A stretch of 64,000 nucleotides of DNA from Aquimarina algiphila (GTDB lineage Bacteria; Bacteroidota; Bacteroidia; Flavobacteriales; Flavobacteriaceae). The DNA lies in contig NZ_VLNR01000028.1 in NCBI RefSeq assembly GCF_007489275.1, positions 1 to 64,000 on the forward strand. Direction: 5' to 3'. The first letter of the stretch is position 1. Each line of letters begins with the position of its first letter. Shown here piece by piece: positions 1 to 64,000 of this stretch. Made by a program: the position numbers and the translations under genes. The notes under the pieces were generated by a model. It was not told where the DNA came from. It saw only the letters and a program-made list of their open reading frames with translations, and searched no databases.

Positions 1-185
1 GGAGAGTCGATGAGAAGAAAAAGAAAAAAATCGTAATTTTAACACTGAAATAAACACGCTTTTGGGAACTGTTTTGCTATGCTCTATTTAAACAGGAATA
101 CCCGGGTCAATTTCATAGGAATCTCCAGTATAATCAATTTTCTTACATACTATCAAGGTTTTCTATACCAATAATCTAAATAATT

Positions 186-521
186 ATGAGTGCATTCATT
201 GAACGAGTTCAAATCATAAATCGAATAGATCAACTAATTCGTTTGCAGGCTACAGGAACACCAGAAGAATTGGTTTCGAAATTGGGAATCTCAAAAACTA
301 AATTGTACCGCATTTTAAAAAATATGAGAGATTTAAACGCTCCTGTTGAATATGACGATGTCAGCCGGAATTATGTATATAAAGAAGCCGTCGTATACTT
401 TAGATTTGGATTTTATTCAACAAAATTATTTCGTAACAATCAAGCCGAGAATATACAAAAGTTACGCATTAGTAGACCCCTAAATAAGACAATCAACTTT
501 GAAAATATAGCAACTCCATAG
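186..521 (+). CDS. Small HTH DNA-binding protein
   Basis: This 111-residue protein has an N-terminal helix-turn-helix at about residues 8-48, with the pattern of a wHTH reader (TPEELVSKLGISKTKLYRIL) and a wing-like stretch ending in YVYK. The C-terminal half has no recognisable domain and is basic. Such short HTH proteins are common in Flavobacteriia, often beside secretion or bacteriocin-like genes. It is the first gene of a same-strand run leading into the type VI effector island, so a local regulatory role is plausible but is an inference. The ATG at 186 is the only sensible start because the HTH begins within the first ten residues. Confidence 0.65.
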   Translation: MSAFIERVQIINRIDQLIRLQATGTPEELVSKLGISKTKLYRILKNMRDLNAPVEYDDVSRNYVYKEAVVYFRFGFYSTKLFRNNQAENIQKLRISRPLNKTINFENIATP

Positions 522-560
522 CCTATTTGAATTCTAGTATTAAAAATAACTTCAAGATAT

Positions 561-821
561 ATGGCTTTTGCAAATGATATTTATGACAAACTGAGCAAAA
601 AAGAAAAGTTATCTATTTTAAAAACAATAGACACCATTGTTGATATGAATACTCCTATAGAAATCTCTAAACAATTAGCAGATGAACTACTTGAAAAGTT
701 GCTTTCATTAGGAGTTTTTGAAGGATCGAACATACTATATATTGAATCTGATAAAAATGTTTTTCAAAGGTTTAATCCACTAAACATTTTAAAAAAAAAT
801 CAGATCAATTTCATCAAATAA
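561..821 (+). CDS. Small helical hypothetical protein
   Basis: This 86-residue, lysine-rich protein is predicted all-helical, with no TM segment or signal peptide. It follows the HTH gene by 39 bases and may be co-transcribed with it. I recognise no family. The middle part (residues 25-55) has heptad-like leucines that could mediate pairing. It could be a partner of the upstream regulator, but nothing in the sequence proves this. Confidence 0.5.
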   Translation: MAFANDIYDKLSKKEKLSILKTIDTIVDMNTPIEISKQLADELLEKLLSLGVFEGSNILYIESDKNVFQRFNPLNILKKNQINFIK

Positions 822-1038
822 AAGCTTAAAAAAAATTAAGAGTTAAGAGTGGGTTTTGAGTTTGTGTAGAACAAAGATGTCGAGTGTTTGCTTTAAAATT
901 AAACACAGTAAAAATTCCAACATTTTGAATTTTATGCCAAGTGTTTTTTCTATGTAGCCCCATAGTTTTGAGCAAACATCTTGATGTCTTTGTAAACTCA
1001 ACACTGAACAACTAAAACTAATTAAACCATAAATCGAT

Positions 1039-1452
1039 ATGAATATTAAAACGACACTAACAACTTTATTCTTTTTACTTTTCACAACTATCTCTATTCA
1101 ATCACAGACAGCTCAAAACCAATCTTCAAATGAGTTCACCGAGATTTTTCGTTTTAATGGAATTACCTACTCTGGTGATCGAATTTTTGGTATTCATCCA
1201 AATAAAGAAAAAGCAATCCAAATCGCTACTGGTTTAATGTTTCAAGACAATAATTCCGAAGACCGATTAAAAGAGTTAAAAATTAGCATAGAGACTATTG
1301 AAAAGAAAAAAGGCGCACTTGTTTATGAACAATTTAAGAAGCTATGCCCAAATGGTTATAAAGCAATCTCCAAAGAAGAATTTTCTAAGCTTACCAAACT
1401 AGAAAAAGAAGGGTTACTAGGGAATAGTCCATTACTAATAGAAAAGAATTAA
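1039..1452 (+). CDS. Small secreted hypothetical protein
   Basis: This 137-residue protein starts with a clear Sec signal peptide (a Lys, then a hydrophobic run ending near residue 22 at SIQSQ). The mature part is charged, with a helical centre around residues 65-100. There is no lipobox cysteine, so it should be periplasmic. It sits just before the sigma-factor gene and belongs to the effector island by position. I recognise no family. The 218 bases upstream hold no other believable gene and probably its promoter. Confidence 0.6.
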   Translation: MNIKTTLTTLFFLLFTTISIQSQTAQNQSSNEFTEIFRFNGITYSGDRIFGIHPNKEKAIQIATGLMFQDNNSEDRLKELKISIETIEKKKGALVYEQFKKLCPNGYKAISKEEFSKLTKLEKEGLLGNSPLLIEKN

Positions 1453-1492
1453 AAGAGGTTTAAAAGGTCATCTAAGAACCAAGCATAGAATC

Positions 1493-2065
1493 ATGAAAAG
1501 CCAAAGAGACGACAAAATTTTAGAAGGAATAATTTCTGGAAACCCATTTGTAATCAAATCTTTTTATCAAGAAAACCTTAGTTGTATACGTAAACATATT
1601 ATGACTCATTATGGGAATGAAGAAGATGTAAAGGACATATTTCAAGATGCAATGATTATTATATATCAAAAATCAGTTCTGAATCTATTACATTTTAATA
1701 GTTCATTAGAAGCTTACTTCTATGGGATTTGTAAAAACTTGTGGAGAAATCGTCTACGCAGAAAACATAAAATAATACACGACACCGCTCTTCTTGAAGA
1801 CCTCCTTGATCGATTATATGTATCTGATCCACAGAATATAGAAGGAAAAGACCGAAAAGATATCTATCAGAAATATTTTTTAAAATTGAATGATTCTAAA
1901 AGGCAATTATTACATCTCTCTTTGGAAGGAAAGAGTACAAAGGAAATTTCAAAAATAACTGGATATACAGAAAACTATGCAAAAAAAAAGAAATGTACTT
2001 CAAAAAAAGATCTTATGAAAATGATACAAAAAGATCCTATTTATAAGGAATTAGTTTCAGTATAA
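1493..2065 (+). CDS. ECF-type RNA polymerase sigma factor
   Basis: This 190-residue protein has the two-domain layout of extracytoplasmic-function sigma factors. Region 2 spans about residues 15-85, with the acidic motif EEDVKDIFQDAMIIIYQK and an aromatic/basic stretch ending WRNRLRRKH. Region 4 spans about 120-175, with an HTH (KSTKEISKITGYTENYAKKK). It would direct RNA polymerase to a dedicated promoter set. Its place just upstream of the VgrG and toxin genes suggests it controls secretion or effector genes. No anti-sigma factor gene is adjacent, and the small secreted protein upstream is not a typical one. Confidence 0.8.
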   Translation: MKSQRDDKILEGIISGNPFVIKSFYQENLSCIRKHIMTHYGNEEDVKDIFQDAMIIIYQKSVLNLLHFNSSLEAYFYGICKNLWRNRLRRKHKIIHDTALLEDLLDRLYVSDPQNIEGKDRKDIYQKYFLKLNDSKRQLLHLSLEGKSTKEISKITGYTENYAKKKKCTSKKDLMKMIQKDPIYKELVSV

Positions 2066-2168
2066 GCATAAATAAAGCCCTGTCTGAAAACTTTAGAGAC
2101 AAAGTAATTGCAAAGCAAGACAACCACAAATACAAACGGAAGTTTCAGCTAATAATATTTACAAACCG

Positions 2169-2639
2169 ATGAATAGTGTAAAAGAAAGAAGGATTATACA
2201 GAAAGTAGCAAAACATCTTGTTGGCTTGCCAAAAGTTGAGATTTTTGATATTCTATTTAAAACGGAACAATTATTCGGAACAATTGAAGATCCTGATCCC
2301 AAAATAATTGATGCTATACTGTATTCTTGGGATAATCCACATGATATACCTTTTGATGGTTCTTTTTATCTATTAATTGATTACACTTTTAATCTTAGAT
2401 TATTTATCGCATCCCATCCAGTTACCTTCTTATCTGCTTTCCGAAATAATTATTATTTCCAGACAGCTTATAGTAGCACCCCTAAAAAGTTTACAAAGAA
2501 AAATGTACTTAAGTCATTCAAAAATACAAGTATGGAAATTTCTGTATCCGAATTTCTAAAAAGGAATAAGTTAAAAAAATGGAATCCCGAAACAAAGCGT
2601 TTTCTGATTTTGGACTTTTTACACAAAATGGAATGTTGA
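2169..2639 (+). CDS. Hypothetical protein before VgrG
   Basis: This 156-residue protein has no signal peptide and no obvious TM helix. It is rich in aromatic residues (WDNPHDIPFDGSFYLLIDY) with a basic C-terminal third. It lies 46 bases upstream of the VgrG gene on the same strand. By position it may be an adaptor, chaperone or structural accessory for the spike, but I recognise no family and see no catalytic motif. Confidence 0.55.
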   Translation: MNSVKERRIIQKVAKHLVGLPKVEIFDILFKTEQLFGTIEDPDPKIIDAILYSWDNPHDIPFDGSFYLLIDYTFNLRLFIASHPVTFLSAFRNNYYFQTAYSSTPKKFTKKNVLKSFKNTSMEISVSEFLKRNKLKKWNPETKRFLILDFLHKMEC

Positions 2640-2685
2640 ATGATGGATATTAAACCTATTCGAATTGTTAATTGCTTATAGATAA

Positions 2686-3900
2686 ATGGTAGTAAAAAAT
2701 GTTTATGAAATATTAATTGGTAATCACCAAATTAAATCCATTAATGAGTTTTCACTATTGGAAAAAGCTGGAGAGCATTCTATATTTAGATTATCAACCA
2801 GTTATGCCGAAATCGAAAAAACTTTTACAAGTCTTTCTCCATTTCTAGGTATTAATAGAGCAATTAATAATAGTATCAGGGTAAAAATGGATTCAACTGG
2901 ATCATCTAAAGGGTATAGCTCATTTGAATTCAAAGGAATTATTAATGCAATGGATATTTCAAAGGGATATTTGAGTCCAGGAGACATTATAAGTATTCAA
3001 GGCTATGGCTCAAGTATATTACTTGATACAATTTCCAAATTTAGATCATTCGAAAACCTCAAACTCTCTAGTATAATACGCAAATCAATTGAGGGATATA
3101 ATCGAGATAAACTGAATGTAAAATTATCTCCAGAATTTAATGATAGCATTCCATATTGTGTACAGTATGGCGAAAACGCTTTTCAATTTATCCAAAGACA
3201 AGCAATTAATCGGAATGAATTTTTAATCTACAACACAGATACTTTATACTTTGGAAAACTCAAATCAAGAGCAGACATTAGATTAAACTACTCTGGAAGT
3301 CTATTACATTTCAATTTTAGCACACGATCACCAAAACCAGAAAATGAGATAAACAATCCTATTCAACAAGTACATTCTGAATATGAAAAAATCAATGACA
3401 ACAATCACATTAAAATAGTTGGAGCAAGTACAAATCATGACATTAGTATCGGGCGAATTGTGGATATTAAAAATGGACATTCAAGTTATGGAAAATATAG
3501 AGTGATACAAGTACAACACATTATTAGACCTGATGGAGAATACTACAATCATTTCATCGCAGTCGGAGCAGATAGTGATTTTTACATAGATACTGAGAAG
3601 CCGAGAATATGTACAGATGGCTTCCAATGGGCTACCGTAGTTGACAACAAAGACCCTAAAGGACATGATAGAATTAAAGTTCAGTTTGAATGGCAAAAAG
3701 AATCAAAACAAAGTACACCTTGGCTTGAACCACCATTGCCATTAACAACAAACTCTAAAATAAAAAAAAGTGTTTTCTCTATTGGGAAAAAAGTATTGAT
3801 AAATTTTGAAAGAAATGATCCAGAAAAACCTTTCATATATCCTTTTGTCTATAACAATGCAGATCTTAAACAAGAAAAAATTGAATTAACAAATAGTTAA
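2686..3900 (+). CDS. vgrG: T6SS spike protein VgrG, short form
   Basis: VgrG forms the trimeric spike tip of the contractile secretion apparatus and carries effectors. This 404-residue protein has the gp27-like hub over roughly residues 1-290, including the SIIRKSIEGYN and FIQRQAINRNEFL stretches typical of phage-hub/VgrG proteins. It then has a gp5-like OB fold at about 305-390 (TDGFQWATVVDNKDP, DRIKVQFEWQ). It stops soon after the OB fold, so the usual long beta-helical needle of bacteroidetal VgrGs is absent or very short. No effector domain is fused. The neighbours are an Hcp gene 7 kb downstream and secreted toxins, consistent with an accessory T6SS cluster. An eCIS or phage-derived hub is possible but less likely given the Hcp. 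Confidence 0.8.
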   Translation: MVVKNVYEILIGNHQIKSINEFSLLEKAGEHSIFRLSTSYAEIEKTFTSLSPFLGINRAINNSIRVKMDSTGSSKGYSSFEFKGIINAMDISKGYLSPGDIISIQGYGSSILLDTISKFRSFENLKLSSIIRKSIEGYNRDKLNVKLSPEFNDSIPYCVQYGENAFQFIQRQAINRNEFLIYNTDTLYFGKLKSRADIRLNYSGSLLHFNFSTRSPKPENEINNPIQQVHSEYEKINDNNHIKIVGASTNHDISIGRIVDIKNGHSSYGKYRVIQVQHIIRPDGEYYNHFIAVGADSDFYIDTEKPRICTDGFQWATVVDNKDPKGHDRIKVQFEWQKESKQSTPWLEPPLPLTTNSKIKKSVFSIGKKVLINFERNDPEKPFIYPFVYNNADLKQEKIELTNS

Positions 3901-4012
3901 AATCTAAATGTATGAGTTCTTTATCGACAATATCAATCTACTTATCGAAAACTCAACCACATGGGGGGAAAACACCCCTATACACTTTTAGGTTACTAAT
4001 TAATATAAAGCT

Positions 4013-5365
4013 ATGTTTGTGAAACTTAAAACCAATGTCAAATTGAATAAAATAGTCTCCATATTATTACTTGGAGTATTTCCCTTGTTGAATGCTCAAG
4101 TACTTCCTGATTTGATGCCAAAAACACCAAATGCAAGCCAGTTTACTAATTATTCTAAGAATAACTTTGGTAGCCCTACTATTTCTCCATTGAATACTAC
4201 AAATCAAAATGTGAGAAATCAACTTTTAATTGCAGAAGTTGAAAGAAATCAGCAAGAGCAACAAATGAGAGAAAAACAAGCGCAAGCATTAATTAACGAT
4301 GCTTTGCACTCTTTTCCTGAAACCTATAGTTTACCTTCTTATGGAAATGAAGAAGGAGCTAATTATTACCGTAAGGCGTTTGAGAAGCTACGAAACATGT
4401 CTAGCGCTGACTTTTCTGTAAAGAAAGCAATATTTGCAATTGAAAATGCATTTTATGAGGAAACAGAGAACTACGATGAGTTTGAAAATACTATCAAACA
4501 AACAGGAGATTTTCTAAGAGAAAAAATGAACGAATTAGGTTATGATTCTAAAAGTAACTTAGCAAAGAATTTTCTGCTTTTCCAATTTTTCTCAGATACT
4601 CTAAAGATAAAATCTAAAAATCTTAAACACCTCCCCTTAACTTATGATTTTGAAGACTATATGGGTAAGGATGATTGGAGCAAGATGTTTGTGAAAAAGT
4701 TACTAGAAACAGGTAAAGGGCAATGTAATTCATTACCACAGCTATATTTAATACTGGCAGAAGAAATTGGAGCTGAAGCTAATTTAGCCCTTTCACCTAA
4801 TCACTCTTATATAAAATTTCAAGACGATGAAAAGTGGAAATGGTATAATGTTGAATTAACTAATGGAATGCTAACTACTGATGCCTTTATACTTCAATCG
4901 GGATATGTGAAAGCTGAAGCTCTCCAGAATAAAGTATATATGCATCCCCTTTCTAAACAACAACTACAATCTCACCTTTATATGAATTTAGCTTTGGGGT
5001 ATATTGGTAAATATGGGTATGATGAGTTTGTTAATGAAATCATCTCAAAAGCTTTGGAACTCAACCCTTCCAATGTTCAAGCATATCTAATAAAATCTAA
5101 TTACACCACTATCAAGGTTAAATATGCTCTGGATAGGCTAGGTATTGGCAAAGAAAACTTTGATGAAATAAAACAACACCCAAGAGCAATTCAGTTATAC
5201 AAAAATATGATTGCTCAATACAATATGGTTGATAAACTAGGGCATCAAGAAATGCCACCTGACGAGTATCAAAGGTGGTTGGCTTCGGTAAAAGAAGAAA
5301 GCAACAAACAACAAAATATTCAACTTAAAACCAAACTAAACACCATAATACCTGTTAAGCAATAA
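4013..5365 (+). CDS. Transglutaminase-like (SirB1-type) protein, paralogue 1
   Basis: This 450-residue secreted protein has a signal peptide ending at LLNAQ (residues 1-29), then a Gln/Asn-rich linker with a helical segment (about 75-95). A transglutaminase-like core lies at about 130-300. The presumed nucleophile is Cys238 in GKGQCNSLPQ and the histidine is His264 in NHSYIK. The acidic residue in WYNVELTNG could complete the triad. An ENAFYEE helix matches the SirB1/Transglut_core2 pattern. A helical, TPR-like region follows (ALELNPSNVQAYLIKSNY). It overlaps the next gene, a paralogue, by one base. It may be a cysteine peptidase or crosslinking enzyme acting in the periplasm. Its role in secretion is unknown. 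Confidence 0.7.
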   Translation: MFVKLKTNVKLNKIVSILLLGVFPLLNAQVLPDLMPKTPNASQFTNYSKNNFGSPTISPLNTTNQNVRNQLLIAEVERNQQEQQMREKQAQALINDALHSFPETYSLPSYGNEEGANYYRKAFEKLRNMSSADFSVKKAIFAIENAFYEETENYDEFENTIKQTGDFLREKMNELGYDSKSNLAKNFLLFQFFSDTLKIKSKNLKHLPLTYDFEDYMGKDDWSKMFVKKLLETGKGQCNSLPQLYLILAEEIGAEANLALSPNHSYIKFQDDEKWKWYNVELTNGMLTTDAFILQSGYVKAEALQNKVYMHPLSKQQLQSHLYMNLALGYIGKYGYDEFVNEIISKALELNPSNVQAYLIKSNYTTIKVKYALDRLGIGKENFDEIKQHPRAIQLYKNMIAQYNMVDKLGHQEMPPDEYQRWLASVKEESNKQQNIQLKTKLNTIIPVKQ

Positions 5366-6447
5366 TGATGCAAAAAAGAATATTTCTATTTACACTACTT
5401 ATAAGTATTTCGCTTTGGTCTCAAGATCAGGAAAAAGTATATAATGACACCTTAGAGCAACTAAACTGCATGCTTAAAGATTCTTGTCAATTAAGTTTTA
5501 AAAAGGCTGTAATGAGCGTTGAAAATGCTTATTACAATAACGTACTTGACACCGTAGGGTTCAATTTTGAAATAAAAAGACTTACCTCTTTTACTAAATC
5601 TATGGTAAAGCATATAAAATTAAAATACCAGGGTAAAGATAGTTTAAAAGTGAAAAAGTATGCTGCTTTGTTCTCGGTAGTAACAGATACGATACCTATT
5701 GTTGATAAAAACGGAGTGATGTACGAGTATATTCCTTATGTATACGATTTTGAGGATATTTGGGGCTTGAAAAATTGGGACAGTATGTTTGTTTCTAAAT
5801 TATTAGAAACTGGCAAAGGAAATTGTCACTCCATGCCCTATTTATATAAAATACTTGCTGAAGAAATTGGAACAGATGCTCATTTATCAATAGCTCCAAA
5901 TCATATTTATATTAAACATAGAAATGAAATAGATGGTTGGTACAATACTGAGCTTACTTCTGGTATTTTTCCTAATGATGCTTGGTTGATGGCTTCTGGT
6001 TATATCCATTTGGATGCAATAACAAATAAAATGTATATGGAAGCTCTAAGTGACAAACAAAGTATTGCTATGTGTATAATAGATTTGGCGCAAGGATATA
6101 ATAAAGTTTTTCCTGATAATGACGGTGAATTTGTAATGAAAGCTTGTCAAGTGGCTTTACAATACTACCCCCATTATATAAATGGCAGAATTCTTCAAGC
6201 AGAAACCAAAAAGAAGGTTTTTGAGAAAGAAGTAAAGAAAGATTTTGATGTTTTTACCAAGGAAGTATACGAAGATGACTTTTTAAGATTACAATTCCTT
6301 GAGATTCAACACGAATATGTATCAATTCACGAATCTGGTTATCGCAGAATGCCAGAAGAAATGTATATGGATTGGCTCAATTCCTTGAAAGAAGAACGTA
6401 AAAAGTATGAGAATAAAAAAATAACTAACCCTGACAAATCCAATTAG
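5365..6447 (+). CDS. Transglutaminase-like (SirB1-type) protein, paralogue 2
   Basis: This 360-residue paralogue of the preceding protein has a short signal peptide (to about residue 19, LWSQ). The catalytic pair is Cys154 ([10 protein letters not shown]) and His180 (NHIYIK), spaced 26 residues as in paralogue 1. WYNTELTSG follows at the acidic position. It lacks the Gln-rich linker of its neighbour. The C-terminal third is helical and ends in [13 protein letters not shown], matching the end of paralogue 1 (EYQRWLASVKEES). The start overlaps the previous stop (taATGATG); the second ATG at 5368 is equally possible. The pair are probably translated together. Confidence 0.7.
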
Positions 6448-6451
6448 CAAA

Positions 6452-7507
6452 ATGAAAAAAAGTTATATTATATTGTTGTTAATTATGTGTACTACTATTA
6501 TGACAGCACAAAATCCATTTGAAAAATTTGGGTATGAACCGAAGATAGGAACACTAACCAAAGGAAAATTTATTGAGCATTTCGATAATGATAGTATTGT
6601 TCAAATTGGAACGGTATTACTTAATGTCCGTTCTAAATCTATAATCGGATTTGAAATGAAAACGATAACATTATCTGAAGCGACTTTAGAACCTTCAATA
6701 TCTAGTCGATGGATGAACCCTGACCCATTAGCAGAAGGTATGAGACGGTTTTCTCCGTATAATTATGCATGGGATAATCCCATAAATGTCATTGATCCAG
6801 ACGGATTATTTGGAATTTTTGTAAATGAAGCTGGTAGACAAATTGGTGATGATGGTATAGATGACGACAAAGTTTATGTTGTAAAAACTTCTAAGAAAAA
6901 CTTTGATAGTGGTGTTGCTTCGGCTGGTATATCTGGTAAAGAAGCTAGAGCAACAGAAAAGTTTATAAAGGATAATAGTGGTAATACCGCAGCCTTTCAA
7001 GAAAATAGTATTGCTTATGACAATAGTGTAGAGATCGAAGGAAGTGCTGATACTAGGCAAGCAATGGTTGATATTGTTAACCAGGACAACGGACGAGGAG
7101 GAACTTCTGATGCGAATAACAGAGAATACGGTGGAACAATTTCAAACGATGGAACTGTTACCCAATCTCCAGCAGGAGCAGTTTCTGATCCATCGGTAAA
7201 TTCGCATGCAAGTATAGAACACGTAATACGTGGTAACACTAAATCAACTTTTCATAGCCATCCAAGTGGCACAAAAGTAACAGGCGCAGGCGCAGCGAAT
7301 AGAAATAGTACATCTGCTTCTTCAAGCATCGGAGGTAGTACAACAACAAGCAGTTTCCAAAACGCTCCTTCAAAACCTGATGTGAGTGGATCTACTAGAA
7401 CAAATTACACGTTTTATAGAGGTGGTGGTGGAAGAGTGTATATTTATAGTGGTAAAGGGGTTATAGCAACACTTCCTCAAAAAAGATTTGTTAGACCAAA
7501 AAGATAA
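6452..7507 (+). CDS. Secreted RHS-tail toxin with JAB/JAMM-like domain
   Basis: This 351-residue protein has a signal peptide (1-20, ending MTAQ) and a conserved N-terminal block that ends in the RHS core signature [10 protein letters not shown]...DPDGL (about 85-120). A toxin domain follows. The JAMM zinc-metallopeptidase pattern is visible as Glu225 in EYGG, His268 and His270 in HSHPSGT, and Ser307-x-x-Asp310 in SKPD. The HxH-to-S..D spacing is about 37 residues instead of 7-10, because of a Ser/Thr/Ala-rich insert. The family (JAB-like RHS toxins) is predicted to cleave isopeptide or other amide bonds. Two small secreted proteins follow at once and are immunity candidates. Typical RHS effectors are very long, so this is a short orphan tail with its own signal peptide. 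Confidence 0.75.
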
Positions 7508-7511
7508 AAAA

Positions 7512-7991
7512 ATGAAGAATCTTGTATTAATATCATTCTTGTTTTTTAGCGTTTTATGTTTTTCTCAAAAAGAGAAGAATATCGACTTAAAAACATTTTA
7601 CAATACCGCTATCAAAAATAAAATTGATTATGAAAAAGAAATGATTAAAAGCGGAGTCTCTGCCAGAAATATTAATGATTATTATTTTGTCTTTAAAGAC
7701 GATTCGATGAATGATTATTTGCCTGAAAATATCGAAGGGTATAAAATTAACTATATAAATATCTACGGTAGAAAAAATAAAAGACTTTTAAAAAAAGGGA
7801 TTTATGCTTTTCAAATTCAGCCTATCAAAATAAAAGGAGGTAGGATAGAAATCGATTTAATCGATTTTCAAATAACTTACAAAAATAAAAACTACAATAT
7901 GGCTAATGGTGGTGGTAGTACGACTGTTTTTGAATATTCCTGTAGCACGAATAAATGGGAGTTTATAGAAACAAAACATCATGGAATATGA
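7512..7991 (+). CDS. Secreted candidate immunity protein
   Basis: This protein of about 159 residues starts at the ATG at 7512, where a signal peptide begins (MKNLVLISFLFFSVLCFSQ). An earlier in-frame ATG at 7488 lies inside the toxin gene and would bury the signal peptide. The mature part is beta-rich and ends TTVFEYSCSTNKWEFIET. It lies 4 bases after the JAB-like toxin, so a periplasmic immunity role is the simplest reading. I recognise no family. Its stop overlaps the next start as ATGA. Confidence 0.6.
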   Translation: MKNLVLISFLFFSVLCFSQKEKNIDLKTFYNTAIKNKIDYEKEMIKSGVSARNINDYYFVFKDDSMNDYLPENIEGYKINYINIYGRKNKRLLKKGIYAFQIQPIKIKGGRIEIDLIDFQITYKNKNYNMANGGGSTTVFEYSCSTNKWEFIETKHHGI

Positions 7992-8539
7992 AAAATATGA
8001 TTTTACCATTATTGTTAATACTGTATTTAAACATATTTGGGATAATCAATGCTCAAAATCAAATTACACCAAAAGAAATGCAATCTGTTTTCAAAGAAAC
8101 ACTTGCCAAATCTCGAAATTTTGTACCAGAAGCAACAAATATATGGTCATTTGATAATTCAAATAATGATTACTTCAAAAAGGATACAATTACTTTAAAT
8201 AGTGCTAGATGTGGTAATGGAGATTATTGTAGTGGTATAGACTGGAGTTTTTACGAAAATGAAAAAATCATATTGGAAAAGATTATTCATTGTGATGAAC
8301 CCCCGACTAAAGTTGCTTCCAAAGAGGAAGACTTTATGGATTTAAAAATCAAAGAGCAAGATGGTATGACTTATTTATGCCTTTATAACAACAATGGGAT
8401 TTTTGAGACTTTTGAAGTTTTAAGTTTAAAAGCAAATAACACTACTGATGAAGAATGCACCTTTGACTATACTTTAAAGCTTCTTAGAACTAGAGAGAAT
8501 AAGAAGAAAAACGAATCAACCAAAAAGAAAAAACACTAA
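7988..8539 (+). CDS. Secreted hypothetical protein, possible second immunity factor
   Basis: This protein of about 183 residues starts at 7988 (ATGA overlap with the previous stop) with a signal peptide ending near IINAQ. Cysteines occur in ARCGNGDYCSG and in IIHCDE, suggesting periplasmic disulphides. The C-terminus is very basic (KKKNESTKKKKH). Translational coupling to the preceding gene ties it to the JAB-like toxin unit. The function is unknown. An alternative start is the ATG at 7997. Confidence 0.55.
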   Translation: MKNMILPLLLILYLNIFGIINAQNQITPKEMQSVFKETLAKSRNFVPEATNIWSFDNSNNDYFKKDTITLNSARCGNGDYCSGIDWSFYENEKIILEKIIHCDEPPTKVASKEEDFMDLKIKEQDGMTYLCLYNNNGIFETFEVLSLKANNTTDEECTFDYTLKLLRTRENKKKNESTKKKKH

Positions 8540-8549
8540 ATCGATTAGA

Positions 8550-9491
8550 ATGAAAAAAGTATATCTATACTCCCTATTCTTTATGAGTTTTGGAATTGTA
8601 ACTGCTCAAATCCCTTTTGAGAAGTTTGACTATAAACCAAAAATAGGGACACTTAGTAAGGGAAAATATATCGAACATTTCGACAATGACAGCATAGTTC
8701 AAATTGGAACTATCTTGTTAAATACAAAGTCAAAGCAAATTGTAGGTTTTGTTGAAGAAACTATAACTTATTCTGAATCAACTTTAGAACCATCTATTTC
8801 TAGTCGTTGGATGAATCCTGACCCACTATCTGATGAGTTTCCTGATAAATCCCCTTATAACTTTGTAAATAATAATCCTATGAGATATATAGACCCTGAA
8901 GGATTAGCTCCTTTTGATATTATTATTGATGGAGATGAACAGTTCAGGCAAGAAGCGTTGGCTAACCTTCAATCCTTAACTGATAGTACGTTAGAAATAG
9001 ATAGTAATGGACAAGTTACTATATCCGAAACTGGTTGCAATAGTGGTTGTGATGAAGGGCAAAATTTAGTAGATGGTTTGATAAATGGTGATGAAGTGGT
9101 TACAATTACAAATTCTTCAGATGGACAAAATAGAACAACTGAAACGGAAGGAGGTAATTCAACTATTGAAATAAATTTGAATAAGACAACTGGAGGTGTT
9201 GATGTAAATGGGAATAAGGATAGACCTTCTGAAATAGGTCTGGCTCATGAACTTGGTCATTCTAAAATTTTTGCAAATAGAACTGATGATTTAAGTGACT
9301 CAAATTATGTAAACCCATATGAAGACAACCCTAACGATGGAGTTTGGTATGCTCCTAATAATTTTGTGCCATTAGATAAAACAGAAGCTAGAGTTCGAAA
9401 AAATATTGAAAACCCTATTAGGAATGAACGTGGAATTCCGAGAAGGAAAATGGTCAAGAGAAGTAAATTCAAATATAAAGGCAAATTCTAA
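8550..9491 (+). CDS. Secreted RHS-tail toxin with M91-like zincin domain
   Basis: This 313-residue protein has a signal peptide (to about residue 20) and an N-terminal block nearly identical in pattern to the JAB-like toxin, ending in [10 protein letters not shown] and DPEGLAPFDI. The toxin domain carries HELGH (His233-Glu234, His237), a zinc-metallopeptidase motif. A C-terminal glutamate-rich helix (EARVRKNIENPIRNERG) resembles the family M91 effector peptidases related to NleD. The expected target is a protein in a rival or host cell, and the substrate cannot be predicted. Two related lipoproteins follow and are immunity candidates. The shared N-terminus with swapped C-terminal domains is the hallmark of polymorphic toxins. 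Confidence 0.75.
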   Translation: MKKVYLYSLFFMSFGIVTAQIPFEKFDYKPKIGTLSKGKYIEHFDNDSIVQIGTILLNTKSKQIVGFVEETITYSESTLEPSISSRWMNPDPLSDEFPDKSPYNFVNNNPMRYIDPEGLAPFDIIIDGDEQFRQEALANLQSLTDSTLEIDSNGQVTISETGCNSGCDEGQNLVDGLINGDEVVTITNSSDGQNRTTETEGGNSTIEINLNKTTGGVDVNGNKDRPSEIGLAHELGHSKIFANRTDDLSDSNYVNPYEDNPNDGVWYAPNNFVPLDKTEARVRKNIENPIRNERGIPRRKMVKRSKFKYKGKF

Positions 9492-9501
9492 ATCCAAGAT
9501 A

Positions 9502-10056
9502 ATGAGATATATTATAGCAACAATAATTTTATGCATTTTATCTAGTTGTGATTCTTCTAAAAATAAATCTAATTTTCAACTTGAAGAATTAGTATCTAAG
9601 ATAATTACAAAAAATGCCAAGTGTAATGAAATATTAACTAAACATTTTAGTATTGATCCAGAGGACATTAGAAGCTACAATTTTATTGATGGTATTTCAT
9701 ATAGAATTGCCAATGAACTTGAAAATAACGACAATTTAAAAAGAGTTTTGTTAATAAGAACCTACGACAAAGGAGAAGTTGTAATCTCGAATTCCTTTAG
9801 TGTTTTAATTTTTCAGAACGGCAAAACTTTAATTTCAAAACATATTAAAGGTAAAGCTCTAAATACAACATCAAATGAAGTTGAACAATTTGAACTAGAG
9901 AAGTTTTATAGTTACTTAAATCAAAAAGGTGAAATCGACATCAAAGGAAGAAAAAATATTTTGGTAATTGATTTTGACAAAAAAGACTCTTGTAAATGTA
10001 GTGTTTATAGTGATTTCTCTTTAAAAGAATTAAAAGAGTATAATGAGAATTTTTAG
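9502..10056 (+). CDS. Lipoprotein, candidate immunity to M91-like toxin (paralogue 1)
   Basis: This lipoprotein of about 184 residues starts at 9502, where MRYIIATIILCILSSC gives a signal peptide and lipobox. The longer frame opening at 9406 overlaps the toxin gene and hides the lipobox. The C-terminal part has a C-x-C pair (SCKCSVYSDFSLKEL) also found in the following paralogue. Its position 10 bases after the toxin suggests it protects the producer in the periplasm. The function is inferred from position only. Confidence 0.65.
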   Translation: MRYIIATIILCILSSCDSSKNKSNFQLEELVSKIITKNAKCNEILTKHFSIDPEDIRSYNFIDGISYRIANELENNDNLKRVLLIRTYDKGEVVISNSFSVLIFQNGKTLISKHIKGKALNTTSNEVEQFELEKFYSYLNQKGEIDIKGRKNILVIDFDKKDSCKCSVYSDFSLKELKEYNENF

Positions 10057-10136
10057 ATACACCTTAACAAGATTCCCCCCTTCTTTAATCTATGTTGAGT
10101 AACATTAAGAAATTGAATTTAACCTATTTATAAAGT

Positions 10137-10718
10137 ATGTCACGAAAAATTCTATTAGTTATCGCTATATTTTGTTTTACAATATTTACCCAATGTAATA
10201 TTAAAACAAAAAAACCGCTTTTTACAATAGATTTTGGTGCGAACGATATTGTTAGAGAAAACTCTAATTGTCGTGAAATATTTGAAAAGGTGTTTTGGAT
10301 TGATTCTCTTCAATTAAATAAAGAACCGTATGTTGAGAGTGTCCTTAATCGTTTTATTGGTTTTAATAGATATCAATCTTATGAGCGATTATTTCTGATA
10401 CAAATGGATATGGAAGGAGAGGTTTCGAATAGATCTACGTTTAATATCCAAATTAAAAATGGCGGAGCATCGATTGTAAAGTACGCCTATACCGATGGTA
10501 AATTCACTCCAAATACTAAGAAAATAGAATCTTTTAATGAAAAGGCATTTGTGGATTTTTTAAACGAGAATTCTTTAGTAGAGCGCCAGAGAAATTATAA
10601 TATAATGACTTTTGATTTTGAAAATAGTAGTTCCTGCGAATGTCGATTTTTAGGTCACACTGACTTTGATATAAATGACTTAGATAATTTAGATCTATTT
10701 GACCAATTCGCCAACTGA
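10137..10718 (+). CDS. Lipoprotein, candidate immunity (paralogue 2)
   Basis: This 193-residue lipoprotein has a lipobox at FTQC (Cys19). Its organisation parallels the preceding gene: a CREIFEKVFWID segment matching CNEILTKHFSID, a GEVSNRSTFNI segment matching GEVVISNSFSV, and a CEC pair near the end matching CKC. It is therefore a diverged tandem duplicate. Immunity loci often carry several such copies against variant toxins. No catalytic motif is visible. Confidence 0.65.
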   Translation: MSRKILLVIAIFCFTIFTQCNIKTKKPLFTIDFGANDIVRENSNCREIFEKVFWIDSLQLNKEPYVESVLNRFIGFNRYQSYERLFLIQMDMEGEVSNRSTFNIQIKNGGASIVKYAYTDGKFTPNTKKIESFNEKAFVDFLNENSLVERQRNYNIMTFDFENSSSCECRFLGHTDFDINDLDNLDLFDQFAN

Positions 10719-10752
10719 ATAATTTAACTAATTAACCCTAAAACTAAATGTA

Positions 10753-11448
10753 ATGAGCTATCAAGTAAAACTATATGTAGATGGTATGGAATTTAATATT
10801 CTACAGCATTATTTCGGTTTCTTGCAAAATAGTGACTATACAGGTAGACCAATTTCCAAACCACAGTCCAGAACCTTCGATTTTGTAATTGAAGCGAGTA
10901 AGGACAACACATTTTTTGAATGGTCTATCCATCCAACAATGATGAAAAGGGAGTGCGAAATTATTTTTTCACCCACTCTAGGTAATAGTAAAAGCACTAA
11001 AATTAAGTTATTGGATATTTATTGTGTGTATTGTAATTACCACTTTACTAGTACAGGTGTTGACCCTTTCACTGTTACATTTAGCTTATCTCCTGCAACA
11101 ATTTTATTTGATGGTCAAGTAATAATGTCAAAACATTGGAAAGTAACTGATCCAGAAAGATTAAATGTTGCACCAACCACTATTGAAAGTAATAAAGAAA
11201 TAACTAGATACTATCTTACTGATACGGATGGTAACGAAATCGAAGAGTATCAAACGGGAGATGTTATCTATTTGAATATTGAAACTCAAAACAGAATAGG
11301 AGATAAAACTACAGTAAATTTGAATGATAAAGAACATGATTTTAAATACAATGGAACTATTCTAAAAAACGACACAATCAAGGATTATGCTATTAAAAGT
11401 AACCAAGAGTCTATAAAATTAGAAGTGATAGATCAACAAGAAGCTTAA
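10753..11448 (+). CDS. tssD: T6SS tube protein TssD (Hcp) with C-terminal extension
   Basis: Hcp hexamers stack to form the inner tube expelled by the type VI apparatus. Residues 1-135 match the Bacteroidetes TssD pattern: MSYQVKLYVDGMEFNI at the start, SKPQSRTFDFVIEA, EWSIHPTMMK, and DPFTVTFSLSPA at the end of the tube domain. Residues about 140-231 form an extra beta-rich domain (YLTDTDGNEIEEYQTGDVIY) that could display or tether cargo. The following 492-aa protein begins with a similar beta-rich pattern and is a candidate cargo. The gene starts a new small operon after the immunity lipoproteins. Confidence 0.85.
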   Translation: MSYQVKLYVDGMEFNILQHYFGFLQNSDYTGRPISKPQSRTFDFVIEASKDNTFFEWSIHPTMMKRECEIIFSPTLGNSKSTKIKLLDIYCVYCNYHFTSTGVDPFTVTFSLSPATILFDGQVIMSKHWKVTDPERLNVAPTTIESNKEITRYYLTDTDGNEIEEYQTGDVIYLNIETQNRIGDKTTVNLNDKEHDFKYNGTILKNDTIKDYAIKSNQESIKLEVIDQQEA

Positions 11449-11458
11449 AACCAAAACC

Positions 11459-12937
11459 ATGACAAGATTTACAGTTAAGTTTGAAGACGGAGAAACCAGA
11501 ACCATAACGGCTAATTATATAAAACCAGAAATCGTAAAAGGATGGTGGACATATGATGAAAAAGGAGAGCAACCTTATATATATAAAATGCTAGATGAAA
11601 ACAGCGAGAGACAGAAAGTTTCTGTTCCATTAGGAGAAACTATGTTTTTTCACGTAGAAGTCAAAGGAATAAAAGTCGGAGAAGAAATAGAACTTCAACT
11701 ATTTGATTATGATGAGTTATTTTGGAAAGCAGATATACTAGACCCTGATGACTCCAAGTTTCCCAATGATCCTGTTACTACAAAAGAAAAAGTAAAACAA
11801 GTAGGAGATAAAAGGATTGTAACTATAGAGGTAAAGCTTGAAGATAGTTGGGAACCTGTAATCTATGATGATCATGATGGGTATATGGTATCTATGGATC
11901 AAACCATCGAACTATACTGGAAAATATCTTATAAAAAATTATCAGAAGAATTTCCTAAAGATGAAAATGATGATCGACTACGTGTAGGGTATAATGAACA
12001 GGATTTGTTCATAAAACCAATTGTAGAAGGAACCGGATTACCAGAGTTTTATGACAATAAAGGTAAGTTAATGATTTTCGGCTTTAAAATGCTTGCTAAA
12101 ATTTCGAAAGAACTTAACCCCAATCCTTATTTTAGTAGTCTATTTATAAGTACCGTAAGAATTACAGAAACAAGTACGCTTACAGAAATAAATAAAGTAA
12201 AAAAAACGTTATTGTATGAACGAGTTTCTTGGGACACAAATGAAAGTGTCCGTTATGGCTATAAAAGTGTTCAGTCCGGCAATTACGTAATTAAAGGGGA
12301 AGCTACTTTTAAAAATGTTAATCAATTTGAGATACAGAAAACTAAAAAGTTTAGTGATTATTTTAATAGGAGGGATTTAAGAAACGGTAGTGATATTTTG
12401 ATAAAACAAGGAAGAGAAGCATTGCGTATATTAGATTTTATTAATGCTTCTAAAACTGTTCATAGTATTTTCAAAGAACCAGAAAAAGGTCTACAAATTC
12501 CTAAACCTTCTTCTGTAATCAGTGCTATGGGGCTTTTCTCCGCTATTCGTTCTGTTTCTGGTTTTGGAGCTTTAAGTCCTTTGTTTATGACTGCTGATGT
12601 AATAGCCACCAAGGTAGTAAACGAAATTATTAATGAATTTACTGAAGAAAGTAGACTTGCATGGGAACATAGAAAAATGGCAGGGTTGAAATCTGCGCTA
12701 ACCTGGGTTAAAACTGAAAATGCTGGTGCAAAGATGTTAGGGCTTAAAGCAATAGAGTACGTATGCCAAGAAGCTTATGAAAAAGTCCTATGTAAAGAAA
12801 TAAAGACACTACCCGAATTACGGGATTATGAAGCTCCATTGGATGCTGGTGACAATAATTATTATACCTGTTTCTATTATGAGAAAACCGAAAATGGTAG
12901 AGAAAAGTATTTAATAGATTGCTTTGTCTTAAATTAA
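11459..12937 (+). CDS. Putative T6SS effector following Hcp
   Basis: This 492-residue protein has no signal peptide. The N-terminal 190 residues are beta-rich, with a GETMFFHVEVKGIKVGEEIE stretch that resembles the GDVIYLNIETQNRIG extension of the adjacent Hcp, suggesting a shared docking fold. The C-terminal part (about 300-440) is helical, with moderately hydrophobic Gly/Ala/Ser segments (SAMGLFSAIRSVSGFGALSP) that could insert into membranes. It starts 10 bases after Hcp, so the two are co-produced. A lipoprotein and a three-TM protein follow and are candidate immunity partners. I recognise no catalytic motif, so a pore-forming effector is only a guess. Confidence 0.6.
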   Translation: MTRFTVKFEDGETRTITANYIKPEIVKGWWTYDEKGEQPYIYKMLDENSERQKVSVPLGETMFFHVEVKGIKVGEEIELQLFDYDELFWKADILDPDDSKFPNDPVTTKEKVKQVGDKRIVTIEVKLEDSWEPVIYDDHDGYMVSMDQTIELYWKISYKKLSEEFPKDENDDRLRVGYNEQDLFIKPIVEGTGLPEFYDNKGKLMIFGFKMLAKISKELNPNPYFSSLFISTVRITETSTLTEINKVKKTLLYERVSWDTNESVRYGYKSVQSGNYVIKGEATFKNVNQFEIQKTKKFSDYFNRRDLRNGSDILIKQGREALRILDFINASKTVHSIFKEPEKGLQIPKPSSVISAMGLFSAIRSVSGFGALSPLFMTADVIATKVVNEIINEFTEESRLAWEHRKMAGLKSALTWVKTENAGAKMLGLKAIEYVCQEAYEKVLCKEIKTLPELRDYEAPLDAGDNNYYTCFYYEKTENGREKYLIDCFVLN

Positions 12938-12945
12938 GAAAGATT

Positions 12946-13521
12946 ATGAAAAAATTTAAAATAAAATTAGTTTACTCCTTCTTTTTATTTTGTTTAGTTA
13001 GTTGTAAATCTCAAATTATACTTGAAGAACAGCCAAATGAATTACAAAGTAAGATTTTGTATAGAGGTGAGCATAAAGATTCTTGTCAGTTTTTCATAAT
13101 GTTTCCAAAATCAATCAAGATTATTAATGAAACATCTGAAGAATTAAAGCTAACAAATGTTTATTTGAATACTTTTAAAACGGGGATGAATCTAAAAGAT
13201 TATAAACTTTTAGAATTTCAATCCGGAAAGTTGGTATCTTCTAAAAAAAGAAATATACCAATTGGTGAAGAACTAAAAATAGACTTTTACTATGGATATT
13301 TTATAAAAGAACATAAAAAGAGTTTTGAAAAGCTCTTTAATTTGAGTGAGGATTTTTTAACATATAAAAATTCGAAGCTATATGATTTAAGTTTTAATGA
13401 AGGTGATGAAAAATACTTGAAAGAAAAAATAAACGACAGTATTATTGGTAAGATATTTCTTCAATTTACCGATAAAAAAGAATTCATATACAAAGAATTA
13501 AAACCAACTCCTTTTGATTAG
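12946..13521 (+). CDS. Lipoprotein, candidate immunity protein
   Basis: This lipoprotein of about 191 residues starts at 12946. MKKFKIKLVYSFFLFCLVSC provides the signal and lipobox, whereas the upstream in-frame ATG at 12919 lies inside the preceding gene. The mature protein is lysine-rich and mixed alpha/beta, with no known motif. It comes 8 bases after the putative effector, so it probably belongs to that unit. Confidence 0.6.
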   Translation: MKKFKIKLVYSFFLFCLVSCKSQIILEEQPNELQSKILYRGEHKDSCQFFIMFPKSIKIINETSEELKLTNVYLNTFKTGMNLKDYKLLEFQSGKLVSSKKRNIPIGEELKIDFYYGYFIKEHKKSFEKLFNLSEDFLTYKNSKLYDLSFNEGDEKYLKEKINDSIIGKIFLQFTDKKEFIYKELKPTPFD

Positions 13522-13560
13522 GTTAGGTTAATATTTTTTTGATCTTCATAATTTAGATTA

Positions 13561-14211
13561 ATGAAACGCTTAGATTTTTATTGGTTTTTAGTTAAAGCTA
13601 TTTTTGCTATAGTTCTTGGATTTATGTTGGATTTTGCCTTTAGAATGGGACAAAATGTTGCTTTTTTCTCAAAAGATAACGATTTCCTTTGGACAGGAAT
13701 TATTGCATGCGCACTTTCATTATATCTGATCTGTTATGCCTTAGTTGGTGAAGAAAAAACTTACCTCCTGTCATTTTGGGTTATTGGTTTAATAATCGCA
13801 GAAATTATTTCCTTCTTTGGCTTTTTTGAAAAAGTAGCAAAAGATGTTTGGTATGAACATAATGAACCTACAGAGCTTATTCCGATAAAACCTCCAGAAA
13901 TAGAACCTAATTTTAAAAAATGTCAAGAATGGAAATATGGAACATTTCATTATGGAGCAGACACAATAACAAGATTCAAAAGGGGTAAAGATGATTATGA
14001 GGTTATAAACAACGAATATCTAGGAAAGCCAATAAAAATTCAATGGATAGATGAATGTTCCTACTATAAAATAAGAAAAACGGGGCAAATATTGTCCAAA
14101 GTAAATATGGGCGATTTTAGGGATGATAAATATTCTATTCATTATTTATATTTAGATCAAAGTGGTTATCCCAAAACGTTAACCGTTCAAAAAGTAAAAA
14201 ACACTCCTTAA
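13561..14211 (+). CDS. Membrane protein with three TM helices and soluble C-terminal domain
   Basis: This 216-residue protein has hydrophobic helices at about 9-29, 42-62 and 69-92. A soluble domain from about residue 115 contains KCQEWKYGTFHY, ITRFKRG and IQWIDECSYYKI. This WKYGTF...IxWxxECxY layout resembles small secreted proteins often seen in flavobacterial genomes, whose function is unknown to me. It is the last gene of the + strand island and converges on the - strand module with only 32 bases between. It may be a second immunity factor to the 492-aa protein. Confidence 0.6.
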   Translation: MKRLDFYWFLVKAIFAIVLGFMLDFAFRMGQNVAFFSKDNDFLWTGIIACALSLYLICYALVGEEKTYLLSFWVIGLIIAEIISFFGFFEKVAKDVWYEHNEPTELIPIKPPEIEPNFKKCQEWKYGTFHYGADTITRFKRGKDDYEVINNEYLGKPIKIQWIDECSYYKIRKTGQILSKVNMGDFRDDKYSIHYLYLDQSGYPKTLTVQKVKNTP

Positions 14212-14243
14212 AATTTGATTTTTAATGCAATGCTATCCGAAAT

Positions 14244-15224
14244 TCACCCGATCTTAAAAGCAGTAAGAAAAAAATTCTGGTTACTCCCTACCGTCCAATA
14301 AGGAAGTAATACTTCACTATCACTAGGAGAATTTAAAAACCATTGTCGGAGAGTATTAACTCTCCTATCAAAATTCAAGGGATCGACTTCAGCTATAGTC
14401 ATTAAGGTTCTCGATGTGCTGAAATTATAATTCAGTCTATAAAATTTAGACACTTCAAAAGAAGCTGTTCCTCCTATATCTTGTGTCCACCTTCTATATC
14501 TTGATCCACCACCATACATCTGATTTGCCGTACCGTTAATTACAAATAGATGAGATTCTGCTTCGAATAATGGTTCTGAACCCAAGTTACCAACTTCAAT
14601 GCCAATTCCTCCAATTCCAAAAAGACTGATCCCTTCTATTTCGCTCAGGGTAAATACAATACTAAAAGAAAGATCGTCACATCTTTTCCAAGGAAATGCT
14701 CTAAATTTTACAGCACTATTGAAATCTGAACTTCTATTAATACCCCATAACCCTTTTTCCAAGTTACGGTTGACAATTACTCCTGGACTAATTTCTAAAC
14801 CTAAATCAATTACTGATGTTGTTCTTAAATCTACCCAAACAGGATTAATTACTACAATTGTCTCATTTCCAGTATCGCCAGAATTTAGATTTCCATTTCG
14901 TACTATCAAATTAAATCTCCCTTCTGTATCTCCTGCAAATACTACAGCTTCTAATAAGGTTGGATCAATAAACTTTACCTGACTAATAACTACAACAAGA
15001 CTCCCTGCTCTTTTAAACTCTGAACTATCTATTTCCGCACCAGTATCTATAGTTACATTTGGAGTAAAGTGATATCCTTTAATTTGTACCTTTCGTATTC
15101 CTTTTACACGCATTCTAGCACCACATACTTCGGTTATGAATGGTGCTAAACCACTTGTACTTCCCTCGGCACTATCATTTGTTTGTGTTCCTCTTACAAA
15201 GCGTTGTGTTCTAATTGCTCTCAT
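14244..15224 (-). CDS. Beta-rich putative virion surface protein with IPT/TIG-like domain
   Basis: This 326-residue protein has no signal peptide or TM segment. Residues about 35-130 read as an immunoglobulin-like IPT/TIG fold (VQIKGYHFTPNVTIDTGAEI). The remainder (about 150-326) is rich in beta strands and aromatic residues (YRRWTQDIGGTASFEVSKFY) and looks like a lectin or adhesin-type sandwich. It is the last gene of the virion operon, next to another beta-rich protein. Such terminal beta-sandwich proteins often serve as spikes or receptor-binding proteins. Assignment is by fold impression and position, without a recognised family. Confidence 0.55.
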   Translation of the reverse strand: MRAIRTQRFVRGTQTNDSAEGSTSGLAPFITEVCGARMRVKGIRKVQIKGYHFTPNVTIDTGAEIDSSEFKRAGSLVVVISQVKFIDPTLLEAVVFAGDTEGRFNLIVRNGNLNSGDTGNETIVVINPVWVDLRTTSVIDLGLEISPGVIVNRNLEKGLWGINRSSDFNSAVKFRAFPWKRCDDLSFSIVFTLSEIEGISLFGIGGIGIEVGNLGSEPLFEAESHLFVINGTANQMYGGGSRYRRWTQDIGGTASFEVSKFYRLNYNFSTSRTLMTIAEVDPLNFDRRVNTLRQWFLNSPSDSEVLLPYWTVGSNQNFFLTAFKIG

Positions 15225-15229
15225 AGTAT

Positions 15230-15763
15230 TTACTCAAATTGTGCCGTTTTATAAAATTGAATTCTTAAAATGGGTGTTCCATTTTTTTGTACTCCGATTA
15301 CCCTAAATTTCTTTAGATTTTCAGATCCTACCAATTCAAATATATCTTGGTTTCCTAATCCAAACCCTGAATTGATGTTAGGGTTTGATCCGTTTTCTTT
15401 AAACCTTAGTACAGCTGACGAATTCGTAATGGGTAGTTCCAACACAGGTATAGGCGGTGTACGTTTCTTTTTATTTGATCTAGCAATAATTGATACAGTT
15501 TCATCTGGGTCTGGATCTGTAATAACATTAACAACTCCCTGTTCTACCATCATAGTTGCCGATACAGCTTCTTCAGGTACTTCTAATGGAATGATCCTAC
15601 CAAAAGGAAGTGGAATATCCTGATAGCCTTTATTATCCTGATCTATAGGTACAAGCCCAACTTCTTTGGCATTGATTAATACTAATTCCTCCAGATAATT
15701 GAGGATTGTTGCCGTATTTCTTCTTTTTGGATATGTCTGTTTCTGTATTCGATCTCTTAACAT
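15230..15763 (-). CDS. Hypothetical virion-like protein
   Basis: This 177-residue protein has a basic N-terminus (LRDRIQKQTYPKRRN), an acidic linker (ITDPDPDETVS) and a beta-rich C-terminal half (about 105-177). It ends five bases before the IPT/TIG-like gene begins, so the two are coupled and may form a spike complex. No TM segment, signal or catalytic motif is visible. Confidence 0.55.
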   Translation of the reverse strand: MLRDRIQKQTYPKRRNTATILNYLEELVLINAKEVGLVPIDQDNKGYQDIPLPFGRIIPLEVPEEAVSATMMVEQGVVNVITDPDPDETVSIIARSNKKKRTPPIPVLELPITNSSAVLRFKENGSNPNINSGFGLGNQDIFELVGSENLKKFRVIGVQKNGTPILRIQFYKTAQFE

Positions 15764-15774
15764 AACTATTCTTT

Positions 15775-16323
15775 TTATACAAAAGGATTAATCGGTGGTT
15801 TCGTTCCTGAAGGATAACCCCAAGCTACATATTGCTTTTTTGAACTATCATTATCCAGATGAACAAAGGTTCTACCCACTCCAATACGTTTGAACCCAAC
15901 TAATTTTGCAGCTACTACTATCTTATTTCGAATAGCCTTAGTAGGTGCTTTAATATCCGCAGCTTGACATTTTGGTATTTTATGGGATGAATTAGAAACC
16001 CCACCTACTTTAGCATTCCAATATGATGATCTTGCACCGGAGTTAATCATTTCGAAAATGGGTAGTTTGGTAACTTTAGCCAATTTTTGAAGCATTTTAA
16101 TGAATTCTTTATCCATACATCTGCCAGATCCTTGAATATCGGGGCTATCAAATTTGGTAAGATCAACTTTAGGTTTTGATTTTAGTCTAGATAAAGTAAT
16201 AGCTCCTATAATTACTATAGAAGCAGCACCTATACCTAACCATATATGTGTTCTATCCTTTTCCACCACAATTACATTGTTTCTTCTCTTTCTCCCTTTT
16301 ATTACGGTCACGAATAGCAACAC
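15775..16323 (-). CDS. Membrane-anchored M15-like peptidoglycan peptidase
   Basis: This protein of up to 182 residues has one TM helix (about 30-47) followed by an M15-type (D-Ala-D-Ala carboxypeptidase-like) domain. The zinc-site pattern is visible as His in SSHKIPKCQ, Asp in AADI, and the late His in FVHLD. Residues RSSYWNAKVGGVSNSSH match the usual substrate-loop region. It would cut peptide stems of the cell wall. The anchored form fits a virion or periplasmic enzyme better than a free endolysin. The 5' end is uncertain: the ATG at 16323 overlaps a small upstream gene, and a GTG about 57 bases downstream would remove the overlap while keeping the TM helix. Confidence 0.7.
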   Translation of the reverse strand: MLLFVTVIKGRKRRNNVIVVEKDRTHIWLGIGAASIVIIGAITLSRLKSKPKVDLTKFDSPDIQGSGRCMDKEFIKMLQKLAKVTKLPIFEMINSGARSSYWNAKVGGVSNSSHKIPKCQAADIKAPTKAIRNKIVVAAKLVGFKRIGVGRTFVHLDNDSSKKQYVAWGYPSGTKPPINPFV

Positions 16324-16399
16324 ATTTTAATACTATACTTACTGCTAAAAAAGCTCCGAAAAGTACGTTCATCGTTATATTCCCTTTATCTGCTTTCAT
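16253..16399 (-). CDS. Small single-TM protein with basic tail
   Basis: This 48-residue frame begins MKADKGNITMNVLFGAFLAV and has one hydrophobic helix (about 10-28). A strongly charged tail (RDRNKREKEKK) and a terminal CNCGGKG follow. Its start overlaps the stop of the preceding coiled-coil gene as ATGA, a classic coupling, which is the main evidence that it is real. It also overlaps the annotated start of the M15-like gene. It matches the topology shared by many small proteins of this operon. The function is unknown. Confidence 0.5.
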   Translation of the reverse strand: MKADKGNITMNVLFGAFLAVSIVLKCVAIRDRNKREKEKKQCNCGGKG

Positions 16400-16713
16400 T
16401 TTTTCTCTTGGTATTTCTTCAACTTATGTTCAAGTTCTTCTATATAAACTTCAAGATCATTAATACGCTCACGTTGTTTAGTGATCGTCTGCTTCATCTC
16501 TTTGTTATTTTTTTCCAATCCCTGAATACGCTCCTCCATTTTATCACTCCAAGCGATCCAATTTCCAATCACTTTTTCATTGGTTTCGGCATTTAGGTTT
16601 CGCAATTCAGCTTTCTTCAACTTCTTTTGTAATCCAAAATGTAATAACGCTTCTAACGCCTTCCAAAAAGCTGAAGCTCCAATAAATATCCCTGCTAACT
16701 TTAAATATTCCAT
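16396..16713 (-). CDS. TM plus coiled-coil protein
   Basis: This 105-residue protein has a short hydrophobic N-terminal helix (about 5-22), then a long charged coiled coil (about 45-105) with heptad repeats (MEERIQGLEKNNKEMKQTI). This is the layout of phage inner-membrane spanins and of membrane-anchored structural rods. It lies between the glucosaminidase and M15-like genes, supporting a role in lysis or wall penetration. The stop overlaps the next small gene as ATGA. Confidence 0.6.
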   Translation of the reverse strand: MEYLKLAGIFIGASAFWKALEALLHFGLQKKLKKAELRNLNAETNEKVIGNWIAWSDKMEERIQGLEKNNKEMKQTITKQRERINDLEVYIEELEHKLKKYQEKK

Positions 16714-16720
16714 ATACTTT

Positions 16721-17353
16721 TTACTTTGTATTACTTTTTACTACTGCAATAATTATTGCAATGACGCTTATCCCCATAATTGCCATTGGAAGCACAATGC
16801 TCCTTTCTTTTTTATCTAATTTCTTCAGAACAATAATCTGCTCAACTTCCTTCATTATTCTTTTGATCTTACTGGCATAATTGGGATCTGTAGCGTATCC
16901 AGCTTTGGCTACTTCTTCAGCGAATCGATACGGGTCTTTTTTAAACCGCATCGCGTAGCTATATCTCCTATTTTTAAATAACAAGCCAGCCCAATCTATA
17001 AATGAGAAAAAAGGATTAGGGTATGCCCTAAACACATCTTTTATTCTATACTTCCATTTTCCATTGGATTGTCGAATTGGATAGCCTGGATAAATAAAAG
17101 GGAAGTTGCGATTCGGACTAGAGCTATATTCAGTAGTAGTAATTAACTGGCTGTAGCCCTGCGACCAACCTCCGTAATTTCTTCCAGATCCCTTTTTGAT
17201 TCCAAACATCATATTTCCCTTTGCAGATTTCCCCCAACCAGATTCTAAAGCGCTTTGCGCCAATGCAAACAAAATGGGTACTCCAGATTTCTCAGAAGCC
17301 TTCTTTGCATAAGGATAATAACGAATTACAAATTGTTCTTTTTTTGTTGCCAT
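16721..17353 (-). CDS. Glucosaminidase with C-terminal TM anchor
   Basis: This 210-residue protein belongs to the FlgJ/glucosaminidase-like glycoside hydrolases that cut peptidoglycan glycan strands. The catalytic Glu37 sits in AQSALESGWGKSA, followed by the family motif GNMMFGIK. Later motifs (FRAYPNPFFSFIDWAGLL, YAKAGYATDPNYASKI-like end) complete the domain by about residue 170. A C-terminal hydrophobic helix (about 187-206, ending VKSNTK) is unusual for a soluble endolysin and would tether it. It could act as endolysin or as a virion-membrane enzyme for entry. Confidence 0.85.
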   Translation of the reverse strand: MATKKEQFVIRYYPYAKKASEKSGVPILFALAQSALESGWGKSAKGNMMFGIKKGSGRNYGGWSQGYSQLITTTEYSSSPNRNFPFIYPGYPIRQSNGKWKYRIKDVFRAYPNPFFSFIDWAGLLFKNRRYSYAMRFKKDPYRFAEEVAKAGYATDPNYASKIKRIMKEVEQIIVLKKLDKKERSIVLPMAIMGISVIAIIIAVVKSNTK

Positions 17354-17364
17354 CCCTCATTTCT

Positions 17365-18150
17365 TTATGGTACTGGTGGTACGTTAAAGACAGGATTTGC
17401 AGGAATTTCTAGGGGTAATTTTGCGATATATGGTGGAAAAATTATTAATACTTCATCAAGTGCTGAAGTAAATTCACCTTCTATAGCTAATACTCCAAAA
17501 CTACTCAACTGACAAAAGAAAAGGTTTCCTTCTGAAGAATGAGTAGTCCAAGCAATCACACTACCAAATTCTGCAAGTGCCGGCATTTTTAAAACCGTAC
17601 CACCACTTCCTGTACCACCTGTTTGTCCTGCACCTCCAACCCTTCGAAGTCTTATATTTAATGGTGTTACTAGATTCCCATTAACTACAGAATATCTATT
17701 TCTATTACTGGTGTAAAAAACACTATCTGAATTTATGTTTTCATCCAGTACTGAAAATATTTCTTCTCGGTTTTGACTAATGCCAGTACTTAACGGAATT
17801 CCTGTAAGAACCTGAAAACAATTCCCATCGAAAACCAATTTATAAACTAGGTTTGTTTTTAAATCATTGGCTACTAAAGGTGTCAATGACACACCGTTAA
17901 ATTTCTTTAATGGAATAGCTCCCTGCTCATCAATATTTAAAGTAGCAGCTTCGGTATTTGCACTATGAAATACGACTTCTACAGGTAAACCCGCTTCGTA
18001 CGGTCTTGTTAATTTAGGATCTAATGATAATTCATATACATTATCGTCTGCTCCAGTAGTAACTCCATAACCCCCTATACTGTTCTCCAAAGGAACGTTA
18101 CCATCTCCTCTTACATCTTCTAATCTAAAATCTGATTGATATCCTCCCAT
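17365..18150 (-). CDS. Protein with phage tail-fibre repeat motif
   Basis: This 261-residue protein has, at about residues 35-110, the repeat seen in many phage fibres: YELSLDPKLTRPYEAGLPVE, then HSANTEAATLNIDEQGAIPL and LVYKLVFDGNCFQVL. A glycine-rich hinge (GGAGQTGGTGSGGT, about 170-185) precedes a compact C-terminal domain that may bind receptor. No tail genes accompany it, so it is likely a vertex spike or fibre of a non-tailed particle. It is flanked by lysis-type genes. Confidence is good for the fibre motif and lower for its exact place in a particle. Confidence 0.7.
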   Translation of the reverse strand: MGGYQSDFRLEDVRGDGNVPLENSIGGYGVTTGADDNVYELSLDPKLTRPYEAGLPVEVVFHSANTEAATLNIDEQGAIPLKKFNGVSLTPLVANDLKTNLVYKLVFDGNCFQVLTGIPLSTGISQNREEIFSVLDENINSDSVFYTSNRNRYSVVNGNLVTPLNIRLRRVGGAGQTGGTGSGGTVLKMPALAEFGSVIAWTTHSSEGNLFFCQLSSFGVLAIEGEFTSALDEVLIIFPPYIAKLPLEIPANPVFNVPPVP

Positions 18151-18157
18151 TTCTTAC

Positions 18158-18577
18158 TTATTTACTAATTATTAATGTTCCAAGTGCTACCAGACTTATC
18201 CCTAATAGTATTTTATGTAGCTTACTTCTTTTGATCTTTTTCTCTTTTCGTTTGATAGTTTCCTCCAATAGCATAATGGTTCTATCATTATTATTTACCA
18301 CCATTGCGTAATTCTCTAATTGGTCTGACTGAAAAGAGATAATACTATCTTTCTTTTGGGTAACTAGTTCAAACCTTTTAATATTCAAGGATAAATTAGT
18401 CACCAACGAATCATTGTATTTCCCAAGTTCCAACAACTTGGCTATCTCACGTGATTGAGCAATCGTAAAGCAATAGTGTGGAAGCTTATCAATTTCCCTT
18501 ACTTTTGGTGTCAAATCTTGCGAAATACTGATAAAGCTCATCATCAGTAAAATCATCAATAGCACTAACTTTTTCAT
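18158..18577 (-). CDS. Spanin-like protein with signal peptide, coiled coil and C-terminal TM
   Basis: This 139-residue protein has a cleavable-type hydrophobic N-terminus (to about residue 20, SISQ), a coiled coil (about 50-115) and a C-terminal TM helix (about 120-137). Its first 89 bases overlap the end of the next upstream gene in another frame, as in Rz/Rz1 spanin pairs. It has no lipobox, so it is not a classical outer spanin; with two membrane-embedded ends it resembles a unimolecular spanin. A role in disrupting the outer membrane during lysis is inferred from architecture and neighbours. Confidence 0.55.
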   Translation of the reverse strand: MKKLVLLMILLMMSFISISQDLTPKVREIDKLPHYCFTIAQSREIAKLLELGKYNDSLVTNLSLNIKRFELVTQKKDSIISFQSDQLENYAMVVNNNDRTIMLLEETIKRKEKKIKRSKLHKILLGISLVALGTLIISK

Positions 18578-18842
18578 CTTTCCTTTCCTTTAATTTTTCT
18601 AATACACGGCTGTCTACATTAATCAATACCGTTAGGCTATCTGCCATCGATTCCAAAATCTCAACCTTACTATCTAATAATTCATTAGTTTGAATAAGAG
18701 TCTTATTTTCTCGCTTCAATTCTTCAATCTCAATCTTCTGTATCTGATCGATTACATCATCCTCTGCAGGAATGATAAAAAAGAGTGCAATGACTACCCC
18801 TGCAATTGCTATAAGGGGTAGTATCCATTTATACTGTTTCAT
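18489..18842 (-). CDS. Inner-membrane spanin-like protein (Rz-type)
   Basis: This 117-residue protein has one N-terminal TM helix (about 7-26) and a long periplasmic coiled coil (about 30-95; EIEELKRENKTLIQTNELLD). This is the topology of the inner spanin Rz. It follows a three-TM holin-like gene with a 4-base overlap and overlaps the next gene by 89 bases. This arrangement is typical of lysis cassettes. I saw no sequence signature that fixes the family. Confidence 0.6.
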   Translation of the reverse strand: MKQYKWILPLIAIAGVVIALFFIIPAEDDVIDQIQKIEIEELKRENKTLIQTNELLDSKVEILESMADSLTVLINVDSRVLEKLKERKDEKVSAIDDFTDDELYQYFARFDTKSKGN

Positions 18843-19183
18843 AAAAGATCATCTTTTGGAGTATCTACTTTCTTCTTTGGCATAAATCTTTCAACAACAA
18901 CCTGAAGGAGAAACTTATAAAATGCAGTTGCAAAAAGAAAAGAGATAAAAAGACATAGTACTTTTGACAGATCATATCCTCGAATAAAGAAGACAATCAC
19001 GGCATATATAAATGCTATGATTAATACCTGGTATCTGTTCCTTAGTTTAATCCCTAATCCTTTACCTATAAATTCAGGTATTTTATAATAGTTTATTACA
19101 TATGTAATAAGCATAAAAGAGAAGATATATGCCCAATCAAGGGAATTCAAAAAACTTGTAAACTGTTCCAATACGATTTCCAT
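18839..19183 (-). CDS. Holin-like membrane protein
   Basis: This 114-residue protein has three hydrophobic helices at about 17-36, 48-70 and 75-97 and a charged C-terminal tail (MPKKKVDTPKDDLL). This size and topology are those of class I holins, which permeabilise the inner membrane at the end of infection. Its place directly before the spanin-like pair supports this. It could instead be a virion membrane protein, given the many such proteins in the operon. Confidence 0.6.
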   Translation of the reverse strand: MEIVLEQFTSFLNSLDWAYIFSFMLITYVINYYKIPEFIGKGLGIKLRNRYQVLIIAFIYAVIVFFIRGYDLSKVLCLFISFLFATAFYKFLLQVVVERFMPKKKVDTPKDDLL

Positions 19184-19195
19184 AACTTTTTAGAT

Positions 19196-19432
19196 TTAAA
19201 GGGTTTGTTTAATTTTTATTACTTCTTGTTCTATAGCTGCTAATTGTGTGTTTGGAAATAGGTTTTTAACCGTATTAGCCACAACAACAATGGCTACACC
19301 AGCTAACAGCATTCCTATTATGATTTTTAACAAGGTCTGATTGGTAAGTGTAATTGTCACTTCTGTTTTCAATCCATCCTTATCTACTAATGCATCTAAC
19401 AGACCTCCTAGATTTCTTTTTTTGCGTACCAT
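19196..19432 (-). CDS. Small single-TM protein
   Basis: This 78-residue protein has a basic N-terminus (MVRKKRNLGG), an amphipathic stretch and one strong TM helix at about 34-57 (IIIGMLLAGVAIVVVANTV). A short helical tail ends IEQEVIKIKQTL. The gene is packed between the holin-like and peptidoglycan-binding genes. It fits a virion membrane or lysis accessory protein, and no family is recognised. Confidence 0.55.
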   Translation of the reverse strand: MVRKKRNLGGLLDALVDKDGLKTEVTITLTNQTLLKIIIGMLLAGVAIVVVANTVKNLFPNTQLAAIEQEVIKIKQTL

Positions 19433-19437
19433 GTATC

Positions 19438-19866
19438 TTAAGCTTTAATAAGTTCGTGAATCGGAGTTCCCATCTGATGTTTATCATAAGTAACTCTATC
19501 AATGCCATCCGTCTTGAAAATCTTCTTTACCAATTCTTCAGTTTGCTGATCAAACACTTTGGTAATAGTTCCTTTCCAACCGTGGTGTCTTAATAGCCAA
19601 ATCTGTAGCCGTTCAACCTCCTTGCCCTTACTTCCTTTAGTCAATAACCAAGGTTTCTTTGCTTCCTGTTTTGGTTTTATGTAATTTGCTTCTGACGTTA
19701 CTTTTGTAATGGGTTCAGGTTCTATGATTTCCTCTATATTTTGTCTTTTCTGTAATACAGGCGCTTCCTTTTCAGGTTTCTTTTTTTGACCTTTTATAAG
19801 GTATACCGCTAAAATGCTTACACCAATGCCAACCCCTGCTATAATCAAATCATTTGTACGTATCAT
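19438..19866 (-). CDS. Membrane-anchored peptidoglycan-binding protein 1
   Basis: This 142-residue protein has an N-terminal TM helix (about 7-24), a Pro/Glu/Lys linker, and a C-terminal PG_binding_1-type three-helix domain (about 72-140). That domain shows the family pattern of KGSKGKEVERLQIWLLRHHG and a later FDQQTEELVKKIF. It would hold a particle or enzyme against the murein. It overlaps the upstream gene's stop by 4 bases, and that gene has the same plan, suggesting a related pair. Confidence 0.7.
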   Translation of the reverse strand: MIRTNDLIIAGVGIGVSILAVYLIKGQKKKPEKEAPVLQKRQNIEEIIEPEPITKVTSEANYIKPKQEAKKPWLLTKGSKGKEVERLQIWLLRHHGWKGTITKVFDQQTEELVKKIFKTDGIDRVTYDKHQMGTPIHELIKA

Positions 19867-20387
19867 CGTTTTATTGTTTTAATTGCCGTTCTCATTCCAT
19901 CGATATCCTGCTTGCTAAATGATGTTCTTTGTAAATGCTTCTTGGCTGCTTTATTTGTTTTATTTCCAAACATTCCGTCAACGCCATCTCTGCTTCTTCC
20001 AGAACGTCCCAAATCTGCCTTATAAATTTTACTTAAATAGGATTGCAATATTTTTACGTCCCTATGACAAGTACCATATTGCAGAGGATATTTGTTACTG
20101 CTGCATCTAAACCTTGTTGGTCTTCTTGTTGTAGTGGATCTTCCTGTTGTAGTTGATCTTCTTGTTGTAGTGGATCTTCTTGTTGTATTGTTTGCAATGG
20201 TACTTGCTATTTCTCGATCAAGATCTTCCGCTTCTCTTGGTAACATCTCTAATTTGCTTTTGCGCTTCTTATAGTACCAATACCCAATCCCTCCTAAAGC
20301 TAGGGATGTAACCCCAATAATGATCCATAGGGTCTTATCACTATTTCCAGTCTTCTTTCCTGTTGGCTTTTTATTCTTAATTTTCAT
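19863..20387 (-). CDS. Membrane-anchored peptidoglycan-binding protein 2 with TTRRS repeats
   Basis: This 174-residue protein has a basic start, one TM helix (about 22-39) and a dibasic stretch. A low-complexity hinge of hexamers follows (TRRSTT, TRRSTT, TGRSTT, TRRPTR; about 70-92). The C-terminal domain (about 100-165) resembles PG_binding_1: QYGTCHRDVKILQSYL, then DGVDGMFGNKTNKAAKKH. A cysteine pair (FRCSSNKY, GTCHRD) may form a disulphide. The hinge is encoded by an 18-base tandem repeat and may vary in length. It is likely a murein-contacting membrane protein of the particle. Confidence 0.65.
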   Translation of the reverse strand: MKIKNKKPTGKKTGNSDKTLWIIIGVTSLALGGIGYWYYKKRKSKLEMLPREAEDLDREIASTIANNTTRRSTTTRRSTTTGRSTTTRRPTRFRCSSNKYPLQYGTCHRDVKILQSYLSKIYKADLGRSGRSRDGVDGMFGNKTNKAAKKHLQRTSFSKQDIDGMRTAIKTIKR

Positions 20388-20427
20388 AATACTGTCCTTT
20401 ATTGAAAAAATTGTGATGTGTCATTTC

Positions 20428-20949
20428 TTAGGCTAATCTGTAATTTGGTAGTCTTCGTACAGGATCTTTGACAAGCTTTTTCATCTCGCTATCACTTAAG
20501 AAACTTCTAAGATGCTGCCACATATCTTTTTTGCCGTGATTAAAATAGAATGCTCTTGATAGACTAGCGACCTGTGTTTTATCTTGTAAGCTTCTAAATA
20601 CACGCTCTACTGCTTTTTCATCATCATTGAATACACCTTTGGCATTGTTCAATTCAATAGCATACTTTTTAGCAGCAGATTCAGACAATTCCTTGATACG
20701 TTTTCTTCCTAACCATTTTTTTACATCTTTGATATAATTCATATTAAAAGCTGCATTCCAATTCGGTTCTGTAACAGGTGTTGCTTTACCGCCACTTGTT
20801 ACCTTGATGGGTTTTCCTTTATTTCCCATTCCCATAAATGAAGTCTCTTTATTGGTTTTGCGTTTCTTTACAAAAAAGTAAATACCAACACCCAATCCAG
20901 CTACTCCTGCACCTCCAATTACCCACCACATTGTTTTCGTCATTTCCAT
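20428..20949 (-). CDS. TM protein with annexin-like helical domain, paralogue 1
   Basis: This 173-residue protein has a TM helix at about 8-27 followed by KKRK and a Gly/Lys linker. A helical C-terminal domain (about 85-173) has the pattern AKKYAIELNNAKG, VFRSLQDKTQVASLSRAFYF, LRSFLSDSEMKKLV, RRLPNYRLA. The next gene has the same domain behind a different TM segment, so this is a tandem duplicate. The Y-x(n)-G-x-x-L-x-x-x-L pattern recalls annexin-type repeats, but calcium-binding residues are not evident. It probably belongs to the particle membrane. Confidence 0.6.
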   Translation of the reverse strand: MEMTKTMWWVIGGAGVAGLGVGIYFFVKKRKTNKETSFMGMGNKGKPIKVTSGGKATPVTEPNWNAAFNMNYIKDVKKWLGRKRIKELSESAAKKYAIELNNAKGVFNDDEKAVERVFRSLQDKTQVASLSRAFYFNHGKKDMWQHLRSFLSDSEMKKLVKDPVRRLPNYRLA

Positions 20950-20959
20950 TGTTTTGCTT

Positions 20960-21454
20960 TTATACTGTTCTGTATTTTGGTAATCTTGAGATAATACCTA
21001 ATACTGTTTTGATTTCACTTCTATCAAAGTGATCCTTTAATTGATCTCTAAGGTTTAATTTGTGTTCTCTTTGATATGCTTTAGCGACCTGAGATACTTG
21101 CACTTTATCCTTTAGGTTCCTGAATACGGCATATATATTTTCCTCTAAGTCACCACCTCGATACCAAGGTCTAAAGCCTTTATGAATTTCATTGGCATAT
21201 CGTGTTGCCGTAGACTTCTTTAATACTATTATTTTTCCTGAACGAGAATTAAAAACCCTGTCTACGTATTTAACATCTAAAGCTGCTGAACTCTCTAGTC
21301 CTTTACTGTCTGGATTCAAACTTTTACTTAATTCACCCAATAGACTACTAGCAAGTTTATTTCGCTTTTTATTACGCAAAGTCATATAAGTAGTACCAAT
21401 CAATATCAGTCCTACTGTGCCTGCGGTGATCTGTAATCCAACTACTTTTTTCAT
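20960..21454 (-). CDS. TM protein with annexin-like helical domain, paralogue 2
   Basis: This 164-residue protein has one TM helix (about 8-25) and a C-terminal domain paralogous to its neighbour: ATRYANEIHKGF, VFRNLKDKVQVSQVAKAYQR, LKDHFDRSEIKTVLG, SRLPKYRTV. The N-terminal thirds are unrelated apart from both holding a TM helix and basic flank. The duplication implies that two copies with different roles, or a heteromer, are needed. The stop/start region overlaps the next gene by 4 bases. Confidence 0.6.
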   Translation of the reverse strand: MKKVVGLQITAGTVGLILIGTTYMTLRNKKRNKLASSLLGELSKSLNPDSKGLESSAALDVKYVDRVFNSRSGKIIVLKKSTATRYANEIHKGFRPWYRGGDLEENIYAVFRNLKDKVQVSQVAKAYQREHKLNLRDQLKDHFDRSEIKTVLGIISRLPKYRTV

Positions 21455-21909
21455 TTGTTCAAAAATTTAATCCCTCCTCCAATAGATCTACCCATCGGTG
21501 TAAGCATCGCAAGGTCAGTTGCATCCGCTTTCTTTGCAGTATTCCACAAAATCAGCCCTATAACCGCTAATAATAATGTCAAGGTTACAGGCACGGCTAT
21601 TGAAACAACTTTTGACAAATTCTTTCCTAACCCCATAAAATTGCTGCCTATTTCAGATGCATCTGCTATGGCTCTTGTTGCTGCACTTGATACGTCAATT
21701 TTATTCTTCTTTAGCCACTTGTTGAAATCTCCATTTGTGGTACAACTGGATGATCCGTTTGTCTTCCAAGTCACCAACCAAATAGTACGGGCATTTGTCG
21801 TTCCAACGGTAGCTTTTAACGAATTGAAATAACCTACCCATAGTTCACAAGGATCGTTAGATTCTGGCACTATATATGACTTGTTCTGTATGTTAATTTC
21901 AATGGGCAT
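21451..21909 (-). CDS. TM protein with cysteine-containing N-terminal domain
   Basis: This 152-residue protein has an N-terminal domain of about 75 residues with three cysteines (NDPCELWVGYF, SSSCTTNGDF) and aromatic residues. A small-residue helix and a strong TM helix (about 103-123, VTLTLLLAVIGLILW) follow, then a short tail with MLTPMGRSIGGG. It overlaps the next gene by 4 bases. It could be an ectodomain-bearing virion membrane protein. I recognise no family. Confidence 0.55.
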   Translation of the reverse strand: MPIEINIQNKSYIVPESNDPCELWVGYFNSLKATVGTTNARTIWLVTWKTNGSSSCTTNGDFNKWLKKNKIDVSSAATRAIADASEIGSNFMGLGKNLSKVVSIAVPVTLTLLLAVIGLILWNTAKKADATDLAMLTPMGRSIGGGIKFLNK

Positions 21910-21919
21910 ACTATTTTAT

Positions 21920-22108
21920 TTATCTTCTTAAAATGTGATTTGATTGTGACTTGACTTCTCGTTTGGTTAACCCTAAATCTTCTAATGTTTCTATAAGCCT
22001 TTTCTTGACTTGTGCTTCTTTTCTATCAGCTTCTTTCTTGTCATACTTTTTGTAAATATGTCTACCAATAAGAAAACCCACGCCAAGTGCTAAAATGGTG
22101 TTCTTCAT
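21920..22108 (-). CDS. Small single-TM protein with charged helix
   Basis: This 62-residue protein has an N-terminal TM helix (about 4-16, ILALGVGFLIGRHIY) followed by a highly charged helix (KKYDKKEADRKEAQVKKR). It is squeezed between two other genes with 2-11 base gaps, and its topology matches the rest of the module. The function is unknown; a minor membrane protein of the particle is the likely reading. Confidence 0.5.
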   Translation of the reverse strand: MKNTILALGVGFLIGRHIYKKYDKKEADRKEAQVKKRLIETLEDLGLTKREVKSQSNHILRR

Positions 22109-22110
22109 TG

Positions 22111-22614
22111 CTATTCCTTTTTGATTTTTTTAAAGATGTTGATTTCTGGCACACCTATTTCCTCTAACCAAATGGATACACTAAAAGCAGGATTTTCTTT
22201 GCCTTTCATAGCGGGAGCTTCGTCAAGTCCTAATACCTGAATTTTTGGAAATTTGAGAACGTAAAACTTGACAATAGCTTCCAAACTTTTTATCTGTGCC
22301 GTAGTACGGCTATCCTTTGGCTTTACCTCCTTTTCCGTTCGTCCACCTACATAGGCAATGTGCTTACAGATTCCTAATACCCCTTTCTTCCCTTCAGAAA
22401 TCCCCCATAAGTCAACAGTAGTTGGATTATCTTCTGAGACTAGAGTTTTCATTGATCCATCGGGTTGAATTAGGTAATCAATACCAGGGCGATTAAATCC
22501 ATAGCCACCTAGTTTTTTATCAGTGGTATGTAGGTCTATTATATCTTCTTTAGTAACAGGAATTCCTTCCCCTGATTCTGTACTTTGAATAATTAAATAA
22601 TCTACTTTTTTCAT
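22111..22614 (-). CDS. Amidase-2-like protein lacking zinc ligands
   Basis: This 167-residue protein follows the N-acetylmuramoyl-L-alanine amidase (PGRP/T7-lysozyme) fold pattern: DYLIIQSTE strand, a GGYGFNRPGIDYLIQPDGSM block, a HIAYVGG strand, RTTAQIKSLEAIVKFY helix, and LGLDEAPAMKGKENPAF. Each normal zinc ligand is replaced: Gln10 for the first His, Leu130 for the His in GHxE, and Asn141 for the Cys in the terminal KxCPxF motif. It should therefore bind rather than cleave peptidoglycan. It neighbours an NlpC/P60-like enzyme. No TM or signal peptide is seen. Confidence 0.7.
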   Translation of the reverse strand: MKKVDYLIIQSTESGEGIPVTKEDIIDLHTTDKKLGGYGFNRPGIDYLIQPDGSMKTLVSEDNPTTVDLWGISEGKKGVLGICKHIAYVGGRTEKEVKPKDSRTTAQIKSLEAIVKFYVLKFPKIQVLGLDEAPAMKGKENPAFSVSIWLEEIGVPEINIFKKIKKE

Positions 22615-22652
22615 CTCTTGTCATTTTAAATGTTCATTTCTATTTTGTGCTA

Positions 22653-23108
22653 CTATGCAGCATCGAATAAGGGTCTGAATGTTTTTTTGATGGATCGAAA
22701 TCCTAATAATCGATACGTGGGATAAGGCTTTATGTTTACTTGATTGTTTTGATTTCCACCTAATACGTAGATGTACTTTTTATCTTCGCTATAGCCGATA
22801 AAAAATCCTACATGACCTTTCCAACTATTTCTTTTTTCCCTCCAAAAAATAACTACATCTCCTTGTTGTGGAATCTTTACTTTTGTACCGACTTTTAACC
22901 AAGATCGAGCGTTGAGCTTACCACTAAGGGCATAGCCAGCTTTTAAAGCCACAAAATTCGCAAATGCGGAACACCAAGCTGTTTCATCTGTTGTTACCCA
23001 TCTGTGACCGATCGCTTTAAAATACGTCAGTATACGAGGGTTATGTTTCTTACCAACAACCTCTGTGACTCCGTACTCTCCTAATGCTATATCTAATACA
23101 TTGTTCAT
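22653..23108 (-). CDS. NlpC/P60-like (TIGR02594-type) cell-wall peptidase
   Basis: This 151-residue protein has an intact papain-like site: Cys46 in ETAWCSAFANFV, His99 in WKGHVGFFIGY, and a polar residue in YVLGGNQNNQV. The spacing matches the small TIGR02594-type proteins common in phages and Bacteroidetes. It would cleave murein peptide stems or crosslinks. No signal peptide is present, so release by holin or delivery with the particle is required. Confidence 0.8.
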   Translation of the reverse strand: MNNVLDIALGEYGVTEVVGKKHNPRILTYFKAIGHRWVTTDETAWCSAFANFVALKAGYALSGKLNARSWLKVGTKVKIPQQGDVVIFWREKRNSWKGHVGFFIGYSEDKKYIYVLGGNQNNQVNIKPYPTYRLLGFRSIKKTFRPLFDAA

Positions 23109-23122
23109 AGCTTTCTTTTTTT

Positions 23123-24841
23123 CTAATTAAGTATTGCATCTTCTAAAATGTTTTCTGTTTCATATTGTTTGTAATACGTTAGTATCGTGATGGTTTGCTT
23201 TCCTGCAATTTTAAATACCCATCCATTTTTGCCGTCAATGATAGCTCCGTTCATCTCAAAAACTTCTGCTACATTTCCGAAGTTTTGAGGGCTGTTATAG
23301 CTCGAAAAGGAGATAGGTTTTATATTTGTTTTTCCTGTTACAGTTTCTTCTTCAAGCTTCAATACCTTAAAGCGTTCAGTACCCGATAAAACAAATTTTA
23401 CATGCTTGACAATGGCAGGGTTAAATGTGAAGTCTTCACGCCTTGCTTTATACCCATCATTGATGAGTACTTTATTACTTTCTCGACTATAACTAATGAT
23501 ATTGATAGCCCCATTCGTGCTATCACTACTGTAAATCATATCACTATTAGGATCTATAGCCACACCTGTACCTACAGCACCTAAAAAAAGCGTATCAATT
23601 ACTACATCGGTGGTATCTACTATGGAATATGAATTATCCCCTCTGTTACCTACATATAGCAATTCATTACTAGGATTATAGAGAATACGATACGGATCAG
23701 CTCCAACTGGTATTGATGCCCTTGTAGTATTTGTATCCAGATCAATCGGGATTACTGTATTATCTCCAGATGAAACTATATACAAGCTATTGTTTACTGG
23801 ATGATATGCTATTGTAGTAAGTTCACTACCCGCAGTATCAATAGTATTTGTTACTTGATTGTTAGTATCGATGACTGATATACTGTTGTCATTTGAATTG
23901 ACTACATAGACCGATCCAGTCTTTGGCACAATGGCAATATTTCTTGGTGCTTTCCCTACACCAATAGTTTCTATTACTGTTTCTGTAGTAGTGTCAATTA
24001 CACTAATGGTATCATCAGCAATGTTAGCTATGTATACATTTGAATTAAAAGGATTGAAAGTTATACTAATGGGTCTTTTCCCCACTTGTATGGTATTTAC
24101 TATTTCCAATTGTGTATTAATCACCGTTACGGTATCACCTATAATATTCGCCACGTAGACCGTACCAAAGTTTGGGGAACTAGGTTGGCTATTCACGGTC
24201 AGGTCTACGGGCGAAACCCCAAAGGGGCTGCTAGCATTAGCAGTTATAGGAATAAGGGAAACGATAACTCCTTCAGTATTCAGTACACTAATATTATGAG
24301 ATAATTGATTTGCGATATAAGTAAATCCATTAAAAGGATTTACAATAATTCCTTGTGGGTATATTCCTGTTCCTAAATTTGAATTGACGGTAACCGTCCG
24401 AAAAATATGATCTGCTACGTCTCCTGGTAATGTTGGACTGAGTGGTGGCTTTTTGTTGCCTGCCCACAAACGAACTTCTCTTTCTACATCAGAAGTATTG
24501 GTAATAGTCAATTGTGTTGTCTCATACCTATCTTGAAGCCTTTTATAAAAGGCTTCATTACCCAATTTTGTAGCACTTCTATGTAAGCCTTTAAAGGTTC
24601 TTTTTGGTAACCTTCTTGTATAAAGGCGATTCACTTTTACAAAAGAATCGTACTGATCTGAATGTATCAATTCTGCAATCATAGCATCTTCTTTTTCTTC
24701 AGAGGACACATCATCTTTCTTCTTAGTAGTATCCGTTTTTGAGACTCCAGCTTGATCCTCATCATCATCCAATAACACCCACCAAAGTGCTGCAAGGGTA
24801 ATCCCTGTAGTTATCAATGCTATTTCGGTGTTTTTTTTCAT
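23123..24841 (-). CDS. TM-anchored YVTN beta-propeller protein
   Basis: This 572-residue protein begins with one TM helix (about 6-24) and an acidic/Lys linker. A helical section and a small beta region (about 105-150) follow. At about 150-450 it has at least six YVTN-type propeller blades of roughly 42 residues, such as VYVANIIGDTVTVINT, VYIANIADDTISVIDT and VYVVNSNDNSISVIDT. The C-terminal 110 residues are another beta-rich domain. Such propellers bind proteins or glycans. Here, anchored in a viral-type operon, it is a candidate spike or receptor-binding protein, which is unusual. It overlaps the zincin gene by 4 bases. Confidence 0.75.
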   Translation of the reverse strand: MKKNTEIALITTGITLAALWWVLLDDDEDQAGVSKTDTTKKKDDVSSEEKEDAMIAELIHSDQYDSFVKVNRLYTRRLPKRTFKGLHRSATKLGNEAFYKRLQDRYETTQLTITNTSDVEREVRLWAGNKKPPLSPTLPGDVADHIFRTVTVNSNLGTGIYPQGIIVNPFNGFTYIANQLSHNISVLNTEGVIVSLIPITANASSPFGVSPVDLTVNSQPSSPNFGTVYVANIIGDTVTVINTQLEIVNTIQVGKRPISITFNPFNSNVYIANIADDTISVIDTTTETVIETIGVGKAPRNIAIVPKTGSVYVVNSNDNSISVIDTNNQVTNTIDTAGSELTTIAYHPVNNSLYIVSSGDNTVIPIDLDTNTTRASIPVGADPYRILYNPSNELLYVGNRGDNSYSIVDTTDVVIDTLFLGAVGTGVAIDPNSDMIYSSDSTNGAINIISYSRESNKVLINDGYKARREDFTFNPAIVKHVKFVLSGTERFKVLKLEEETVTGKTNIKPISFSSYNSPQNFGNVAEVFEMNGAIIDGKNGWVFKIAGKQTITILTYYKQYETENILEDAILN

Positions 24842-25593
24842 TGTGCTAATGTGTACTTATCTATAAATTGGACAATCTCTTTTGTCCTTCTTACTTGTAT
24901 TTCACCCACTAATTCGGGATGTTGACTAAAAATTTTTGTCGCTGCATACACCGCTTCTATTTTTGGAAAGCCATAGTCTAAATAATGTCTGATTCCACAT
25001 AAATCTGCTGTCGTTTCGCTACGGGTATTTAAAAACCAATGGCAACCTTCATGTGCTAGTATAGCTACTCGCACAGGAATTGTATATGTTTTAAACAATC
25101 GTTGCGATATCTGAACTCTTGGCATCTTGCGATGTATTCTTGCAGGAGTAATCAATTCCTTACCAAAAGCATCAACGATGCTAGGTAAATATTGGAATAG
25201 AAACTCATTATTTGGACTATCATAAAATCCCGAAGGGACATACCCTGCCTTTTGAGCAAACTGGATGGCAAACTCCATAAACCGTTGTTGTTCTGGAGTA
25301 GTCCAAATCTTAGGTTCGTCCATCATGATCACTTTAAAATCAAGAATATCGATACCCTCATCATCGCCTGTCTTTTTATCATAGACCTCCATCTCCAGTT
25401 CTTCAGGTGAAACAGGTAAAGGAATTTTGATACTCCTTTTTCGTCCTCTTTCCAAGTAAGCTTTCCTACGGAAATAGTGCGTGTTTGGAGTTAAAGGATC
25501 GTATACTTTAAATCCTACGTTCATCGCCCTTTTTACATTTACCGTAATGGCAATAGTAAACCGCTTTCTAAGAGAAGGAATTGGAATGATCAT
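24838..25593 (-). CDS. Zincin metallopeptidase
   Basis: This 251-residue protein has a beta-rich N-terminal half and a helical C-terminal half with the zincin motif AHEGCHWFL (His181-Glu182, His185). A downstream acidic residue follows in TRSETTADLCG (Glu193). It has no signal peptide or TM. A peptidase inside a structural operon may mature virion proteins, act on the host envelope, or be a structural protein. HExxH plus ETTAD is convincing for zinc binding, but the substrate is unknown. It overlaps the next gene's start by 4 bases. Confidence 0.65.
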   Translation of the reverse strand: MIIPIPSLRKRFTIAITVNVKRAMNVGFKVYDPLTPNTHYFRRKAYLERGRKRSIKIPLPVSPEELEMEVYDKKTGDDEGIDILDFKVIMMDEPKIWTTPEQQRFMEFAIQFAQKAGYVPSGFYDSPNNEFLFQYLPSIVDAFGKELITPARIHRKMPRVQISQRLFKTYTIPVRVAILAHEGCHWFLNTRSETTADLCGIRHYLDYGFPKIEAVYAATKIFSQHPELVGEIQVRRTKEIVQFIDKYTLAQ

Positions 25594-25597
25594 CGTT

Positions 25598-26086
25598 TTA
25601 ACCTTGATTAATTCTTACGTATTTATTCTTTTGAGCTTGATAGGCTAATACTCCAATTCCGCCGACAACAACAACTCCTAATGCAACATATAGTATTGTC
25701 GTTGTGGTCTTATCCTTTTTAGGAGTTTCCTTAGTACTTTCATTTCCAAATCCTACTCTGAAATCCGAAGGAGTCTCATTGTTAGGCGCTCCGTATAATT
25801 CTGGAATTTGTATAGGTGCAGGCTTACTGATAATTGTATCAACCGCACCTCCTATAGCTGCTCCACCGCCTAAATCCCTATAAGCTTGTCCTAATTGTGA
25901 AAAGAAGTTTCTTCTCTTTTGCCTTCTGGCAATTCGTTTAGGATTAGATCGCCTTTTGGCTCGTCTTGCTTTTCTAGCAGCACGTCTTTTCGCTCTTTTC
26001 TCTTTGTTCCCAAAAAATAGGAACTCATCATAGGTATCATCACCTACATGATCTGCTAACAACATTTCTGTTTCTCCTGCTATCAT
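25598..26086 (-). CDS. Basic protein with C-terminal TM
   Basis: This 162-residue protein has an acidic start and then a very basic stretch (about 30-60, KRAKRRAARKARRAKRRSNP). Next come a glycine-rich helix (GGGAAIGGAVDTII), a polar linker and a TM helix at about 132-152. The layout suits a protein linking nucleic acid to a membrane. It may connect packaged DNA with an internal membrane, which is an inference from composition and operon. Confidence 0.55.
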   Translation of the reverse strand: MIAGETEMLLADHVGDDTYDEFLFFGNKEKRAKRRAARKARRAKRRSNPKRIARRQKRRNFFSQLGQAYRDLGGGAAIGGAVDTIISKPAPIQIPELYGAPNNETPSDFRVGFGNESTKETPKKDKTTTTILYVALGVVVVGGIGVLAYQAQKNKYVRINQG

Positions 26087-26111
26087 AGTTAAGTTTCTTA
26101 AAGTTTAGTAT

Positions 26112-26339
26112 TTATATGATGTACATAATGTGTAGGGTTGAATCCATCGGGTCAAACGACTTGGCATTATGTGGTTTTCCAACAAAGGGATACGATTTTG
26201 CGTCACCAGCAGCAAGTGGTATTCCATTCACCATTACTGGAGAGTTCCCAATGTTTTTTACGGATGCAAATAGAAACCCTAATGGGATTTCCCCTGCATC
26301 ACTAAAAACTTGTTCTATAGTTTCAGCTAGTACGTCCAT
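26112..26339 (-). CDS. Small hypothetical protein
   Basis: This 75-residue protein is largely beta with a central VKNIGNSPVMVNGIPLAAGD pattern, as found in small beta-sandwich or tail-completion-like proteins (...NxGxxxVxVNGxxLxxGxS). It overlaps the start of the basic protein gene by 17 bases. It may be a capsid cement or vertex protein. No TM or charge bias is present, unlike its neighbours. Confidence 0.5.
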   Translation of the reverse strand: MDVLAETIEQVFSDAGEIPLGFLFASVKNIGNSPVMVNGIPLAAGDAKSYPFVGKPHNAKSFDPMDSTLHIMYII

Positions 26340-27102
26340 TTGCTTCTATTTTAGTTTTCATTTTATACATTACAAATCCTGTTACCACAAGCCCTAAAAC
26401 AGCAACTCCAATGATGTTTTGCATCTTTCTTTTGTCACTACGTTTCTCTGGTTTTTTCTCTTTTTCATTTCTATCCATTACTTCCATATTTGATGCGCTC
26501 ATATTTTCTGCTACTATCGGTAGTTCTTCCCCCATTAGTGGGATAGTTCCCTTTGGAGTTCTTCTACGCATAATAGGTGTAGATCTACGTTTACGACTTC
26601 CATATCTTCTTTTGTACGGAATGACTATATCCCTTGATACTTTCGGTTTTTTCCTTTTATTAGGAATAGATACAGATGGTCTTGTACGCTTTCTTGGATC
26701 GCCTGGCATAATAGGAGTTCCCTTAAAAATTGGCTTTCTAATCCCTATCTTTGAAATCCCTCTATTCCTTTCCAAGTCTCTGTGAACCGGATTACCAAAT
26801 TTGATTGGTGGCATCCGAAATGGCTTTTTAATGGTTCCAGATCTTGAAACCATTCTGTTTCTGAAGGGGCGACCAATAGGTCTTCGATATCGCTTATCAA
26901 GTGTTCTTACTGGACGGGTTCTACGCCTTCTTCTACCAATCCCAATGGAACGTAATATCCTTGTTTTGGGATGTTTACGAAACAATTTGCGTAATCGTCT
27001 TCGGTTCTTTCTTTTTCGAAGTTTATGACGAACCACATGATGCAAAAACGGATCATATTCGGTAGTGTCAAATTCATCTATATCTATAGGGTATTCAATC
27101 AT
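26323..27102 (-). CDS. Extremely arginine-rich protein with C-terminal TM
   Basis: This 259-residue protein is dominated by Arg and Lys from about residue 25 to 190 (HKLRKRKNRRRLRKLFRKHP, then TLDKRYRRPIGRPFRNR). A more acidic linker and a TM helix near the C-terminus (about 231-248, VAVLGLVVTGFVMYK) follow. It resembles a nucleic-acid-condensing core protein fixed to a membrane. The neighbouring 162-aa protein has the same plan on a smaller scale. No enzymatic motif exists. A DNA-organising virion protein is likely but inferred. Confidence 0.6.
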   Translation of the reverse strand: MIEYPIDIDEFDTTEYDPFLHHVVRHKLRKRKNRRRLRKLFRKHPKTRILRSIGIGRRRRRTRPVRTLDKRYRRPIGRPFRNRMVSRSGTIKKPFRMPPIKFGNPVHRDLERNRGISKIGIRKPIFKGTPIMPGDPRKRTRPSVSIPNKRKKPKVSRDIVIPYKRRYGSRKRRSTPIMRRRTPKGTIPLMGEELPIVAENMSASNMEVMDRNEKEKKPEKRSDKRKMQNIIGVAVLGLVVTGFVMYKMKTKIEANGRTS

Positions 27103-27126
27103 ATCTTTTTCTTTTGAATGTTAAGA

Positions 27127-27882
27127 TTATCTACCAGATATCGGTTGAACTGGAGCTGGCATAGGTGGATATAAAGGCTTTGAGTTAGATTTAGCCATTA
27201 CGACACCAATGATCGCCAAGAGTGCAATTCCACCACCTGCCATTAACATCGTATTGGTTTGCTTTTTCTTGGCTGCTGCTTCTCTTTCCCTTTGTCTTTT
27301 GGCTTCTTCCTCTCGTCTTCTTCGGTCGGCTTCTTCTCTTTGCCTACGTGCTTCTGCTTCTCTTCGTCTGCGCTCGGCTGCTTGTCGCATTTCCCGCATT
27401 CTACGTTCCATATCTCGTTTAGCCTGCGCAGCTTGTGCAGAAGCTCTACGTCTTGCAGCAGCTTGTGATGCTGCAAGTGCAGCAGCATTTCCACCACCAC
27501 CTCTACTTCGTCTACGTCTTTTCTTTTTGAAAAGTCCACCAACAATACCAATTGCTCCTTTTGCAAGCGCTCCCCAAAATTCATCTTCGTCTTCCTCTCC
27601 ATCATCATAGGAACTAAAATTGCTTCGCTCCAAGGCAAGCATTTCTTTACCTTGATATTGAATATGGATCGTTAGTAGTTTGCCTAAATCATCTTCAAAC
27701 TTTTGATTATTTGATTTTAGCAATTCCACCACTTCATCTATAATTTGATTTCTGTTAGGTGTACCTTTGAAAGTGATTCCATATTTTGCCAATAAACCAA
27801 TGACAGGTTTAGGTTTGGTCAGGATCAAATGACTGATTAGATTAATAGAATCATTATATTTTTTTTGAAAACTCTGTTTCAT
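27127..27882 (-). CDS. Coiled-coil structural protein with C-terminal TM
   Basis: This 251-residue protein has a globular N-terminal domain (about 5-75: NLISHLILTKPKPVIGLLAK, then DEVVELLKSNNQKFEDDL), an acidic segment and a KKKRRRRSRGG basic patch. A long Ala/Arg/Glu coiled coil (about 135-210) and one TM helix (about 213-230) follow. The N-terminal domain appears related to that of the next upstream gene (DPIRKIIFDCGYEVPED, VKATKELIQKNGKSVISEVL). A rod linking a shell to a membrane would fit. Confidence 0.6.
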   Translation of the reverse strand: MKQSFQKKYNDSINLISHLILTKPKPVIGLLAKYGITFKGTPNRNQIIDEVVELLKSNNQKFEDDLGKLLTIHIQYQGKEMLALERSNFSSYDDGEEDEDEFWGALAKGAIGIVGGLFKKKRRRRSRGGGGNAAALAASQAAARRRASAQAAQAKRDMERRMREMRQAAERRRREAEARRQREEADRRRREEEAKRQREREAAAKKKQTNTMLMAGGGIALLAIIGVVMAKSNSKPLYPPMPAPVQPISGR

Positions 27883-27901
27883 CTCTTACTCTTTAAATTA
27901 A

Positions 27902-28549
27902 TTATGAATTACCAATGCGAGTAGCGCCTACCAGATACCCTGCGATAAATACCACGCTTAAAAGCACTAGTTCATCTTTTCCAAATACAGATGTTTTTTG
28001 GGGTTCTGAAACAGCGGGTGTTGTATCTTTATCTTTTTCAGTAAGCTTTCTTTGACGCATTTCATTCCAAACCATTTGAACTTCCGATGCCAACTTCTGA
28101 TCTTCTGGATTGGCATTAGATTTTTTTACAATTCGGTCATAATAGCTTTTAACTTCCTTGTCGCTTGCATCTGAAAATTGATCCAAGAAACTATCTTCGT
28201 CACCAGATCCATTGTAGTTCGAATGTCCACACTCTCCACAAAAATTGTCTTCGCTATTATAGTTGTCATTACTACAAGAATTGCAGGGCTTTTTCTTCTT
28301 TTTTGTATTTAGGGCTAGTATTGCCTTCTTATCTGGATGGTGCTGTAGTACTTCTGAAATTACCGATTTACCATTTTTCTGTATCAGTTCTTTGGTTGCC
28401 TTCACAAGTGTGTGCAAATCCTCTGGAACTTCGTATCCACAATCAAAAATGATTTTACGGATCGGATCAGGGTTACTAAGCACGATATAGTCAATACTAT
28501 TTTGTGCCAAGCCTTTCGTTCTATGTTTTTTTGATGTTTTCATAAGCAT
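27902..28549 (-). CDS. Zinc-ribbon protein with C-terminal TM
   Basis: This protein of about 215 residues has an N-terminal helical domain akin to that of its neighbour, then a double CxxC zinc ribbon (PCNSCSND, FCGECGH). An acidic region follows, with a TM helix at the C-terminus (LVLLSVVFIAGYLVGA). I start it at 28549 or 28543 rather than the longer 28579, because a terminator hairpin at 28573-28609 with its T-run would otherwise cover the beginning of the gene. The zinc ribbon may bind protein or DNA. The TM tail matches the surrounding set. Confidence 0.6.
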   Translation of the reverse strand: MLMKTSKKHRTKGLAQNSIDYIVLSNPDPIRKIIFDCGYEVPEDLHTLVKATKELIQKNGKSVISEVLQHHPDKKAILALNTKKKKKPCNSCSNDNYNSEDNFCGECGHSNYNGSGDEDSFLDQFSDASDKEVKSYYDRIVKKSNANPEDQKLASEVQMVWNEMRQRKLTEKDKDTTPAVSEPQKTSVFGKDELVLLSVVFIAGYLVGATRIGNS

Positions 28550-28561
28550 GTATTTTGTGAT

Positions 28562-28609
28562 TAAAAAAAGATCAGCCAAAGCCTTGGAATATTCCTATCG
28601 CTTTGGCTG
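28562..28609 (-). terminator. Intrinsic terminator after capsid-candidate gene
   Basis: On the - strand a 10-bp stem (CAGCCAAAGC with GCTTTGGCTG, 17-base loop) is followed by GAT and seven T residues. It lies 30 bases after the stop of the acidic/arginine-rich structural gene and before the zinc-ribbon gene. A terminator inside an otherwise gapless operon usually marks a gene transcribed at a much higher level, as is normal for a major capsid gene. Confidence 0.7.
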
Positions 28610-28638
28610 TATCACTTTTGTAAGCTTGCTTATAGCAA

Positions 28639-29541
28639 CTATCTCAATCTACGTCTACGTAGACTTGATATTGGATATCGACGTCTTGGTCTATATCTGC
28701 GTACTGGTCTTCTACGAACTCGTCTACGTCTTCGTGGACGGATTCCAAAGGCAGTCTGCCTTTTTCTTCTACGGATCAAATCGATCTGTGGTAGACCAGT
28801 AGTTCTTGGAACTCTTGATAATTCCGCCACATTATTACCTTTTAACAGGTTACCCATATTCGCTCTCGCCTTGATGGTAAAAGTGAATACTGCCGTAGTA
28901 TCTGGATTAACAGTTACACGCAAAGAATCCTGTCCTGTAACATTCAATTCGAAGTTGTCATCATCAATCAATTGTTGTGTAAAATTCTGAGGGCTAGTAG
29001 CATTACGTGGCTGGTACACACGGATAGTATTCGATCCTGCTGCCGTTCTTTTTGTCAACTTTAATACGTTGTCAAATTGTAACGGATTTGATACAGAATA
29101 CTTCATCCCTGAAATCTTAAAAGGATTCGCCTTAGATTCCTCACGAACTTCCTTATGACTCGATTCCTCAACCGTAACTGTTACACCAGCAGGCTGCGCT
29201 GCTTCCTCATTTCCTCCAAACACAACCGCTTCAGCTTGATCACCAGAAGTGTTTTTTACCACTACGGTAAGGGTTCTATCATTGGGATCTATTTTACCAA
29301 TGGAAGTACGGGTGTAATCATCGTAACCATCTTCCTCAAAATCATCTACATACTCATCTTCGTATTCCTCATCGTAATCGTCATACCCATCCTCATTTCC
29401 TTCAAAACCTGAATCGAAATCATCCTCGTCTTCGTCGTCGTAGTCATCATACCCATCATGCATATCCATATCTCCATCATAATCATCAAAACGATCTTCT
29501 GCATCGTCTTGATATCTCATTAGTTCATCGTAATCGTTCAT
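28639..29541 (-). CDS. Candidate major structural (capsid) protein
   Basis: This 300-residue protein has three parts. Residues 1-75 are extremely acidic and tyrosine-rich (Asp/Glu/Tyr repeats). Residues about 85-245 form a beta-rich core (RTLTVVVKNTSGDQAEAVVF, TIRVYQPRNATSPQNFTQQL, DSLRVTVNPDTTAVFTFTIK). Residues about 250-300 are arginine-rich (RRRRRVRRRPVRRYRPRRR). No known family is recognised. The reasons to see it as the main shell protein are its first large position in the virion operon, its own terminator downstream, a structured leader upstream, and a beta core of jelly-roll size flanked by oppositely charged arms. It could also be a nucleoprotein. Confidence 0.5.
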   Translation of the reverse strand: MNDYDELMRYQDDAEDRFDDYDGDMDMHDGYDDYDDEDEDDFDSGFEGNEDGYDDYDEEYEDEYVDDFEEDGYDDYTRTSIGKIDPNDRTLTVVVKNTSGDQAEAVVFGGNEEAAQPAGVTVTVEESSHKEVREESKANPFKISGMKYSVSNPLQFDNVLKLTKRTAAGSNTIRVYQPRNATSPQNFTQQLIDDDNFELNVTGQDSLRVTVNPDTTAVFTFTIKARANMGNLLKGNNVAELSRVPRTTGLPQIDLIRRRKRQTAFGIRPRRRRRVRRRPVRRYRPRRRYPISSLRRRRLR

Positions 29542-29644
29542 AATAATTTGTTTGTGCTGTCATAGACAGCGTTTGACATTTCTTAATCTCAATTCTCTAA
29601 ATACTCACCATAACAAAGTGGCTATGCCACACCTCTCTAAAGGG
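29542..29644 (-). promoter_or_regulatory. Leader with two short palindromes before capsid candidate
   Basis: The 103-base gap between the first small gene and the capsid-candidate gene holds two perfect hairpins: GTGGC-TAT-GCCAC at 29618-29630 and GCTGTC-ATA-GACAGC at 29556-29570. The second lies 15 bases before the start codon. Gaps this long are rare in this operon. The region may carry an internal promoter, an mRNA-stabilising 5' hairpin or an operator. I could not define a clear Bacteroidetes -33/-7 pair here. Confidence 0.4.
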
Positions 29645-29815
29645 TTATGATTTTTTGTTAGCGATTTGTGATTTTTTAGCTGCTGCTAGTTTTTTAGCTT
29701 TTCTTTTTTCCATCCAAGGAGCTACTTGAAAAGCTCCTATTGCCGTAAAAGCTATTGCTGATACAAGGATTACTGCTCCTATAGCTTTGTAATCCAAATC
29801 TTTTTCGTTTGCCAT
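29645..29815 (-). CDS. Small inovirus-coat-like TM protein
   Basis: This 56-residue protein starts MANEKDLDYKAIGAVILVSA. It has an acidic N-terminus, one TM helix of about 24 residues (10-33) and a strongly basic C-terminus (MEKRKAKKLAAAKKSQIANK). That charge-TM-charge layout is the one used by filamentous-phage coat proteins and by small lipid-associated virion proteins. It is the first gene of the virion operon. It is too short for most gene callers' defaults, but the frame, position and topology support it. Confidence 0.6.
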   Translation of the reverse strand: MANEKDLDYKAIGAVILVSAIAFTAIGAFQVAPWMEKRKAKKLAAAKKSQIANKKS

Positions 29816-30010
29816 TTCTCTAGTGTATTATTTGTGAATATTTGGCTTGGTTTCTAAACCTTTGACCGCTAAATTCAGCAGGTATTTTGGGAAAAACACG
29901 CAACTTTTTTGCTACGGGGCATTAGAAAAAGGAAGGATTCAGGAATGATAGTAAATGGGCATTTATACAGCGTAGTAAAACTTTTTTGACATCACTTGTA
30001 TTGATCATTT
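29816..30010. promoter_or_regulatory. Divergent promoter region between virion operon and KAP NTPase gene
   Basis: This 195-base gap separates the divergent starts of the virion operon (-) and the KAP NTPase gene (+), so it must hold both promoters or their equivalents. On the + strand TTTTTTGACATC around 29982 and TATCTTAG at 30014 are imperfect matches to Bacteroidetes -33 and -7 elements. If used, they would favour the second ATG at 30026 for the NTPase. I see no clear matching pair on the - strand and no long repeat. Confidence 0.4.
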
Positions 30011-32008
30011 ATGTATCTTAGAAATATGAAAGAAATAAAACAAGCCATCAAAAACCATCTTAGAATGGATACCCAAGGAGCTTTATTAATTTCAGGTGCT
30101 TGGGGTTCTGGAAAAACTTATTATTTAAAACAGAAATTGTTTCCAAATTTGATTGAAGAAACAGGTTATACTCCTGTGATCATTTCGCTATATGGAGAGA
30201 ACGATATAAAGAATATTACAAAAAAAATATTTCAAGGAATTTTAGCAAAGAAGGGAGATAAGATTTTAAGAACAGACTCTTGGTTATCAAGTGCATTATC
30301 TAATGGTAAAAAAATTCTTAAGTCTATCAAGATTATAAACAAATATGTAGATACTGAAGAATTATTGGAAATGGTGATGGGCAATGTTTTTGATTTAATT
30401 CATACTCACAATATCGCCTTGTTTTTGGATGACATGGAACGTTTGGGTGAAGGAATAAACACTAATGACTTTTTAGGCTATGTCAATGAATTATCCGAAA
30501 ACAAAGGTGGTAAGGTAATACTGGTTGCAAATAGCAAAGAAATGGATGTCTTAAAATATAGAGAAAAAACAATTTCTAAGACAATTCAATATACACCAGA
30601 TCTCCTTTCTCTTTTTGATGATGTGATTGAAGAATTTAAAGATGACCAACCTTTCTTTAGTTACTTATCATCTAACAAAAAATTTATCTTACGAACTTTA
30701 GACAGCTCCTTTGATCCTAATTTTCAATCAATTTCCGATATGTATTCCAAACGGCTAAAAGAAGACTTTAGCAATTTAAGATTTCTAAATTCAGCCTTAG
30801 AGCATTTTAAGGATATCTATACTATATTTTCCAATAAGCGTAATATAACAGAAAAAGTTTTTGATACCCAACTTAAAAATTTATGGTGTTTTATCTTAGG
30901 TATTATAATTGAAAATAGATCTTCTCACGGAATGCAACTCACGAAAGAAGATAGGAAAGGTCTTGATATAATGGGATCTCAATGGCTTTCTATTGAAAAT
31001 ATTGAATTGTTTACTGGAAATATTGATTCTATTGTTAATCAAGAAGATACACCTGAGAAAGATGATAGAACAAAATTTATAGAAAAATACTTTTCTCGTA
31101 TCTCACAAAGGTTTTTCTTTTTTGAAGAGGTTTATAAATTCATTTGCTCTGGAAGTGATATTAATGAACAAGAATTTTTTATCGATCTAGATAACAAATT
31201 TAGAATTGTTAACGATACGCTAAGCCCAGCTTACGATTTGTTAAATGAATTTATGAGTGTAAAACAAAGTCAATTTTCCGACAAAGAGTTTCCAGAAAAA
31301 TTACAACAATTGCAAAACTATATTGAGAAAGGAGATTACAATAAATACATAGACTATATAAATGTTAGTGTATATTTATTCGGATACAAAGACTATTTTG
31401 AAAACCCTAAATCAAATGATGACATAAGGAAATCTTTAGAACAAGGAGTAAGAATATTTAGGGATCGCAGTTCGTTTGATCTATCTGAGAAATTTGATAT
31501 TGAAAGGATGACAGAAGGGCAAAAAGATCCTAATGTAATTCAGTATAAAAACTTCATACTAAAGTTATTAAAAGAAAAAGTAGAAGCTACGCATAAAGAT
31601 GAAGCTTCTGTTTTAGAAAAGTTATTTATTAAATCTCCTAATGACTTTTATCAAGCTATTTATAATAATGGAAGTATCATATTTTCAAGGAACACACCCA
31701 TTTTTCATTTATTTGATTTTGAGCAAGTTACTTTAGGGATTACTAATTGGCAGGCTGAAGATTATCTGGTATTATCTTCTTTAATGAATAAGAAATATCT
31801 TAAGGGTCTAAATCTTAGAGATTTTGAAGAAGAATTTCCATTCATGTTAGAACTAATAAATCATTTTGAAGCAAAGGACACAAGCCAAAAAGTACTGTCA
31901 ATGTATTATCTTGAAACACAACTAAAACCAATTTTAGTGAAGGTTAGACAAAGAATTGAGCAATGGGATAATGCAGGGGACGATTTCAAAAGAATAGTTA
32001 CCATTTAA
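30011..32008 (+). CDS. KAP-family P-loop NTPase
   Basis: This 665-residue protein has a Walker A motif at residues 29-37 (GAWGSGKTY) and a Walker B at about 136-146 (ALFLDDMERLG). A KVILVANSKEMD sensor-like strand follows, as expected for KAP-type STAND NTPases. The C-terminal 400 residues are helical with no recognisable effector domain. There are no TM helices, unlike many KAP proteins. Such proteins occur in bacterial defence loci. Here it is divergent from the virion operon, so it may guard against competing phages or take part in element biology. A second ATG at 30026 is also possible. Confidence 0.7.
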   Translation: MYLRNMKEIKQAIKNHLRMDTQGALLISGAWGSGKTYYLKQKLFPNLIEETGYTPVIISLYGENDIKNITKKIFQGILAKKGDKILRTDSWLSSALSNGKKILKSIKIINKYVDTEELLEMVMGNVFDLIHTHNIALFLDDMERLGEGINTNDFLGYVNELSENKGGKVILVANSKEMDVLKYREKTISKTIQYTPDLLSLFDDVIEEFKDDQPFFSYLSSNKKFILRTLDSSFDPNFQSISDMYSKRLKEDFSNLRFLNSALEHFKDIYTIFSNKRNITEKVFDTQLKNLWCFILGIIIENRSSHGMQLTKEDRKGLDIMGSQWLSIENIELFTGNIDSIVNQEDTPEKDDRTKFIEKYFSRISQRFFFFEEVYKFICSGSDINEQEFFIDLDNKFRIVNDTLSPAYDLLNEFMSVKQSQFSDKEFPEKLQQLQNYIEKGDYNKYIDYINVSVYLFGYKDYFENPKSNDDIRKSLEQGVRIFRDRSSFDLSEKFDIERMTEGQKDPNVIQYKNFILKLLKEKVEATHKDEASVLEKLFIKSPNDFYQAIYNNGSIIFSRNTPIFHLFDFEQVTLGITNWQAEDYLVLSSLMNKKYLKGLNLRDFEEEFPFMLELINHFEAKDTSQKVLSMYYLETQLKPILVKVRQRIEQWDNAGDDFKRIVTI

Positions 32009-32070
32009 TTTTTAGGAGTCAATTTTCTATATTTTCTTAATTAATTTAAAATATCACAATCAGTCAAGGA

Positions 32071-35061
32071 TTAATAATGAGCCTTCTTATTAGAATTTTC
32101 AGGTGAATGAAACCTTGGATCAGATACTATGGCTTGTCGCTGAACATTCTCAGCTATGAGACAAAAATATCCCAATTCCTCTGTAACCCTCCCACGAATT
32201 TTATACACTCCTTTACTTTTCATTGGGTATTTTAAGGCTATCTTTGGAAAGTGAACGGTATCAAAAATATCACCTTCTGAATCTAAAAAAGTTCCGAATA
32301 CCATCACTTCATTTTTATTAGTCTTAGTACGTTTCGAGGTAATTAGATTTCCGTAAATAACAACTTTTTGATTTGCCATTCTTTTCAGGTCAATTGCTCT
32401 CAGGTTACTTTCTGTTTCATCCAGTAATAACTCAAATTGAGACACTAAAGGAAAGCCTAACAATTCGATCTGGTCATAAGAATCAATGATAAAATTACTG
32501 GAGATTTCAGGAAGGGTATAGTCTACTTTTTTTGGTTTAAAAAGAACAGGGTGTATTAGGTCTGTTTTGGATGATTTACATTGCAAATGTGCCTGCCACA
32601 TCAAGTGATGCTTATCTATTGTCGTAAATCTAAAGGCATCAATACGAATTAATAAAATCAATTGTTCTAAGCTAATATGAATTCGATCAATAAATTCATT
32701 AAAAGAAGTAAAACCACCATACAATTGACGTTCATTCAAAATCTTCTGAATAGTTCTTACTTCTAAATCCCTAACCATTCCAAATCCTAAAAAAACTGTT
32801 TTTCCAATAATACGATTGGGATGATCACTCTTATTAATGCAAGGGGGTACTACGATCCCTCCACACTTTTGGATCTCATTTATGTAAGTGGGTATACTAT
32901 AAAATCCACCACCATTATTCAAAACAGCAGTCATAAACTCCAATGGAAAATACTTTTTAAGATATAGACTTTGGTAACTTTCTACTGCGTAAGAAGCTGA
33001 ATGCCCCTTTGCAAAAGCATACCCTGCAAATGCCTGTATTTGATTCCATACACTCTCTGTGTCTTCTGGAGTGTATCCTTTCTCATTACAATTACTCTTA
33101 AACTTTTGAGCTATCCTATGAAATTCTCCTTTGGAACGACTTTTACCTGACATTCCTCTCCTTAAAATATCGGATTCCGCTAATGATAATCCTGCAAATT
33201 TATGAGCTACTTTTAATACATCTTCCTGATACACCATAACACCATAGGTGTCTTCTAAAATTCTCAACATAACTGGATGAGCTTCTTTTTTCTTTTCTGG
33301 ATATCGATGCCTAAGAATATATTGGTTTTTCATACCTCCATTTGTCACTCCTGGTCTAATAATAGAACTAGCTGCAACTAGTCCTAAATAATCCTGAGTT
33401 TGTAGTTTAGTCATTAGCGTTCTCATAGCAGGAGATTCTACATAAAACACACCCATACAATCACCCACTTTTAGCAATCTATTAATCTCAGGATCAGACT
33501 TAAACTTATATACATCGTCAATGTTTTCTAGGGTAGCTTCAGGTTGGTTTTCTCTAATCACCGTAATGGCATCTTTAATTTTTGATAACCCACGTTGCGC
33601 TAGAATATCAAATTTGTAAATACCAACTTCTTCTGCAATATTCATATCAAACATAATGGTCTGAAAACCTTTTGGTGGTAAAATGGTTGCAGTGTAGTAG
33701 TGGATTGGTTTTTTGGTAATTATAATACCTCCTGAATGTACACTGATATAATTCGGGAACCCATGTATTAACTTCCCATATTTATGAATTAGTTTAAAAA
33801 ACTCATCATTCTTAGGATCAATAGTATATCCTTTTAAGAAATTATCTACTTCCATTTTAGGAACCCCAAATACTTTAGCAAGTTCACGTACAACCGCTTT
33901 ATACTGAAAAGTAACATAAGTTCCCATAAGAGCAGTATTTGGAAAGCGCTCAAAAATATATCGTGTTACATCATTTCTATCCTTCCAAGAAAAATCTATA
34001 TCAAAATCTGGAGGTGAGGATCTGTAAACATTTATAAAACGCTCAAAATATAAATCTAAATCAATTGGATCTACATTAGTGATCCCAATTATATAGGCTA
34101 CAACACTGTTAGCACCAGAACCCCGACCAATGAAAGGATAATCCTTTGATATTGCATACTGAATTATATCATAGTTGATTAGAAAGTATGACACAAAATC
34201 CATTGTCCTAATAGCTTCTAACTCTTTCTCTATTCTTTCTATAATTGTTGGGTTCGCTTCAGGATAACGGGAATGTAATTTATCATAACACAGTTTTTTA
34301 AGGTAGTCAAAATCCCGTTCCCTAGTTTCAAAATACCTATCTTGATTCTGGTTGGTTCGATCATCATTAAAGAAAAAATCAACCTTGCATTGCTGAAGTA
34401 TACGTTTGGTATTTTCAATCATAGAAGGATAATTCGCATACTTGATTAATAAATCATCCTTTGTATGCATTTGATCTGTTTTATTGCCTTGCTCACTCTC
34501 TGGTAGCTTACTTAACAATGTATTGAGATCAATAGCTCTTAATAAACGATGTGCATTATAATCGGATTGATTCCTGAAGGTAACGGTTTGTTGGATAACT
34601 AATTTATTTACATAACCCTTGTAAACTGAAAATGGTAGTTTGTTCAAATCCTTAATCGAGATACCAATAAACTCATTCGCCTTGAATTTTGTTTTTTCAA
34701 GCTCCAATATTTTCTCAAAAGGATACACTACAAAAGTGTTTTCCAATTCTGGTGCTTCTTCGGGGAAATCAGATTTGGAGTGAAGATGTTCTGATAGAAA
34801 AGAATTAATGGTCTGAAATCCGATATTGTTTTTCGCTAGTAAGACATACTGCTGATCTACACCATTCCTGAAATCAACTCCAACAATCGGGTATATTTTA
34901 TAGTTTCTGGAAAGCTGTAAAAAACTTAATATTGCTGTAGTGCTATTGATATCTGTTAATGCTAAATATGTGATATCATTTCTTTGAGCCATTTCCAAAA
35001 GTTCTACTTCTGAAAATGTTCCGTATCGTAACGAATAATATGTATGACAATTAGTATACAT
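32071..35061 (-). CDS. dnaE2: DNA polymerase III alpha-like (DnaE2-type) subunit
   Basis: This 996-residue C-family polymerase synthesises DNA, probably across lesions. It is shorter than replicative DnaE. The palm acidic residues are visible in PDFDIDFSWKD (about residue 350) and YKFDILAQRG. An HhH region and an OB fold (KVVIYGNLITSKRTKTNKNE) follow. The N-terminal PHP domain is degenerate: the usual HxH is NCH (YTNCHTYYSL) and LTDH is LTDI, so phosphoesterase activity is doubtful. It follows dinB by 3 bases, forming a mutasome-like operon without an ImuA-like gene. Confidence 0.85.
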   Translation of the reverse strand: MYTNCHTYYSLRYGTFSEVELLEMAQRNDITYLALTDINSTTAILSFLQLSRNYKIYPIVGVDFRNGVDQQYVLLAKNNIGFQTINSFLSEHLHSKSDFPEEAPELENTFVVYPFEKILELEKTKFKANEFIGISIKDLNKLPFSVYKGYVNKLVIQQTVTFRNQSDYNAHRLLRAIDLNTLLSKLPESEQGNKTDQMHTKDDLLIKYANYPSMIENTKRILQQCKVDFFFNDDRTNQNQDRYFETRERDFDYLKKLCYDKLHSRYPEANPTIIERIEKELEAIRTMDFVSYFLINYDIIQYAISKDYPFIGRGSGANSVVAYIIGITNVDPIDLDLYFERFINVYRSSPPDFDIDFSWKDRNDVTRYIFERFPNTALMGTYVTFQYKAVVRELAKVFGVPKMEVDNFLKGYTIDPKNDEFFKLIHKYGKLIHGFPNYISVHSGGIIITKKPIHYYTATILPPKGFQTIMFDMNIAEEVGIYKFDILAQRGLSKIKDAITVIRENQPEATLENIDDVYKFKSDPEINRLLKVGDCMGVFYVESPAMRTLMTKLQTQDYLGLVAASSIIRPGVTNGGMKNQYILRHRYPEKKKEAHPVMLRILEDTYGVMVYQEDVLKVAHKFAGLSLAESDILRRGMSGKSRSKGEFHRIAQKFKSNCNEKGYTPEDTESVWNQIQAFAGYAFAKGHSASYAVESYQSLYLKKYFPLEFMTAVLNNGGGFYSIPTYINEIQKCGGIVVPPCINKSDHPNRIIGKTVFLGFGMVRDLEVRTIQKILNERQLYGGFTSFNEFIDRIHISLEQLILLIRIDAFRFTTIDKHHLMWQAHLQCKSSKTDLIHPVLFKPKKVDYTLPEISSNFIIDSYDQIELLGFPLVSQFELLLDETESNLRAIDLKRMANQKVVIYGNLITSKRTKTNKNEVMVFGTFLDSEGDIFDTVHFPKIALKYPMKSKGVYKIRGRVTEELGYFCLIAENVQRQAIVSDPRFHSPENSNKKAHY

Positions 35062-35064
35062 AAG

Positions 35065-36279
35065 TTACTGTTTACGGTGAGCTAATAAAATTGGTGGTTC
35101 TCCATTGAAAGGGTTTCTATTGTCCCTTACTGTTTTCACTTCCATAGTTGATGCTCGCATTACGCTTGCAGCCCCATATCGTTTCCTAAGATGATCTAAT
35201 GCAGCATATAAGTTCAACTGTTTTTCGTTATCATCAAACAAATTAATCTGATAATTACCTCCTGCCAAATGAGAAAACTTAACACCTATCAAACGTATCA
35301 ATACTCTGCGTTGATATAACTTTTTAAATAACTCCTGAACCACAGGTAGTATTTTATGATCCGCACTTGTGTATGGGATTTTTGCTTGTTTGGAGTACGT
35401 GCTAAAATCAGAATATCGAATTTTAACCGAAACACAAGAAGTCAGTTTATCTCCCATTCGGAGTTGAAACGCCAAATTTTCCACCATTGCAATGATGGTA
35501 GATTCCAATTTCTGAATATCGATGGTGTCTTTGTTATATGTGCGTTCGGTTGAAATAGACTTACGCTCATTATAAGGTACAACTAACGAATTGTCAATAC
35601 CATTAGCACGTTTCCATATAGTTTCTCCATTTTTGCCTAAAACAGAAATAACCATTTCAACGGGCATTTCCTGCAATAACTTAATGGAATGCACTCCTAG
35701 ATTTCTTAAGGTTTGTGCCGATACTTTACCAACCATTGGAATTTTACGTATAGCCAAAGGTGCAAGGAAACTCTTTTCAAACCCAAGATCGATTTTGAGT
35801 TGATTATTAGGTTTGGCTTCTCCCGTAGCTACTTTAGAAACCACCTTATTTTGAGATAGTCCAAAGGAAATGGGCAAACCTGTTTCTTTAATTACCCGTT
35901 GCCTTAATTCCTTTGAAAATTTATAACAACCGAAAAAGCGATCCATTCCTGTTAAATCGGCATAGAACTCATCAATACTAGTTTTCTCGAAAAGAGGGAC
36001 TTCTTCCTTGATAATATCTGTTATTGCATTGGAGTATTTCATATAGGTTCCAGAATTCCCACGAATACAAATAGCTTCAGGACACAACTGTCTCGCCATT
36101 TTCATAGACATACCTGAATGAATCCCAAATTGTCGGGTTTCATAACTACAAGCAGCAACTACACCACGATCTCCAGTACCGCCAACTAATACTGGTTTTC
36201 GCATTAGTTCGGTATTGAGTAAACGCTCTACCGACACAAAAAAAGTGTCTAAATCTAAGTGTAAAATCGACTTTTTCAT
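35065..36279 (-). CDS. dinB: Y-family DNA polymerase IV (DinB)
   Basis: This 404-residue translesion polymerase has intact catalytic residues: LHLDLDTFFVSVERLL near the start and KTSIDEFYADLTG (about 100-115) with the SIDE motif. Palm, thumb with HhH (IPMVGKVSAQTLRNLGV) and little-finger regions follow. Because the acidic residues are kept, this is an active DinB rather than an ImuB-like inactive relative. It is first in a two-gene operon with dnaE2. A perfect palindrome overlaps its promoter, suggesting damage-inducible control. Confidence 0.9.
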   Translation of the reverse strand: MKKSILHLDLDTFFVSVERLLNTELMRKPVLVGGTGDRGVVAACSYETRQFGIHSGMSMKMARQLCPEAICIRGNSGTYMKYSNAITDIIKEEVPLFEKTSIDEFYADLTGMDRFFGCYKFSKELRQRVIKETGLPISFGLSQNKVVSKVATGEAKPNNQLKIDLGFEKSFLAPLAIRKIPMVGKVSAQTLRNLGVHSIKLLQEMPVEMVISVLGKNGETIWKRANGIDNSLVVPYNERKSISTERTYNKDTIDIQKLESTIIAMVENLAFQLRMGDKLTSCVSVKIRYSDFSTYSKQAKIPYTSADHKILPVVQELFKKLYQRRVLIRLIGVKFSHLAGGNYQINLFDDNEKQLNLYAALDHLRKRYGAASVMRASTMEVKTVRDNRNPFNGEPPILLAHRKQ

Positions 36280-36308
36280 TTTGTTTTCCCTTCCCTGTTA
36301 AGGAAATA

Positions 36309-36316
36309 CAAAACTA
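36309..36316 (-). promoter_or_regulatory. Bacteroidetes -7 promoter element of dinB-dnaE2
   Basis: On the - strand TAGTTTTG fits the Bacteroidetes -7 consensus TAnnTTTG exactly, about 30 bases before the dinB start. The upstream -33 region coincides with the palindromic operator, and no clean TTG is visible there. The placement gives a short leader of about 25 bases. Confidence 0.55.
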
Positions 36317-36333
36317 CTTAAAAAAATCTTAAT

Positions 36334-36369
36334 TTAGGAATAATTCCTAATTTTTGGATTTATTCCTAA
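36334..36369. promoter_or_regulatory. Palindromic operator (SOS-like) upstream of dinB
   Basis: TTAGGAATAATTCCTAA at 36334-36350 is a perfect 17-base palindrome. A second half site, ATTCCTAA, follows at 36362-36369. The palindrome starts 18 bases upstream of the dinB -7 box, where a bound repressor would block the -33 contact. A LexA/S24-type repressor is the likely ligand given the DNA-repair genes, but no such repressor is encoded in this window. It could also affect the divergent + strand gene at 36464. Confidence 0.65.
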
Positions 36370-36463
36370 TATGAAATTATTATATGCAGTCTTCATTAAA
36401 GACAATTTTCGGATTTAAGACAAAGAATTACTACATTTAGAAAACAAAAATTAACCAACATCT

Positions 36464-37084
36464 ATGCAAGAAAACTTCCATATCACAGGGTTTTTTTATG
36501 AAAAAGAAGGTTTTAAATTCAGGGAATTCTTAAATATTAAACATCTTTCGTGTACTAAAACTAATCCGGATTTAATGGTAATTATGATGAATCCTGGATC
36601 ATCTAAACCTTTAGATGGAATTGACAATAATAATAAGATATCCGAAGCTAAACCTGATAATACACAAGACCAAATAATGAGAATTATGTTACATTTTGGC
36701 TATGAGTATTCCAGAATATTAAATCTTTCTGATCTGAGAGAATCAAAGAGTAAAAAATTCTATCTCAAAGTAATCGAATTAGAAAAAAAGAAAATAGATC
36801 ACTCTATTTTTGATAAAAGCAGAGCAAAAGACTTTGAAAACCTATTTGTCTATGGTGTACCCGTTTTGTACGCTTGGGGAGTTAGTTATAAATTAAGAAA
36901 ATTGGCTCTAAAGGCAATAGAAAAATCTGGAAACACTCCTTCTCACGGATGGAGAAAAGAAGGAACAGAATGGGGCTATTATCATCCATTACCTCCAGAT
37001 CGCAATAAACAAAAAAAATGGATTGCAAAAATTACAGAAGCCATAAACACGGATAAAAAATATCCAGAAAAAACTACTATTTAA
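36464..37084 (+). CDS. DUF1643-like protein
   Basis: This 206-residue protein has the pattern LMVIMMNPGSSKPLDG near residue 40 and a later FENLFVYGVPVLYAWG, resembling DUF1643-type proteins (NPS..D...T). They are often found near mobile elements and their role is not established. There is no TM or signal. It sits 4 bases before the helicase gene and is likely co-expressed with it. The upstream region is shared with the dinB promoter and operator. Confidence 0.55.
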   Translation: MQENFHITGFFYEKEGFKFREFLNIKHLSCTKTNPDLMVIMMNPGSSKPLDGIDNNNKISEAKPDNTQDQIMRIMLHFGYEYSRILNLSDLRESKSKKFYLKVIELEKKKIDHSIFDKSRAKDFENLFVYGVPVLYAWGVSYKLRKLALKAIEKSGNTPSHGWRKEGTEWGYYHPLPPDRNKQKKWIAKITEAINTDKKYPEKTTI

Positions 37085-37088
37085 TTTT

Positions 37089-39779
37089 ATGAAATTTCTA
37101 GTATATTTTAGTATTGGCTATAGTCTATTTCTTCTAATTTATTTTATACGTAAACATCTTAAAAAAAGAAAAGAAATGAAAAAATCTTTAGCACTCTTGC
37201 GACCAAAAATAAATGCAATTAAAAAAGCAGTTGTCGAGTTTGAAGGTTTTTTGAATCTAGATTATAGCTATTTTTCTAACCATACTCTTGAATCTTGGAA
37301 AGAGAACTATTTAATTCTACGTGCTTTTATTGAAATAAATTGTCCTAACTATGAAAATATAGGATTAGAACAGCAAGTTGTTAGTGTGATAAAAGGGTTT
37401 CAGAATTTCTATACCAATGGTCAAACTATTCGTTCCTCCTTTAACAAACAATTTCTTGTAAGAGAGAAAGAGAAATACAATCAATTTTTTAGTGACATAG
37501 AAGGTAACAGCTTAGATGACCAACAACGTAGTTGTATCATAACAGACGAGGATAATAACTTAGTCATTGCAGGTGCAGGATCAGGAAAAACTACAACAAT
37601 AGTTGGAAAAGTAAGTTATGTCTTAGATCGATATAAAATAGCTCCTAATAGAATCATTCTGATTTCTTTTACGACTGCTTCTGCTAATGACTTGATAAAG
37701 CGAGTTGGAATACCTGGTATTGATGCAAAGACATTTCACGCATTAGGACTAAATATTATTCGTAGCGTAGAAGGTCACAAAGTATCTATTTATAATAGCG
37801 ATATGCTAAAAAAAGATATTGGAAAGATTTTCAATACATTTTTACAAGATCCCACATACCTAAAAAATGCTACACGATATTTTACATATTACCTAAATAT
37901 AGATAAATCAGAATTTGATTTTGATAATCAGGAAGATTATATCCTATATATCAAAGAGCAAAATTTTAGAACGTATCGTAAAAAGGGTGAATTGGTCAAA
38001 AACGAAACGATGAACAGAGAAATTGTAAGAAGTAGAGAAGAATGGCATATTGCTAACTTTTTACTCTTTCATAATGTACACTATGAATATGAGCATCCTT
38101 ATGAGTTCAATACGTCTTCCATAGAATATCAACAATATAAACCAGATTTCACCATTTTTGCAGGAGATCAAAAAATTTACTTAGAACATTTTGGAATACA
38201 AAGAAACGGAGATGTTGCTCCATTTCTTGCCAATGAAAAACAAACCTATGAACAAGCTAAAGCTAAATACAATAACGATATTGAATGGAAACGAAATTTA
38301 CATAATGAAAATGGAACGGTACTCATTGAAAGCTATAGTTACGAAAAAAGTGAAGGTGTACTTCTGAAGAACTTAGCCGAAAAGTTAAAAAAAGCTGGAG
38401 TACTTCTAAATCCAATGACAGAAAAAGAAAAATGGGACATTATTAATGGTGTAGCTTCCACAGAAATAAATAACACCGTAGATTTAATAATACAATTTCT
38501 AGCCTTATATAAATCCAATAATACATCTAAAGATGAAATTGAAAAAAAATTGAACAAACAATTTGGCTTACCTAAAGATCGTAGTAACCAGTTTCTAAAA
38601 CTTTTTTTTCCTGTATATGATGAGTATCAAGCAATGCTAAAAAAAAGAAAAGAGCTTGATTTTAATGATATGATTAATAAGGCTATTGGATTTATAAATG
38701 ATGGTCATTATACTAAAACCTATGATTACATCATAGTAGATGAATTTCAGGATAGTTCTAAAGCCCCTTACGAATTGCTACAAGCTTTTAAAACGACAAA
38801 CCCAAGCTGTAAACTATTTTGCGTAGGAGATGATTGGCAATCAATCTATCGATTTGCAGGAAGTGATATAAGTTTATTTAATAACTATGAAAACTTCTTC
38901 GGAGTTACAAGTACTAGTAAAATTGAAACCACGTATCGTTTTAAAAACCCTATGATACAAATCTCCGGAGGTTTTATATCCAAAAACCCTAATCAGATAA
39001 AAAAGGAACTAAAGAGTTTTTCGAATACCGAGGTAACCGATTTGAAAATAAGTTATTCCAAAACTGAAGGAAGTGATGATACCGAAGCTTTTTTACTAGG
39101 GTTTTTAAAGTATATTTTTAATGAACTGAACGTCAAAACGGGTAATAAGTATTCAACAAAAGCTTTGATTTCCAAAGTAGACAATGGTGAATTTGATAAT
39201 TTTCTAAAAGAAATACAACAAAAAAAATTCTTGATATTAGCACGAAATAATCGCGATGTTAATAGGCTTGATAAAGACGATGACAAAATAACAGTGATCC
39301 CAAAGAAGGATAAAAAAGATAACATTAAAATAAGAGTTTCTTTGTTAAATAGAACTTTTGAAATGGAATTTATGACTATGCATAGATCTAAAGGATTGCA
39401 AGCCAATGTTGTATTTATCTTAAATTGCAATGCAGGGCTTTATGGCTTTCCTTCAGAAGTGAGTGATGATCCAATTATAGAGTTGCTGTTAAGTAATTCA
39501 GAACCCTATCCGTATAGTGAAGAACGTCGACTATTTTATGTAGCATTAACCAGAGCAAAGGAAAGAACAATTTGTATAGCAAATGAAAATAGGGCATCAA
39601 GATTTATTAATGAAATAGATCAAAACAACAATAAGAAAGTAAAGAAATGTCCTAGATGTAAATCTGGAACTTTGCAACTCAGAGAAAACAAAGAAAAATC
39701 ACGTTCTTTTTATGGCTGTTCTAATTTTAGATATAAATATGGATGTAAGTACACTAAAAATGTAAAAAAGGTATCATAA
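37089..39779 (+). CDS. UvrD/Rep-family DNA helicase (helicase IV-like) with zinc ribbon
   Basis: This 896-residue SF1 helicase has a short N-terminal hydrophobic helix (about 4-20). The Q/Walker A region is at about 143-170 (DDQQRSCIITDE, AGAGSGKTTTIVG) and motif II at about 547 (YIIVDEFQDSSKA). Next come GDDWQSIYRFAGSD and, late, MTMHRSKGLQANVVF and RRLFYVALTRAKER. A C-terminal topoisomerase-type zinc ribbon (CPRCKSG...C...C) ends the protein. Between motifs I and II is a VSR/PD-(D/E)xK-like insert (YEYEHPYEFN, QYKPDFTIFAG, YLEHFG), as in HelD-type helicases. It may act in repair or in restriction of foreign DNA. Confidence 0.85.
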   Translation: MKFLVYFSIGYSLFLLIYFIRKHLKKRKEMKKSLALLRPKINAIKKAVVEFEGFLNLDYSYFSNHTLESWKENYLILRAFIEINCPNYENIGLEQQVVSVIKGFQNFYTNGQTIRSSFNKQFLVREKEKYNQFFSDIEGNSLDDQQRSCIITDEDNNLVIAGAGSGKTTTIVGKVSYVLDRYKIAPNRIILISFTTASANDLIKRVGIPGIDAKTFHALGLNIIRSVEGHKVSIYNSDMLKKDIGKIFNTFLQDPTYLKNATRYFTYYLNIDKSEFDFDNQEDYILYIKEQNFRTYRKKGELVKNETMNREIVRSREEWHIANFLLFHNVHYEYEHPYEFNTSSIEYQQYKPDFTIFAGDQKIYLEHFGIQRNGDVAPFLANEKQTYEQAKAKYNNDIEWKRNLHNENGTVLIESYSYEKSEGVLLKNLAEKLKKAGVLLNPMTEKEKWDIINGVASTEINNTVDLIIQFLALYKSNNTSKDEIEKKLNKQFGLPKDRSNQFLKLFFPVYDEYQAMLKKRKELDFNDMINKAIGFINDGHYTKTYDYIIVDEFQDSSKAPYELLQAFKTTNPSCKLFCVGDDWQSIYRFAGSDISLFNNYENFFGVTSTSKIETTYRFKNPMIQISGGFISKNPNQIKKELKSFSNTEVTDLKISYSKTEGSDDTEAFLLGFLKYIFNELNVKTGNKYSTKALISKVDNGEFDNFLKEIQQKKFLILARNNRDVNRLDKDDDKITVIPKKDKKDNIKIRVSLLNRTFEMEFMTMHRSKGLQANVVFILNCNAGLYGFPSEVSDDPIIELLLSNSEPYPYSEERRLFYVALTRAKERTICIANENRASRFINEIDQNNNKKVKKCPRCKSGTLQLRENKEKSRSFYGCSNFRYKYGCKYTKNVKKVS

Positions 39780-39930
39780 ATACGATACATCATCCTTTTG
39801 CAGAAGCACTGAATTAGGCAATAAAAGAAAAATAGAAAATAATTTATACAAAAAAAATCATTTTCTATTTACATCGTATAATATTCTAGTATATTAATTA
39901 AGAATAACAAATTATAAAACTAAAAATATA
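39780..39930. other. Intergenic region with imperfect inverted repeats
   Basis: The gap between the helicase and the small TM gene holds AATAGAAAAT near 39831 and its inverted partner ATTTTCTATT about 30 bases later, plus TACGAT/ATCGTA flanking arms. These could form a weak terminator or an operator for the NACHT unit. The sequence is very AT-rich and contains no gene. Confidence 0.35.
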
Positions 39931-40221
39931 ATGAAAAACATAATAAAATACATTCTTATAGGAATAAATATAATTGGACTGATAGCCATTTTTATTTGGT
40001 ATTATACGGAAAACCCGAATGCGGAACCCATTGTAGTTGGGATTGCACAGGTAGGAACATTACTAACTATTCTTTTTGAAAAAAGGATATCCCGAAATAG
40101 TAGCTCTATTTCAAAAATTGATAATTCAGACGTCGATGTTGAAGAAGTTAGCGATGGGCGCGATGTAAAAATCACCGAAGTATCAAGAAATTCCAGAATA
40201 AAATATAGACGAAATAAATGA
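39931..40221 (+). CDS. Small two-TM protein preceding NACHT-like gene
   Basis: This 96-residue protein has two TM helices (about 6-24 and 30-48) and a polar C-terminal tail with IDNSDVDVEEVSDGRDVKIT. The same NSDVDV string occurs near the start of the NACHT-like protein (IENSDVDVVIIEN). The genes overlap by 4 bases. It may be the membrane effector or sensor partner of the NTPase. No known family is recognised. Confidence 0.6.
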   Translation: MKNIIKYILIGINIIGLIAIFIWYYTENPNAEPIVVGIAQVGTLLTILFEKRISRNSSSISKIDNSDVDVEEVSDGRDVKITEVSRNSRIKYRRNK

Positions 40222-43200
40222 AAGAAAAGATATACAAATTCTTCGAATCAAATACCCCAACAGTAGTAATTAAGGAGATTGAAAATTCGGATGTGGATGT
40301 AGTAATCATCGAGAACCTACATTTTACAACGGAAGATGATCTCATGGGCATTTTATCCAAAAAAAAATTATCAAAAGAGAATATCTCCGATAGTGATAAA
40401 TCGAAATTTATAGGTAATCTTAAACCGCACGAAACTCATATTAATAGAGATTACGGTATCCAACCTTCAAGTACGACCCCGTTGAGTTGGTTTCACCATG
40501 ATGAGGAAAGTCTTCGAAATTTATCCTCTATTACAAAAGAAAAAGGGAATAATAAAGTATTGATACTTGGTAATGCAGGACTAGGAAAAACTCATGAACT
40601 TAAGCATTTAGCTTTAGAGATATGGGAGGATAAGTCTGATCCTCGAATACCTATATATAGTAACTTTAAAAACTTTACTACTCAAAATGTATTAGAAGGA
40701 TTTATTTATAAAAAATGGAAGCTTATTGATAACGCCATATTTATTTTTGATGGTATCGATGAAATACAAGACATAAAAGATTTTATTTCCAAACTGCAAA
40801 ACTTTATAATAGCATTAGAAAGAGAAGATGCTATATTTAGTATGGTGATTAGTTGCAGAACTAATATATATGAAAGCCTTGCTAAGAGTATATCTGGTTT
40901 TAAAATTTTCTATCTAAAAGAGTTAGTTTATTTGCAAGGTAAAAGATTGTTAAAAATATGGAGTGGGTCTATAATAGATGATTTTAGTTTTAATCAAAAC
41001 CATTTAAACTTTCTAAGAAATCCGTTTCAAATAAAGAGACTTTCAGAATATATTAATACTCATAATAAATTACCATCAAATACCGCTATATTATGGAAAA
41101 GTTATATAGATGACAGGCTATCTTATGATGCATCTAATAAGTTTAAGAGAATTGATCTGAATACACCATTAATAAAGAGTTATTCCAAAAAGATTTCTTT
41201 AATAAATGAATTGCGAAAGTCCAACGTTTTTAACCCAGATCAACTTTTTAAAATAACCAAGAATAGTTCTTCTGATTGCAATGAGTTTATGATGAATCCT
41301 TTGTTGGATAAAGTTCCTGCATCTGAAGATTGGTATTTTGTGCATCGTAATATCCAAGAGTATTTTGCAGCATTAACTATTTCTGATATGGAATTCGATG
41401 ATATTATCGACATTATTCAGATTGAAAATACAGGAAAAACAAACCCATCCCTATTTAATACCATTAGTTTTTTGCTTAATATATTAGATGAAACTGATGA
41501 AAAATATGTTCCTTTAATTACATGGTTTTTGGATAATGAACCTGAACTCCTATTTAAAGCGGAAGGTGATAGGATATCTCCAGATATAAGGGAAAAGGTT
41601 TTTAAAAATTACTTTCAAAAAGAATGTAAAGAAAAAACGCTCTGGATCAGTACTAAAAGGAGTTTTAGTGTCCCAGAAATTGCAATATTTGGGAGTGTTC
41701 CAAATAACCTTACATACCTATTAGGTGAAATAGAAGACAAAAAAAATCATAATAGGGTAATTATTTCTGCGATAAATCTTTTGGCATTTTTCGATATACC
41801 AAGAAATGAGATTCCAAAACTAAAAACTTTTTTAATTGACTGCCTTAGAGATCCAGAATATAACATTTCTATAAAATCCCAAATTATTGATTGTATTACG
41901 AAACAAAAATTAAGTGAAAATGACGATGAATATATTGACTCCATTTTTGCAATTTTCACTAAGGATTCTGGAAATGAAATCAATAGCATTTTACTATATT
42001 TAATTGAGGATCATCCAAATCCAGATCGATTTTTTGAATTCATTTATAATGAATTTTTAAGAGCAGAAGGGATTCAACCAAGAGCAAATGATGATGGAGT
42101 AGATAGAAGGAATGATTATAAAGTAAAAGGACTTATTTTAAAATTAGAAGCACCAGAAAATTTTCTAGCCATCGCGAAGCATCTTTTCAGTTATGAATCC
42201 AAAAATATATTAACAGCTCATAGTTCATTATTACAAAGTTTTGTTGAAAAATGTATTAATCTAATTGAGATTGATAATAGTTTTATTAATAACATTCTTT
42301 CCTATATAAAGAATGATACATTGTTATATTCACGTCGCTCGATTTTAAAATCTATTATAAATAGGAGTGGCACTAATCAAAGAGCAATTTCGCATCTTTT
42401 GAATAATTTTACATTTGATCGAATATCGTTTATTTTAACTTCTATATTGAACTATGATTCGTTGAATATTGTTTGTGAAAAAATGATTGAACTAGGTTTA
42501 ACAGGTGAAACTGTTGAGCGTTTCAGAAATAATATCGCCTATGATAGTAATAGAGAATTAGCTCAAAGGTTTGAAGATATAATGGGTGAAAAAGGAATAG
42601 TTTTCCAAAGTAAATTACACTCTAAAGAAGATAAACAAAACCAAGAAACTGCTTTTCTAAATAGAATACAATCAAATTTTGATATTTTATTTCAGCCCGA
42701 TAGAATCATTGCGGAAATTGAAGCAATTTTTATTGATAACGATCATATTCCTATGACCTCTAATCTAATTCATGATATGACGATGAAATGGTATAATGAA
42801 AATGGTCACGCAGGAGAATTGATTAAACCTTTAGCTGTACTTCAAGATTTGTCCAATAGGCACGGAATAAATCAATTTGATCTAGTAAGAGAAAAATTAG
42901 AATCCGATGAGTTTTACAGGATGGATGAAATTATGACGGTAATACAGAGGTATGAGAAAGATCAACGAAAGTATACAGTTTCAAAAAAGCAAAAGTTAAT
43001 TATTTCAGAATGGTGTGAAAGGACAAGTAAAAGTATTGATCTAGAGAAAATTATTATTTGGGGGAAATCAAAAGGTTTTGGTCTAACTGAAGATTTCGAT
43101 AAATTAAAAGTAATATTTTTCTATTTGGATCATTTTAGTTTTATTCTGGATCAATCCTTTCTATTAGATTGTGTCCAATTTTTTAATATGGGAATATCAA

Positions 43201-44027
43201 ATTTTGACAATGAAAATTTTGAGAGTCTATATAATAAAATCAATGATAAGGATTTATTTGATGCCAGAGTAATTGATAATGTTCAACATAAAAGACTAAC
43301 CTCTTTTGCCTTATCAAGGCACGTTGACTATGCTTTGGAAAATAGTTTGAAACAAGCTTATCCAAAAATACGTGACTATTTAACCAATCTGGATGCCCAT
43401 CATAACGAAAGCAAGAAGCTCAAATTGTATTTAGAAAGATCATCTGATAGCAGCGTATTAAAGGATTGTTGTACAAATATTCATAGTAGCATTTGTTGGT
43501 CAGCAATAGAAATATTAGTGGAAAGAAAAGAGGAAAAGGTTCTTTGCATTCAACTTGCACACGAGTACCTTGATTCCGGAAAAGACATTTTTATATCAAA
43601 TGCTATTAAAGTATTGTTTTATTGGAAAGAGAGTGATGCTATCAGGGAATTGATAAAAGTTGTGGATAAAGGGTTATTAAGAGTTTTATCAGATAATAAA
43701 TTCAATGACTATGATGCCGTAGAAAGTTATGATATTATAGAAGAATTATATGAGGTTTTTTATATAAGCCCAACAGAAGGTCTTGAAGGAAATTTTGGTA
43801 AAACGTTTACACAAACGTATATTTCAAATCTTTCTGTTTCCGATGAAGGATACGAAGGTGTACAAAGTGTATTGCAACGAATTAATACAAGGTTAAAAGA
43901 TTCTGGAGATGACTTATTCTATATTAATTTGTTGATCGATAAATCAAAAAATAGACACGTCATTTCAAAATCAGAATCTTATAATTTTAAGAAAGCTCTT
44001 AAAATCGTTGAGCAGTTATGTGATTAA
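40218..44027 (+). CDS. NACHT-like STAND NTPase
   Basis: This 1269-residue protein has a Walker A at about 113-127 (KVLILGNAGLGKTHE), a Walker B (AIFIFDGIDEIQD, about 173-185) and a NACHT-type sensor strand (FSMVISCRTNIYE). A winged-helix-like part with FVHRNIQEYFAALTI, the HxxxxEYFAA motif of bacterial NACHTs, follows. The remaining 850 residues are a helical repeat region (HEAT-like), probably for ligand sensing. Bacterial NACHT proteins are antiphage sensors. No obvious nuclease or NADase effector is fused, so the preceding TM protein may supply that role. Confidence 0.75.
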   Translation: MKEKIYKFFESNTPTVVIKEIENSDVDVVIIENLHFTTEDDLMGILSKKKLSKENISDSDKSKFIGNLKPHETHINRDYGIQPSSTTPLSWFHHDEESLRNLSSITKEKGNNKVLILGNAGLGKTHELKHLALEIWEDKSDPRIPIYSNFKNFTTQNVLEGFIYKKWKLIDNAIFIFDGIDEIQDIKDFISKLQNFIIALEREDAIFSMVISCRTNIYESLAKSISGFKIFYLKELVYLQGKRLLKIWSGSIIDDFSFNQNHLNFLRNPFQIKRLSEYINTHNKLPSNTAILWKSYIDDRLSYDASNKFKRIDLNTPLIKSYSKKISLINELRKSNVFNPDQLFKITKNSSSDCNEFMMNPLLDKVPASEDWYFVHRNIQEYFAALTISDMEFDDIIDIIQIENTGKTNPSLFNTISFLLNILDETDEKYVPLITWFLDNEPELLFKAEGDRISPDIREKVFKNYFQKECKEKTLWISTKRSFSVPEIAIFGSVPNNLTYLLGEIEDKKNHNRVIISAINLLAFFDIPRNEIPKLKTFLIDCLRDPEYNISIKSQIIDCITKQKLSENDDEYIDSIFAIFTKDSGNEINSILLYLIEDHPNPDRFFEFIYNEFLRAEGIQPRANDDGVDRRNDYKVKGLILKLEAPENFLAIAKHLFSYESKNILTAHSSLLQSFVEKCINLIEIDNSFINNILSYIKNDTLLYSRRSILKSIINRSGTNQRAISHLLNNFTFDRISFILTSILNYDSLNIVCEKMIELGLTGETVERFRNNIAYDSNRELAQRFEDIMGEKGIVFQSKLHSKEDKQNQETAFLNRIQSNFDILFQPDRIIAEIEAIFIDNDHIPMTSNLIHDMTMKWYNENGHAGELIKPLAVLQDLSNRHGINQFDLVREKLESDEFYRMDEIMTVIQRYEKDQRKYTVSKKQKLIISEWCERTSKSIDLEKIIIWGKSKGFGLTEDFDKLKVIFFYLDHFSFILDQSFLLDCVQFFNMGISNFDNENFESLYNKINDKDLFDARVIDNVQHKRLTSFALSRHVDYALENSLKQAYPKIRDYLTNLDAHHNESKKLKLYLERSSDSSVLKDCCTNIHSSICWSAIEILVERKEEKVLCIQLAHEYLDSGKDIFISNAIKVLFYWKESDAIRELIKVVDKGLLRVLSDNKFNDYDAVESYDIIEELYEVFYISPTEGLEGNFGKTFTQTYISNLSVSDEGYEGVQSVLQRINTRLKDSGDDLFYINLLIDKSKNRHVISKSESYNFKKALKIVEQLCD

Positions 44028-44254
44028 ATAGATAATTCTTTTTTCATAAAATCTAGTGCCCAAAAAATAATACTACTTGATTCGTTGATATTAATTTGTT
44101 CATAAAACTGAATGTATGCACCATTAATACAAACAGCTCTTGCACTAAATGCATCGTCAGGAATTGCATCAATACATTTTATCGAGTAACTCCAATTTTT
44201 ACCTGTTACATTATGATACTCCAGTAATGTATCTTCAATTCCAATTCTTTTCAT
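44024..44254 (-). CDS. Small hypothetical protein
   Basis: This 76-residue protein overlaps the NACHT-like gene tail to tail by 4 bases. It contains GKNWSYSIKCIDAIPDDAFS and ends MKKELSI. It has no TM, signal or known motif. Its codon use looks ordinary and it has a start 118 bases from the divergent SRAP gene. It may be a real small gene, but evidence is limited. Confidence 0.45.
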   Translation of the reverse strand: MKRIGIEDTLLEYHNVTGKNWSYSIKCIDAIPDDAFSARAVCINGAYIQFYEQININESSSIIFWALDFMKKELSI

Positions 44255-44326
44255 ACAATGAATAAATATTATTTTTCCCTATTACAATATTATCTTCTAA
44301 AAATTGAAACGGAATTATGTTTTATT

Positions 44327-44343
44327 AATTGTTAGAAACAATT
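44327..44343. promoter_or_regulatory. Inverted repeat upstream of SRAP gene
   Basis: AATTGTT-AGA-AACAATT forms 7-base arms 29 bases before the SRAP start codon. It could be an operator. It does not match the dinB palindrome, so a shared regulator is unlikely. Confidence 0.35.
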
Positions 44344-44372
44344 CATTAAATTAGTAATAAACAAATTGGAGT

Positions 44373-45137
44373 ATGTGTTACGATATTAAAACAAGTTTGG
44401 AAACCCAACTACAAAGAGCTAAACTCAACAATGATTCACAAAAAATTGTTGAACTCACGGAAAAACTAGCTCCTTTTACGGATCTTCCATTATATCATTC
44501 TTCTGGATTTAAACACCCTCAAATTCTTATTTATACTGATGAGTCACCTAATGTACCCATTGTTTCTACTTGGGGATTAGTTCCACATTGGGTGAAAGAC
44601 CAGGAACAAAAAAAGAAGTTATGGAATAATACACTGAATGCTCGTGGCGAGACTATTTTTGAAAAGCCATCATTTCGGGATTCAGCAAAAGATAAAAGAT
44701 GCCTTATATATATAGACGGATTTTATGAGCATCACCACTATAATAATAACACTTATCCATTCTTCATATATAGAAAAGATCTAAAACCAATCGCACTTGC
44801 AGGTTTGTGGAGTGAATGGAGAGATATAGAAACTGGTGAGCTTCTTTACACATTTGCCATTGTAACCACGACGGCTAATTCCTTAATGGGTAAAATTCAT
44901 AATAATCCCAAATTAAAAGAACCTCGTATGCCTGTCATTCTACCTGAAGAATTAGAAGACAATTGGCTTAACCCAATAAATGATGAGTTGGATAAAAAAG
45001 CTATTCAAGAGTTAATTCGAGAATATCCAGAAGAAGAATTGGATGCATATACCGTAGATCGATTGCGAGGTAAAGAATACAAAGGAAATACTAAAAACAT
45101 TTCAAATAAGCTTGAATATAAAGATTTAGTCTTCTGA
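44373..45137 (+). CDS. SRAP domain protein (HMCES/YedK family)
   Basis: SRAP proteins crosslink covalently to abasic sites in single-stranded DNA through Cys2 and so shield them. This 254-residue protein has Cys2 (MCYDIKT), the Asn of NARGETIF (about residue 89), the Glu in DGFYEHH (about 119), and the His in GKIHNNPK followed by RMPVILPEE (about 173-190). All active-site positions are present. Its place near translesion polymerases and a helicase gives this segment a DNA-damage theme. It is followed by a strong hairpin terminator. Confidence 0.9.
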   Translation: MCYDIKTSLETQLQRAKLNNDSQKIVELTEKLAPFTDLPLYHSSGFKHPQILIYTDESPNVPIVSTWGLVPHWVKDQEQKKKLWNNTLNARGETIFEKPSFRDSAKDKRCLIYIDGFYEHHHYNNNTYPFFIYRKDLKPIALAGLWSEWRDIETGELLYTFAIVTTTANSLMGKIHNNPKLKEPRMPVILPEELEDNWLNPINDELDKKAIQELIREYPEEELDAYTVDRLRGKEYKGNTKNISNKLEYKDLVF

Positions 45138-45233
45138 GAATTCTATCGAATGAGAATATTAATATGACCTATTAACATAGTGTTTAAATATTCCCTGAAT
45201 TTTTATTACATTTAGGAAACGAAAAACAGTCAT

Positions 45234-45275
45234 AAAACCCCATATCCAAATACTTGGATATGGGGTTTTTTATTT
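45234..45275 (+). terminator. Intrinsic terminator or leader attenuator
   Basis: A perfect 16-bp stem (AAAACCCCATATCCAA with its complement) with loop ATAC is followed by a six-T run. It lies 97 bases after the SRAP stop and 24 bases before the next start codon. It can terminate SRAP transcripts. Because almost no room remains for a promoter between it and the following gene, it may also act as an attenuator in that gene's leader. Confidence 0.75.
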
Positions 45276-45298
45276 AATTAATTTAACAAAATTACATT

Positions 45299-46213
45299 AT
45301 GAACAAATTTCTATTTTTAGTCTGTACTTTTTTTTCTGTAAACTTTTATGCACAAGATGTTATCAAAGAAAGCGATATTGTTATTTTAAACATTGATATG
45401 CCATTCATTGACAAAATTCTTTCCTATGAATATCAAGAAGAAATTTTGGTTGAAATACCACCAAAAAATGAAGGTGATGAAACTACCTATGAAAAACAAA
45501 TCATAACAACAAATAGACCTAAAATATCTGAAACTAAATATTTACGCTCTTGGGTTAGGTTTAAAGTTATAGATATTGATGATACCAATAAAAAGGTAAT
45601 TTTAAAGGCTCAAAATTTTACACGGTCTTGGAGGAAAAGGACATTTGGTAGTAAAAAAGCTGACTGGATAGGTAATAAATACAATGATATATTATATACC
45701 GTTAATAAAGATGAATTTGATAAATATGCAACCAAATATGTAAAACAGAAAAAAAAGGGAAGTGGAGCTTATTCTGTAGGTCTATTGTCTTTGCCATTTA
45801 AAGCACGACCAGTAACAACCGTAGAAGGTCAATCTGGAAGTTTGGGTTTTGATACTGATTTTAACCTAAATTCTACTCTAAATGTTAGATTAGGAGGAGG
45901 AAAGGAAGGTTCTACAAGTTTAAATTTTCAGATGGGTGCTGGTATCGGTAGTGTTGGGTTAGATAGTAACAATGCTTCCTTAGTAGAATCAACAAAAACA
46001 CAAGATGTGGCAACCTTAACAGGTTTAACAGGTCTAATGCTGGAATATGACAGAGTACAATTTGGTATCTATATTGGAGTAGATTATATTAATAATCAGA
46101 GGCAGTTTGATTGGGAAAATAATGGAAATATATGGTTTGGTCTTGGGATTGGATATAGAATTTTTAACGTGAGTATTTCTGATCAGAATGAAAAACAAAG
46201 TCAAGAAAAATAA
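45299..46213 (+). CDS. Secreted hypothetical protein
   Basis: This 304-residue protein has a signal peptide (to about residue 18, NFYAQ). A central domain (about 60-160, LRSWVRFKVIDIDDTNKKVI) is followed by a glycine/serine-rich C-terminal half with alternating hydrophobic strands (LNVRLGGGKEGSTSLNFQMG, FGIYIGVDYINNQ). These suggest an outer-membrane-associated beta structure. The function is unknown. It ends 14 bases before a long inverted repeat shared with the convergent gene. Confidence 0.6.
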   Translation: MNKFLFLVCTFFSVNFYAQDVIKESDIVILNIDMPFIDKILSYEYQEEILVEIPPKNEGDETTYEKQIITTNRPKISETKYLRSWVRFKVIDIDDTNKKVILKAQNFTRSWRKRTFGSKKADWIGNKYNDILYTVNKDEFDKYATKYVKQKKKGSGAYSVGLLSLPFKARPVTTVEGQSGSLGFDTDFNLNSTLNVRLGGGKEGSTSLNFQMGAGIGSVGLDSNNASLVESTKTQDVATLTGLTGLMLEYDRVQFGIYIGVDYINNQRQFDWENNGNIWFGLGIGYRIFNVSISDQNEKQSQEK

Positions 46214-46226
46214 AAAGTAACATAGA

Positions 46227-46292
46227 ATTGATGAATGTGAAGGGGTTTGTGGGAATAACTTAAATTCCACAAACCCCTTCACATTCATCAAT
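46227..46292. terminator. Long bidirectional hairpin overlapping a coding end
   Basis: A perfect 26-bp inverted repeat (46227-46252 with 46267-46292), extended by a G-U and an A-U pair, has a loop of about 10 bases. It lies between two convergent genes and should stop both transcripts. The right arm encodes the last residues of the PAPS-reductase-like protein (ECEGVCGI), so the left arm is an inverted copy of coding DNA. Neither side has a long T-run. Confidence 0.7.
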
Positions 46293-47078
46293 CAATTCAG
46301 GAAACATATTAAGTTGTTTTGATGATAATTCTTTACCTTTTAGAATATCTATAATGACCTCTTTAAGTGGTCTGCAGGAACGATGTATAAAACATTCATC
46401 ATTGATACCTGGATAGTTCCTAAGTTTCTCATCTAAAATTGTTGCTGCTTCGAAATTATCAGGGTCATTTTCGTAAATCCATAACCAATAATTGTCAGAA
46501 TGATATGGGCATACTACGCAACTGGAACGAACTGGAACAGGGATAGAATGTGCTTTAAAATTGTTGATACAATCAATTCTTTTATATCTTTTTTCAATCA
46601 AAGGAAAACGATGACTAAGCCATTTTACATCAGCTTCCTTCATACGCTGTAACTCATCATAACTAATACCTAGCCATAAATTCACTTTGCTCTTTTTCTG
46701 TACTACACTCCTTATAAACTTCCGTACAGGTCTAATCTTATAATCTCCTGTACATTGTCTTTTAAGCATTGATTTTTTTCCCGTAGTTGGGTTCTTAATA
46801 AAAAGTGGTATTCCTGAAGGTCGCTTGCGATTCGAATCAAGATAATCTAACATATCTTGATACAAGTTACCTCCAGTAGTCACATCGATGGTAAAATTGT
46901 ATTCCTGATCAACGTATTTTATCAACCACTCTAAATATTTGTATACTCCTTTTGGTTCATTTCCAGTATCAGAAAATATGGCAAGGTCAGGTACCTTATC
47001 AAATTCTCCTCGAAGACTTCGTAAAAGTAAATCCGTGGATTGTGTTCCTGCTCCTAATGAAATAATGTTGTATTCCAT
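46260..47078 (-). CDS. PAPS-reductase/DndC-like PP-loop protein
   Basis: This 272-residue protein has the PP-loop variant SLGAGTQST at about residues 8-16, the AIFSDTGNEPKGVYKYLEW strand-helix, and KRQCTGDYKIRPVRKFI. A C-terminal cysteine set (SCVVCPYHSD, DECFIHRSCRP, ECEGVCGI) might bind a metal or Fe-S cluster. Phage and plasmid members of this family are often linked to nucleic-acid or sulfur modification rather than sulfate assimilation. It is the last gene of the replication operon. Its substrate is unknown. Confidence 0.75.
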   Translation of the reverse strand: MEYNIISLGAGTQSTDLLLRSLRGEFDKVPDLAIFSDTGNEPKGVYKYLEWLIKYVDQEYNFTIDVTTGGNLYQDMLDYLDSNRKRPSGIPLFIKNPTTGKKSMLKRQCTGDYKIRPVRKFIRSVVQKKSKVNLWLGISYDELQRMKEADVKWLSHRFPLIEKRYKRIDCINNFKAHSIPVPVRSSCVVCPYHSDNYWLWIYENDPDNFEAATILDEKLRNYPGINDECFIHRSCRPLKEVIIDILKGKELSSKQLNMFPELIDECEGVCGI

Positions 47079-47083
47079 CGCTT

Positions 47084-48103
47084 CTAATTTAAAACTGGAC
47101 TTAGAATTTTATCATCGTGATAACGTAGGTAATCCGAAATCAACTTAATAATTGCTGCATTACGATCCTTATAAATTGGTTTACTATAAAAATCTAACTC
47201 ATTAAGCATCATTCGTATAGTAGATTTTTCTTCCTGATCAATAAATCGTTTGCACGCTCGAATATAGGCTGCTCTAGTACATCCACTAACTTTTCGTCTC
47301 CGCATATCGATATACACAAAAAAGCTTCGTTGTTTTTTGTATTCTGATTCAGTTTTAAACTTACCTTCATCCATTGCTCTGGAGCATAAATCATATTGTT
47401 CATTAACTATGAGTTGTGCTATTCTAACAATCGAGTAATTAGGGATTCTCTCTTTGTATTTTGTAACAGGATCAACCTGATGGTGTAATCGTATCCAAGT
47501 GCAAGCTTGAAACTGTGTTGTTGTTACCTTACCTAAAGATTGATGTGAAAATAGAATATCAATTCCTTTATGTCTAACGGTAGTCAAAGCTCCTATAAGG
47601 GATTGTCCTTTTGCACCCGTCATATAACTATCCGTATCATCCAACACTATAAGCCCATTCTTAAAGTGATTTACGATTTTTTCTGCCACTTCTCTCTTTT
47701 CTATGTTGCTCATTGCCTTACCTCCTTTCTTAAACGGTAGGATTCTTCTAGCAGCAACCTTTGTTAGTGCCTTTATATAATTTGGGCTTACTGTACGGAA
47801 TGTCGGATAATCATGTCCATTAGTATCAAAAGCTAAGACCTTTCTACCTTTTTTACCCTTTTCTGGATTATCCTTCATATAATACTTGATCTCCAAATTG
47901 GTACGAAAAGTTTTTCCAACACCCATTTCCCCAATGATAAGCATCACAAACGGATCACGTTCTAAATCTTCATTACTATATACAATAGGTTTCCTACCCT
48001 TAGTAGATTTTTTCTTAGTCTTTGATTGTGTTGACATACCTTCATCATTCTGTGCGATCTTCTGCCACTTCGACAATTGCGTTTTCCATTCTTGGTTCTT
48101 CAT
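47084..48103 (-). CDS. FtsK/HerA-like (A32-type) packaging ATPase candidate
   Basis: This protein of up to 339 residues has Walker A GEMGVGKT (58-65) and Walker B LIVLDDTDSY (about 148-157). The region RHKGIDILFSHQSLGKV (about 175-190) is placed like the conserved R/Q motif of FtsK/HerA ATPases. A double aspartate in Walker B and compact size suit the genome-packaging ATPases of non-tailed viruses better than terminases, which need a nuclease domain. A conjugation or chromosome-segregation ATPase is an alternative. The start at 48103 overlaps the preceding gene by 59 bases; ATG 48037 would leave a 7-base gap. Confidence 0.65.
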   Translation of the reverse strand: MKNQEWKTQLSKWQKIAQNDEGMSTQSKTKKKSTKGRKPIVYSNEDLERDPFVMLIIGEMGVGKTFRTNLEIKYYMKDNPEKGKKGRKVLAFDTNGHDYPTFRTVSPNYIKALTKVAARRILPFKKGGKAMSNIEKREVAEKIVNHFKNGLIVLDDTDSYMTGAKGQSLIGALTTVRHKGIDILFSHQSLGKVTTTQFQACTWIRLHHQVDPVTKYKERIPNYSIVRIAQLIVNEQYDLCSRAMDEGKFKTESEYKKQRSFFVYIDMRRRKVSGCTRAAYIRACKRFIDQEEKSTIRMMLNELDFYSKPIYKDRNAAIIKLISDYLRYHDDKILSPVLN

Positions 48104-49004
48104 CGTATTCTTCTTGAACTATTACGGGATCTACTACTTCCTTTTCCTTTAAGGGTATTTCTTCTTTTTTAGGCTCTGGTTTCCCATTGATTTCTTCATA
48201 AGCCATATCAAGAACATCTTCTTCTGAATCATCATCCTCTAAATCGATATCTGAATACCCTTTTTCTTCTCTTACGATATCCAGAATACGTTCGACCAAA
48301 AGATCATTTTCTGCCTTGATCTCCATTACCACCCGACCTTTTTTAAATAATATTGATAATACAACAGCCATCAATTGTCTTTCTGGAGTAAGTTTTTTTG
48401 CCTTTCTTTTTAGAATCTGAATTAATAATGGTTTTAATAAAGCCTTATCTTCCTTATCTAATTTTATCCGCTTTACATTCTTGTCATTCTGAACATCAAT
48501 GAGTTCTATTATTTCATCAAAATCATAGAATTCCTTGTGCTTTCTGATCTTTACAAAATAACCCCCTCCTAAATCGATCAAATTATTAACCGTTCCAAAA
48601 ATGCTATCAGCAGCCTGTTTAGCAGCATCCGTTGGCAACTCAAATTCTTCCTTCTCGTTATCATTGTTAGTATTAGAGTCCTCCTCACTCATATTTGAAT
48701 CATCTTCAAATCCACTGCCAATTTCCTGTTCTGGTGCATCTAAAGGTGTTTCATCCCTTGTATCAAAAGTTTCTTGTTCCATTGCTTTTCCTGAATTCTT
48801 TTCTGCTTCATTAAAATCATTCCTTTGTCCTGGTCTATCTGGTTTCCAAATATTCCAATCGTTAGGTTTTGTAACACCCGCTATTTCCTTTTCAATGACT
48901 GCCTGATTTAATGGACTCAAAACTTCATCCTGAATATCCTCAAAACCAATATCATTTGGGTTTTTCAATACATCTACTACTTCTTTCTCCAATTCTTTCT
49001 TCAT
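48045..49004 (-). CDS. Acidic hypothetical protein
   Basis: This 319-residue protein has a disordered, acidic N-terminal half (DSNMSEEDSNTNNDNEKEE). A folded middle (about 120-250) has GTVNNLIDLGGGYFVKIRKH and LLKPLLIQILKRKAKKL followed by a hydrophobic LMAVVLSILFKKG. A second acidic tail follows. The middle might lie on a membrane, but its helix is short for a TM. It directly precedes the packaging-type ATPase and overlaps its long start, so the two may act together. No family is recognised. Confidence 0.55.
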   Translation of the reverse strand: MKKELEKEVVDVLKNPNDIGFEDIQDEVLSPLNQAVIEKEIAGVTKPNDWNIWKPDRPGQRNDFNEAEKNSGKAMEQETFDTRDETPLDAPEQEIGSGFEDDSNMSEEDSNTNNDNEKEEFELPTDAAKQAADSIFGTVNNLIDLGGGYFVKIRKHKEFYDFDEIIELIDVQNDKNVKRIKLDKEDKALLKPLLIQILKRKAKKLTPERQLMAVVLSILFKKGRVVMEIKAENDLLVERILDIVREEKGYSDIDLEDDDSEEDVLDMAYEEINGKPEPKKEEIPLKEKEVVDPVIVQEEYDEEPRMENAIVEVAEDRTE

Positions 49005-49010
49005 ATCATC

Positions 49011-49466
49011 TTAATTTATCTTAGCCATAAACTGAATAAGGCTCTCTTCCAAAACTTCGTATCGTCCAACAAAGGATTTGTTAAACTGGGGAACTGATAA
49101 GATTTCTTTACACTTTTTGATATGATAGTACGCCCCAAATTTTCCTTGCTCAAAATACTTCCCCATCTCGTTATATGTCAGCCTTGTATACTGACTAAGG
49201 ATATGATATCCTGCCATACGAGCCTGTTTGAATTCTCTTGTCAACTTCCCTTCCATTTCTTTATGTTTCACACCAAAAACTTTAAATGCTTCGGAAACCA
49301 CAAAAACTGTTATCAATTCCAAATGTTGTTTTTTGTGTTGCCGAACCATTTCTGTTCCCGACAATTGACGTATAATTTTTATCGCCTTAGGCATTCCAAA
49401 CTTTCCAATAAGACTATCGATACCTTGTTGTAAATCGGTATAATCTTTCCCTTTTGATTTTTCCAT
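49011..49466 (-). CDS. DnaA domain IV-like DNA-binding protein
   Basis: This 151-residue protein has, at about residues 80-125, a pattern like the DNA-binding domain of DnaA: ARMAGYHILSQYTRLTYNEM followed by FEQGKFGAYYHIKKCKEIL. These correspond to the DnaA helix that includes R-x-x-AMYL-x-R and the GxRDHTTVxHA loop. No AAA+ domain is present. Stand-alone domains of this sort can be replication initiators or regulators. Its location in the replication operon, 14 kb from the tandem repeats, makes the repeats its candidate target. Confidence 0.6.
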   Translation of the reverse strand: MEKSKGKDYTDLQQGIDSLIGKFGMPKAIKIIRQLSGTEMVRQHKKQHLELITVFVVSEAFKVFGVKHKEMEGKLTREFKQARMAGYHILSQYTRLTYNEMGKYFEQGKFGAYYHIKKCKEILSVPQFNKSFVGRYEVLEESLIQFMAKIN

Positions 49467-49487
49467 ACTAGATCCCCTTTTAAAAGT

Positions 49488-49976
49488 TTACTTCATTGAA
49501 ACTATGTCATATCGATAATAAAAAAATGAAGTCCTTTCGAGTATATATTTACCGATTATTGTATCACCTCCAACCTTGGTTTTTAATCCCATATCTCGCA
49601 ATTTTGACCTCTTAATACCTTTAGTTCTTTTCATCTTCACCAACTCATCCAAAATCATTTCATCCGTTTTCTCCTTTGTGGGAACAGTTTTTTGTGGTGA
49701 TTTTTTGATTGTAACTTCTGGTTTTTTTGGAAGTTCGGCTCGCTTATTATTGGTCAACTGATCTTCATATTCTTCTTCAATATCCTCTAAGATTTCGATA
49801 TCCAATTTCTCTAATTGCTCTGTTAACTCCTGAAGGTTTGGTTCTTCAATAGTATCTACTAATTCATACAATTGATCATAGATTCCTATCATTTCCTGAA
49901 TTGGTTTCGGAAGTTCTTTTTTCTTTAAGTTGTTATTTTTCAAAAACTGTTTGAATTCAATTACCTTATTTTTCAT
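49488..49976 (-). CDS. Charged coiled-coil hypothetical protein
   Basis: This 162-residue protein has an acidic helical N-terminal half (VDTIEEPNLQELTEQLEKLD), a Lys/Pro/Thr linker, and a small C-terminal domain (about 110-162; GIKRSKLRDMGLKTKVGGDT). The C-terminal domain could be a winged helix. There is no TM or signal. It sits between the DnaA-like gene and a membrane protein gene, and its role is unknown. Confidence 0.5.
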   Translation of the reverse strand: MKNKVIEFKQFLKNNNLKKKELPKPIQEMIGIYDQLYELVDTIEEPNLQELTEQLEKLDIEILEDIEEEYEDQLTNNKRAELPKKPEVTIKKSPQKTVPTKEKTDEMILDELVKMKRTKGIKRSKLRDMGLKTKVGGDTIIGKYILERTSFFYYRYDIVSMK

Positions 49977-50002
49977 TTTGTTTCTGTTTAAGTGTTAAAA
50001 AA

Positions 50003-50257
50003 CTATTTTACAGGGATTAACTTTCCTGCGGATTTTGCTTCTATTGATTTCTCAATTTGATAAGAAATAAGAGCTGTTAAGGCAGATGTTGCCAATACAA
50101 CCCCTAAATTTTTTGCCAATTCCTTCCCTTTAGGAACACCAAATTTGAATCCTTTTCTATTTGCATTAGTACCTAGATTATAGTACACTAAGGCTTCTGC
50201 AAAACCAATCGCTAATCCTACTCCTGTAATTATGACTACTGTTTTATCTATTTTCAT
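50003..50257 (-). CDS. Small two-TM protein
   Basis: This 84-residue protein has hydrophobic helices at about 7-27 and 50-68 separated by a basic loop (NRKGFKFGVPKGKELAK). It is the only clear membrane protein of the replication operon, among soluble DNA-related proteins. It could be a morphogenesis factor or a virion membrane protein. No family is recognised. Confidence 0.55.
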   Translation of the reverse strand: MKIDKTVVIITGVGLAIGFAEALVYYNLGTNANRKGFKFGVPKGKELAKNLGVVLATSALTALISYQIEKSIEAKSAGKLIPVK

Positions 50258-50278
50258 TCTGCTTATTTTATGGATATA

Positions 50279-50947
50279 TTAGGATTCCAACTTTTCTTCT
50301 ATCTTATCTAACTTCTCTTGCAATTCATCATTATCATTTTGTCCTCTTAAGGCATTCATCCCATATATTTTTAATAGACTACGATGCGTTTTTTTAAGTA
50401 ACTTTTTGGACTCCTTTTGGACTTCAAGATTATTCTCTAGCTTCTCTGGAATTAAATTTGCAAGCCCAATAAAATGTCCTCTTATTTTTATGTATGGCGA
50501 GGGTTTTGGTTTTGGTCCTTCTTCTTTTCTTTTTTGCTCGTTATACTTTTTAATCTTGACACGACATTGTTTGATTTCATTAAGAACTGCATCTAAATCC
50601 TTTTTGTTAGTTGTCCTTTTAGGGCTCTCTTTTTTAGTTTCTTTTTCTTTCTTTTTTGATGTCTTTTCACTCTTCTTAGAAGTAGTAGCTCCTTTTTTGT
50701 TTGATACAGATTTTGTTTTAGTTTCTTCCTCAATGGGATCTCCACAAGGAGTCTCTACAATAGCATCTGGAGATACTTTTGTGACCATTTTGTAGATTTT
50801 ATCAATATTATCTCCTGCTGCTTTTTCAAAAGCATCTTTAGCACCTATCTCATTGTAATCATCAATAATTCCTTTTACCGATTTTTGAAGGGCTTCTGGT
50901 CTTACTTTAGAAAGGTCTAGTTTTAATAAATCCTGTATTGTTGCCAT
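50279..50947 (-). CDS. Lysine-rich hypothetical protein
   Basis: This 222-residue protein has a helical N-terminal domain (about 1-70), then a long Lys/Glu/Ser/Thr low-complexity linker (about 75-115). A C-terminal domain of about 100 residues contains PSPYIKIRGHFIGLANLIPE. The highly charged linker suggests nucleic-acid or protein scaffolding. The gene is packed among replication-type genes. I do not recognise the family. Confidence 0.5.
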   Translation of the reverse strand: MATIQDLLKLDLSKVRPEALQKSVKGIIDDYNEIGAKDAFEKAAGDNIDKIYKMVTKVSPDAIVETPCGDPIEEETKTKSVSNKKGATTSKKSEKTSKKKEKETKKESPKRTTNKKDLDAVLNEIKQCRVKIKKYNEQKRKEEGPKPKPSPYIKIRGHFIGLANLIPEKLENNLEVQKESKKLLKKTHRSLLKIYGMNALRGQNDNDELQEKLDKIEEKLES

Positions 50948-50965
50948 TTTACTTGTTTTTAAGGG

Positions 50966-51325
50966 TTACGCACTTTTTGCATTCAATTCTAGCTCTATCT
51001 CTACTTCTAATAGCTCTATCGCTCTTGCTCGTTCTCTTTCCTGAATTCGTATTTCTTCTACGGATAGTTCTTTTTTCACAGTCGATTTCTTCTTTGAAGT
51101 ATCTCCTGAAGTACTTTTAGCATCACGATTCAATAATCGATATAGAAGCTCATCCGCTTCTTGCGCTTTTACATCAGCTTTACTAAAGCCTTTGGATTCA
51201 TTTTTAATTACTTCAAAGGCTTGAAGCGGATCAAGCTTTTTTTTGGTTCTTACCAAAATTTCTTCCTGATTCTGGATCTCAACTGTTTTCAGGTCTTTTA
51301 CTTTTGTGTCTTTTGTTTTGTACAT
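50966..51325 (-). CDS. Small charged hypothetical protein
   Basis: This 119-residue helical protein is rich in Lys and Glu (EIRIQERERARAIELLEVEI), with no TM or signal. It lies 3 bases from the next upstream gene and 18 bases from the next downstream gene. It may be a small accessory or scaffolding protein. There is no further clue. Confidence 0.5.
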   Translation of the reverse strand: MYKTKDTKVKDLKTVEIQNQEEILVRTKKKLDPLQAFEVIKNESKGFSKADVKAQEADELLYRLLNRDAKSTSGDTSKKKSTVKKELSVEEIRIQERERARAIELLEVEIELELNAKSA

Positions 51326-51328
51326 AAT

Positions 51329-51673
51329 TTAAAGTGTATGATCGATTGAAAATTCTTGTTTATATAATGTTGTCAAACTCAAAAAGAAATCATTCGCTTC
51401 TTCCTGATCCGAATAATGAATAGAACAATTTTGAGGAGTACCATCCATATCAAAACATTCGTAACGATAACATTGTATTGGGCGATCAACATTGCTAATA
51501 TCAATTGTTGTCCATCTTAGGATTCTGGTTTTTTTATGCATTGGTGATTCCATAATTCTGAAATCTCTACAATGTTCCAAGCATTCCTTATTAATCACGA
51601 CAGCTCTATTCATAATAGCATTGATGATATGTTTCTCAATATTTTGGATTTTCTTAGCGGTCTTCTTTTTCAT
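51329..51673 (-). CDS. Small hypothetical protein with conserved aromatic/cysteine core
   Basis: This 114-residue protein has a lysine-rich start and a beta-rich core (RWTTIDISNVDRPIQCYRYE, then DMDGTPQNCSIHYSDQEEAN). It overlaps the VWA-like gene by 4 bases (ATGA-type coupling). No family is recognised. Confidence 0.5.
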   Translation of the reverse strand: MKKKTAKKIQNIEKHIINAIMNRAVVINKECLEHCRDFRIMESPMHKKTRILRWTTIDISNVDRPIQCYRYECFDMDGTPQNCSIHYSDQEEANDFFLSLTTLYKQEFSIDHTL

Positions 51674-52689
51674 TTCTTATTGATTTGTGCGGTGTAATCC
51701 TCTATAACCTCAGTGACTTCATTAACTGCTCCATTCATAGAATAACTCTGTTCAAAAACAGCATAATGGTCTTGCTCCTTTCGTATTTCTTTTACAAAAT
51801 CTTTACCCATATTCCCCTTTAATGATCCCAACCCATCGGGTATATTTAGACCAAAATGATCACTCAATGCTATAAGTGCTTTAAATCCTCTATAGCGAAA
51901 ATATCTTGGGTCACTTGTCATCAATAACAATTGGTTTTTATCCAACCTATCCTGAAATCGTTTGATCCGAATGACACCCATAGCTACGTTGCCTTTAAAT
52001 GAGGTTCCTAATAGCGCATTCACTTCTACTGCCACTCCTCGTATCTCCATAAATTCCACCAATTCAGCACACGCCAAACCGACATATAAAAGTTCATCTC
52101 CTTTTACGTTGGCATTACCTCCTGCCATTAGATACAAGCTCAATGCTGGATAAGAAGATTTTCTATCTTTGAAATAGGCAAATACACTTTTTACCGCAGT
52201 CGTTTTATTTGAGGTATCTAATTCTATTTGGAGTTGGCTAATGGCATTGTCAATTGGAATTTTTGATCCCGTAGGTTGTAATCGATATAATCCCATTGCT
52301 GCACGATCAAATGAGAAAACACCTAAACCTCTATCATTATATGCCACTTTCGGTTTTGAAAGGATTTGGTTATCCATAAGTTTTATGTACTCGGATAACT
52401 TGTCTTTGATCTTTGGTTGAATTGTCCGCAATAGTTCCATTCCAAGAAAGTATCTATGTTCATTCAATTCACTCACATCTTTTGGGATTGGAGATCCATA
52501 CCAATTACTACCTCTTTTAATTGATGAAGCTGTTGTTTCATTCATCCTTTTCAACACCTCACGATTATCTTCATTCAAGGAAGCAGCTTGTGCATCTACA
52601 AAGTCATTAAATCCCTGTACGCTATCGAAATAAGAATAATAGGTGGTTCTTCTTCCTCGTTTTTTAGTATGTATTTTAGTTAAACCCAT
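51670..52689 (-). CDS. VWA-like (CobT-type) partner of MoxR ATPase
   Basis: This 339-residue protein follows a MoxR/CobS-like ATPase by 4 bases, the usual pairing of AAA+ and von Willebrand A proteins. Its C-terminal half has a VWA-like alternation: YPALSLYLMAGGNANVKGDE, LLYVGLACAELVEFMEIRGV, KRFQDRLDKNQLLLMTSDPR. The DxSxS metal site expected at the first strand is replaced by MAGGN, so metal binding is doubtful. The pair may remodel protein complexes during replication or assembly. The identification rests on context plus pattern. Confidence 0.55.
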   Translation of the reverse strand: MGLTKIHTKKRGRRTTYYSYFDSVQGFNDFVDAQAASLNEDNREVLKRMNETTASSIKRGSNWYGSPIPKDVSELNEHRYFLGMELLRTIQPKIKDKLSEYIKLMDNQILSKPKVAYNDRGLGVFSFDRAAMGLYRLQPTGSKIPIDNAISQLQIELDTSNKTTAVKSVFAYFKDRKSSYPALSLYLMAGGNANVKGDELLYVGLACAELVEFMEIRGVAVEVNALLGTSFKGNVAMGVIRIKRFQDRLDKNQLLLMTSDPRYFRYRGFKALIALSDHFGLNIPDGLGSLKGNMGKDFVKEIRKEQDHYAVFEQSYSMNGAVNEVTEVIEDYTAQINKK

Positions 52690-52693
52690 AAGC

Positions 52694-53650
52694 TTATCCT
52701 AACCTCTTTTTGTACTCAGTCTTAAATTCATTTAACATCACAACCCCTTTGTATGAGTTTAGAAAACCTTCCAGATTCACATCAAGTTTGATTTTCTTCG
52801 CCTTATCAGGATTCATCACCATAAAGTAGCTTTCTAAAGCATCCTTTAAGGTTTTACCATTTGGGACTTTGCGATAAGGTTTGCCATGTTCGTCTTTTAG
52901 TCCAGTAGCTCTTTTCATCTCAAGCTCATAAGCTCGTTCCATATTGAGCATTGTTCTTAAAGTCATTATATCTTCAGTATCATCATCGCCTAATTCTTTT
53001 CCTTCATGGAATAATATGGCTTTACGTATTTTAATACATATATCTGCTACTGGAGCATAGACTAATTGACGTTCTAACACTTCATTAAACCCAATCCTAT
53101 AGATGCATCCGCTAAAGCGATCTAAAAGGGATGCATCCTGTTTATTGTTGCCTACATAATTCCCACTTGCTCCTTTCCCAATGACATTTCCAGTTGCAAT
53201 GCAGCCAAAGTCATGATGTTTTACAATAGGCTCATTAAGACCGTTAAAAATGATTGCATCAGGTTTTGAACTCTTAGCCAATGCATCATTTAACAACCCT
53301 GCTGTATTAGCATCTAATTTTGGCATCTCATCAAGGATTATTATTTTTCCATCCCTCCAAGCTTCAATAAGCGCACCCTCTTTATATCCCGAAATTGTCT
53401 GACCGCCCTTAATATCAATTGGTGATGTCCATTGATTACAATTCACTACTACAAAAGGCAATGCTTTCTTATCATTTTCAGTTCTTCCGAATAGGGCATA
53501 GGCTACTTTTTCTCCCAACGTGGTTTTACCTGTTCCGGCACTTCCTACCAGAAATACATTGTTTCCGCTACTCAAATCATCCAATACCTTCATAAAATTT
53601 GGGATCTGCTTGATCTCTGGAATATCTAAGGTGTATGTTCTTCTTTTCAT
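52694..53650 (-). CDS. MoxR/CobS-like AAA+ ATPase
   Basis: This 318-residue AAA+ protein has Walker A GSAGTGKTTLGEK (about 36-48), the pre-sensor VNCNQWTSPIDIKGGQTISG, and Walker B KIIILDEMPKLDANTAG (about 98-114). A sensor-1 stretch IATGNVIGKG and an arginine-bearing LLDRFSGCIYRIGF follow. This is the AAA_5/MoxR clade, which works with VWA partners to load metals or remodel proteins. Phages and plasmids carry such pairs. Here the partner gene follows directly. Confidence 0.8.
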   Translation of the reverse strand: MKRRTYTLDIPEIKQIPNFMKVLDDLSSGNNVFLVGSAGTGKTTLGEKVAYALFGRTENDKKALPFVVVNCNQWTSPIDIKGGQTISGYKEGALIEAWRDGKIIILDEMPKLDANTAGLLNDALAKSSKPDAIIFNGLNEPIVKHHDFGCIATGNVIGKGASGNYVGNNKQDASLLDRFSGCIYRIGFNEVLERQLVYAPVADICIKIRKAILFHEGKELGDDDTEDIMTLRTMLNMERAYELEMKRATGLKDEHGKPYRKVPNGKTLKDALESYFMVMNPDKAKKIKLDVNLEGFLNSYKGVVMLNEFKTEYKKRLG

Positions 53651-53683
53651 ATCATTTTATTAACTGTTGTTTGCTACTAATCT

Positions 53684-56600
53684 TTAAGCGGTTTGAAGAC
53701 TATGATATAGCCTTAACTGATCCAGTACTTCATCAATAGCATTAATTTCCTCTATCATATCTTCATAGGCAGTTCTACCTAAATCCTCCTCGTTATACCT
53801 TCCAAAAACAAATTCAGGATTGCCATCTTCGTGGGGATTATTAGTGATAAAGAATCCCAAAGTATCTTTGGCTTCGTATAGCGCTTGCTTTGATGCTTCT
53901 TCTACGATAGTCTCAAATTCTTTCTCTACTGGAGTACCACTAATTGCTTGCTTCCATGCTCTATACGGAATCACCACATTCTTGAAAATGGGAATAAGTG
54001 AATAGTTGTATTTCTCTTTATCACTAAGGGGTCGGGTATAGGATACAGTACCAAAAGTATACTTCGTGTCCCCTGGTTCTTTGTACTCTTTGAATCCTGT
54101 AATTGGATTGCTTCCTTGCCCGTATGGTCTGCCCAATTCATAGGAATAGTTACCTTCGGATTGTTTTGTATTTCGATCCCAATCTTTTTGATTTTCAACT
54201 TCCCAATCTTCTAACTCTTTCGCTTTGCCTAAAAATTGTAAACCATAAGTATTCAATTGTTTTAGAAATGCGCTTAAGTTCTTCAGATGAAGTACTCCCG
54301 TCATTTCACCTCCATTTTGAACAAAGTCTGGTAATTCATCCTCAGTCTGACCTTCCGCCCTTCGAATTAATTCACGTAATTTGGGATCTATTGCCATCTT
54401 ATAATTCTCCACTTTATGGATATATACCTGTAAATAATTCTCACCAATACGTTTGAAGCGAAGCTGATCCTTTTGATCTGAAAAGAACTCATCTGTAGAA
54501 AGACCAACAATAATGTTAAATGCTTCCGAAATAGGCAACAAGGCTTTATTCACACCATCTTTACCAAATTCCTTATCCATCAGAATACCATTTTTAATGA
54601 TACCTGTTTTTGTATTGTATTTAACTAGTTTGTTTTCTCCTCCAATTGCTTGGGATGCAGCAACAATATTTTCAGTTAGAATGTGCCTTTGTTCTCGTTT
54701 GGATGATGCCTTTTTTATCAGTTCATTCCATTCTATTGGAATTTGTTTACGTTCTTCTTCTGAAATATCACTACTCTGTGTATAAATCAAGCTTATATAT
54801 GCGTGTTCTTCAGGTTGCAATGAATATGAGATAAGTCTACGGGAATCTGCAACTGCAAATCGTAATTGTATGTTGCCGTAGGTGTATGGATTTTTGGCAG
54901 ATGTACCTAACGAAATACCTAAAAACATGCCCCAAGAGGGTTCTTTAGTAGGATTCAAAAATGGTATTTTCAATACTTGTCCGATATCAAAATACCCTAC
55001 ATACTTTACAATTTGTTTTTTGACATATTCTAACTTTTGTAGGTATTCATTTACTGCACTTAATTTTTCTTCGATCAATTCTTGCAGCTTTTCTCGGTCA
55101 TTCGCTATTTTTTCATTTTCATCATCATCTTTTCCACTTCCTATATCAGGTAAATCCTTCAATTCTTCCCGAAGCTTATGAACAACTTCCATTCGTTTCT
55201 CTCTGCGTTCTTCTATGAGTAATGGGAATTTCTCATTGATGTCGTTCACAAGTTCCGCACGTACTTGTTGCGGTTTTCTTCCATCCAATGCTTTAGTGAT
55301 ACGATTTTCTACATCTTGCTTGGTTAAGGGACGTTTTAAATTATTCACAATACTTACCTCTCGAACGGTATCTTTTCCAAATGGAGTATTCCCACCATTT
55401 CCTTGTTTGAATAAGTATCTTTTTTTAATCTCAGCATCTAAAGGAAGAAATTCCGTTTCTAAATCATACGTTCCTTGTTGTTTTTCAAGCTTGATCTGGT
55501 GATCATAGCGCTCCAATAAAACATTGTATAGATTATCCTGATCTTCTACTAACAGTAAACCTGCACGTCCTGTAAGCTGTCTTATAGCTCCTTCTTTGCC
55601 ATCATTACGTTCATAGTATTTTGTGCCTGTCTTTCTATCTGTTACTCTATGATAGGTAGGATGCCCTAATTTTGACATCATTTCAGGGTTTTCATTGATC
55701 CATTGCCAAGCAACTTTATCTCCGTATTTATTTAAGAAATCCGCACTTTTAAGAGTATCATCATTGGTATTTTGAGATCCTGTAGTATTCGCATCCAAAG
55801 ACTTTAATTTTGCCTTCAACATCGTCATCAATCTGCGCTCTGTTGGGATGTCACTTGTAATATAGTAGTACTCAGGTAAATTTACCTGACCAGTTCTGTT
55901 AATGCGCCCTCTCTTTTGTACTTCAATGTTTATGTCTAACTCAAACTGATGAATTACCATTGCACGTTGTCGTTGATCTGCAAAATCTTCAGAAGCGTGA
56001 GCGGATTGTCCTGTACTTCCACTTTGATTAATGAGTAGTACATCATACTCACCAGAGTTGAACAATCGAAATGATTTCTCTGAATCACTTCTAAAAGATG
56101 ACACTACTACGTCATCGCCATTATAGCGCACTTTTTGATTTCTTCCTGTAACTTCGACTACTTTAAAATGCTCATCATCATGACCTCCTAAATAGGACGG
56201 TTTCTTTTCATTCTCTATTAACTGAATAAGTTGGTCAATAGGTGAAATACTTAGTCCTGAACTTTCTAAAAGCATCGCTTTTTTAATCCTGGTATATTCT
56301 TCTTGCCCTTTTCTTGATAATTCCTCAACGGCTATCCGTTGCCTGCTTTTTTTACCATCGATAGCTGTATAGCTGTAGTAAAAAATACTATCCAATCCTT
56401 TAATCAGGGTTCGTACAAAATCCAGTTCCTCTTTGGGTATGACATCTCCACTTGAGAGATTCAAATCTTTTAGAAAAGCACCCATAGTGGATTTAAAAGC
56501 AATCACTACCTTCTTATCTTCTCTTAAAAGCGATACTGTTTTTTTTGCTACTTCCTCGACTTTCAAAGCAAAAAGCATCTGGTCTACTATATTGAATACT

Positions 56601-58012
56601 CTTGAGAAATAAGGAGCTTGTTTTACACCTAAGCCTTTAGGTTTATTATCCATTCTCTCCCCTTGAGCTTTTGCATCTGCATGAATTAATGCCAGTACAG
56701 GAGCGACATATTCTTCTTCAAATCGAACCACTTCATTCATCAAATTGATAATCCGATTTACACTTGCTCTATTCTTACTTCGGCTTGGTTCTTCATCTAA
56801 GGTGATATACTCAACTTTAATACCTTCGTTGGAACGCTGCCTTCTGATAAGTTGACCACTTTCTGCAAGGTTAGATGCTACAATTTCTTGAAGGGCTAAT
56901 CCTCCTGTACGCATAGAGGTTACAAATGCGCCATCCTTTAGTCCTGTTTCGGAAATAGCTGTCTTTTTTCCATAGAAGGGCATTACTTCTGGATACTTGG
57001 CAAAAGTTGCGCTTAAAAAACAACAAGAATATGTTTTAGGAAGTACCCTACGCATCCAATTTCCTATGATAGAATCAAATCCTCCAGCACTATGCGATTC
57101 ATCCAAAATGAACACTACTTTTTTATAGCGTTTACTTCCTTCGATTCCACTCTCACATATACTTTCTATCCAAGAACGTTTATAATAACTAGCAGATTGA
57201 ACCTGACTATAGGTTGTAAAAACCATATCATATCCGCTTGGTAAATAATCTATATTCTCATAAATGGTTACCGTTGGTGTAGCTTCAGGGTCAGGTAATT
57301 TTTTACCCATTCTTTTATGCCATTCTATCGATTCTAAACTTTCAGTAGCTAGAGTCTTAGAAGTAGTAAGTAATTCCTCTTGAGCTTTGCCCGATAATGG
57401 TGTAAATACTACATTTCCATCTGCATCTTTTACTTTTGCTCCTGAATCAGAACTAGAATTGACAATAAAAGGTTGGATATCGTCAAAACCTATATTCTTT
57501 AAATCCCGATACATATCTGTAAATAAACTAGGGCTTTTGGTAAAGAAAATTGGTAAATACCCTTGCATTACCGCGTGACGAATAACGGCTGCTGCTTGCC
57601 TGCCTTTTCCAATTCCCGTTTGATCTCCAATGATAATTCCTTGTTGGCGTTCAAACTGTTTAAGGTATAACGCTACTGCATCAACCTGTTCCGCAGCAAA
57701 AGCTTTCCATAAGGTTGCTGTAGATATATATTTTAACTCATTCCGAACATAATTGTCAATGTTCCCTTTTTCCTTTACAATACGGTTCAGTGCCTTTTGA
57801 ACTTCAAAAGCCATATTTCTAGGGATGAGAGTATCCATTTTAAAACTTGCATTTGATTTTGGTACATATGGAACAAGGGCGGTCTGATCCGCTGCCAGTT
57901 TTGCTACTTGGGCTGCATCCTGAGTGAATTGATCCTTTTCTTCCTGTAATTCGATATTCTCCATAATTCTTTTTTTAAAGGGCTTTCTTCTACTTTTTGC
58001 AGTACCCAGCAA
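53684..58012 (-). CDS. Strawberry-notch-type SF2 helicase/ATPase
   Basis: This very large SF2 protein has Walker A in IIGDQTGIGKGRQAA (about 124-138), a DExH box VFILDESHSAGG (about 300-311) and LSATFAK. The C-terminal helicase lobe has SGSTGQSAHAS and the arginine motif QKRGRINRTGQVNLPEYYYI (about 700-720), with insertions typical of SBNO-like proteins on phages and plasmids. The long C-terminal third (about 900-1440) is of unknown fold. The ATG at 57964 (MENIELQEEK) is the likelier start, since a 9-bp hairpin at 58008-58042 covers the longer start. It pairs with the upstream methyltransferase. Confidence 0.85.
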   Translation of the reverse strand: MLGTAKSRRKPFKKRIMENIELQEEKDQFTQDAAQVAKLAADQTALVPYVPKSNASFKMDTLIPRNMAFEVQKALNRIVKEKGNIDNYVRNELKYISTATLWKAFAAEQVDAVALYLKQFERQQGIIIGDQTGIGKGRQAAAVIRHAVMQGYLPIFFTKSPSLFTDMYRDLKNIGFDDIQPFIVNSSSDSGAKVKDADGNVVFTPLSGKAQEELLTTSKTLATESLESIEWHKRMGKKLPDPEATPTVTIYENIDYLPSGYDMVFTTYSQVQSASYYKRSWIESICESGIEGSKRYKKVVFILDESHSAGGFDSIIGNWMRRVLPKTYSCCFLSATFAKYPEVMPFYGKKTAISETGLKDGAFVTSMRTGGLALQEIVASNLAESGQLIRRQRSNEGIKVEYITLDEEPSRSKNRASVNRIINLMNEVVRFEEEYVAPVLALIHADAKAQGERMDNKPKGLGVKQAPYFSRVFNIVDQMLFALKVEEVAKKTVSLLREDKKVVIAFKSTMGAFLKDLNLSSGDVIPKEELDFVRTLIKGLDSIFYYSYTAIDGKKSRQRIAVEELSRKGQEEYTRIKKAMLLESSGLSISPIDQLIQLIENEKKPSYLGGHDDEHFKVVEVTGRNQKVRYNGDDVVVSSFRSDSEKSFRLFNSGEYDVLLINQSGSTGQSAHASEDFADQRQRAMVIHQFELDINIEVQKRGRINRTGQVNLPEYYYITSDIPTERRLMTMLKAKLKSLDANTTGSQNTNDDTLKSADFLNKYGDKVAWQWINENPEMMSKLGHPTYHRVTDRKTGTKYYERNDGKEGAIRQLTGRAGLLLVEDQDNLYNVLLERYDHQIKLEKQQGTYDLETEFLPLDAEIKKRYLFKQGNGGNTPFGKDTVREVSIVNNLKRPLTKQDVENRITKALDGRKPQQVRAELVNDINEKFPLLIEERREKRMEVVHKLREELKDLPDIGSGKDDDENEKIANDREKLQELIEEKLSAVNEYLQKLEYVKKQIVKYVGYFDIGQVLKIPFLNPTKEPSWGMFLGISLGTSAKNPYTYGNIQLRFAVADSRRLISYSLQPEEHAYISLIYTQSSDISEEERKQIPIEWNELIKKASSKREQRHILTENIVAASQAIGGENKLVKYNTKTGIIKNGILMDKEFGKDGVNKALLPISEAFNIIVGLSTDEFFSDQKDQLRFKRIGENYLQVYIHKVENYKMAIDPKLRELIRRAEGQTEDELPDFVQNGGEMTGVLHLKNLSAFLKQLNTYGLQFLGKAKELEDWEVENQKDWDRNTKQSEGNYSYELGRPYGQGSNPITGFKEYKEPGDTKYTFGTVSYTRPLSDKEKYNYSLIPIFKNVVIPYRAWKQAISGTPVEKEFETIVEEASKQALYEAKDTLGFFITNNPHEDGNPEFVFGRYNEEDLGRTAYEDMIEEINAIDEVLDQLRLYHSLQTA

Positions 58013-58042
58013 GTGACTCCATCTTCACCATCATCACTTGCT
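58008..58042 (-). promoter_or_regulatory. Hairpin before strawberry-notch gene
   Basis: AGCAAGTGA and TCACTTGCT form a perfect 9-bp stem with a 17-base loop, in the only sizeable gap between the two giant genes. There is no T-run, so it is more likely an mRNA processing or translation element than a terminator. It argues for the internal start at 57964. Confidence 0.45.
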
Positions 58043-58062
58043 ATGGGACTACTTATCTATGA

Positions 58063-58485
58063 TTACACGCTTTCAAATCTTGATAACACTTCTAAGTATC
58101 TACGTAAAGTGGTATCTGCATACATTTGGACAGCATCTTCTTTCTCCATTCCACCATACATTAATGAATCGTCTGGTACGGTATCGTCCAGATTACTCCA
58201 GTTTTCTTTAAGTGTCCACATAGCACTTTGCATTTTATCGTGGTACATTAGGAAATTTGCAATTTCATCCACCGTTCTACTATCCGTATAGACGGTTTCT
58301 AGGTATTCCTCAATAAGAGCAATTGGATCGTCTCCTTCAGCCATTGACCACGCTATTAAGTTGTGTAATCGGATAAAGATTCCCGTTTCGTGATCTTCAA
58401 AATTTTCAAAGGGTATTGGATTGCTGACCATAAAAAGGGTAGCACTTTCATCCGACGGCATTAATTGATTATTTAAAAATATCAT
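58063..58485 (-). CDS. Acidic hypothetical protein between giant genes
   Basis: This 140-residue acidic protein is helical in its C-terminal half (VDEIANFLMYHDKMQSAMWT, then DAVQMYADTTLRRYLEVLSR). It overlaps the end of the methyltransferase gene by 4 bases. No TM, signal or known motif is seen. It may be a partner or inhibitor of one of the two giant enzymes. Confidence 0.55.
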   Translation of the reverse strand: MIFLNNQLMPSDESATLFMVSNPIPFENFEDHETGIFIRLHNLIAWSMAEGDDPIALIEEYLETVYTDSRTVDEIANFLMYHDKMQSAMWTLKENWSNLDDTVPDDSLMYGGMEKEDAVQMYADTTLRRYLEVLSRFESV

Positions 58486-61400
58486 AGTCCTAATTCTATT
58501 TTAAGTTGTTGTATAATTATGTCAATGAGTTTTGGAGTATTAATGTGGGATTCGATACGTTCCCATAATTCAGGAAAACTTTCCACCATTTGCTCTATCA
58601 AAGGGTTTTCACTCTTTGTTGGAGCAATACCTTCTGGTGTTTCTTTTCTTCCATTAATAAGGATGAGCATTGTCTTGGTAACTGCGCCCTGCTTATTGTA
58701 CAGTTTATAGCTGTTCATATTGATAATATCATCGACATGATAATAGCGGTACAGCCAGTTGAAAAAAGGTTTGTATTTTTCTATATATCCATCCTGACCG
58801 AAATACACATGTCCCATAATGATGATAGCTGCCTTTCCTGTACCTTTTAAAGTATGTAAGGCGAGTCCTGCCATAAAATGCTCTAAGCGCATATGCTGTG
58901 CTACCCCAATTTGATTATTAAAGTATTTTTGTGTCCATCGTTCTTTATCAAACTTTGAATCGTCCCAACTGGCAAATGGTGGATTTGTAACCATTACATC
59001 AAAGGAGCGAGCCAGTTCTTCTGGAAAAGGTTCAGCAGCATTTAGGTGAGTAATCGTCTGAAACCTTTGTAACTCCAGAGAATATCTCCTACTCTTATCA
59101 ATTTCATTGACGTGGGTTTTTTCTGGATCTGCACCAAGTACCAACAAGCCATTTCCAGCACTAGGTTCAAAAATGCGTGTCGCATCAGACATTTGAGTAT
59201 ATTCAGCTACCATTGCACCTATAGGACAAGGTGTGGAATACTGCTTAAACAGTTCCTTGCTACTATCTGAATAAGCATAGGTAGGCTGCACGGTATTCCA
59301 AAACTCAACCATCTGCCCCAAGCGTTGTTCAAATGGAATAGGAAGGTTATAGATTTGCTTATACCATAAAAGCCAACTAAGCTCAACGGCTTCCCATAAA
59401 GCACCTAAATTGGGAGCGCCAGCTTCTTCTTTGACTGCTTCAATTTTCTTTTTGCTTAATCGTTCATTCTTGATATAGTGATCGTGCATAATTGCCACCA
59501 CTTTATCCAAATAATCAGGGTTCCACGACTTCTTTTCTTCGTCATTTTCAGCAGTCGCAAAGAAATCATCAATTAAAATTCTAGCTATTTTCCCTATAGG
59601 TTCATCAGGATAATTCTCCGCTATTCTACCTCCAAATAAATTGTTCAAAATAAAGTCACGAAAGTTGGCTATGTCACCCATATCAATGATATAGCCATAA
59701 TCTTTCGCTCTCATTAAAAACTCAAAAAACAACTCATCACGAAATACTTTATCCTCTTTGACTACGATCCACTCCAAATCTTCAGATTCTCTTTTTAAAG
59801 AAGTGATTCGGTCTAGCCTATGTATTCTGCTTAACTTACTTTTTCTATCATTTTTCCCTTCTAATGCCTTAATCTCCTTTTCAAGTATGTTTATCCAATG
59901 ATGTGACTCTTTATCTATCTTCTTATCCAGTTTGATTTTAGTAAGCTCATATCGGTAGTTCAATTCAAACACAGATACGTTTTCAATAAATGCCTGTTTG
60001 CCTGAAAAACCTATTGTAAATCCAAGTGAAGCAAATTTTTTCCGAATTTGCTCTGCTTCACTTGATTTTATAAAAAAGAATTCTTCTACGAATGATTTTT
60101 CAATTTGCTTTGGTATTTCTGACTCTTTAGCAGTTTCCTTTTTCTTCTGATCTTCTATATATCCTTCGATCAGTTCTTTGGAGTTATCAAGATCTTCAAT
60201 TTTATATTCGATGTCCCGATATAGTTCTTTGTCTTCTTTTTTGGATTTTGGCTTACCTGTTCTTGGATTGGTATGTACTAGTTGCTGTTTCTTAAAATCG
60301 GATTTTTCTTCTTGAATAATTTCCAGCGCTCTATCTAAATCTGCAATGGGTCGATACATATCGGCTGCATGCCACCAAGATTGTGTTTCCCTATCTTCAT
60401 CTATGATGTTCTGTAGTGGATAAACTCCTCTATAACCTGTATTGACATTTACATAAGGATAATTAGGATCTGTAGGAAAACCTAATTCTTCAAATAACTT
60501 TTCACCTCGTTTTTCCCACTCTCGAAGCATAGCAGATCTTGTTACCGAAAATCCATATTGATTTGGATGACCCATTTGAACCAATTCAAATAATTCTTTT
60601 GCATTCAATTCCGAAAGATTGTCATTCGAAGCTTCTAACAAGTACGGAGCGATTTCTTGAATCTTTTTAGCATCTTTTACATATAATCCAGAATTAAATA
60701 GCGCTATGACTCTGTGAGGAGTTAAGACATTGGGAATCGCTGTTCCATATCGTGTAATATCTGTGGTAACTGGATGCTTTTTTTCTATTTCAGTATTCTC
60801 TACATTTTCTTCAGGTACAACAACTTTATCAGGATTGGATAAGATATATCGAATCGCTTTTTTTAGTTTAGTCATCGACATTGTACTGCCACCATATATT
60901 ACACCTTCTTTTAAAGGCTTATGACCTGAAATAGCAATGCGATTCTTCTTAAGAATTTGAAAGGAGATTTCATCTCGATCAGAAGTGATTACAAGCCCGT
61001 GCGGTTCTGATTCATCTGGATAATAATTACGTTTGATACATTCAGGTCTTGAATTAATAAACTTTTCAAAATCCGTTACCGTTTTACCATCCAGTTTTGT
61101 CCAGGCTTGCTCTAATATATAACCAGAGCTGTGGGGAACTGTGAAAGGTGTGTATCCTAATGCTGCTGCATTTGAAAGGATCAAGTCTAAAAAAGTATTC
61201 CTGACAGCTTCTGGTTCTATATCATTTATCCAGTCTTTTTGATCATTTATAGTTTGTGTTACACTTTCTATAAATGTTACGTTATTTTCAATTGGCAAAG
61301 CTTCTTCTAGTTCTAGTCGAAAGGTGGCTATTATGGTTTCTGTTTCTCCTTCAGTATCAATCTCTAAATCAGTAAGCTTTTCAATCATCGATTGAACCGT

Positions 61401-62948
61401 AGTACGCTTTGAACCCGAATGTTTCGCATTAGTTTCTTCTACTTCTACTGATTTGTCTTTCCCTAATTCTACTTCTTCTATTGAAAGTTCTATTCCTTGA
61501 CCAGTAGCAAACTCTTTTAGAGCTAACAAAGCAGATTGAACGGCTTTAAGCTTTTCCTTAGCCTTTATAGTGGTTGCTATAATTAATTCTGTACTTAAGT
61601 CTTTAGCAATCAATTCCAATGGACGCTGGATCGCTTCTTTCTTTGAATTATATCTAGTACTTCCTCTTTTCGGTCTGAATTGATAATTACTTCCCGATCC
61701 AATTCGATTAAAAAATTCCAAACCATTCAAATAATAGTCTTCTTCATCCTGAACTATCGTAATAGATGCTTCCACCCTTACAGATTCAGGAAATGGAATT
61801 TCCAATACTTCTAATCGTTCTCCTGCGGTTTCTGGTGTATATACTCCTTCCTCATTGGTTAGAGATTTTGATTCTACGGGTTTAGAAAAATCATATTCAT
61901 TAAATGAGATGTAATCTAGTCCAAGTTCTCCTCTGGAATCAGTTTGTCCTTCTATCAAATTAACCAGATCCAACACTTGCTCTCGAAAACCTTCAATTCC
62001 AATAAATGACGATTTCCCATTACTGGTTAATGGATTATTGGCTGTCACTATTTTTAGGTTATCTCCTTCCCATAAATAACCTGACCTTCCTCCGTCAACC
62101 ATTCCACCCTTTGTAAAATCGCCTTTATTTCCTATACTACTTAACACTTTTTTAAAAGCAGCTTTGCTCCTAAAATCAGTGCCATCAAATCCAAACTGGA
62201 AGTCTTCGGATTTTAAAAGTTCAGGATGATCCTGCAAAACAGGTTCAGGAACTTTCTTACCATTTCTTAAAGCTGTTAATACTGCAATTTTATGTTCGTG
62301 TTTTTCTTCTGCTAGAAAATCTGGATCAAGTAGCTGATCATTAGAAATAGATTTCCCCGAAACCTCAAATAGATATGTAGCTTTTGTTTTAAGCCATACA
62401 AATTCCTCTTTTGGTGTATCTGTATTTTTTACTTCTTCTTGATTACTTTCAGAAATTCCTGTGATAATTCTTCCTTCATCGAATGCGTTTCTTGCTCTTT
62501 CTTTTAAATTCCTAGCAGTAACTTTAAGCCCTTTAAATTTATCTCCTAACTGAGATTTTAAAAACCGTTTTGCAATGTCCTCGGCTGAAACCCTGAAATC
62601 TTCAAAAACAACATAATCTTTATCTTTTATAACCTGATCTTCATTTTCGATCGAAGCTGTCACCAAACTAAAAAGTTTGTGATCAATGTTACCTCTTACA
62701 ACTTCATACGATGGTTCAATTTTTATGGATATAAGATCTTTACTTTCTTTGTTAGCATTTTCTAAAGCACTTGTATACTTATCAAAAGAAGGACGAACCC
62801 CACGTATATACCAAACACCTTTGTTTCGATTTGCATTTTTAAATCCAATTGAAATAAGATATTTTTTTAAATCCGTATTAGATAATTCAGGATCAAATTC
62901 AAGTTGAATTCCTTTGGGAGTTTCGTTATATGATTTTGTTATTCTCAT
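58482..62948 (-). CDS. Giant N6-adenine DNA methyltransferase fusion
   Basis: This 1488-residue protein carries a class I N6-adenine methyltransferase domain near its C-terminus: FEPSAGNGLLVLGA (about 1257, SAM-binding motif I) and MVTNPPFASWDD (about 1320, catalytic NPPF). The preceding 1200 residues are unassigned apart from helical, charged segments and scattered beta-rich domains. Such long proteins pair with strawberry-notch helicases on phages and conjugative elements. They may modify element DNA against restriction or act in replication. It is the first gene of the operon, behind the tandem-repeat array. Confidence 0.85.
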   Translation of the reverse strand: MRITKSYNETPKGIQLEFDPELSNTDLKKYLISIGFKNANRNKGVWYIRGVRPSFDKYTSALENANKESKDLISIKIEPSYEVVRGNIDHKLFSLVTASIENEDQVIKDKDYVVFEDFRVSAEDIAKRFLKSQLGDKFKGLKVTARNLKERARNAFDEGRIITGISESNQEEVKNTDTPKEEFVWLKTKATYLFEVSGKSISNDQLLDPDFLAEEKHEHKIAVLTALRNGKKVPEPVLQDHPELLKSEDFQFGFDGTDFRSKAAFKKVLSSIGNKGDFTKGGMVDGGRSGYLWEGDNLKIVTANNPLTSNGKSSFIGIEGFREQVLDLVNLIEGQTDSRGELGLDYISFNEYDFSKPVESKSLTNEEGVYTPETAGERLEVLEIPFPESVRVEASITIVQDEEDYYLNGLEFFNRIGSGSNYQFRPKRGSTRYNSKKEAIQRPLELIAKDLSTELIIATTIKAKEKLKAVQSALLALKEFATGQGIELSIEEVELGKDKSVEVEETNAKHSGSKRTTVQSMIEKLTDLEIDTEGETETIIATFRLELEEALPIENNVTFIESVTQTINDQKDWINDIEPEAVRNTFLDLILSNAAALGYTPFTVPHSSGYILEQAWTKLDGKTVTDFEKFINSRPECIKRNYYPDESEPHGLVITSDRDEISFQILKKNRIAISGHKPLKEGVIYGGSTMSMTKLKKAIRYILSNPDKVVVPEENVENTEIEKKHPVTTDITRYGTAIPNVLTPHRVIALFNSGLYVKDAKKIQEIAPYLLEASNDNLSELNAKELFELVQMGHPNQYGFSVTRSAMLREWEKRGEKLFEELGFPTDPNYPYVNVNTGYRGVYPLQNIIDEDRETQSWWHAADMYRPIADLDRALEIIQEEKSDFKKQQLVHTNPRTGKPKSKKEDKELYRDIEYKIEDLDNSKELIEGYIEDQKKKETAKESEIPKQIEKSFVEEFFFIKSSEAEQIRKKFASLGFTIGFSGKQAFIENVSVFELNYRYELTKIKLDKKIDKESHHWINILEKEIKALEGKNDRKSKLSRIHRLDRITSLKRESEDLEWIVVKEDKVFRDELFFEFLMRAKDYGYIIDMGDIANFRDFILNNLFGGRIAENYPDEPIGKIARILIDDFFATAENDEEKKSWNPDYLDKVVAIMHDHYIKNERLSKKKIEAVKEEAGAPNLGALWEAVELSWLLWYKQIYNLPIPFEQRLGQMVEFWNTVQPTYAYSDSSKELFKQYSTPCPIGAMVAEYTQMSDATRIFEPSAGNGLLVLGADPEKTHVNEIDKSRRYSLELQRFQTITHLNAAEPFPEELARSFDVMVTNPPFASWDDSKFDKERWTQKYFNNQIGVAQHMRLEHFMAGLALHTLKGTGKAAIIIMGHVYFGQDGYIEKYKPFFNWLYRYYHVDDIINMNSYKLYNKQGAVTKTMLILINGRKETPEGIAPTKSENPLIEQMVESFPELWERIESHINTPKLIDIIIQQLKIELGL

Positions 62949-63002
62949 TTACTTCTTTTCTTTTCGTTAAATGAGATTATTGAACTTCGTACTTTACTAA
63001 AA

Positions 63003-63390
63003 ACTCACGTGTCATCCCTATAGGAAATACTTGAAGTCTATGCTATAGTAAAAACTCACGTGTCATCCTTATAGGAAATACTTGAAGTCTATGCTATAGT
63101 AAAAACTCACGTGTCATCCCTATAGGAAATACTTGAAGTCCCTGCTATAGTAAAAACTCACGTGTCATCCCTATAGGAAATACTTGAAGTCTCTGCTATA
63201 GTAAAAACTCACGTGTCATCCCTATAGGAAATACTTGAAGTCCCTGCTATAGTAAAACTCACGTGTCATCCCTATAGGAAATACTTGAAGTCTCTGCTAT
63301 AGTAAAAACTCACGTGTCATCCCTATAGGAAATACTTGAAGTCTCTGCTATAGTAAAAACTCACGTGTCATCCCTATAGGAAATACTTAG
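63003..63390. repeat. Eight-copy ~51-bp tandem repeat (iteron-like array)
   Basis: CACGTG occurs at 63006, 63057, 63108, 63159, 63210, 63260, 63311 and 63362, a 51-base period with one 50-base step. Each unit contains ACTCACGTGTCATCCCTATA, then GGAAATACTTGAAGT and CTATAGTAAAA. Two palindromes, CACGTG and CCTATAGG, lie 12 bases centre to centre in every copy. A degenerate further unit precedes the array. Unit divergence is low (TCTA/TCTC/TCCC variants). The array lies just upstream of the replication operon, so an origin, plasmid-type iterons, a packaging signal or a partition site are candidates. Confidence 0.9.
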
Positions 63391-63762
63391 TCTTATAATC
63401 TCAAAATGTGTACAGAAATCTCCTTGTAGCGGGAGTAAAAATGTAGATAACGTAGTTGATCTATTCGATCATTAAATAGTTTGGAATTCTCCTTGTAGCG
63501 GGAGTCGTTCCTAATTCGATTTATTTCAAAAAACAAGCACTCAAAATGCCATAAATTGAATAAATCCAATGACTTATATACCCAAATATAACGAGTCTTT
63601 TTTAATTTCTTTTTCACATAACAATGCTATCGTTGCGTAAAAAAAAGTTGGTAAAATAGTAAAATCCAGTTTAGCCCAATAATAATGCCATTTCCCAATT
63701 TATACCCCCCATAAATTAACTTACGTAAACCGTAGTAAAAAAAATATGGGGAATACAAATAA
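63391..63762. other. Gene-poor region with an 18-bp direct repeat
   Basis: This stretch has no convincing gene. It contains TCTCCTTGTAGCGGGAGT at 63419-63436 and again at 63488-63505, each with short CTCC/GGAG arms that could form a hairpin. The copies are 69 bases apart, that is 18 bases of repeat plus 51 bases. A - strand frame (63393-63617) spans both copies but is poor in composition. The rest is AT-rich with poly-A runs. Confidence 0.5.
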
Positions 63763-63975
63763 CTAAGCACTAACTGACCGAATCTTATTGATATCGTAAC
63801 TAAAATCTCCAGCTCTAACGCTTATCGTTATCACTCCTTTTTCATCTTCATACAATTCTAGTATGGATAATATTTCAATAGGAATTACCGTCTCCAAATC
63901 AAATAATTCCCCCATACCAGATTCAACAATCGTGTTCTTCGATTCATCCTTTACGGTATAATTATATAGTGTCAT
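63763..63975 (-). CDS. Small hypothetical protein
   Basis: This 70-residue protein is acidic and mixed alpha/beta (MTLYNYTVKDESKN, VIPIEILSILELYEDEKGVI, VRAGDFSYDINKIR). It has no TM or signal. It is separated from the repeat array by about 370 bases and may belong to the element or to its flank. No family is recognised. Confidence 0.45.
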   Translation of the reverse strand: MTLYNYTVKDESKNTIVESGMGELFDLETVIPIEILSILELYEDEKGVITISVRAGDFSYDINKIRSVSA

Positions 63976-64000
63976 AAGTATAAAATGGCTGTTTTTAAAT

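Follow-up and report, generated by a model that had tools for sequence, protein, structure and literature searches.

A candidate lineage of large, tailless temperate viruses integrated in Aquimarina and other Flavobacteriaceae

What kind of mobile element occupies a 64-kb stretch of the Aquimarina algiphila genome (here called the window, i.e., the whole stretch of DNA analyzed)? Open reading frame (ORF) calls place two operons on the minus strand of the window, with variable DNA between them. The original prediction for this locus was a large, tailless, membrane-containing virus. We find that the window is probably an interior part of a temperate dsDNA virus that has no tail and has integrated at a host tRNA gene, which in Aquimarina is tRNA-Met. 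The core of the prediction, namely an element that is large and virion-like, lacks a tail, and combines many membrane proteins with an FtsK/HerA-type ATPase, has been strengthened by a capsid candidate, packaging-ATPase homology, att repeats, uninterrupted sites, and recent intergenus transfer, whereas the predicted size did not hold and a place in the PRD1 lineage is not supported. Our best reading is that such elements form a new lineage of temperate dsDNA viruses that are large, without a tail, and probably equipped with a membrane.

Boundaries and integration sites

The two operons, modules A and B, are collinear in 11 related loci (in Aquimarina, other Flavobacteriaceae, and one other family), so that the proposed check of gene order in related contigs came out in favor of a conserved unit. 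Judged by synteny, the whole window is interior to an integrated mobile element, which runs beyond both of the ends (14244 and 62948) first assigned to it. In A. algicola and one Bacteroidia MAG, the element is bounded by 43- to 47-bp tRNA-Met repeats, 73.9 and 73.8 kb apart, and is adjoined by a tyrosine-integrase gene. Overall, att repeats were present in four of the six loci searched, consisting of 47, 43, and 17 bp of tRNA-Met and 43 bp of tRNA-Arg and spanning 73.9, 73.8, 70.6, and 84.8 kb, respectively. This length of 70.6 to 84.8 kb refers to integrated rather than packaged DNA; the predicted size had been 33 to 49 kb.

In the A. algiphila genome itself, another contig (C239) opens with the next right-arm genes, followed by an integrase and an att fragment, and 1 of the 41 arm and cargo proteins matched phrog_1 (integrase; 6e-27). 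The integrase of A. megaterium matched PF02899 (1.1e-5). Six Aquimarina genomes have an uninterrupted left flank and tRNA and lack the capsid gene. Integrase, tRNA att repeats, and uninterrupted sites are together what a temperate integrated element should have. A second att copy was found neither for the G071 locus nor, within 315 to 335 kb, in A. megaterium. An att-like fragment lies 127 kb from the tRNA of A. megaterium.

Virion-like and packaging-like modules

Module A comprises 27 minus-strand ORFs (14244-29815); the same-strand operon is as predicted, although its gene count had been put at 28. A hydropathy scan assigned a transmembrane (TM) segment to 16 of the 27 proteins (14 with one, close to the 15 or so anticipated, and 2 with two) versus 1 of 14 in module B; some of the N-terminal segments in module A could be signal peptides. 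Four proteins are predicted to be murein active: an endolysin-like M15 peptidase (15775-16323; PF08291, 8.6e-10; phrog_894, 2.2e-12), a glucosaminidase (16721-17353; PF01832, 3.1e-26), an amidase-like lysin (22111-22614; phrog_822, 3.7e-17; no Pfam match), and a CHAP-domain lysin (22653-23108; PF05257, 6.8e-8) that is 70 to 71% identical in four non-Aquimarina loci. A TM segment is also present in both the M15 peptidase and the glucosaminidase, at the C-terminus in the latter, in agreement with the expected joining of TM segments to peptidoglycan-active domains. The holin- and spanin-like genes fared less well: no holin family was matched, and a coiled-coil protein (16396-16713), possibly an Rz-like spanin, matched phrog_739 weakly (E = 0.0017).

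Nine small ORFs (18158-21909), eight of them with a predicted TM segment, keep their order in relatives and are candidate virion-membrane or lysis proteins. The variable protein at the operon end (14244-15224; 31% identical in G036 and 36% in A. megaterium) had been described as a fibre-motif protein. It matched neither Pfam nor PHROGs, and its position and divergence make it a candidate receptor-binding protein. A conserved protein (24838-25593) is a candidate metalloprotease or maturation protein by virtue of an HExxH motif read from its sequence (alignment A4; SprT-like at only E = 0.09). Within 25598-28579 are three basic proteins with a C-terminal TM segment (starting at 25598, 26323, and 27127; net charges of +14, +54, and +21), a small protein (26112-26339; -4), and a near-neutral protein with a C-terminal TM segment (27902-28579; +1). 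The first gene of the virion block (29645-29815) encodes a 56-amino-acid (aa) single-TM protein that is also present in G036 and both G138 loci.

The ORF at 28639-29541, also on the minus strand, likely encodes the major capsid protein. Its product has an acidic N-terminus, a single predicted beta-sandwich (residues 88 to 224), and an Arg-rich C-terminus. Its structure models, which are of low confidence, match jelly-roll capsids among other sandwiches, and approximately 31 of the 50 Foldseek matches listed are viral coat or vertex proteins. No Halopanivirales capsid was among these matches, an absence that does not argue against kinship, and hhalign found no similarity between the candidate and VP16 or VP17 of P23-77. 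A double jelly-roll protein, as the PRD1 lineage would have, was not identified; the models covered the conserved candidate, a single sandwich. Across its 163-codon core, dN was 0.008 to 0.074 versus a dS of 0.74 to 2.2 in six pairs, substitution values that indicate strong purifying selection. The capsid profile also matched a paralogue (23123-24841; E = 4.8e-5, probability 68 in hhalign) in which a beta-propeller, matched by propeller Pfams, is inserted between strands 2 and 3 (alignment A5). We consider this protein a candidate vertex or spike protein. Its propeller part alone matched one unverified faecal contig. Among 395 genomes of the phylum, the capsid profile had two matches, one in the A. 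algiphila genome itself and one in G379, where inspection revealed an unrelated membrane protein, and this match was rejected.

Module B comprises 14 minus-strand ORFs (46260-62948) and conforms to the replication/packaging-like operon that had been proposed. It includes a PAPS-reductase-like protein (46260-47078), which shares 35% identity with ORF 3 of Thermus phage P23-77, and the anticipated packaging ATPase (47084-48103; Zot PF05707, 7.9e-5; Pox_A32 PF04665, 5.3e-4). The 12 homologues of this ATPase are related to PRD1 P9, PM2 P9, and the P23-77 ATPase (hhalign, E = 1.4e-6, probability 90), and 8 of the 12 matched phrog_2666 (best, 3.1e-7), which places the protein in the A32/P9 family. 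A protein with a weak DnaA-C-terminal-like HTH (49011-49466; PF08299, E = 0.0016, below the cut-off of that family) is a candidate origin binder, and Pfam identified a DUF7192 protein and an AAA_5 ATPase as a pair (51670-53650). Matches identify a strawberry-notch-type helicase of the DarB/polyvalent-protein kind (53684-58012; PF13871, 7.5e-27; PF13872, 8.3e-17; phrog_14770, 9e-42) and, as its dyad partner, a large protein with a C-terminal adenine-methylase domain (58482-62948; PF07669, 3.3e-6; phrog_9133, 7e-14). By these domains, the DarB-type dyad is present as separate ORFs. Two carriers of similar genes were set aside as relatives. Persicobacter plasmid pPP10 has counterparts of the helicase and of part of the methylase protein and no module A protein at E = 1e-3, while Bacteroides phage BS-TP4 has an annotated portal and its helicase within a giant protein and is therefore a tailed-type carrier of the dyad.

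Alternative explanations, cargo, and spread

The alternative that survives best, although we consider it unlikely, is a conjugative or vesicle-borne element in which module A builds not a capsid but an apparatus of the cell envelope that transfers DNA by means of an FtsK/HerA-like pump. Murein hydrolases and many TM proteins would also suit a transfer apparatus, and strawberry-notch helicases occur on plasmids (482 records matched, of which 209 are predicted to be conjugative). Viral collections, too, yielded no relatives: IMG/VR gave none with the capsid protein, the ATPase, or the 24838 protein, alone or as alignments, in scans that depend on patterns of short peptides and may overlook relatives that are distant, and all three were without a match in GenBank phages. 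However, no relaxase or type IV secretion family was found by Pfam in 23 of the 41 module ORFs (13/27 in module A and 10/14 in module B, the other 18 being at most 259 aa), among the families listed for the 41 arm and cargo ORFs, or in 10 A. megaterium arm proteins. In addition, the operon holds a lysis-type gene set, and the capsid candidate combines a capsid-type fold, as far as its low-confidence models go, with a propeller-bearing paralogue.

The rest of the window is variable. The left arm (1-14211, plus strand) holds regulatory ORFs and cargo, including a VgrG-like gene (2686-3900) and, by sequence reading, putative TssD/Hcp (10753-11448), sigma-70-like (1493-2065), and Rhs-like (6452-7507 and 8550-9491) genes. 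Among the Pfam families listed, TssD, Sigma70_r2, and Peptidase_M91 each occurred in 1 of the 41 arm and cargo proteins. Fifteen of the 18 left-arm ORFs were matched in the A. algicola locus and none or one in six non-Aquimarina loci. The cargo between the modules (30011-46213) includes a PDC-S49 defence candidate, DnaE-like and ImuB/Pol IV-like polymerases, a UvrD-like helicase, a NACHT/STAND protein, and an SRAP protein (44373-45137, as read from the sequence); at most one of its nine ORFs was matched in each of the 11 loci.

Tail-related similarities in the arm and in module A raise the alternative of a tailed phage in which the terminase, portal, and HK97 capsid have diverged too far for recognition, which we regard as very unlikely. 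Domain-level, tail-labelled matches were obtained for the ORF at 17365-18150 (phrog_4900, 3.7e-6), the glucosaminidase (phrog_326, 2e-8), and the CHAP lysin (phrog_1259, baseplate hub/lysozyme, 1.1e-31, over its terminal lysozyme part), and ATPase homologues drew terminase labels (phrog_2666 and phrog_13168). These labels are nevertheless confined to the ATPase homologues, and phrog_2666 includes PRD1 P9. PHROGs scans of all 27 module A, 14 module B, and 41 arm and cargo ORFs detected no portal, HK97 capsid, sheath, or tape measure above noise, which bears out the reported lack of terminase and tail genes, and no module A protein is larger than 572 aa. Matches elsewhere to the VgrG-like gene were limited to G036 and G1010 and those to the TssD-like gene to A. 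algicola and G1024; we set both aside as tail genes and treat them as type VI secretion system (T6SS)-type cargo.

The capsid gene was found in 20 of 66 Aquimarina genomes, and some genomes carry two. At the capsid locus, G010 and G051 share 97.6% DNA identity versus 75.5% for a gyrB-type gene, which points to transfer between genera; by these identities, the element moves between genera and has done so recently. A domesticated or decayed provirus, kept for its cargo or as a gene transfer agent, would fit this frequency and the lack of matches to the capsid and ATPase in plasmid records, but it is the least likely explanation given the recent transfer, the absence of internal stops among the capsid matches listed, the differing tRNA targets and recombinase types of the relatives, and the paired capsid genes. 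The reading of the element as a tailless temperate virus, taken as a whole, holds that the lineage is common in Aquimarina, occurs here and there across Flavobacteriaceae, and is absent from virus collections because the tools used to detect viruses are blind to it; we favor this whole with some reserve. No description of such an element appeared among the literature matches listed, in a searched set that leaves out most subscription papers.

Proposed life cycle and comparison with known systems

If the element is a tailless temperate virus, induction would lead to its excision by the integrase, module B would replicate and package its DNA, and module A would make the particle. The 300-aa protein may form a shell whose single jelly-roll-like subunits cover a membrane vesicle in which module A membrane proteins are embedded. 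The acidic arm of the 300-aa protein may dock on the Arg-rich domains of those membrane proteins that have a C-terminal anchor, and the propeller-bearing paralogue would occupy the vertices as a spike or for receptor binding. DNA would be pumped in by the A32-type ATPase, and the four lysins and small TM proteins would act in entry and lysis. The helicase and methylase probably accompany the DNA and shield it against restriction, while the defence, SOS-type, and T6SS-effector genes would be cargo in exchangeable slots. Host strains can be named (A. algicola M625, A. megaterium XH134, and A. latercula DSM 2041), and the claim is therefore directly testable.

Genomes of the tailless, membrane-containing bacterial viruses used for comparison here measure 9 to 17 kb. 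If real, a lineage of >70 kb whose cargo includes defence, mutagenesis, and T6SS-effector genes would change the view of the capacity of such capsids and of the spread of cargo among Bacteroidota. The paralogue of the capsid protein, with a propeller inserted, would offer a tangible example of a shell protein that gave rise to a spike, and the empty IMG/VR scans with three conserved proteins point to a gap in virus detection.

Flavobacterium phage FLiP (Finnlakeviridae) is a tailless, membrane-containing phage of a flavobacterium with an ssDNA genome. That genome is 9.2 kb, and its capsid protein does not match our capsid profile. The element differs from Caudoviricetes in that PHROGs recognized no large terminase, portal, or HK97 capsid, and from integrative and conjugative elements in that Pfam recognized no relaxase or type IV secretion genes. 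In polyvalent proteins such as DarB of phage P1, an adenine methylase and a strawberry-notch SWI2/SNF2 ATPase are encoded nearby (PMC5512222); the two genes are near each other here too, but as separate ORFs instead of one fused protein and with no recognized tailed-phage genes around them. The packaging ATPase family, membrane proteins, and lytic enzymes are shared with PRD1, PM2, and other Varidnaviria, which differ in their double jelly-roll capsid protein and, for PRD1 and PM2, in genomes of 14.9 and 10.1 kb. Halopanivirales (Singelaviria/Helvetiavirae: Sphaerolipoviridae, Simuloviridae, and Matsushitaviridae, e.g., P23-77) likewise have a P9-type ATPase and a virion lysin, and P23-77 also has the PAPS-reductase gene. 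Their genomes are smaller, at 17 kb in P23-77, 16 to 19 kb in Simuloviridae, and 28 to 31 kb in Sphaerolipoviridae (PMC12643093), which makes the 10 to 18 kb originally given for known tailless membrane viruses too narrow. Against this range of 16 to 31 kb, the element spans 71 to 85 kb when integrated and has a large cargo. Halopanivirales also have an internal lipid membrane, of which the TM segments in 16 of the 27 module A proteins are at most an indirect sign here. They have vertical single jelly-roll capsid proteins, to which the single-sandwich candidate may correspond if its low-confidence models are right; here, one such candidate is accompanied by a propeller-bearing paralogue.

Conserved operons and variable cargo

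The window covers positions 1 to 64,000 of contig C193 in a genome of 7.0 Mb and 271 contigs. The two same-strand operons described in the original prediction are present, both on the minus strand: module A, virion/lysis-like (14244-29815; 27 ORFs), and module B, replication/packaging-like (46260-62948; 14 ORFs). The intervening DNA differs in composition and is coded mostly on the plus strand. Membrane segments are predicted in 16 of the 27 module A proteins versus 1 of 14 in module B, and module A encodes four murein-active proteins. The nearest named relatives of the ATPase in module B belong to Aquimarina.

We scanned the modules with PHROGs (27/27 and 14/14 ORFs) and Pfam (13/27 and 10/14) and the 41 arm and cargo ORFs with both (E, 1e-5; at least 25 Pfam families listed). 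Across these ORFs, and among the Pfam families listed for the arm and cargo, there were no portal, HK97 capsid, sheath, relaxase, or type IV secretion families, in agreement with the earlier reading, in which portal and sheath were not seen. Terminase labels were confined to ATPase homologues, and tail-labeled PHROGs families were matched by lysin domains and by the product of 17365-18150.

The gene order that the original prediction proposed to seek in related flavobacterial loci was recovered when the 68 window ORFs were compared by tblastn with the available stretches of 11 such loci: module A is unbroken and on one strand in all 11. All 27 of its ORFs were matched in A. algicola, A. megaterium, and genome G1024, with 25 in G1045, 24 in G1071, 22 in each of G010, G036, and G076, 21 in G138, and 16 in G071. 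G799, from another family within the same taxonomic order, has 8 matches; its contig stops inside module A. Module B was matched at 13 to 14 of 14 ORFs in eight loci (G138, 9; G071, 4; G010, 3). Cargo matches numbered 0 to 1 of 9 per locus, and left-arm matches (positions 1-14211) 0 to 1 of 18 in six non-Aquimarina loci and 0 to 15 of 18 in Aquimarina loci. Genomes sharing coordinates were taken as identical (G1008/G1018, G1009/G1030, G1010/G1058, G1011/G1045, and G1013/G1071).

Defense-type cargo within 30011-44027 comprises a PDC-S49 candidate (PADLOC, 2.7e-39), a UvrD/GajB-like helicase, and a NACHT/STAND protein; the corresponding slots of other elements hold different genes. DnaE-like and ImuB/Pol IV-like polymerase genes (32071-36279), together with a SRAP gene (44373-45137; read from the sequence, with SRAP among the families found), are an SOS-mutagenesis-type cassette carried as cargo. 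The left arm holds VgrG-like, TssD/Hcp, Rhs-like, and M91-effector-like genes (2686-3900, 6452-7507, 8550-9491, and 10753-12937; partly read from the sequence), which make up an island of type VI secretion effectors within the element, and families of this secretion system were among the Pfam matches of the 41 arm and cargo ORFs. Large Rhs-like genes also occur in G1024 and G1045.

Integration, mobility, and selection

The element is larger than the proposed 14244 to 62948 (roughly 49 kb, or 33 kb without cargo) and is integrated at a tRNA gene, with att repeats 70.6 to 84.8 kb apart. In three Aquimarina loci, module B is followed on the right by regulatory genes and a recombinase (PF02899 in A. 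megaterium, 1.1e-5) and then by a tRNA-Met gene. In the window's own genome, the right-arm genes continue in order at the start of contig C239 and are followed by an integrase and an att fragment; a phrog_1 match (6e-27) in 1 of 41 own-genome proteins presumably represents this integrase copy. Synteny with A. algicola places the whole window inside the element.

Four of six loci searched yielded att repeats: 47 bp of the tRNA-Met end 73.9 kb away in A. algicola, 43 bp of it 73.8 kb away in a Bacteroidia MAG, 17 bp of tRNA-Met at 70.6 kb in G036 (weak; E, 0.001), and 43 bp of tRNA-Arg recurring 84.8 kb away in G076, beside a serine-recombinase-like gene and bounding a unit with ∼36 kb of other genes. 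The search found no repeat in G071. In G1024, att-like copies flank an 82.5-kb unit containing both modules and the integrase. The sole other att-like piece found in A. megaterium (C1:267295-267347) lies 127 kb from its tRNA-Met, which may reflect a longer or nested insertion or the loss of a nearer att copy. By tRNA-Arg, serine-recombinase-like genes replace the tyrosine integrase beside the same modules (locus L027, 17173-18720, in G071; locus L057, 4176-5837, in G076), a swap of the integration module.

Among the matches listed, the left flank ran unbroken through the entire tRNA in the best match of 7 of 66 Aquimarina genomes. The capsid gene is absent from six of these (G1020, G1034, G1038, G1063, G1073, and G1076) and lies on another contig in the seventh, G1033. 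The tRNA-Met site, which also has other att copies and, in several genomes (e.g., G1024 and G1032), several att-like tRNA fragments per contig, resembles a hotspot of integration. The left flank in A. algicola may be part of a neighboring insertion.

The element is mobile and subject to selection. Between G010 and G051, the capsid loci share 97.6% DNA identity over 2,213 bp, against 75.5% for gyrB-type genes (PF00204); G010 and G076 share 91.3% and 78.1%, and G036 and G051 differ in the opposite direction (77.3% and 84.2%). Carriage of the capsid gene is patchy, at 8 of 299 family genomes and 20 of 66 Aquimarina genomes, and the ATPase search found 4 of 395 genomes of the order (own genome included in each count). 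A capsid-profile search of 395 genomes across the phylum retrieved the own genome only, after one false match was removed. No listed capsid match in the family and genus searches had an internal stop. Over a 163-codon capsid core, dN was 0.008 to 0.074 and dS 0.74 to 2.2 in six pairs; a seventh had a dN of 0.151 and saturated dS. Two diverged capsid-gene copies occur in G138 (contigs C44 and C85), A. latercula, and A. algicola, and a contig end of the own genome (L011, G000:C4:1-16913) holds a second, diverged partial module B (ATPase, 56% identical).

Comparison with known viruses and plasmids

No relatives of the capsid protein, the ATPase, or the 24838 protein were found in IMG/VR or among GenBank phages, and no comparable element was described among the papers listed in our literature search; the 4.6-kb elements in the consulted part of PMC12324425 are a different thing. 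As the capsid link is not firm and the size does not fit, we do not claim the element for Singelaviria, the realm now containing single jelly-roll tailless viruses (PMC12714852, in excerpt).

The candidate major capsid protein (28639-29541, minus strand; 300 aa) has an apparent paralogue in the 23123-24841 product (minus strand), which aligns with the capsid domain on either side of a YVTN-type propeller (probability of 68 and E of 4.8e-5 in profile comparison); strands 2 and 3 flank the propeller. Since tailless single-barrel viruses have single-barrel pentons with diverse spikes (PMC6414509, in excerpt), we infer a possible vertex role for the propeller protein.

The ATPase (47084-48103, minus strand) has Pfam Zot and Pox_A32 matches. 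Single-sequence comparison was weak; its profile matched the PRD1 P9, PM2 P9, and P23-77 ATPases (E, 1.4e-6; probability, 90) across Walker A, Walker B, and the following motif. The terminase-labeled phrog_2666, matched by 8 of 12 ATPase homologues (best, 3.1e-7) and not by the window's own ATPase, itself retrieves these three proteins (1e-67 to 3e-40); at E up to 1, it also matches 14 of 14 control genomes.

The helicase-methylase pair of module B is of the DarB/strawberry-notch kind, described in an excerpt of PMC5512222 for proteins injected alongside phage or plasmid DNA. Bacteroides phage BS-TP4 has a relative inside a giant protein. Persicobacter plasmid pPP10 (L010, NZ_AP025302.1) encodes a strawberry-notch helicase with 35% identity, and its adjoining gene matches part of the methylase protein. 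The PAPS-reductase-like protein of module B is likewise 35% identical to its P23-77 counterpart.
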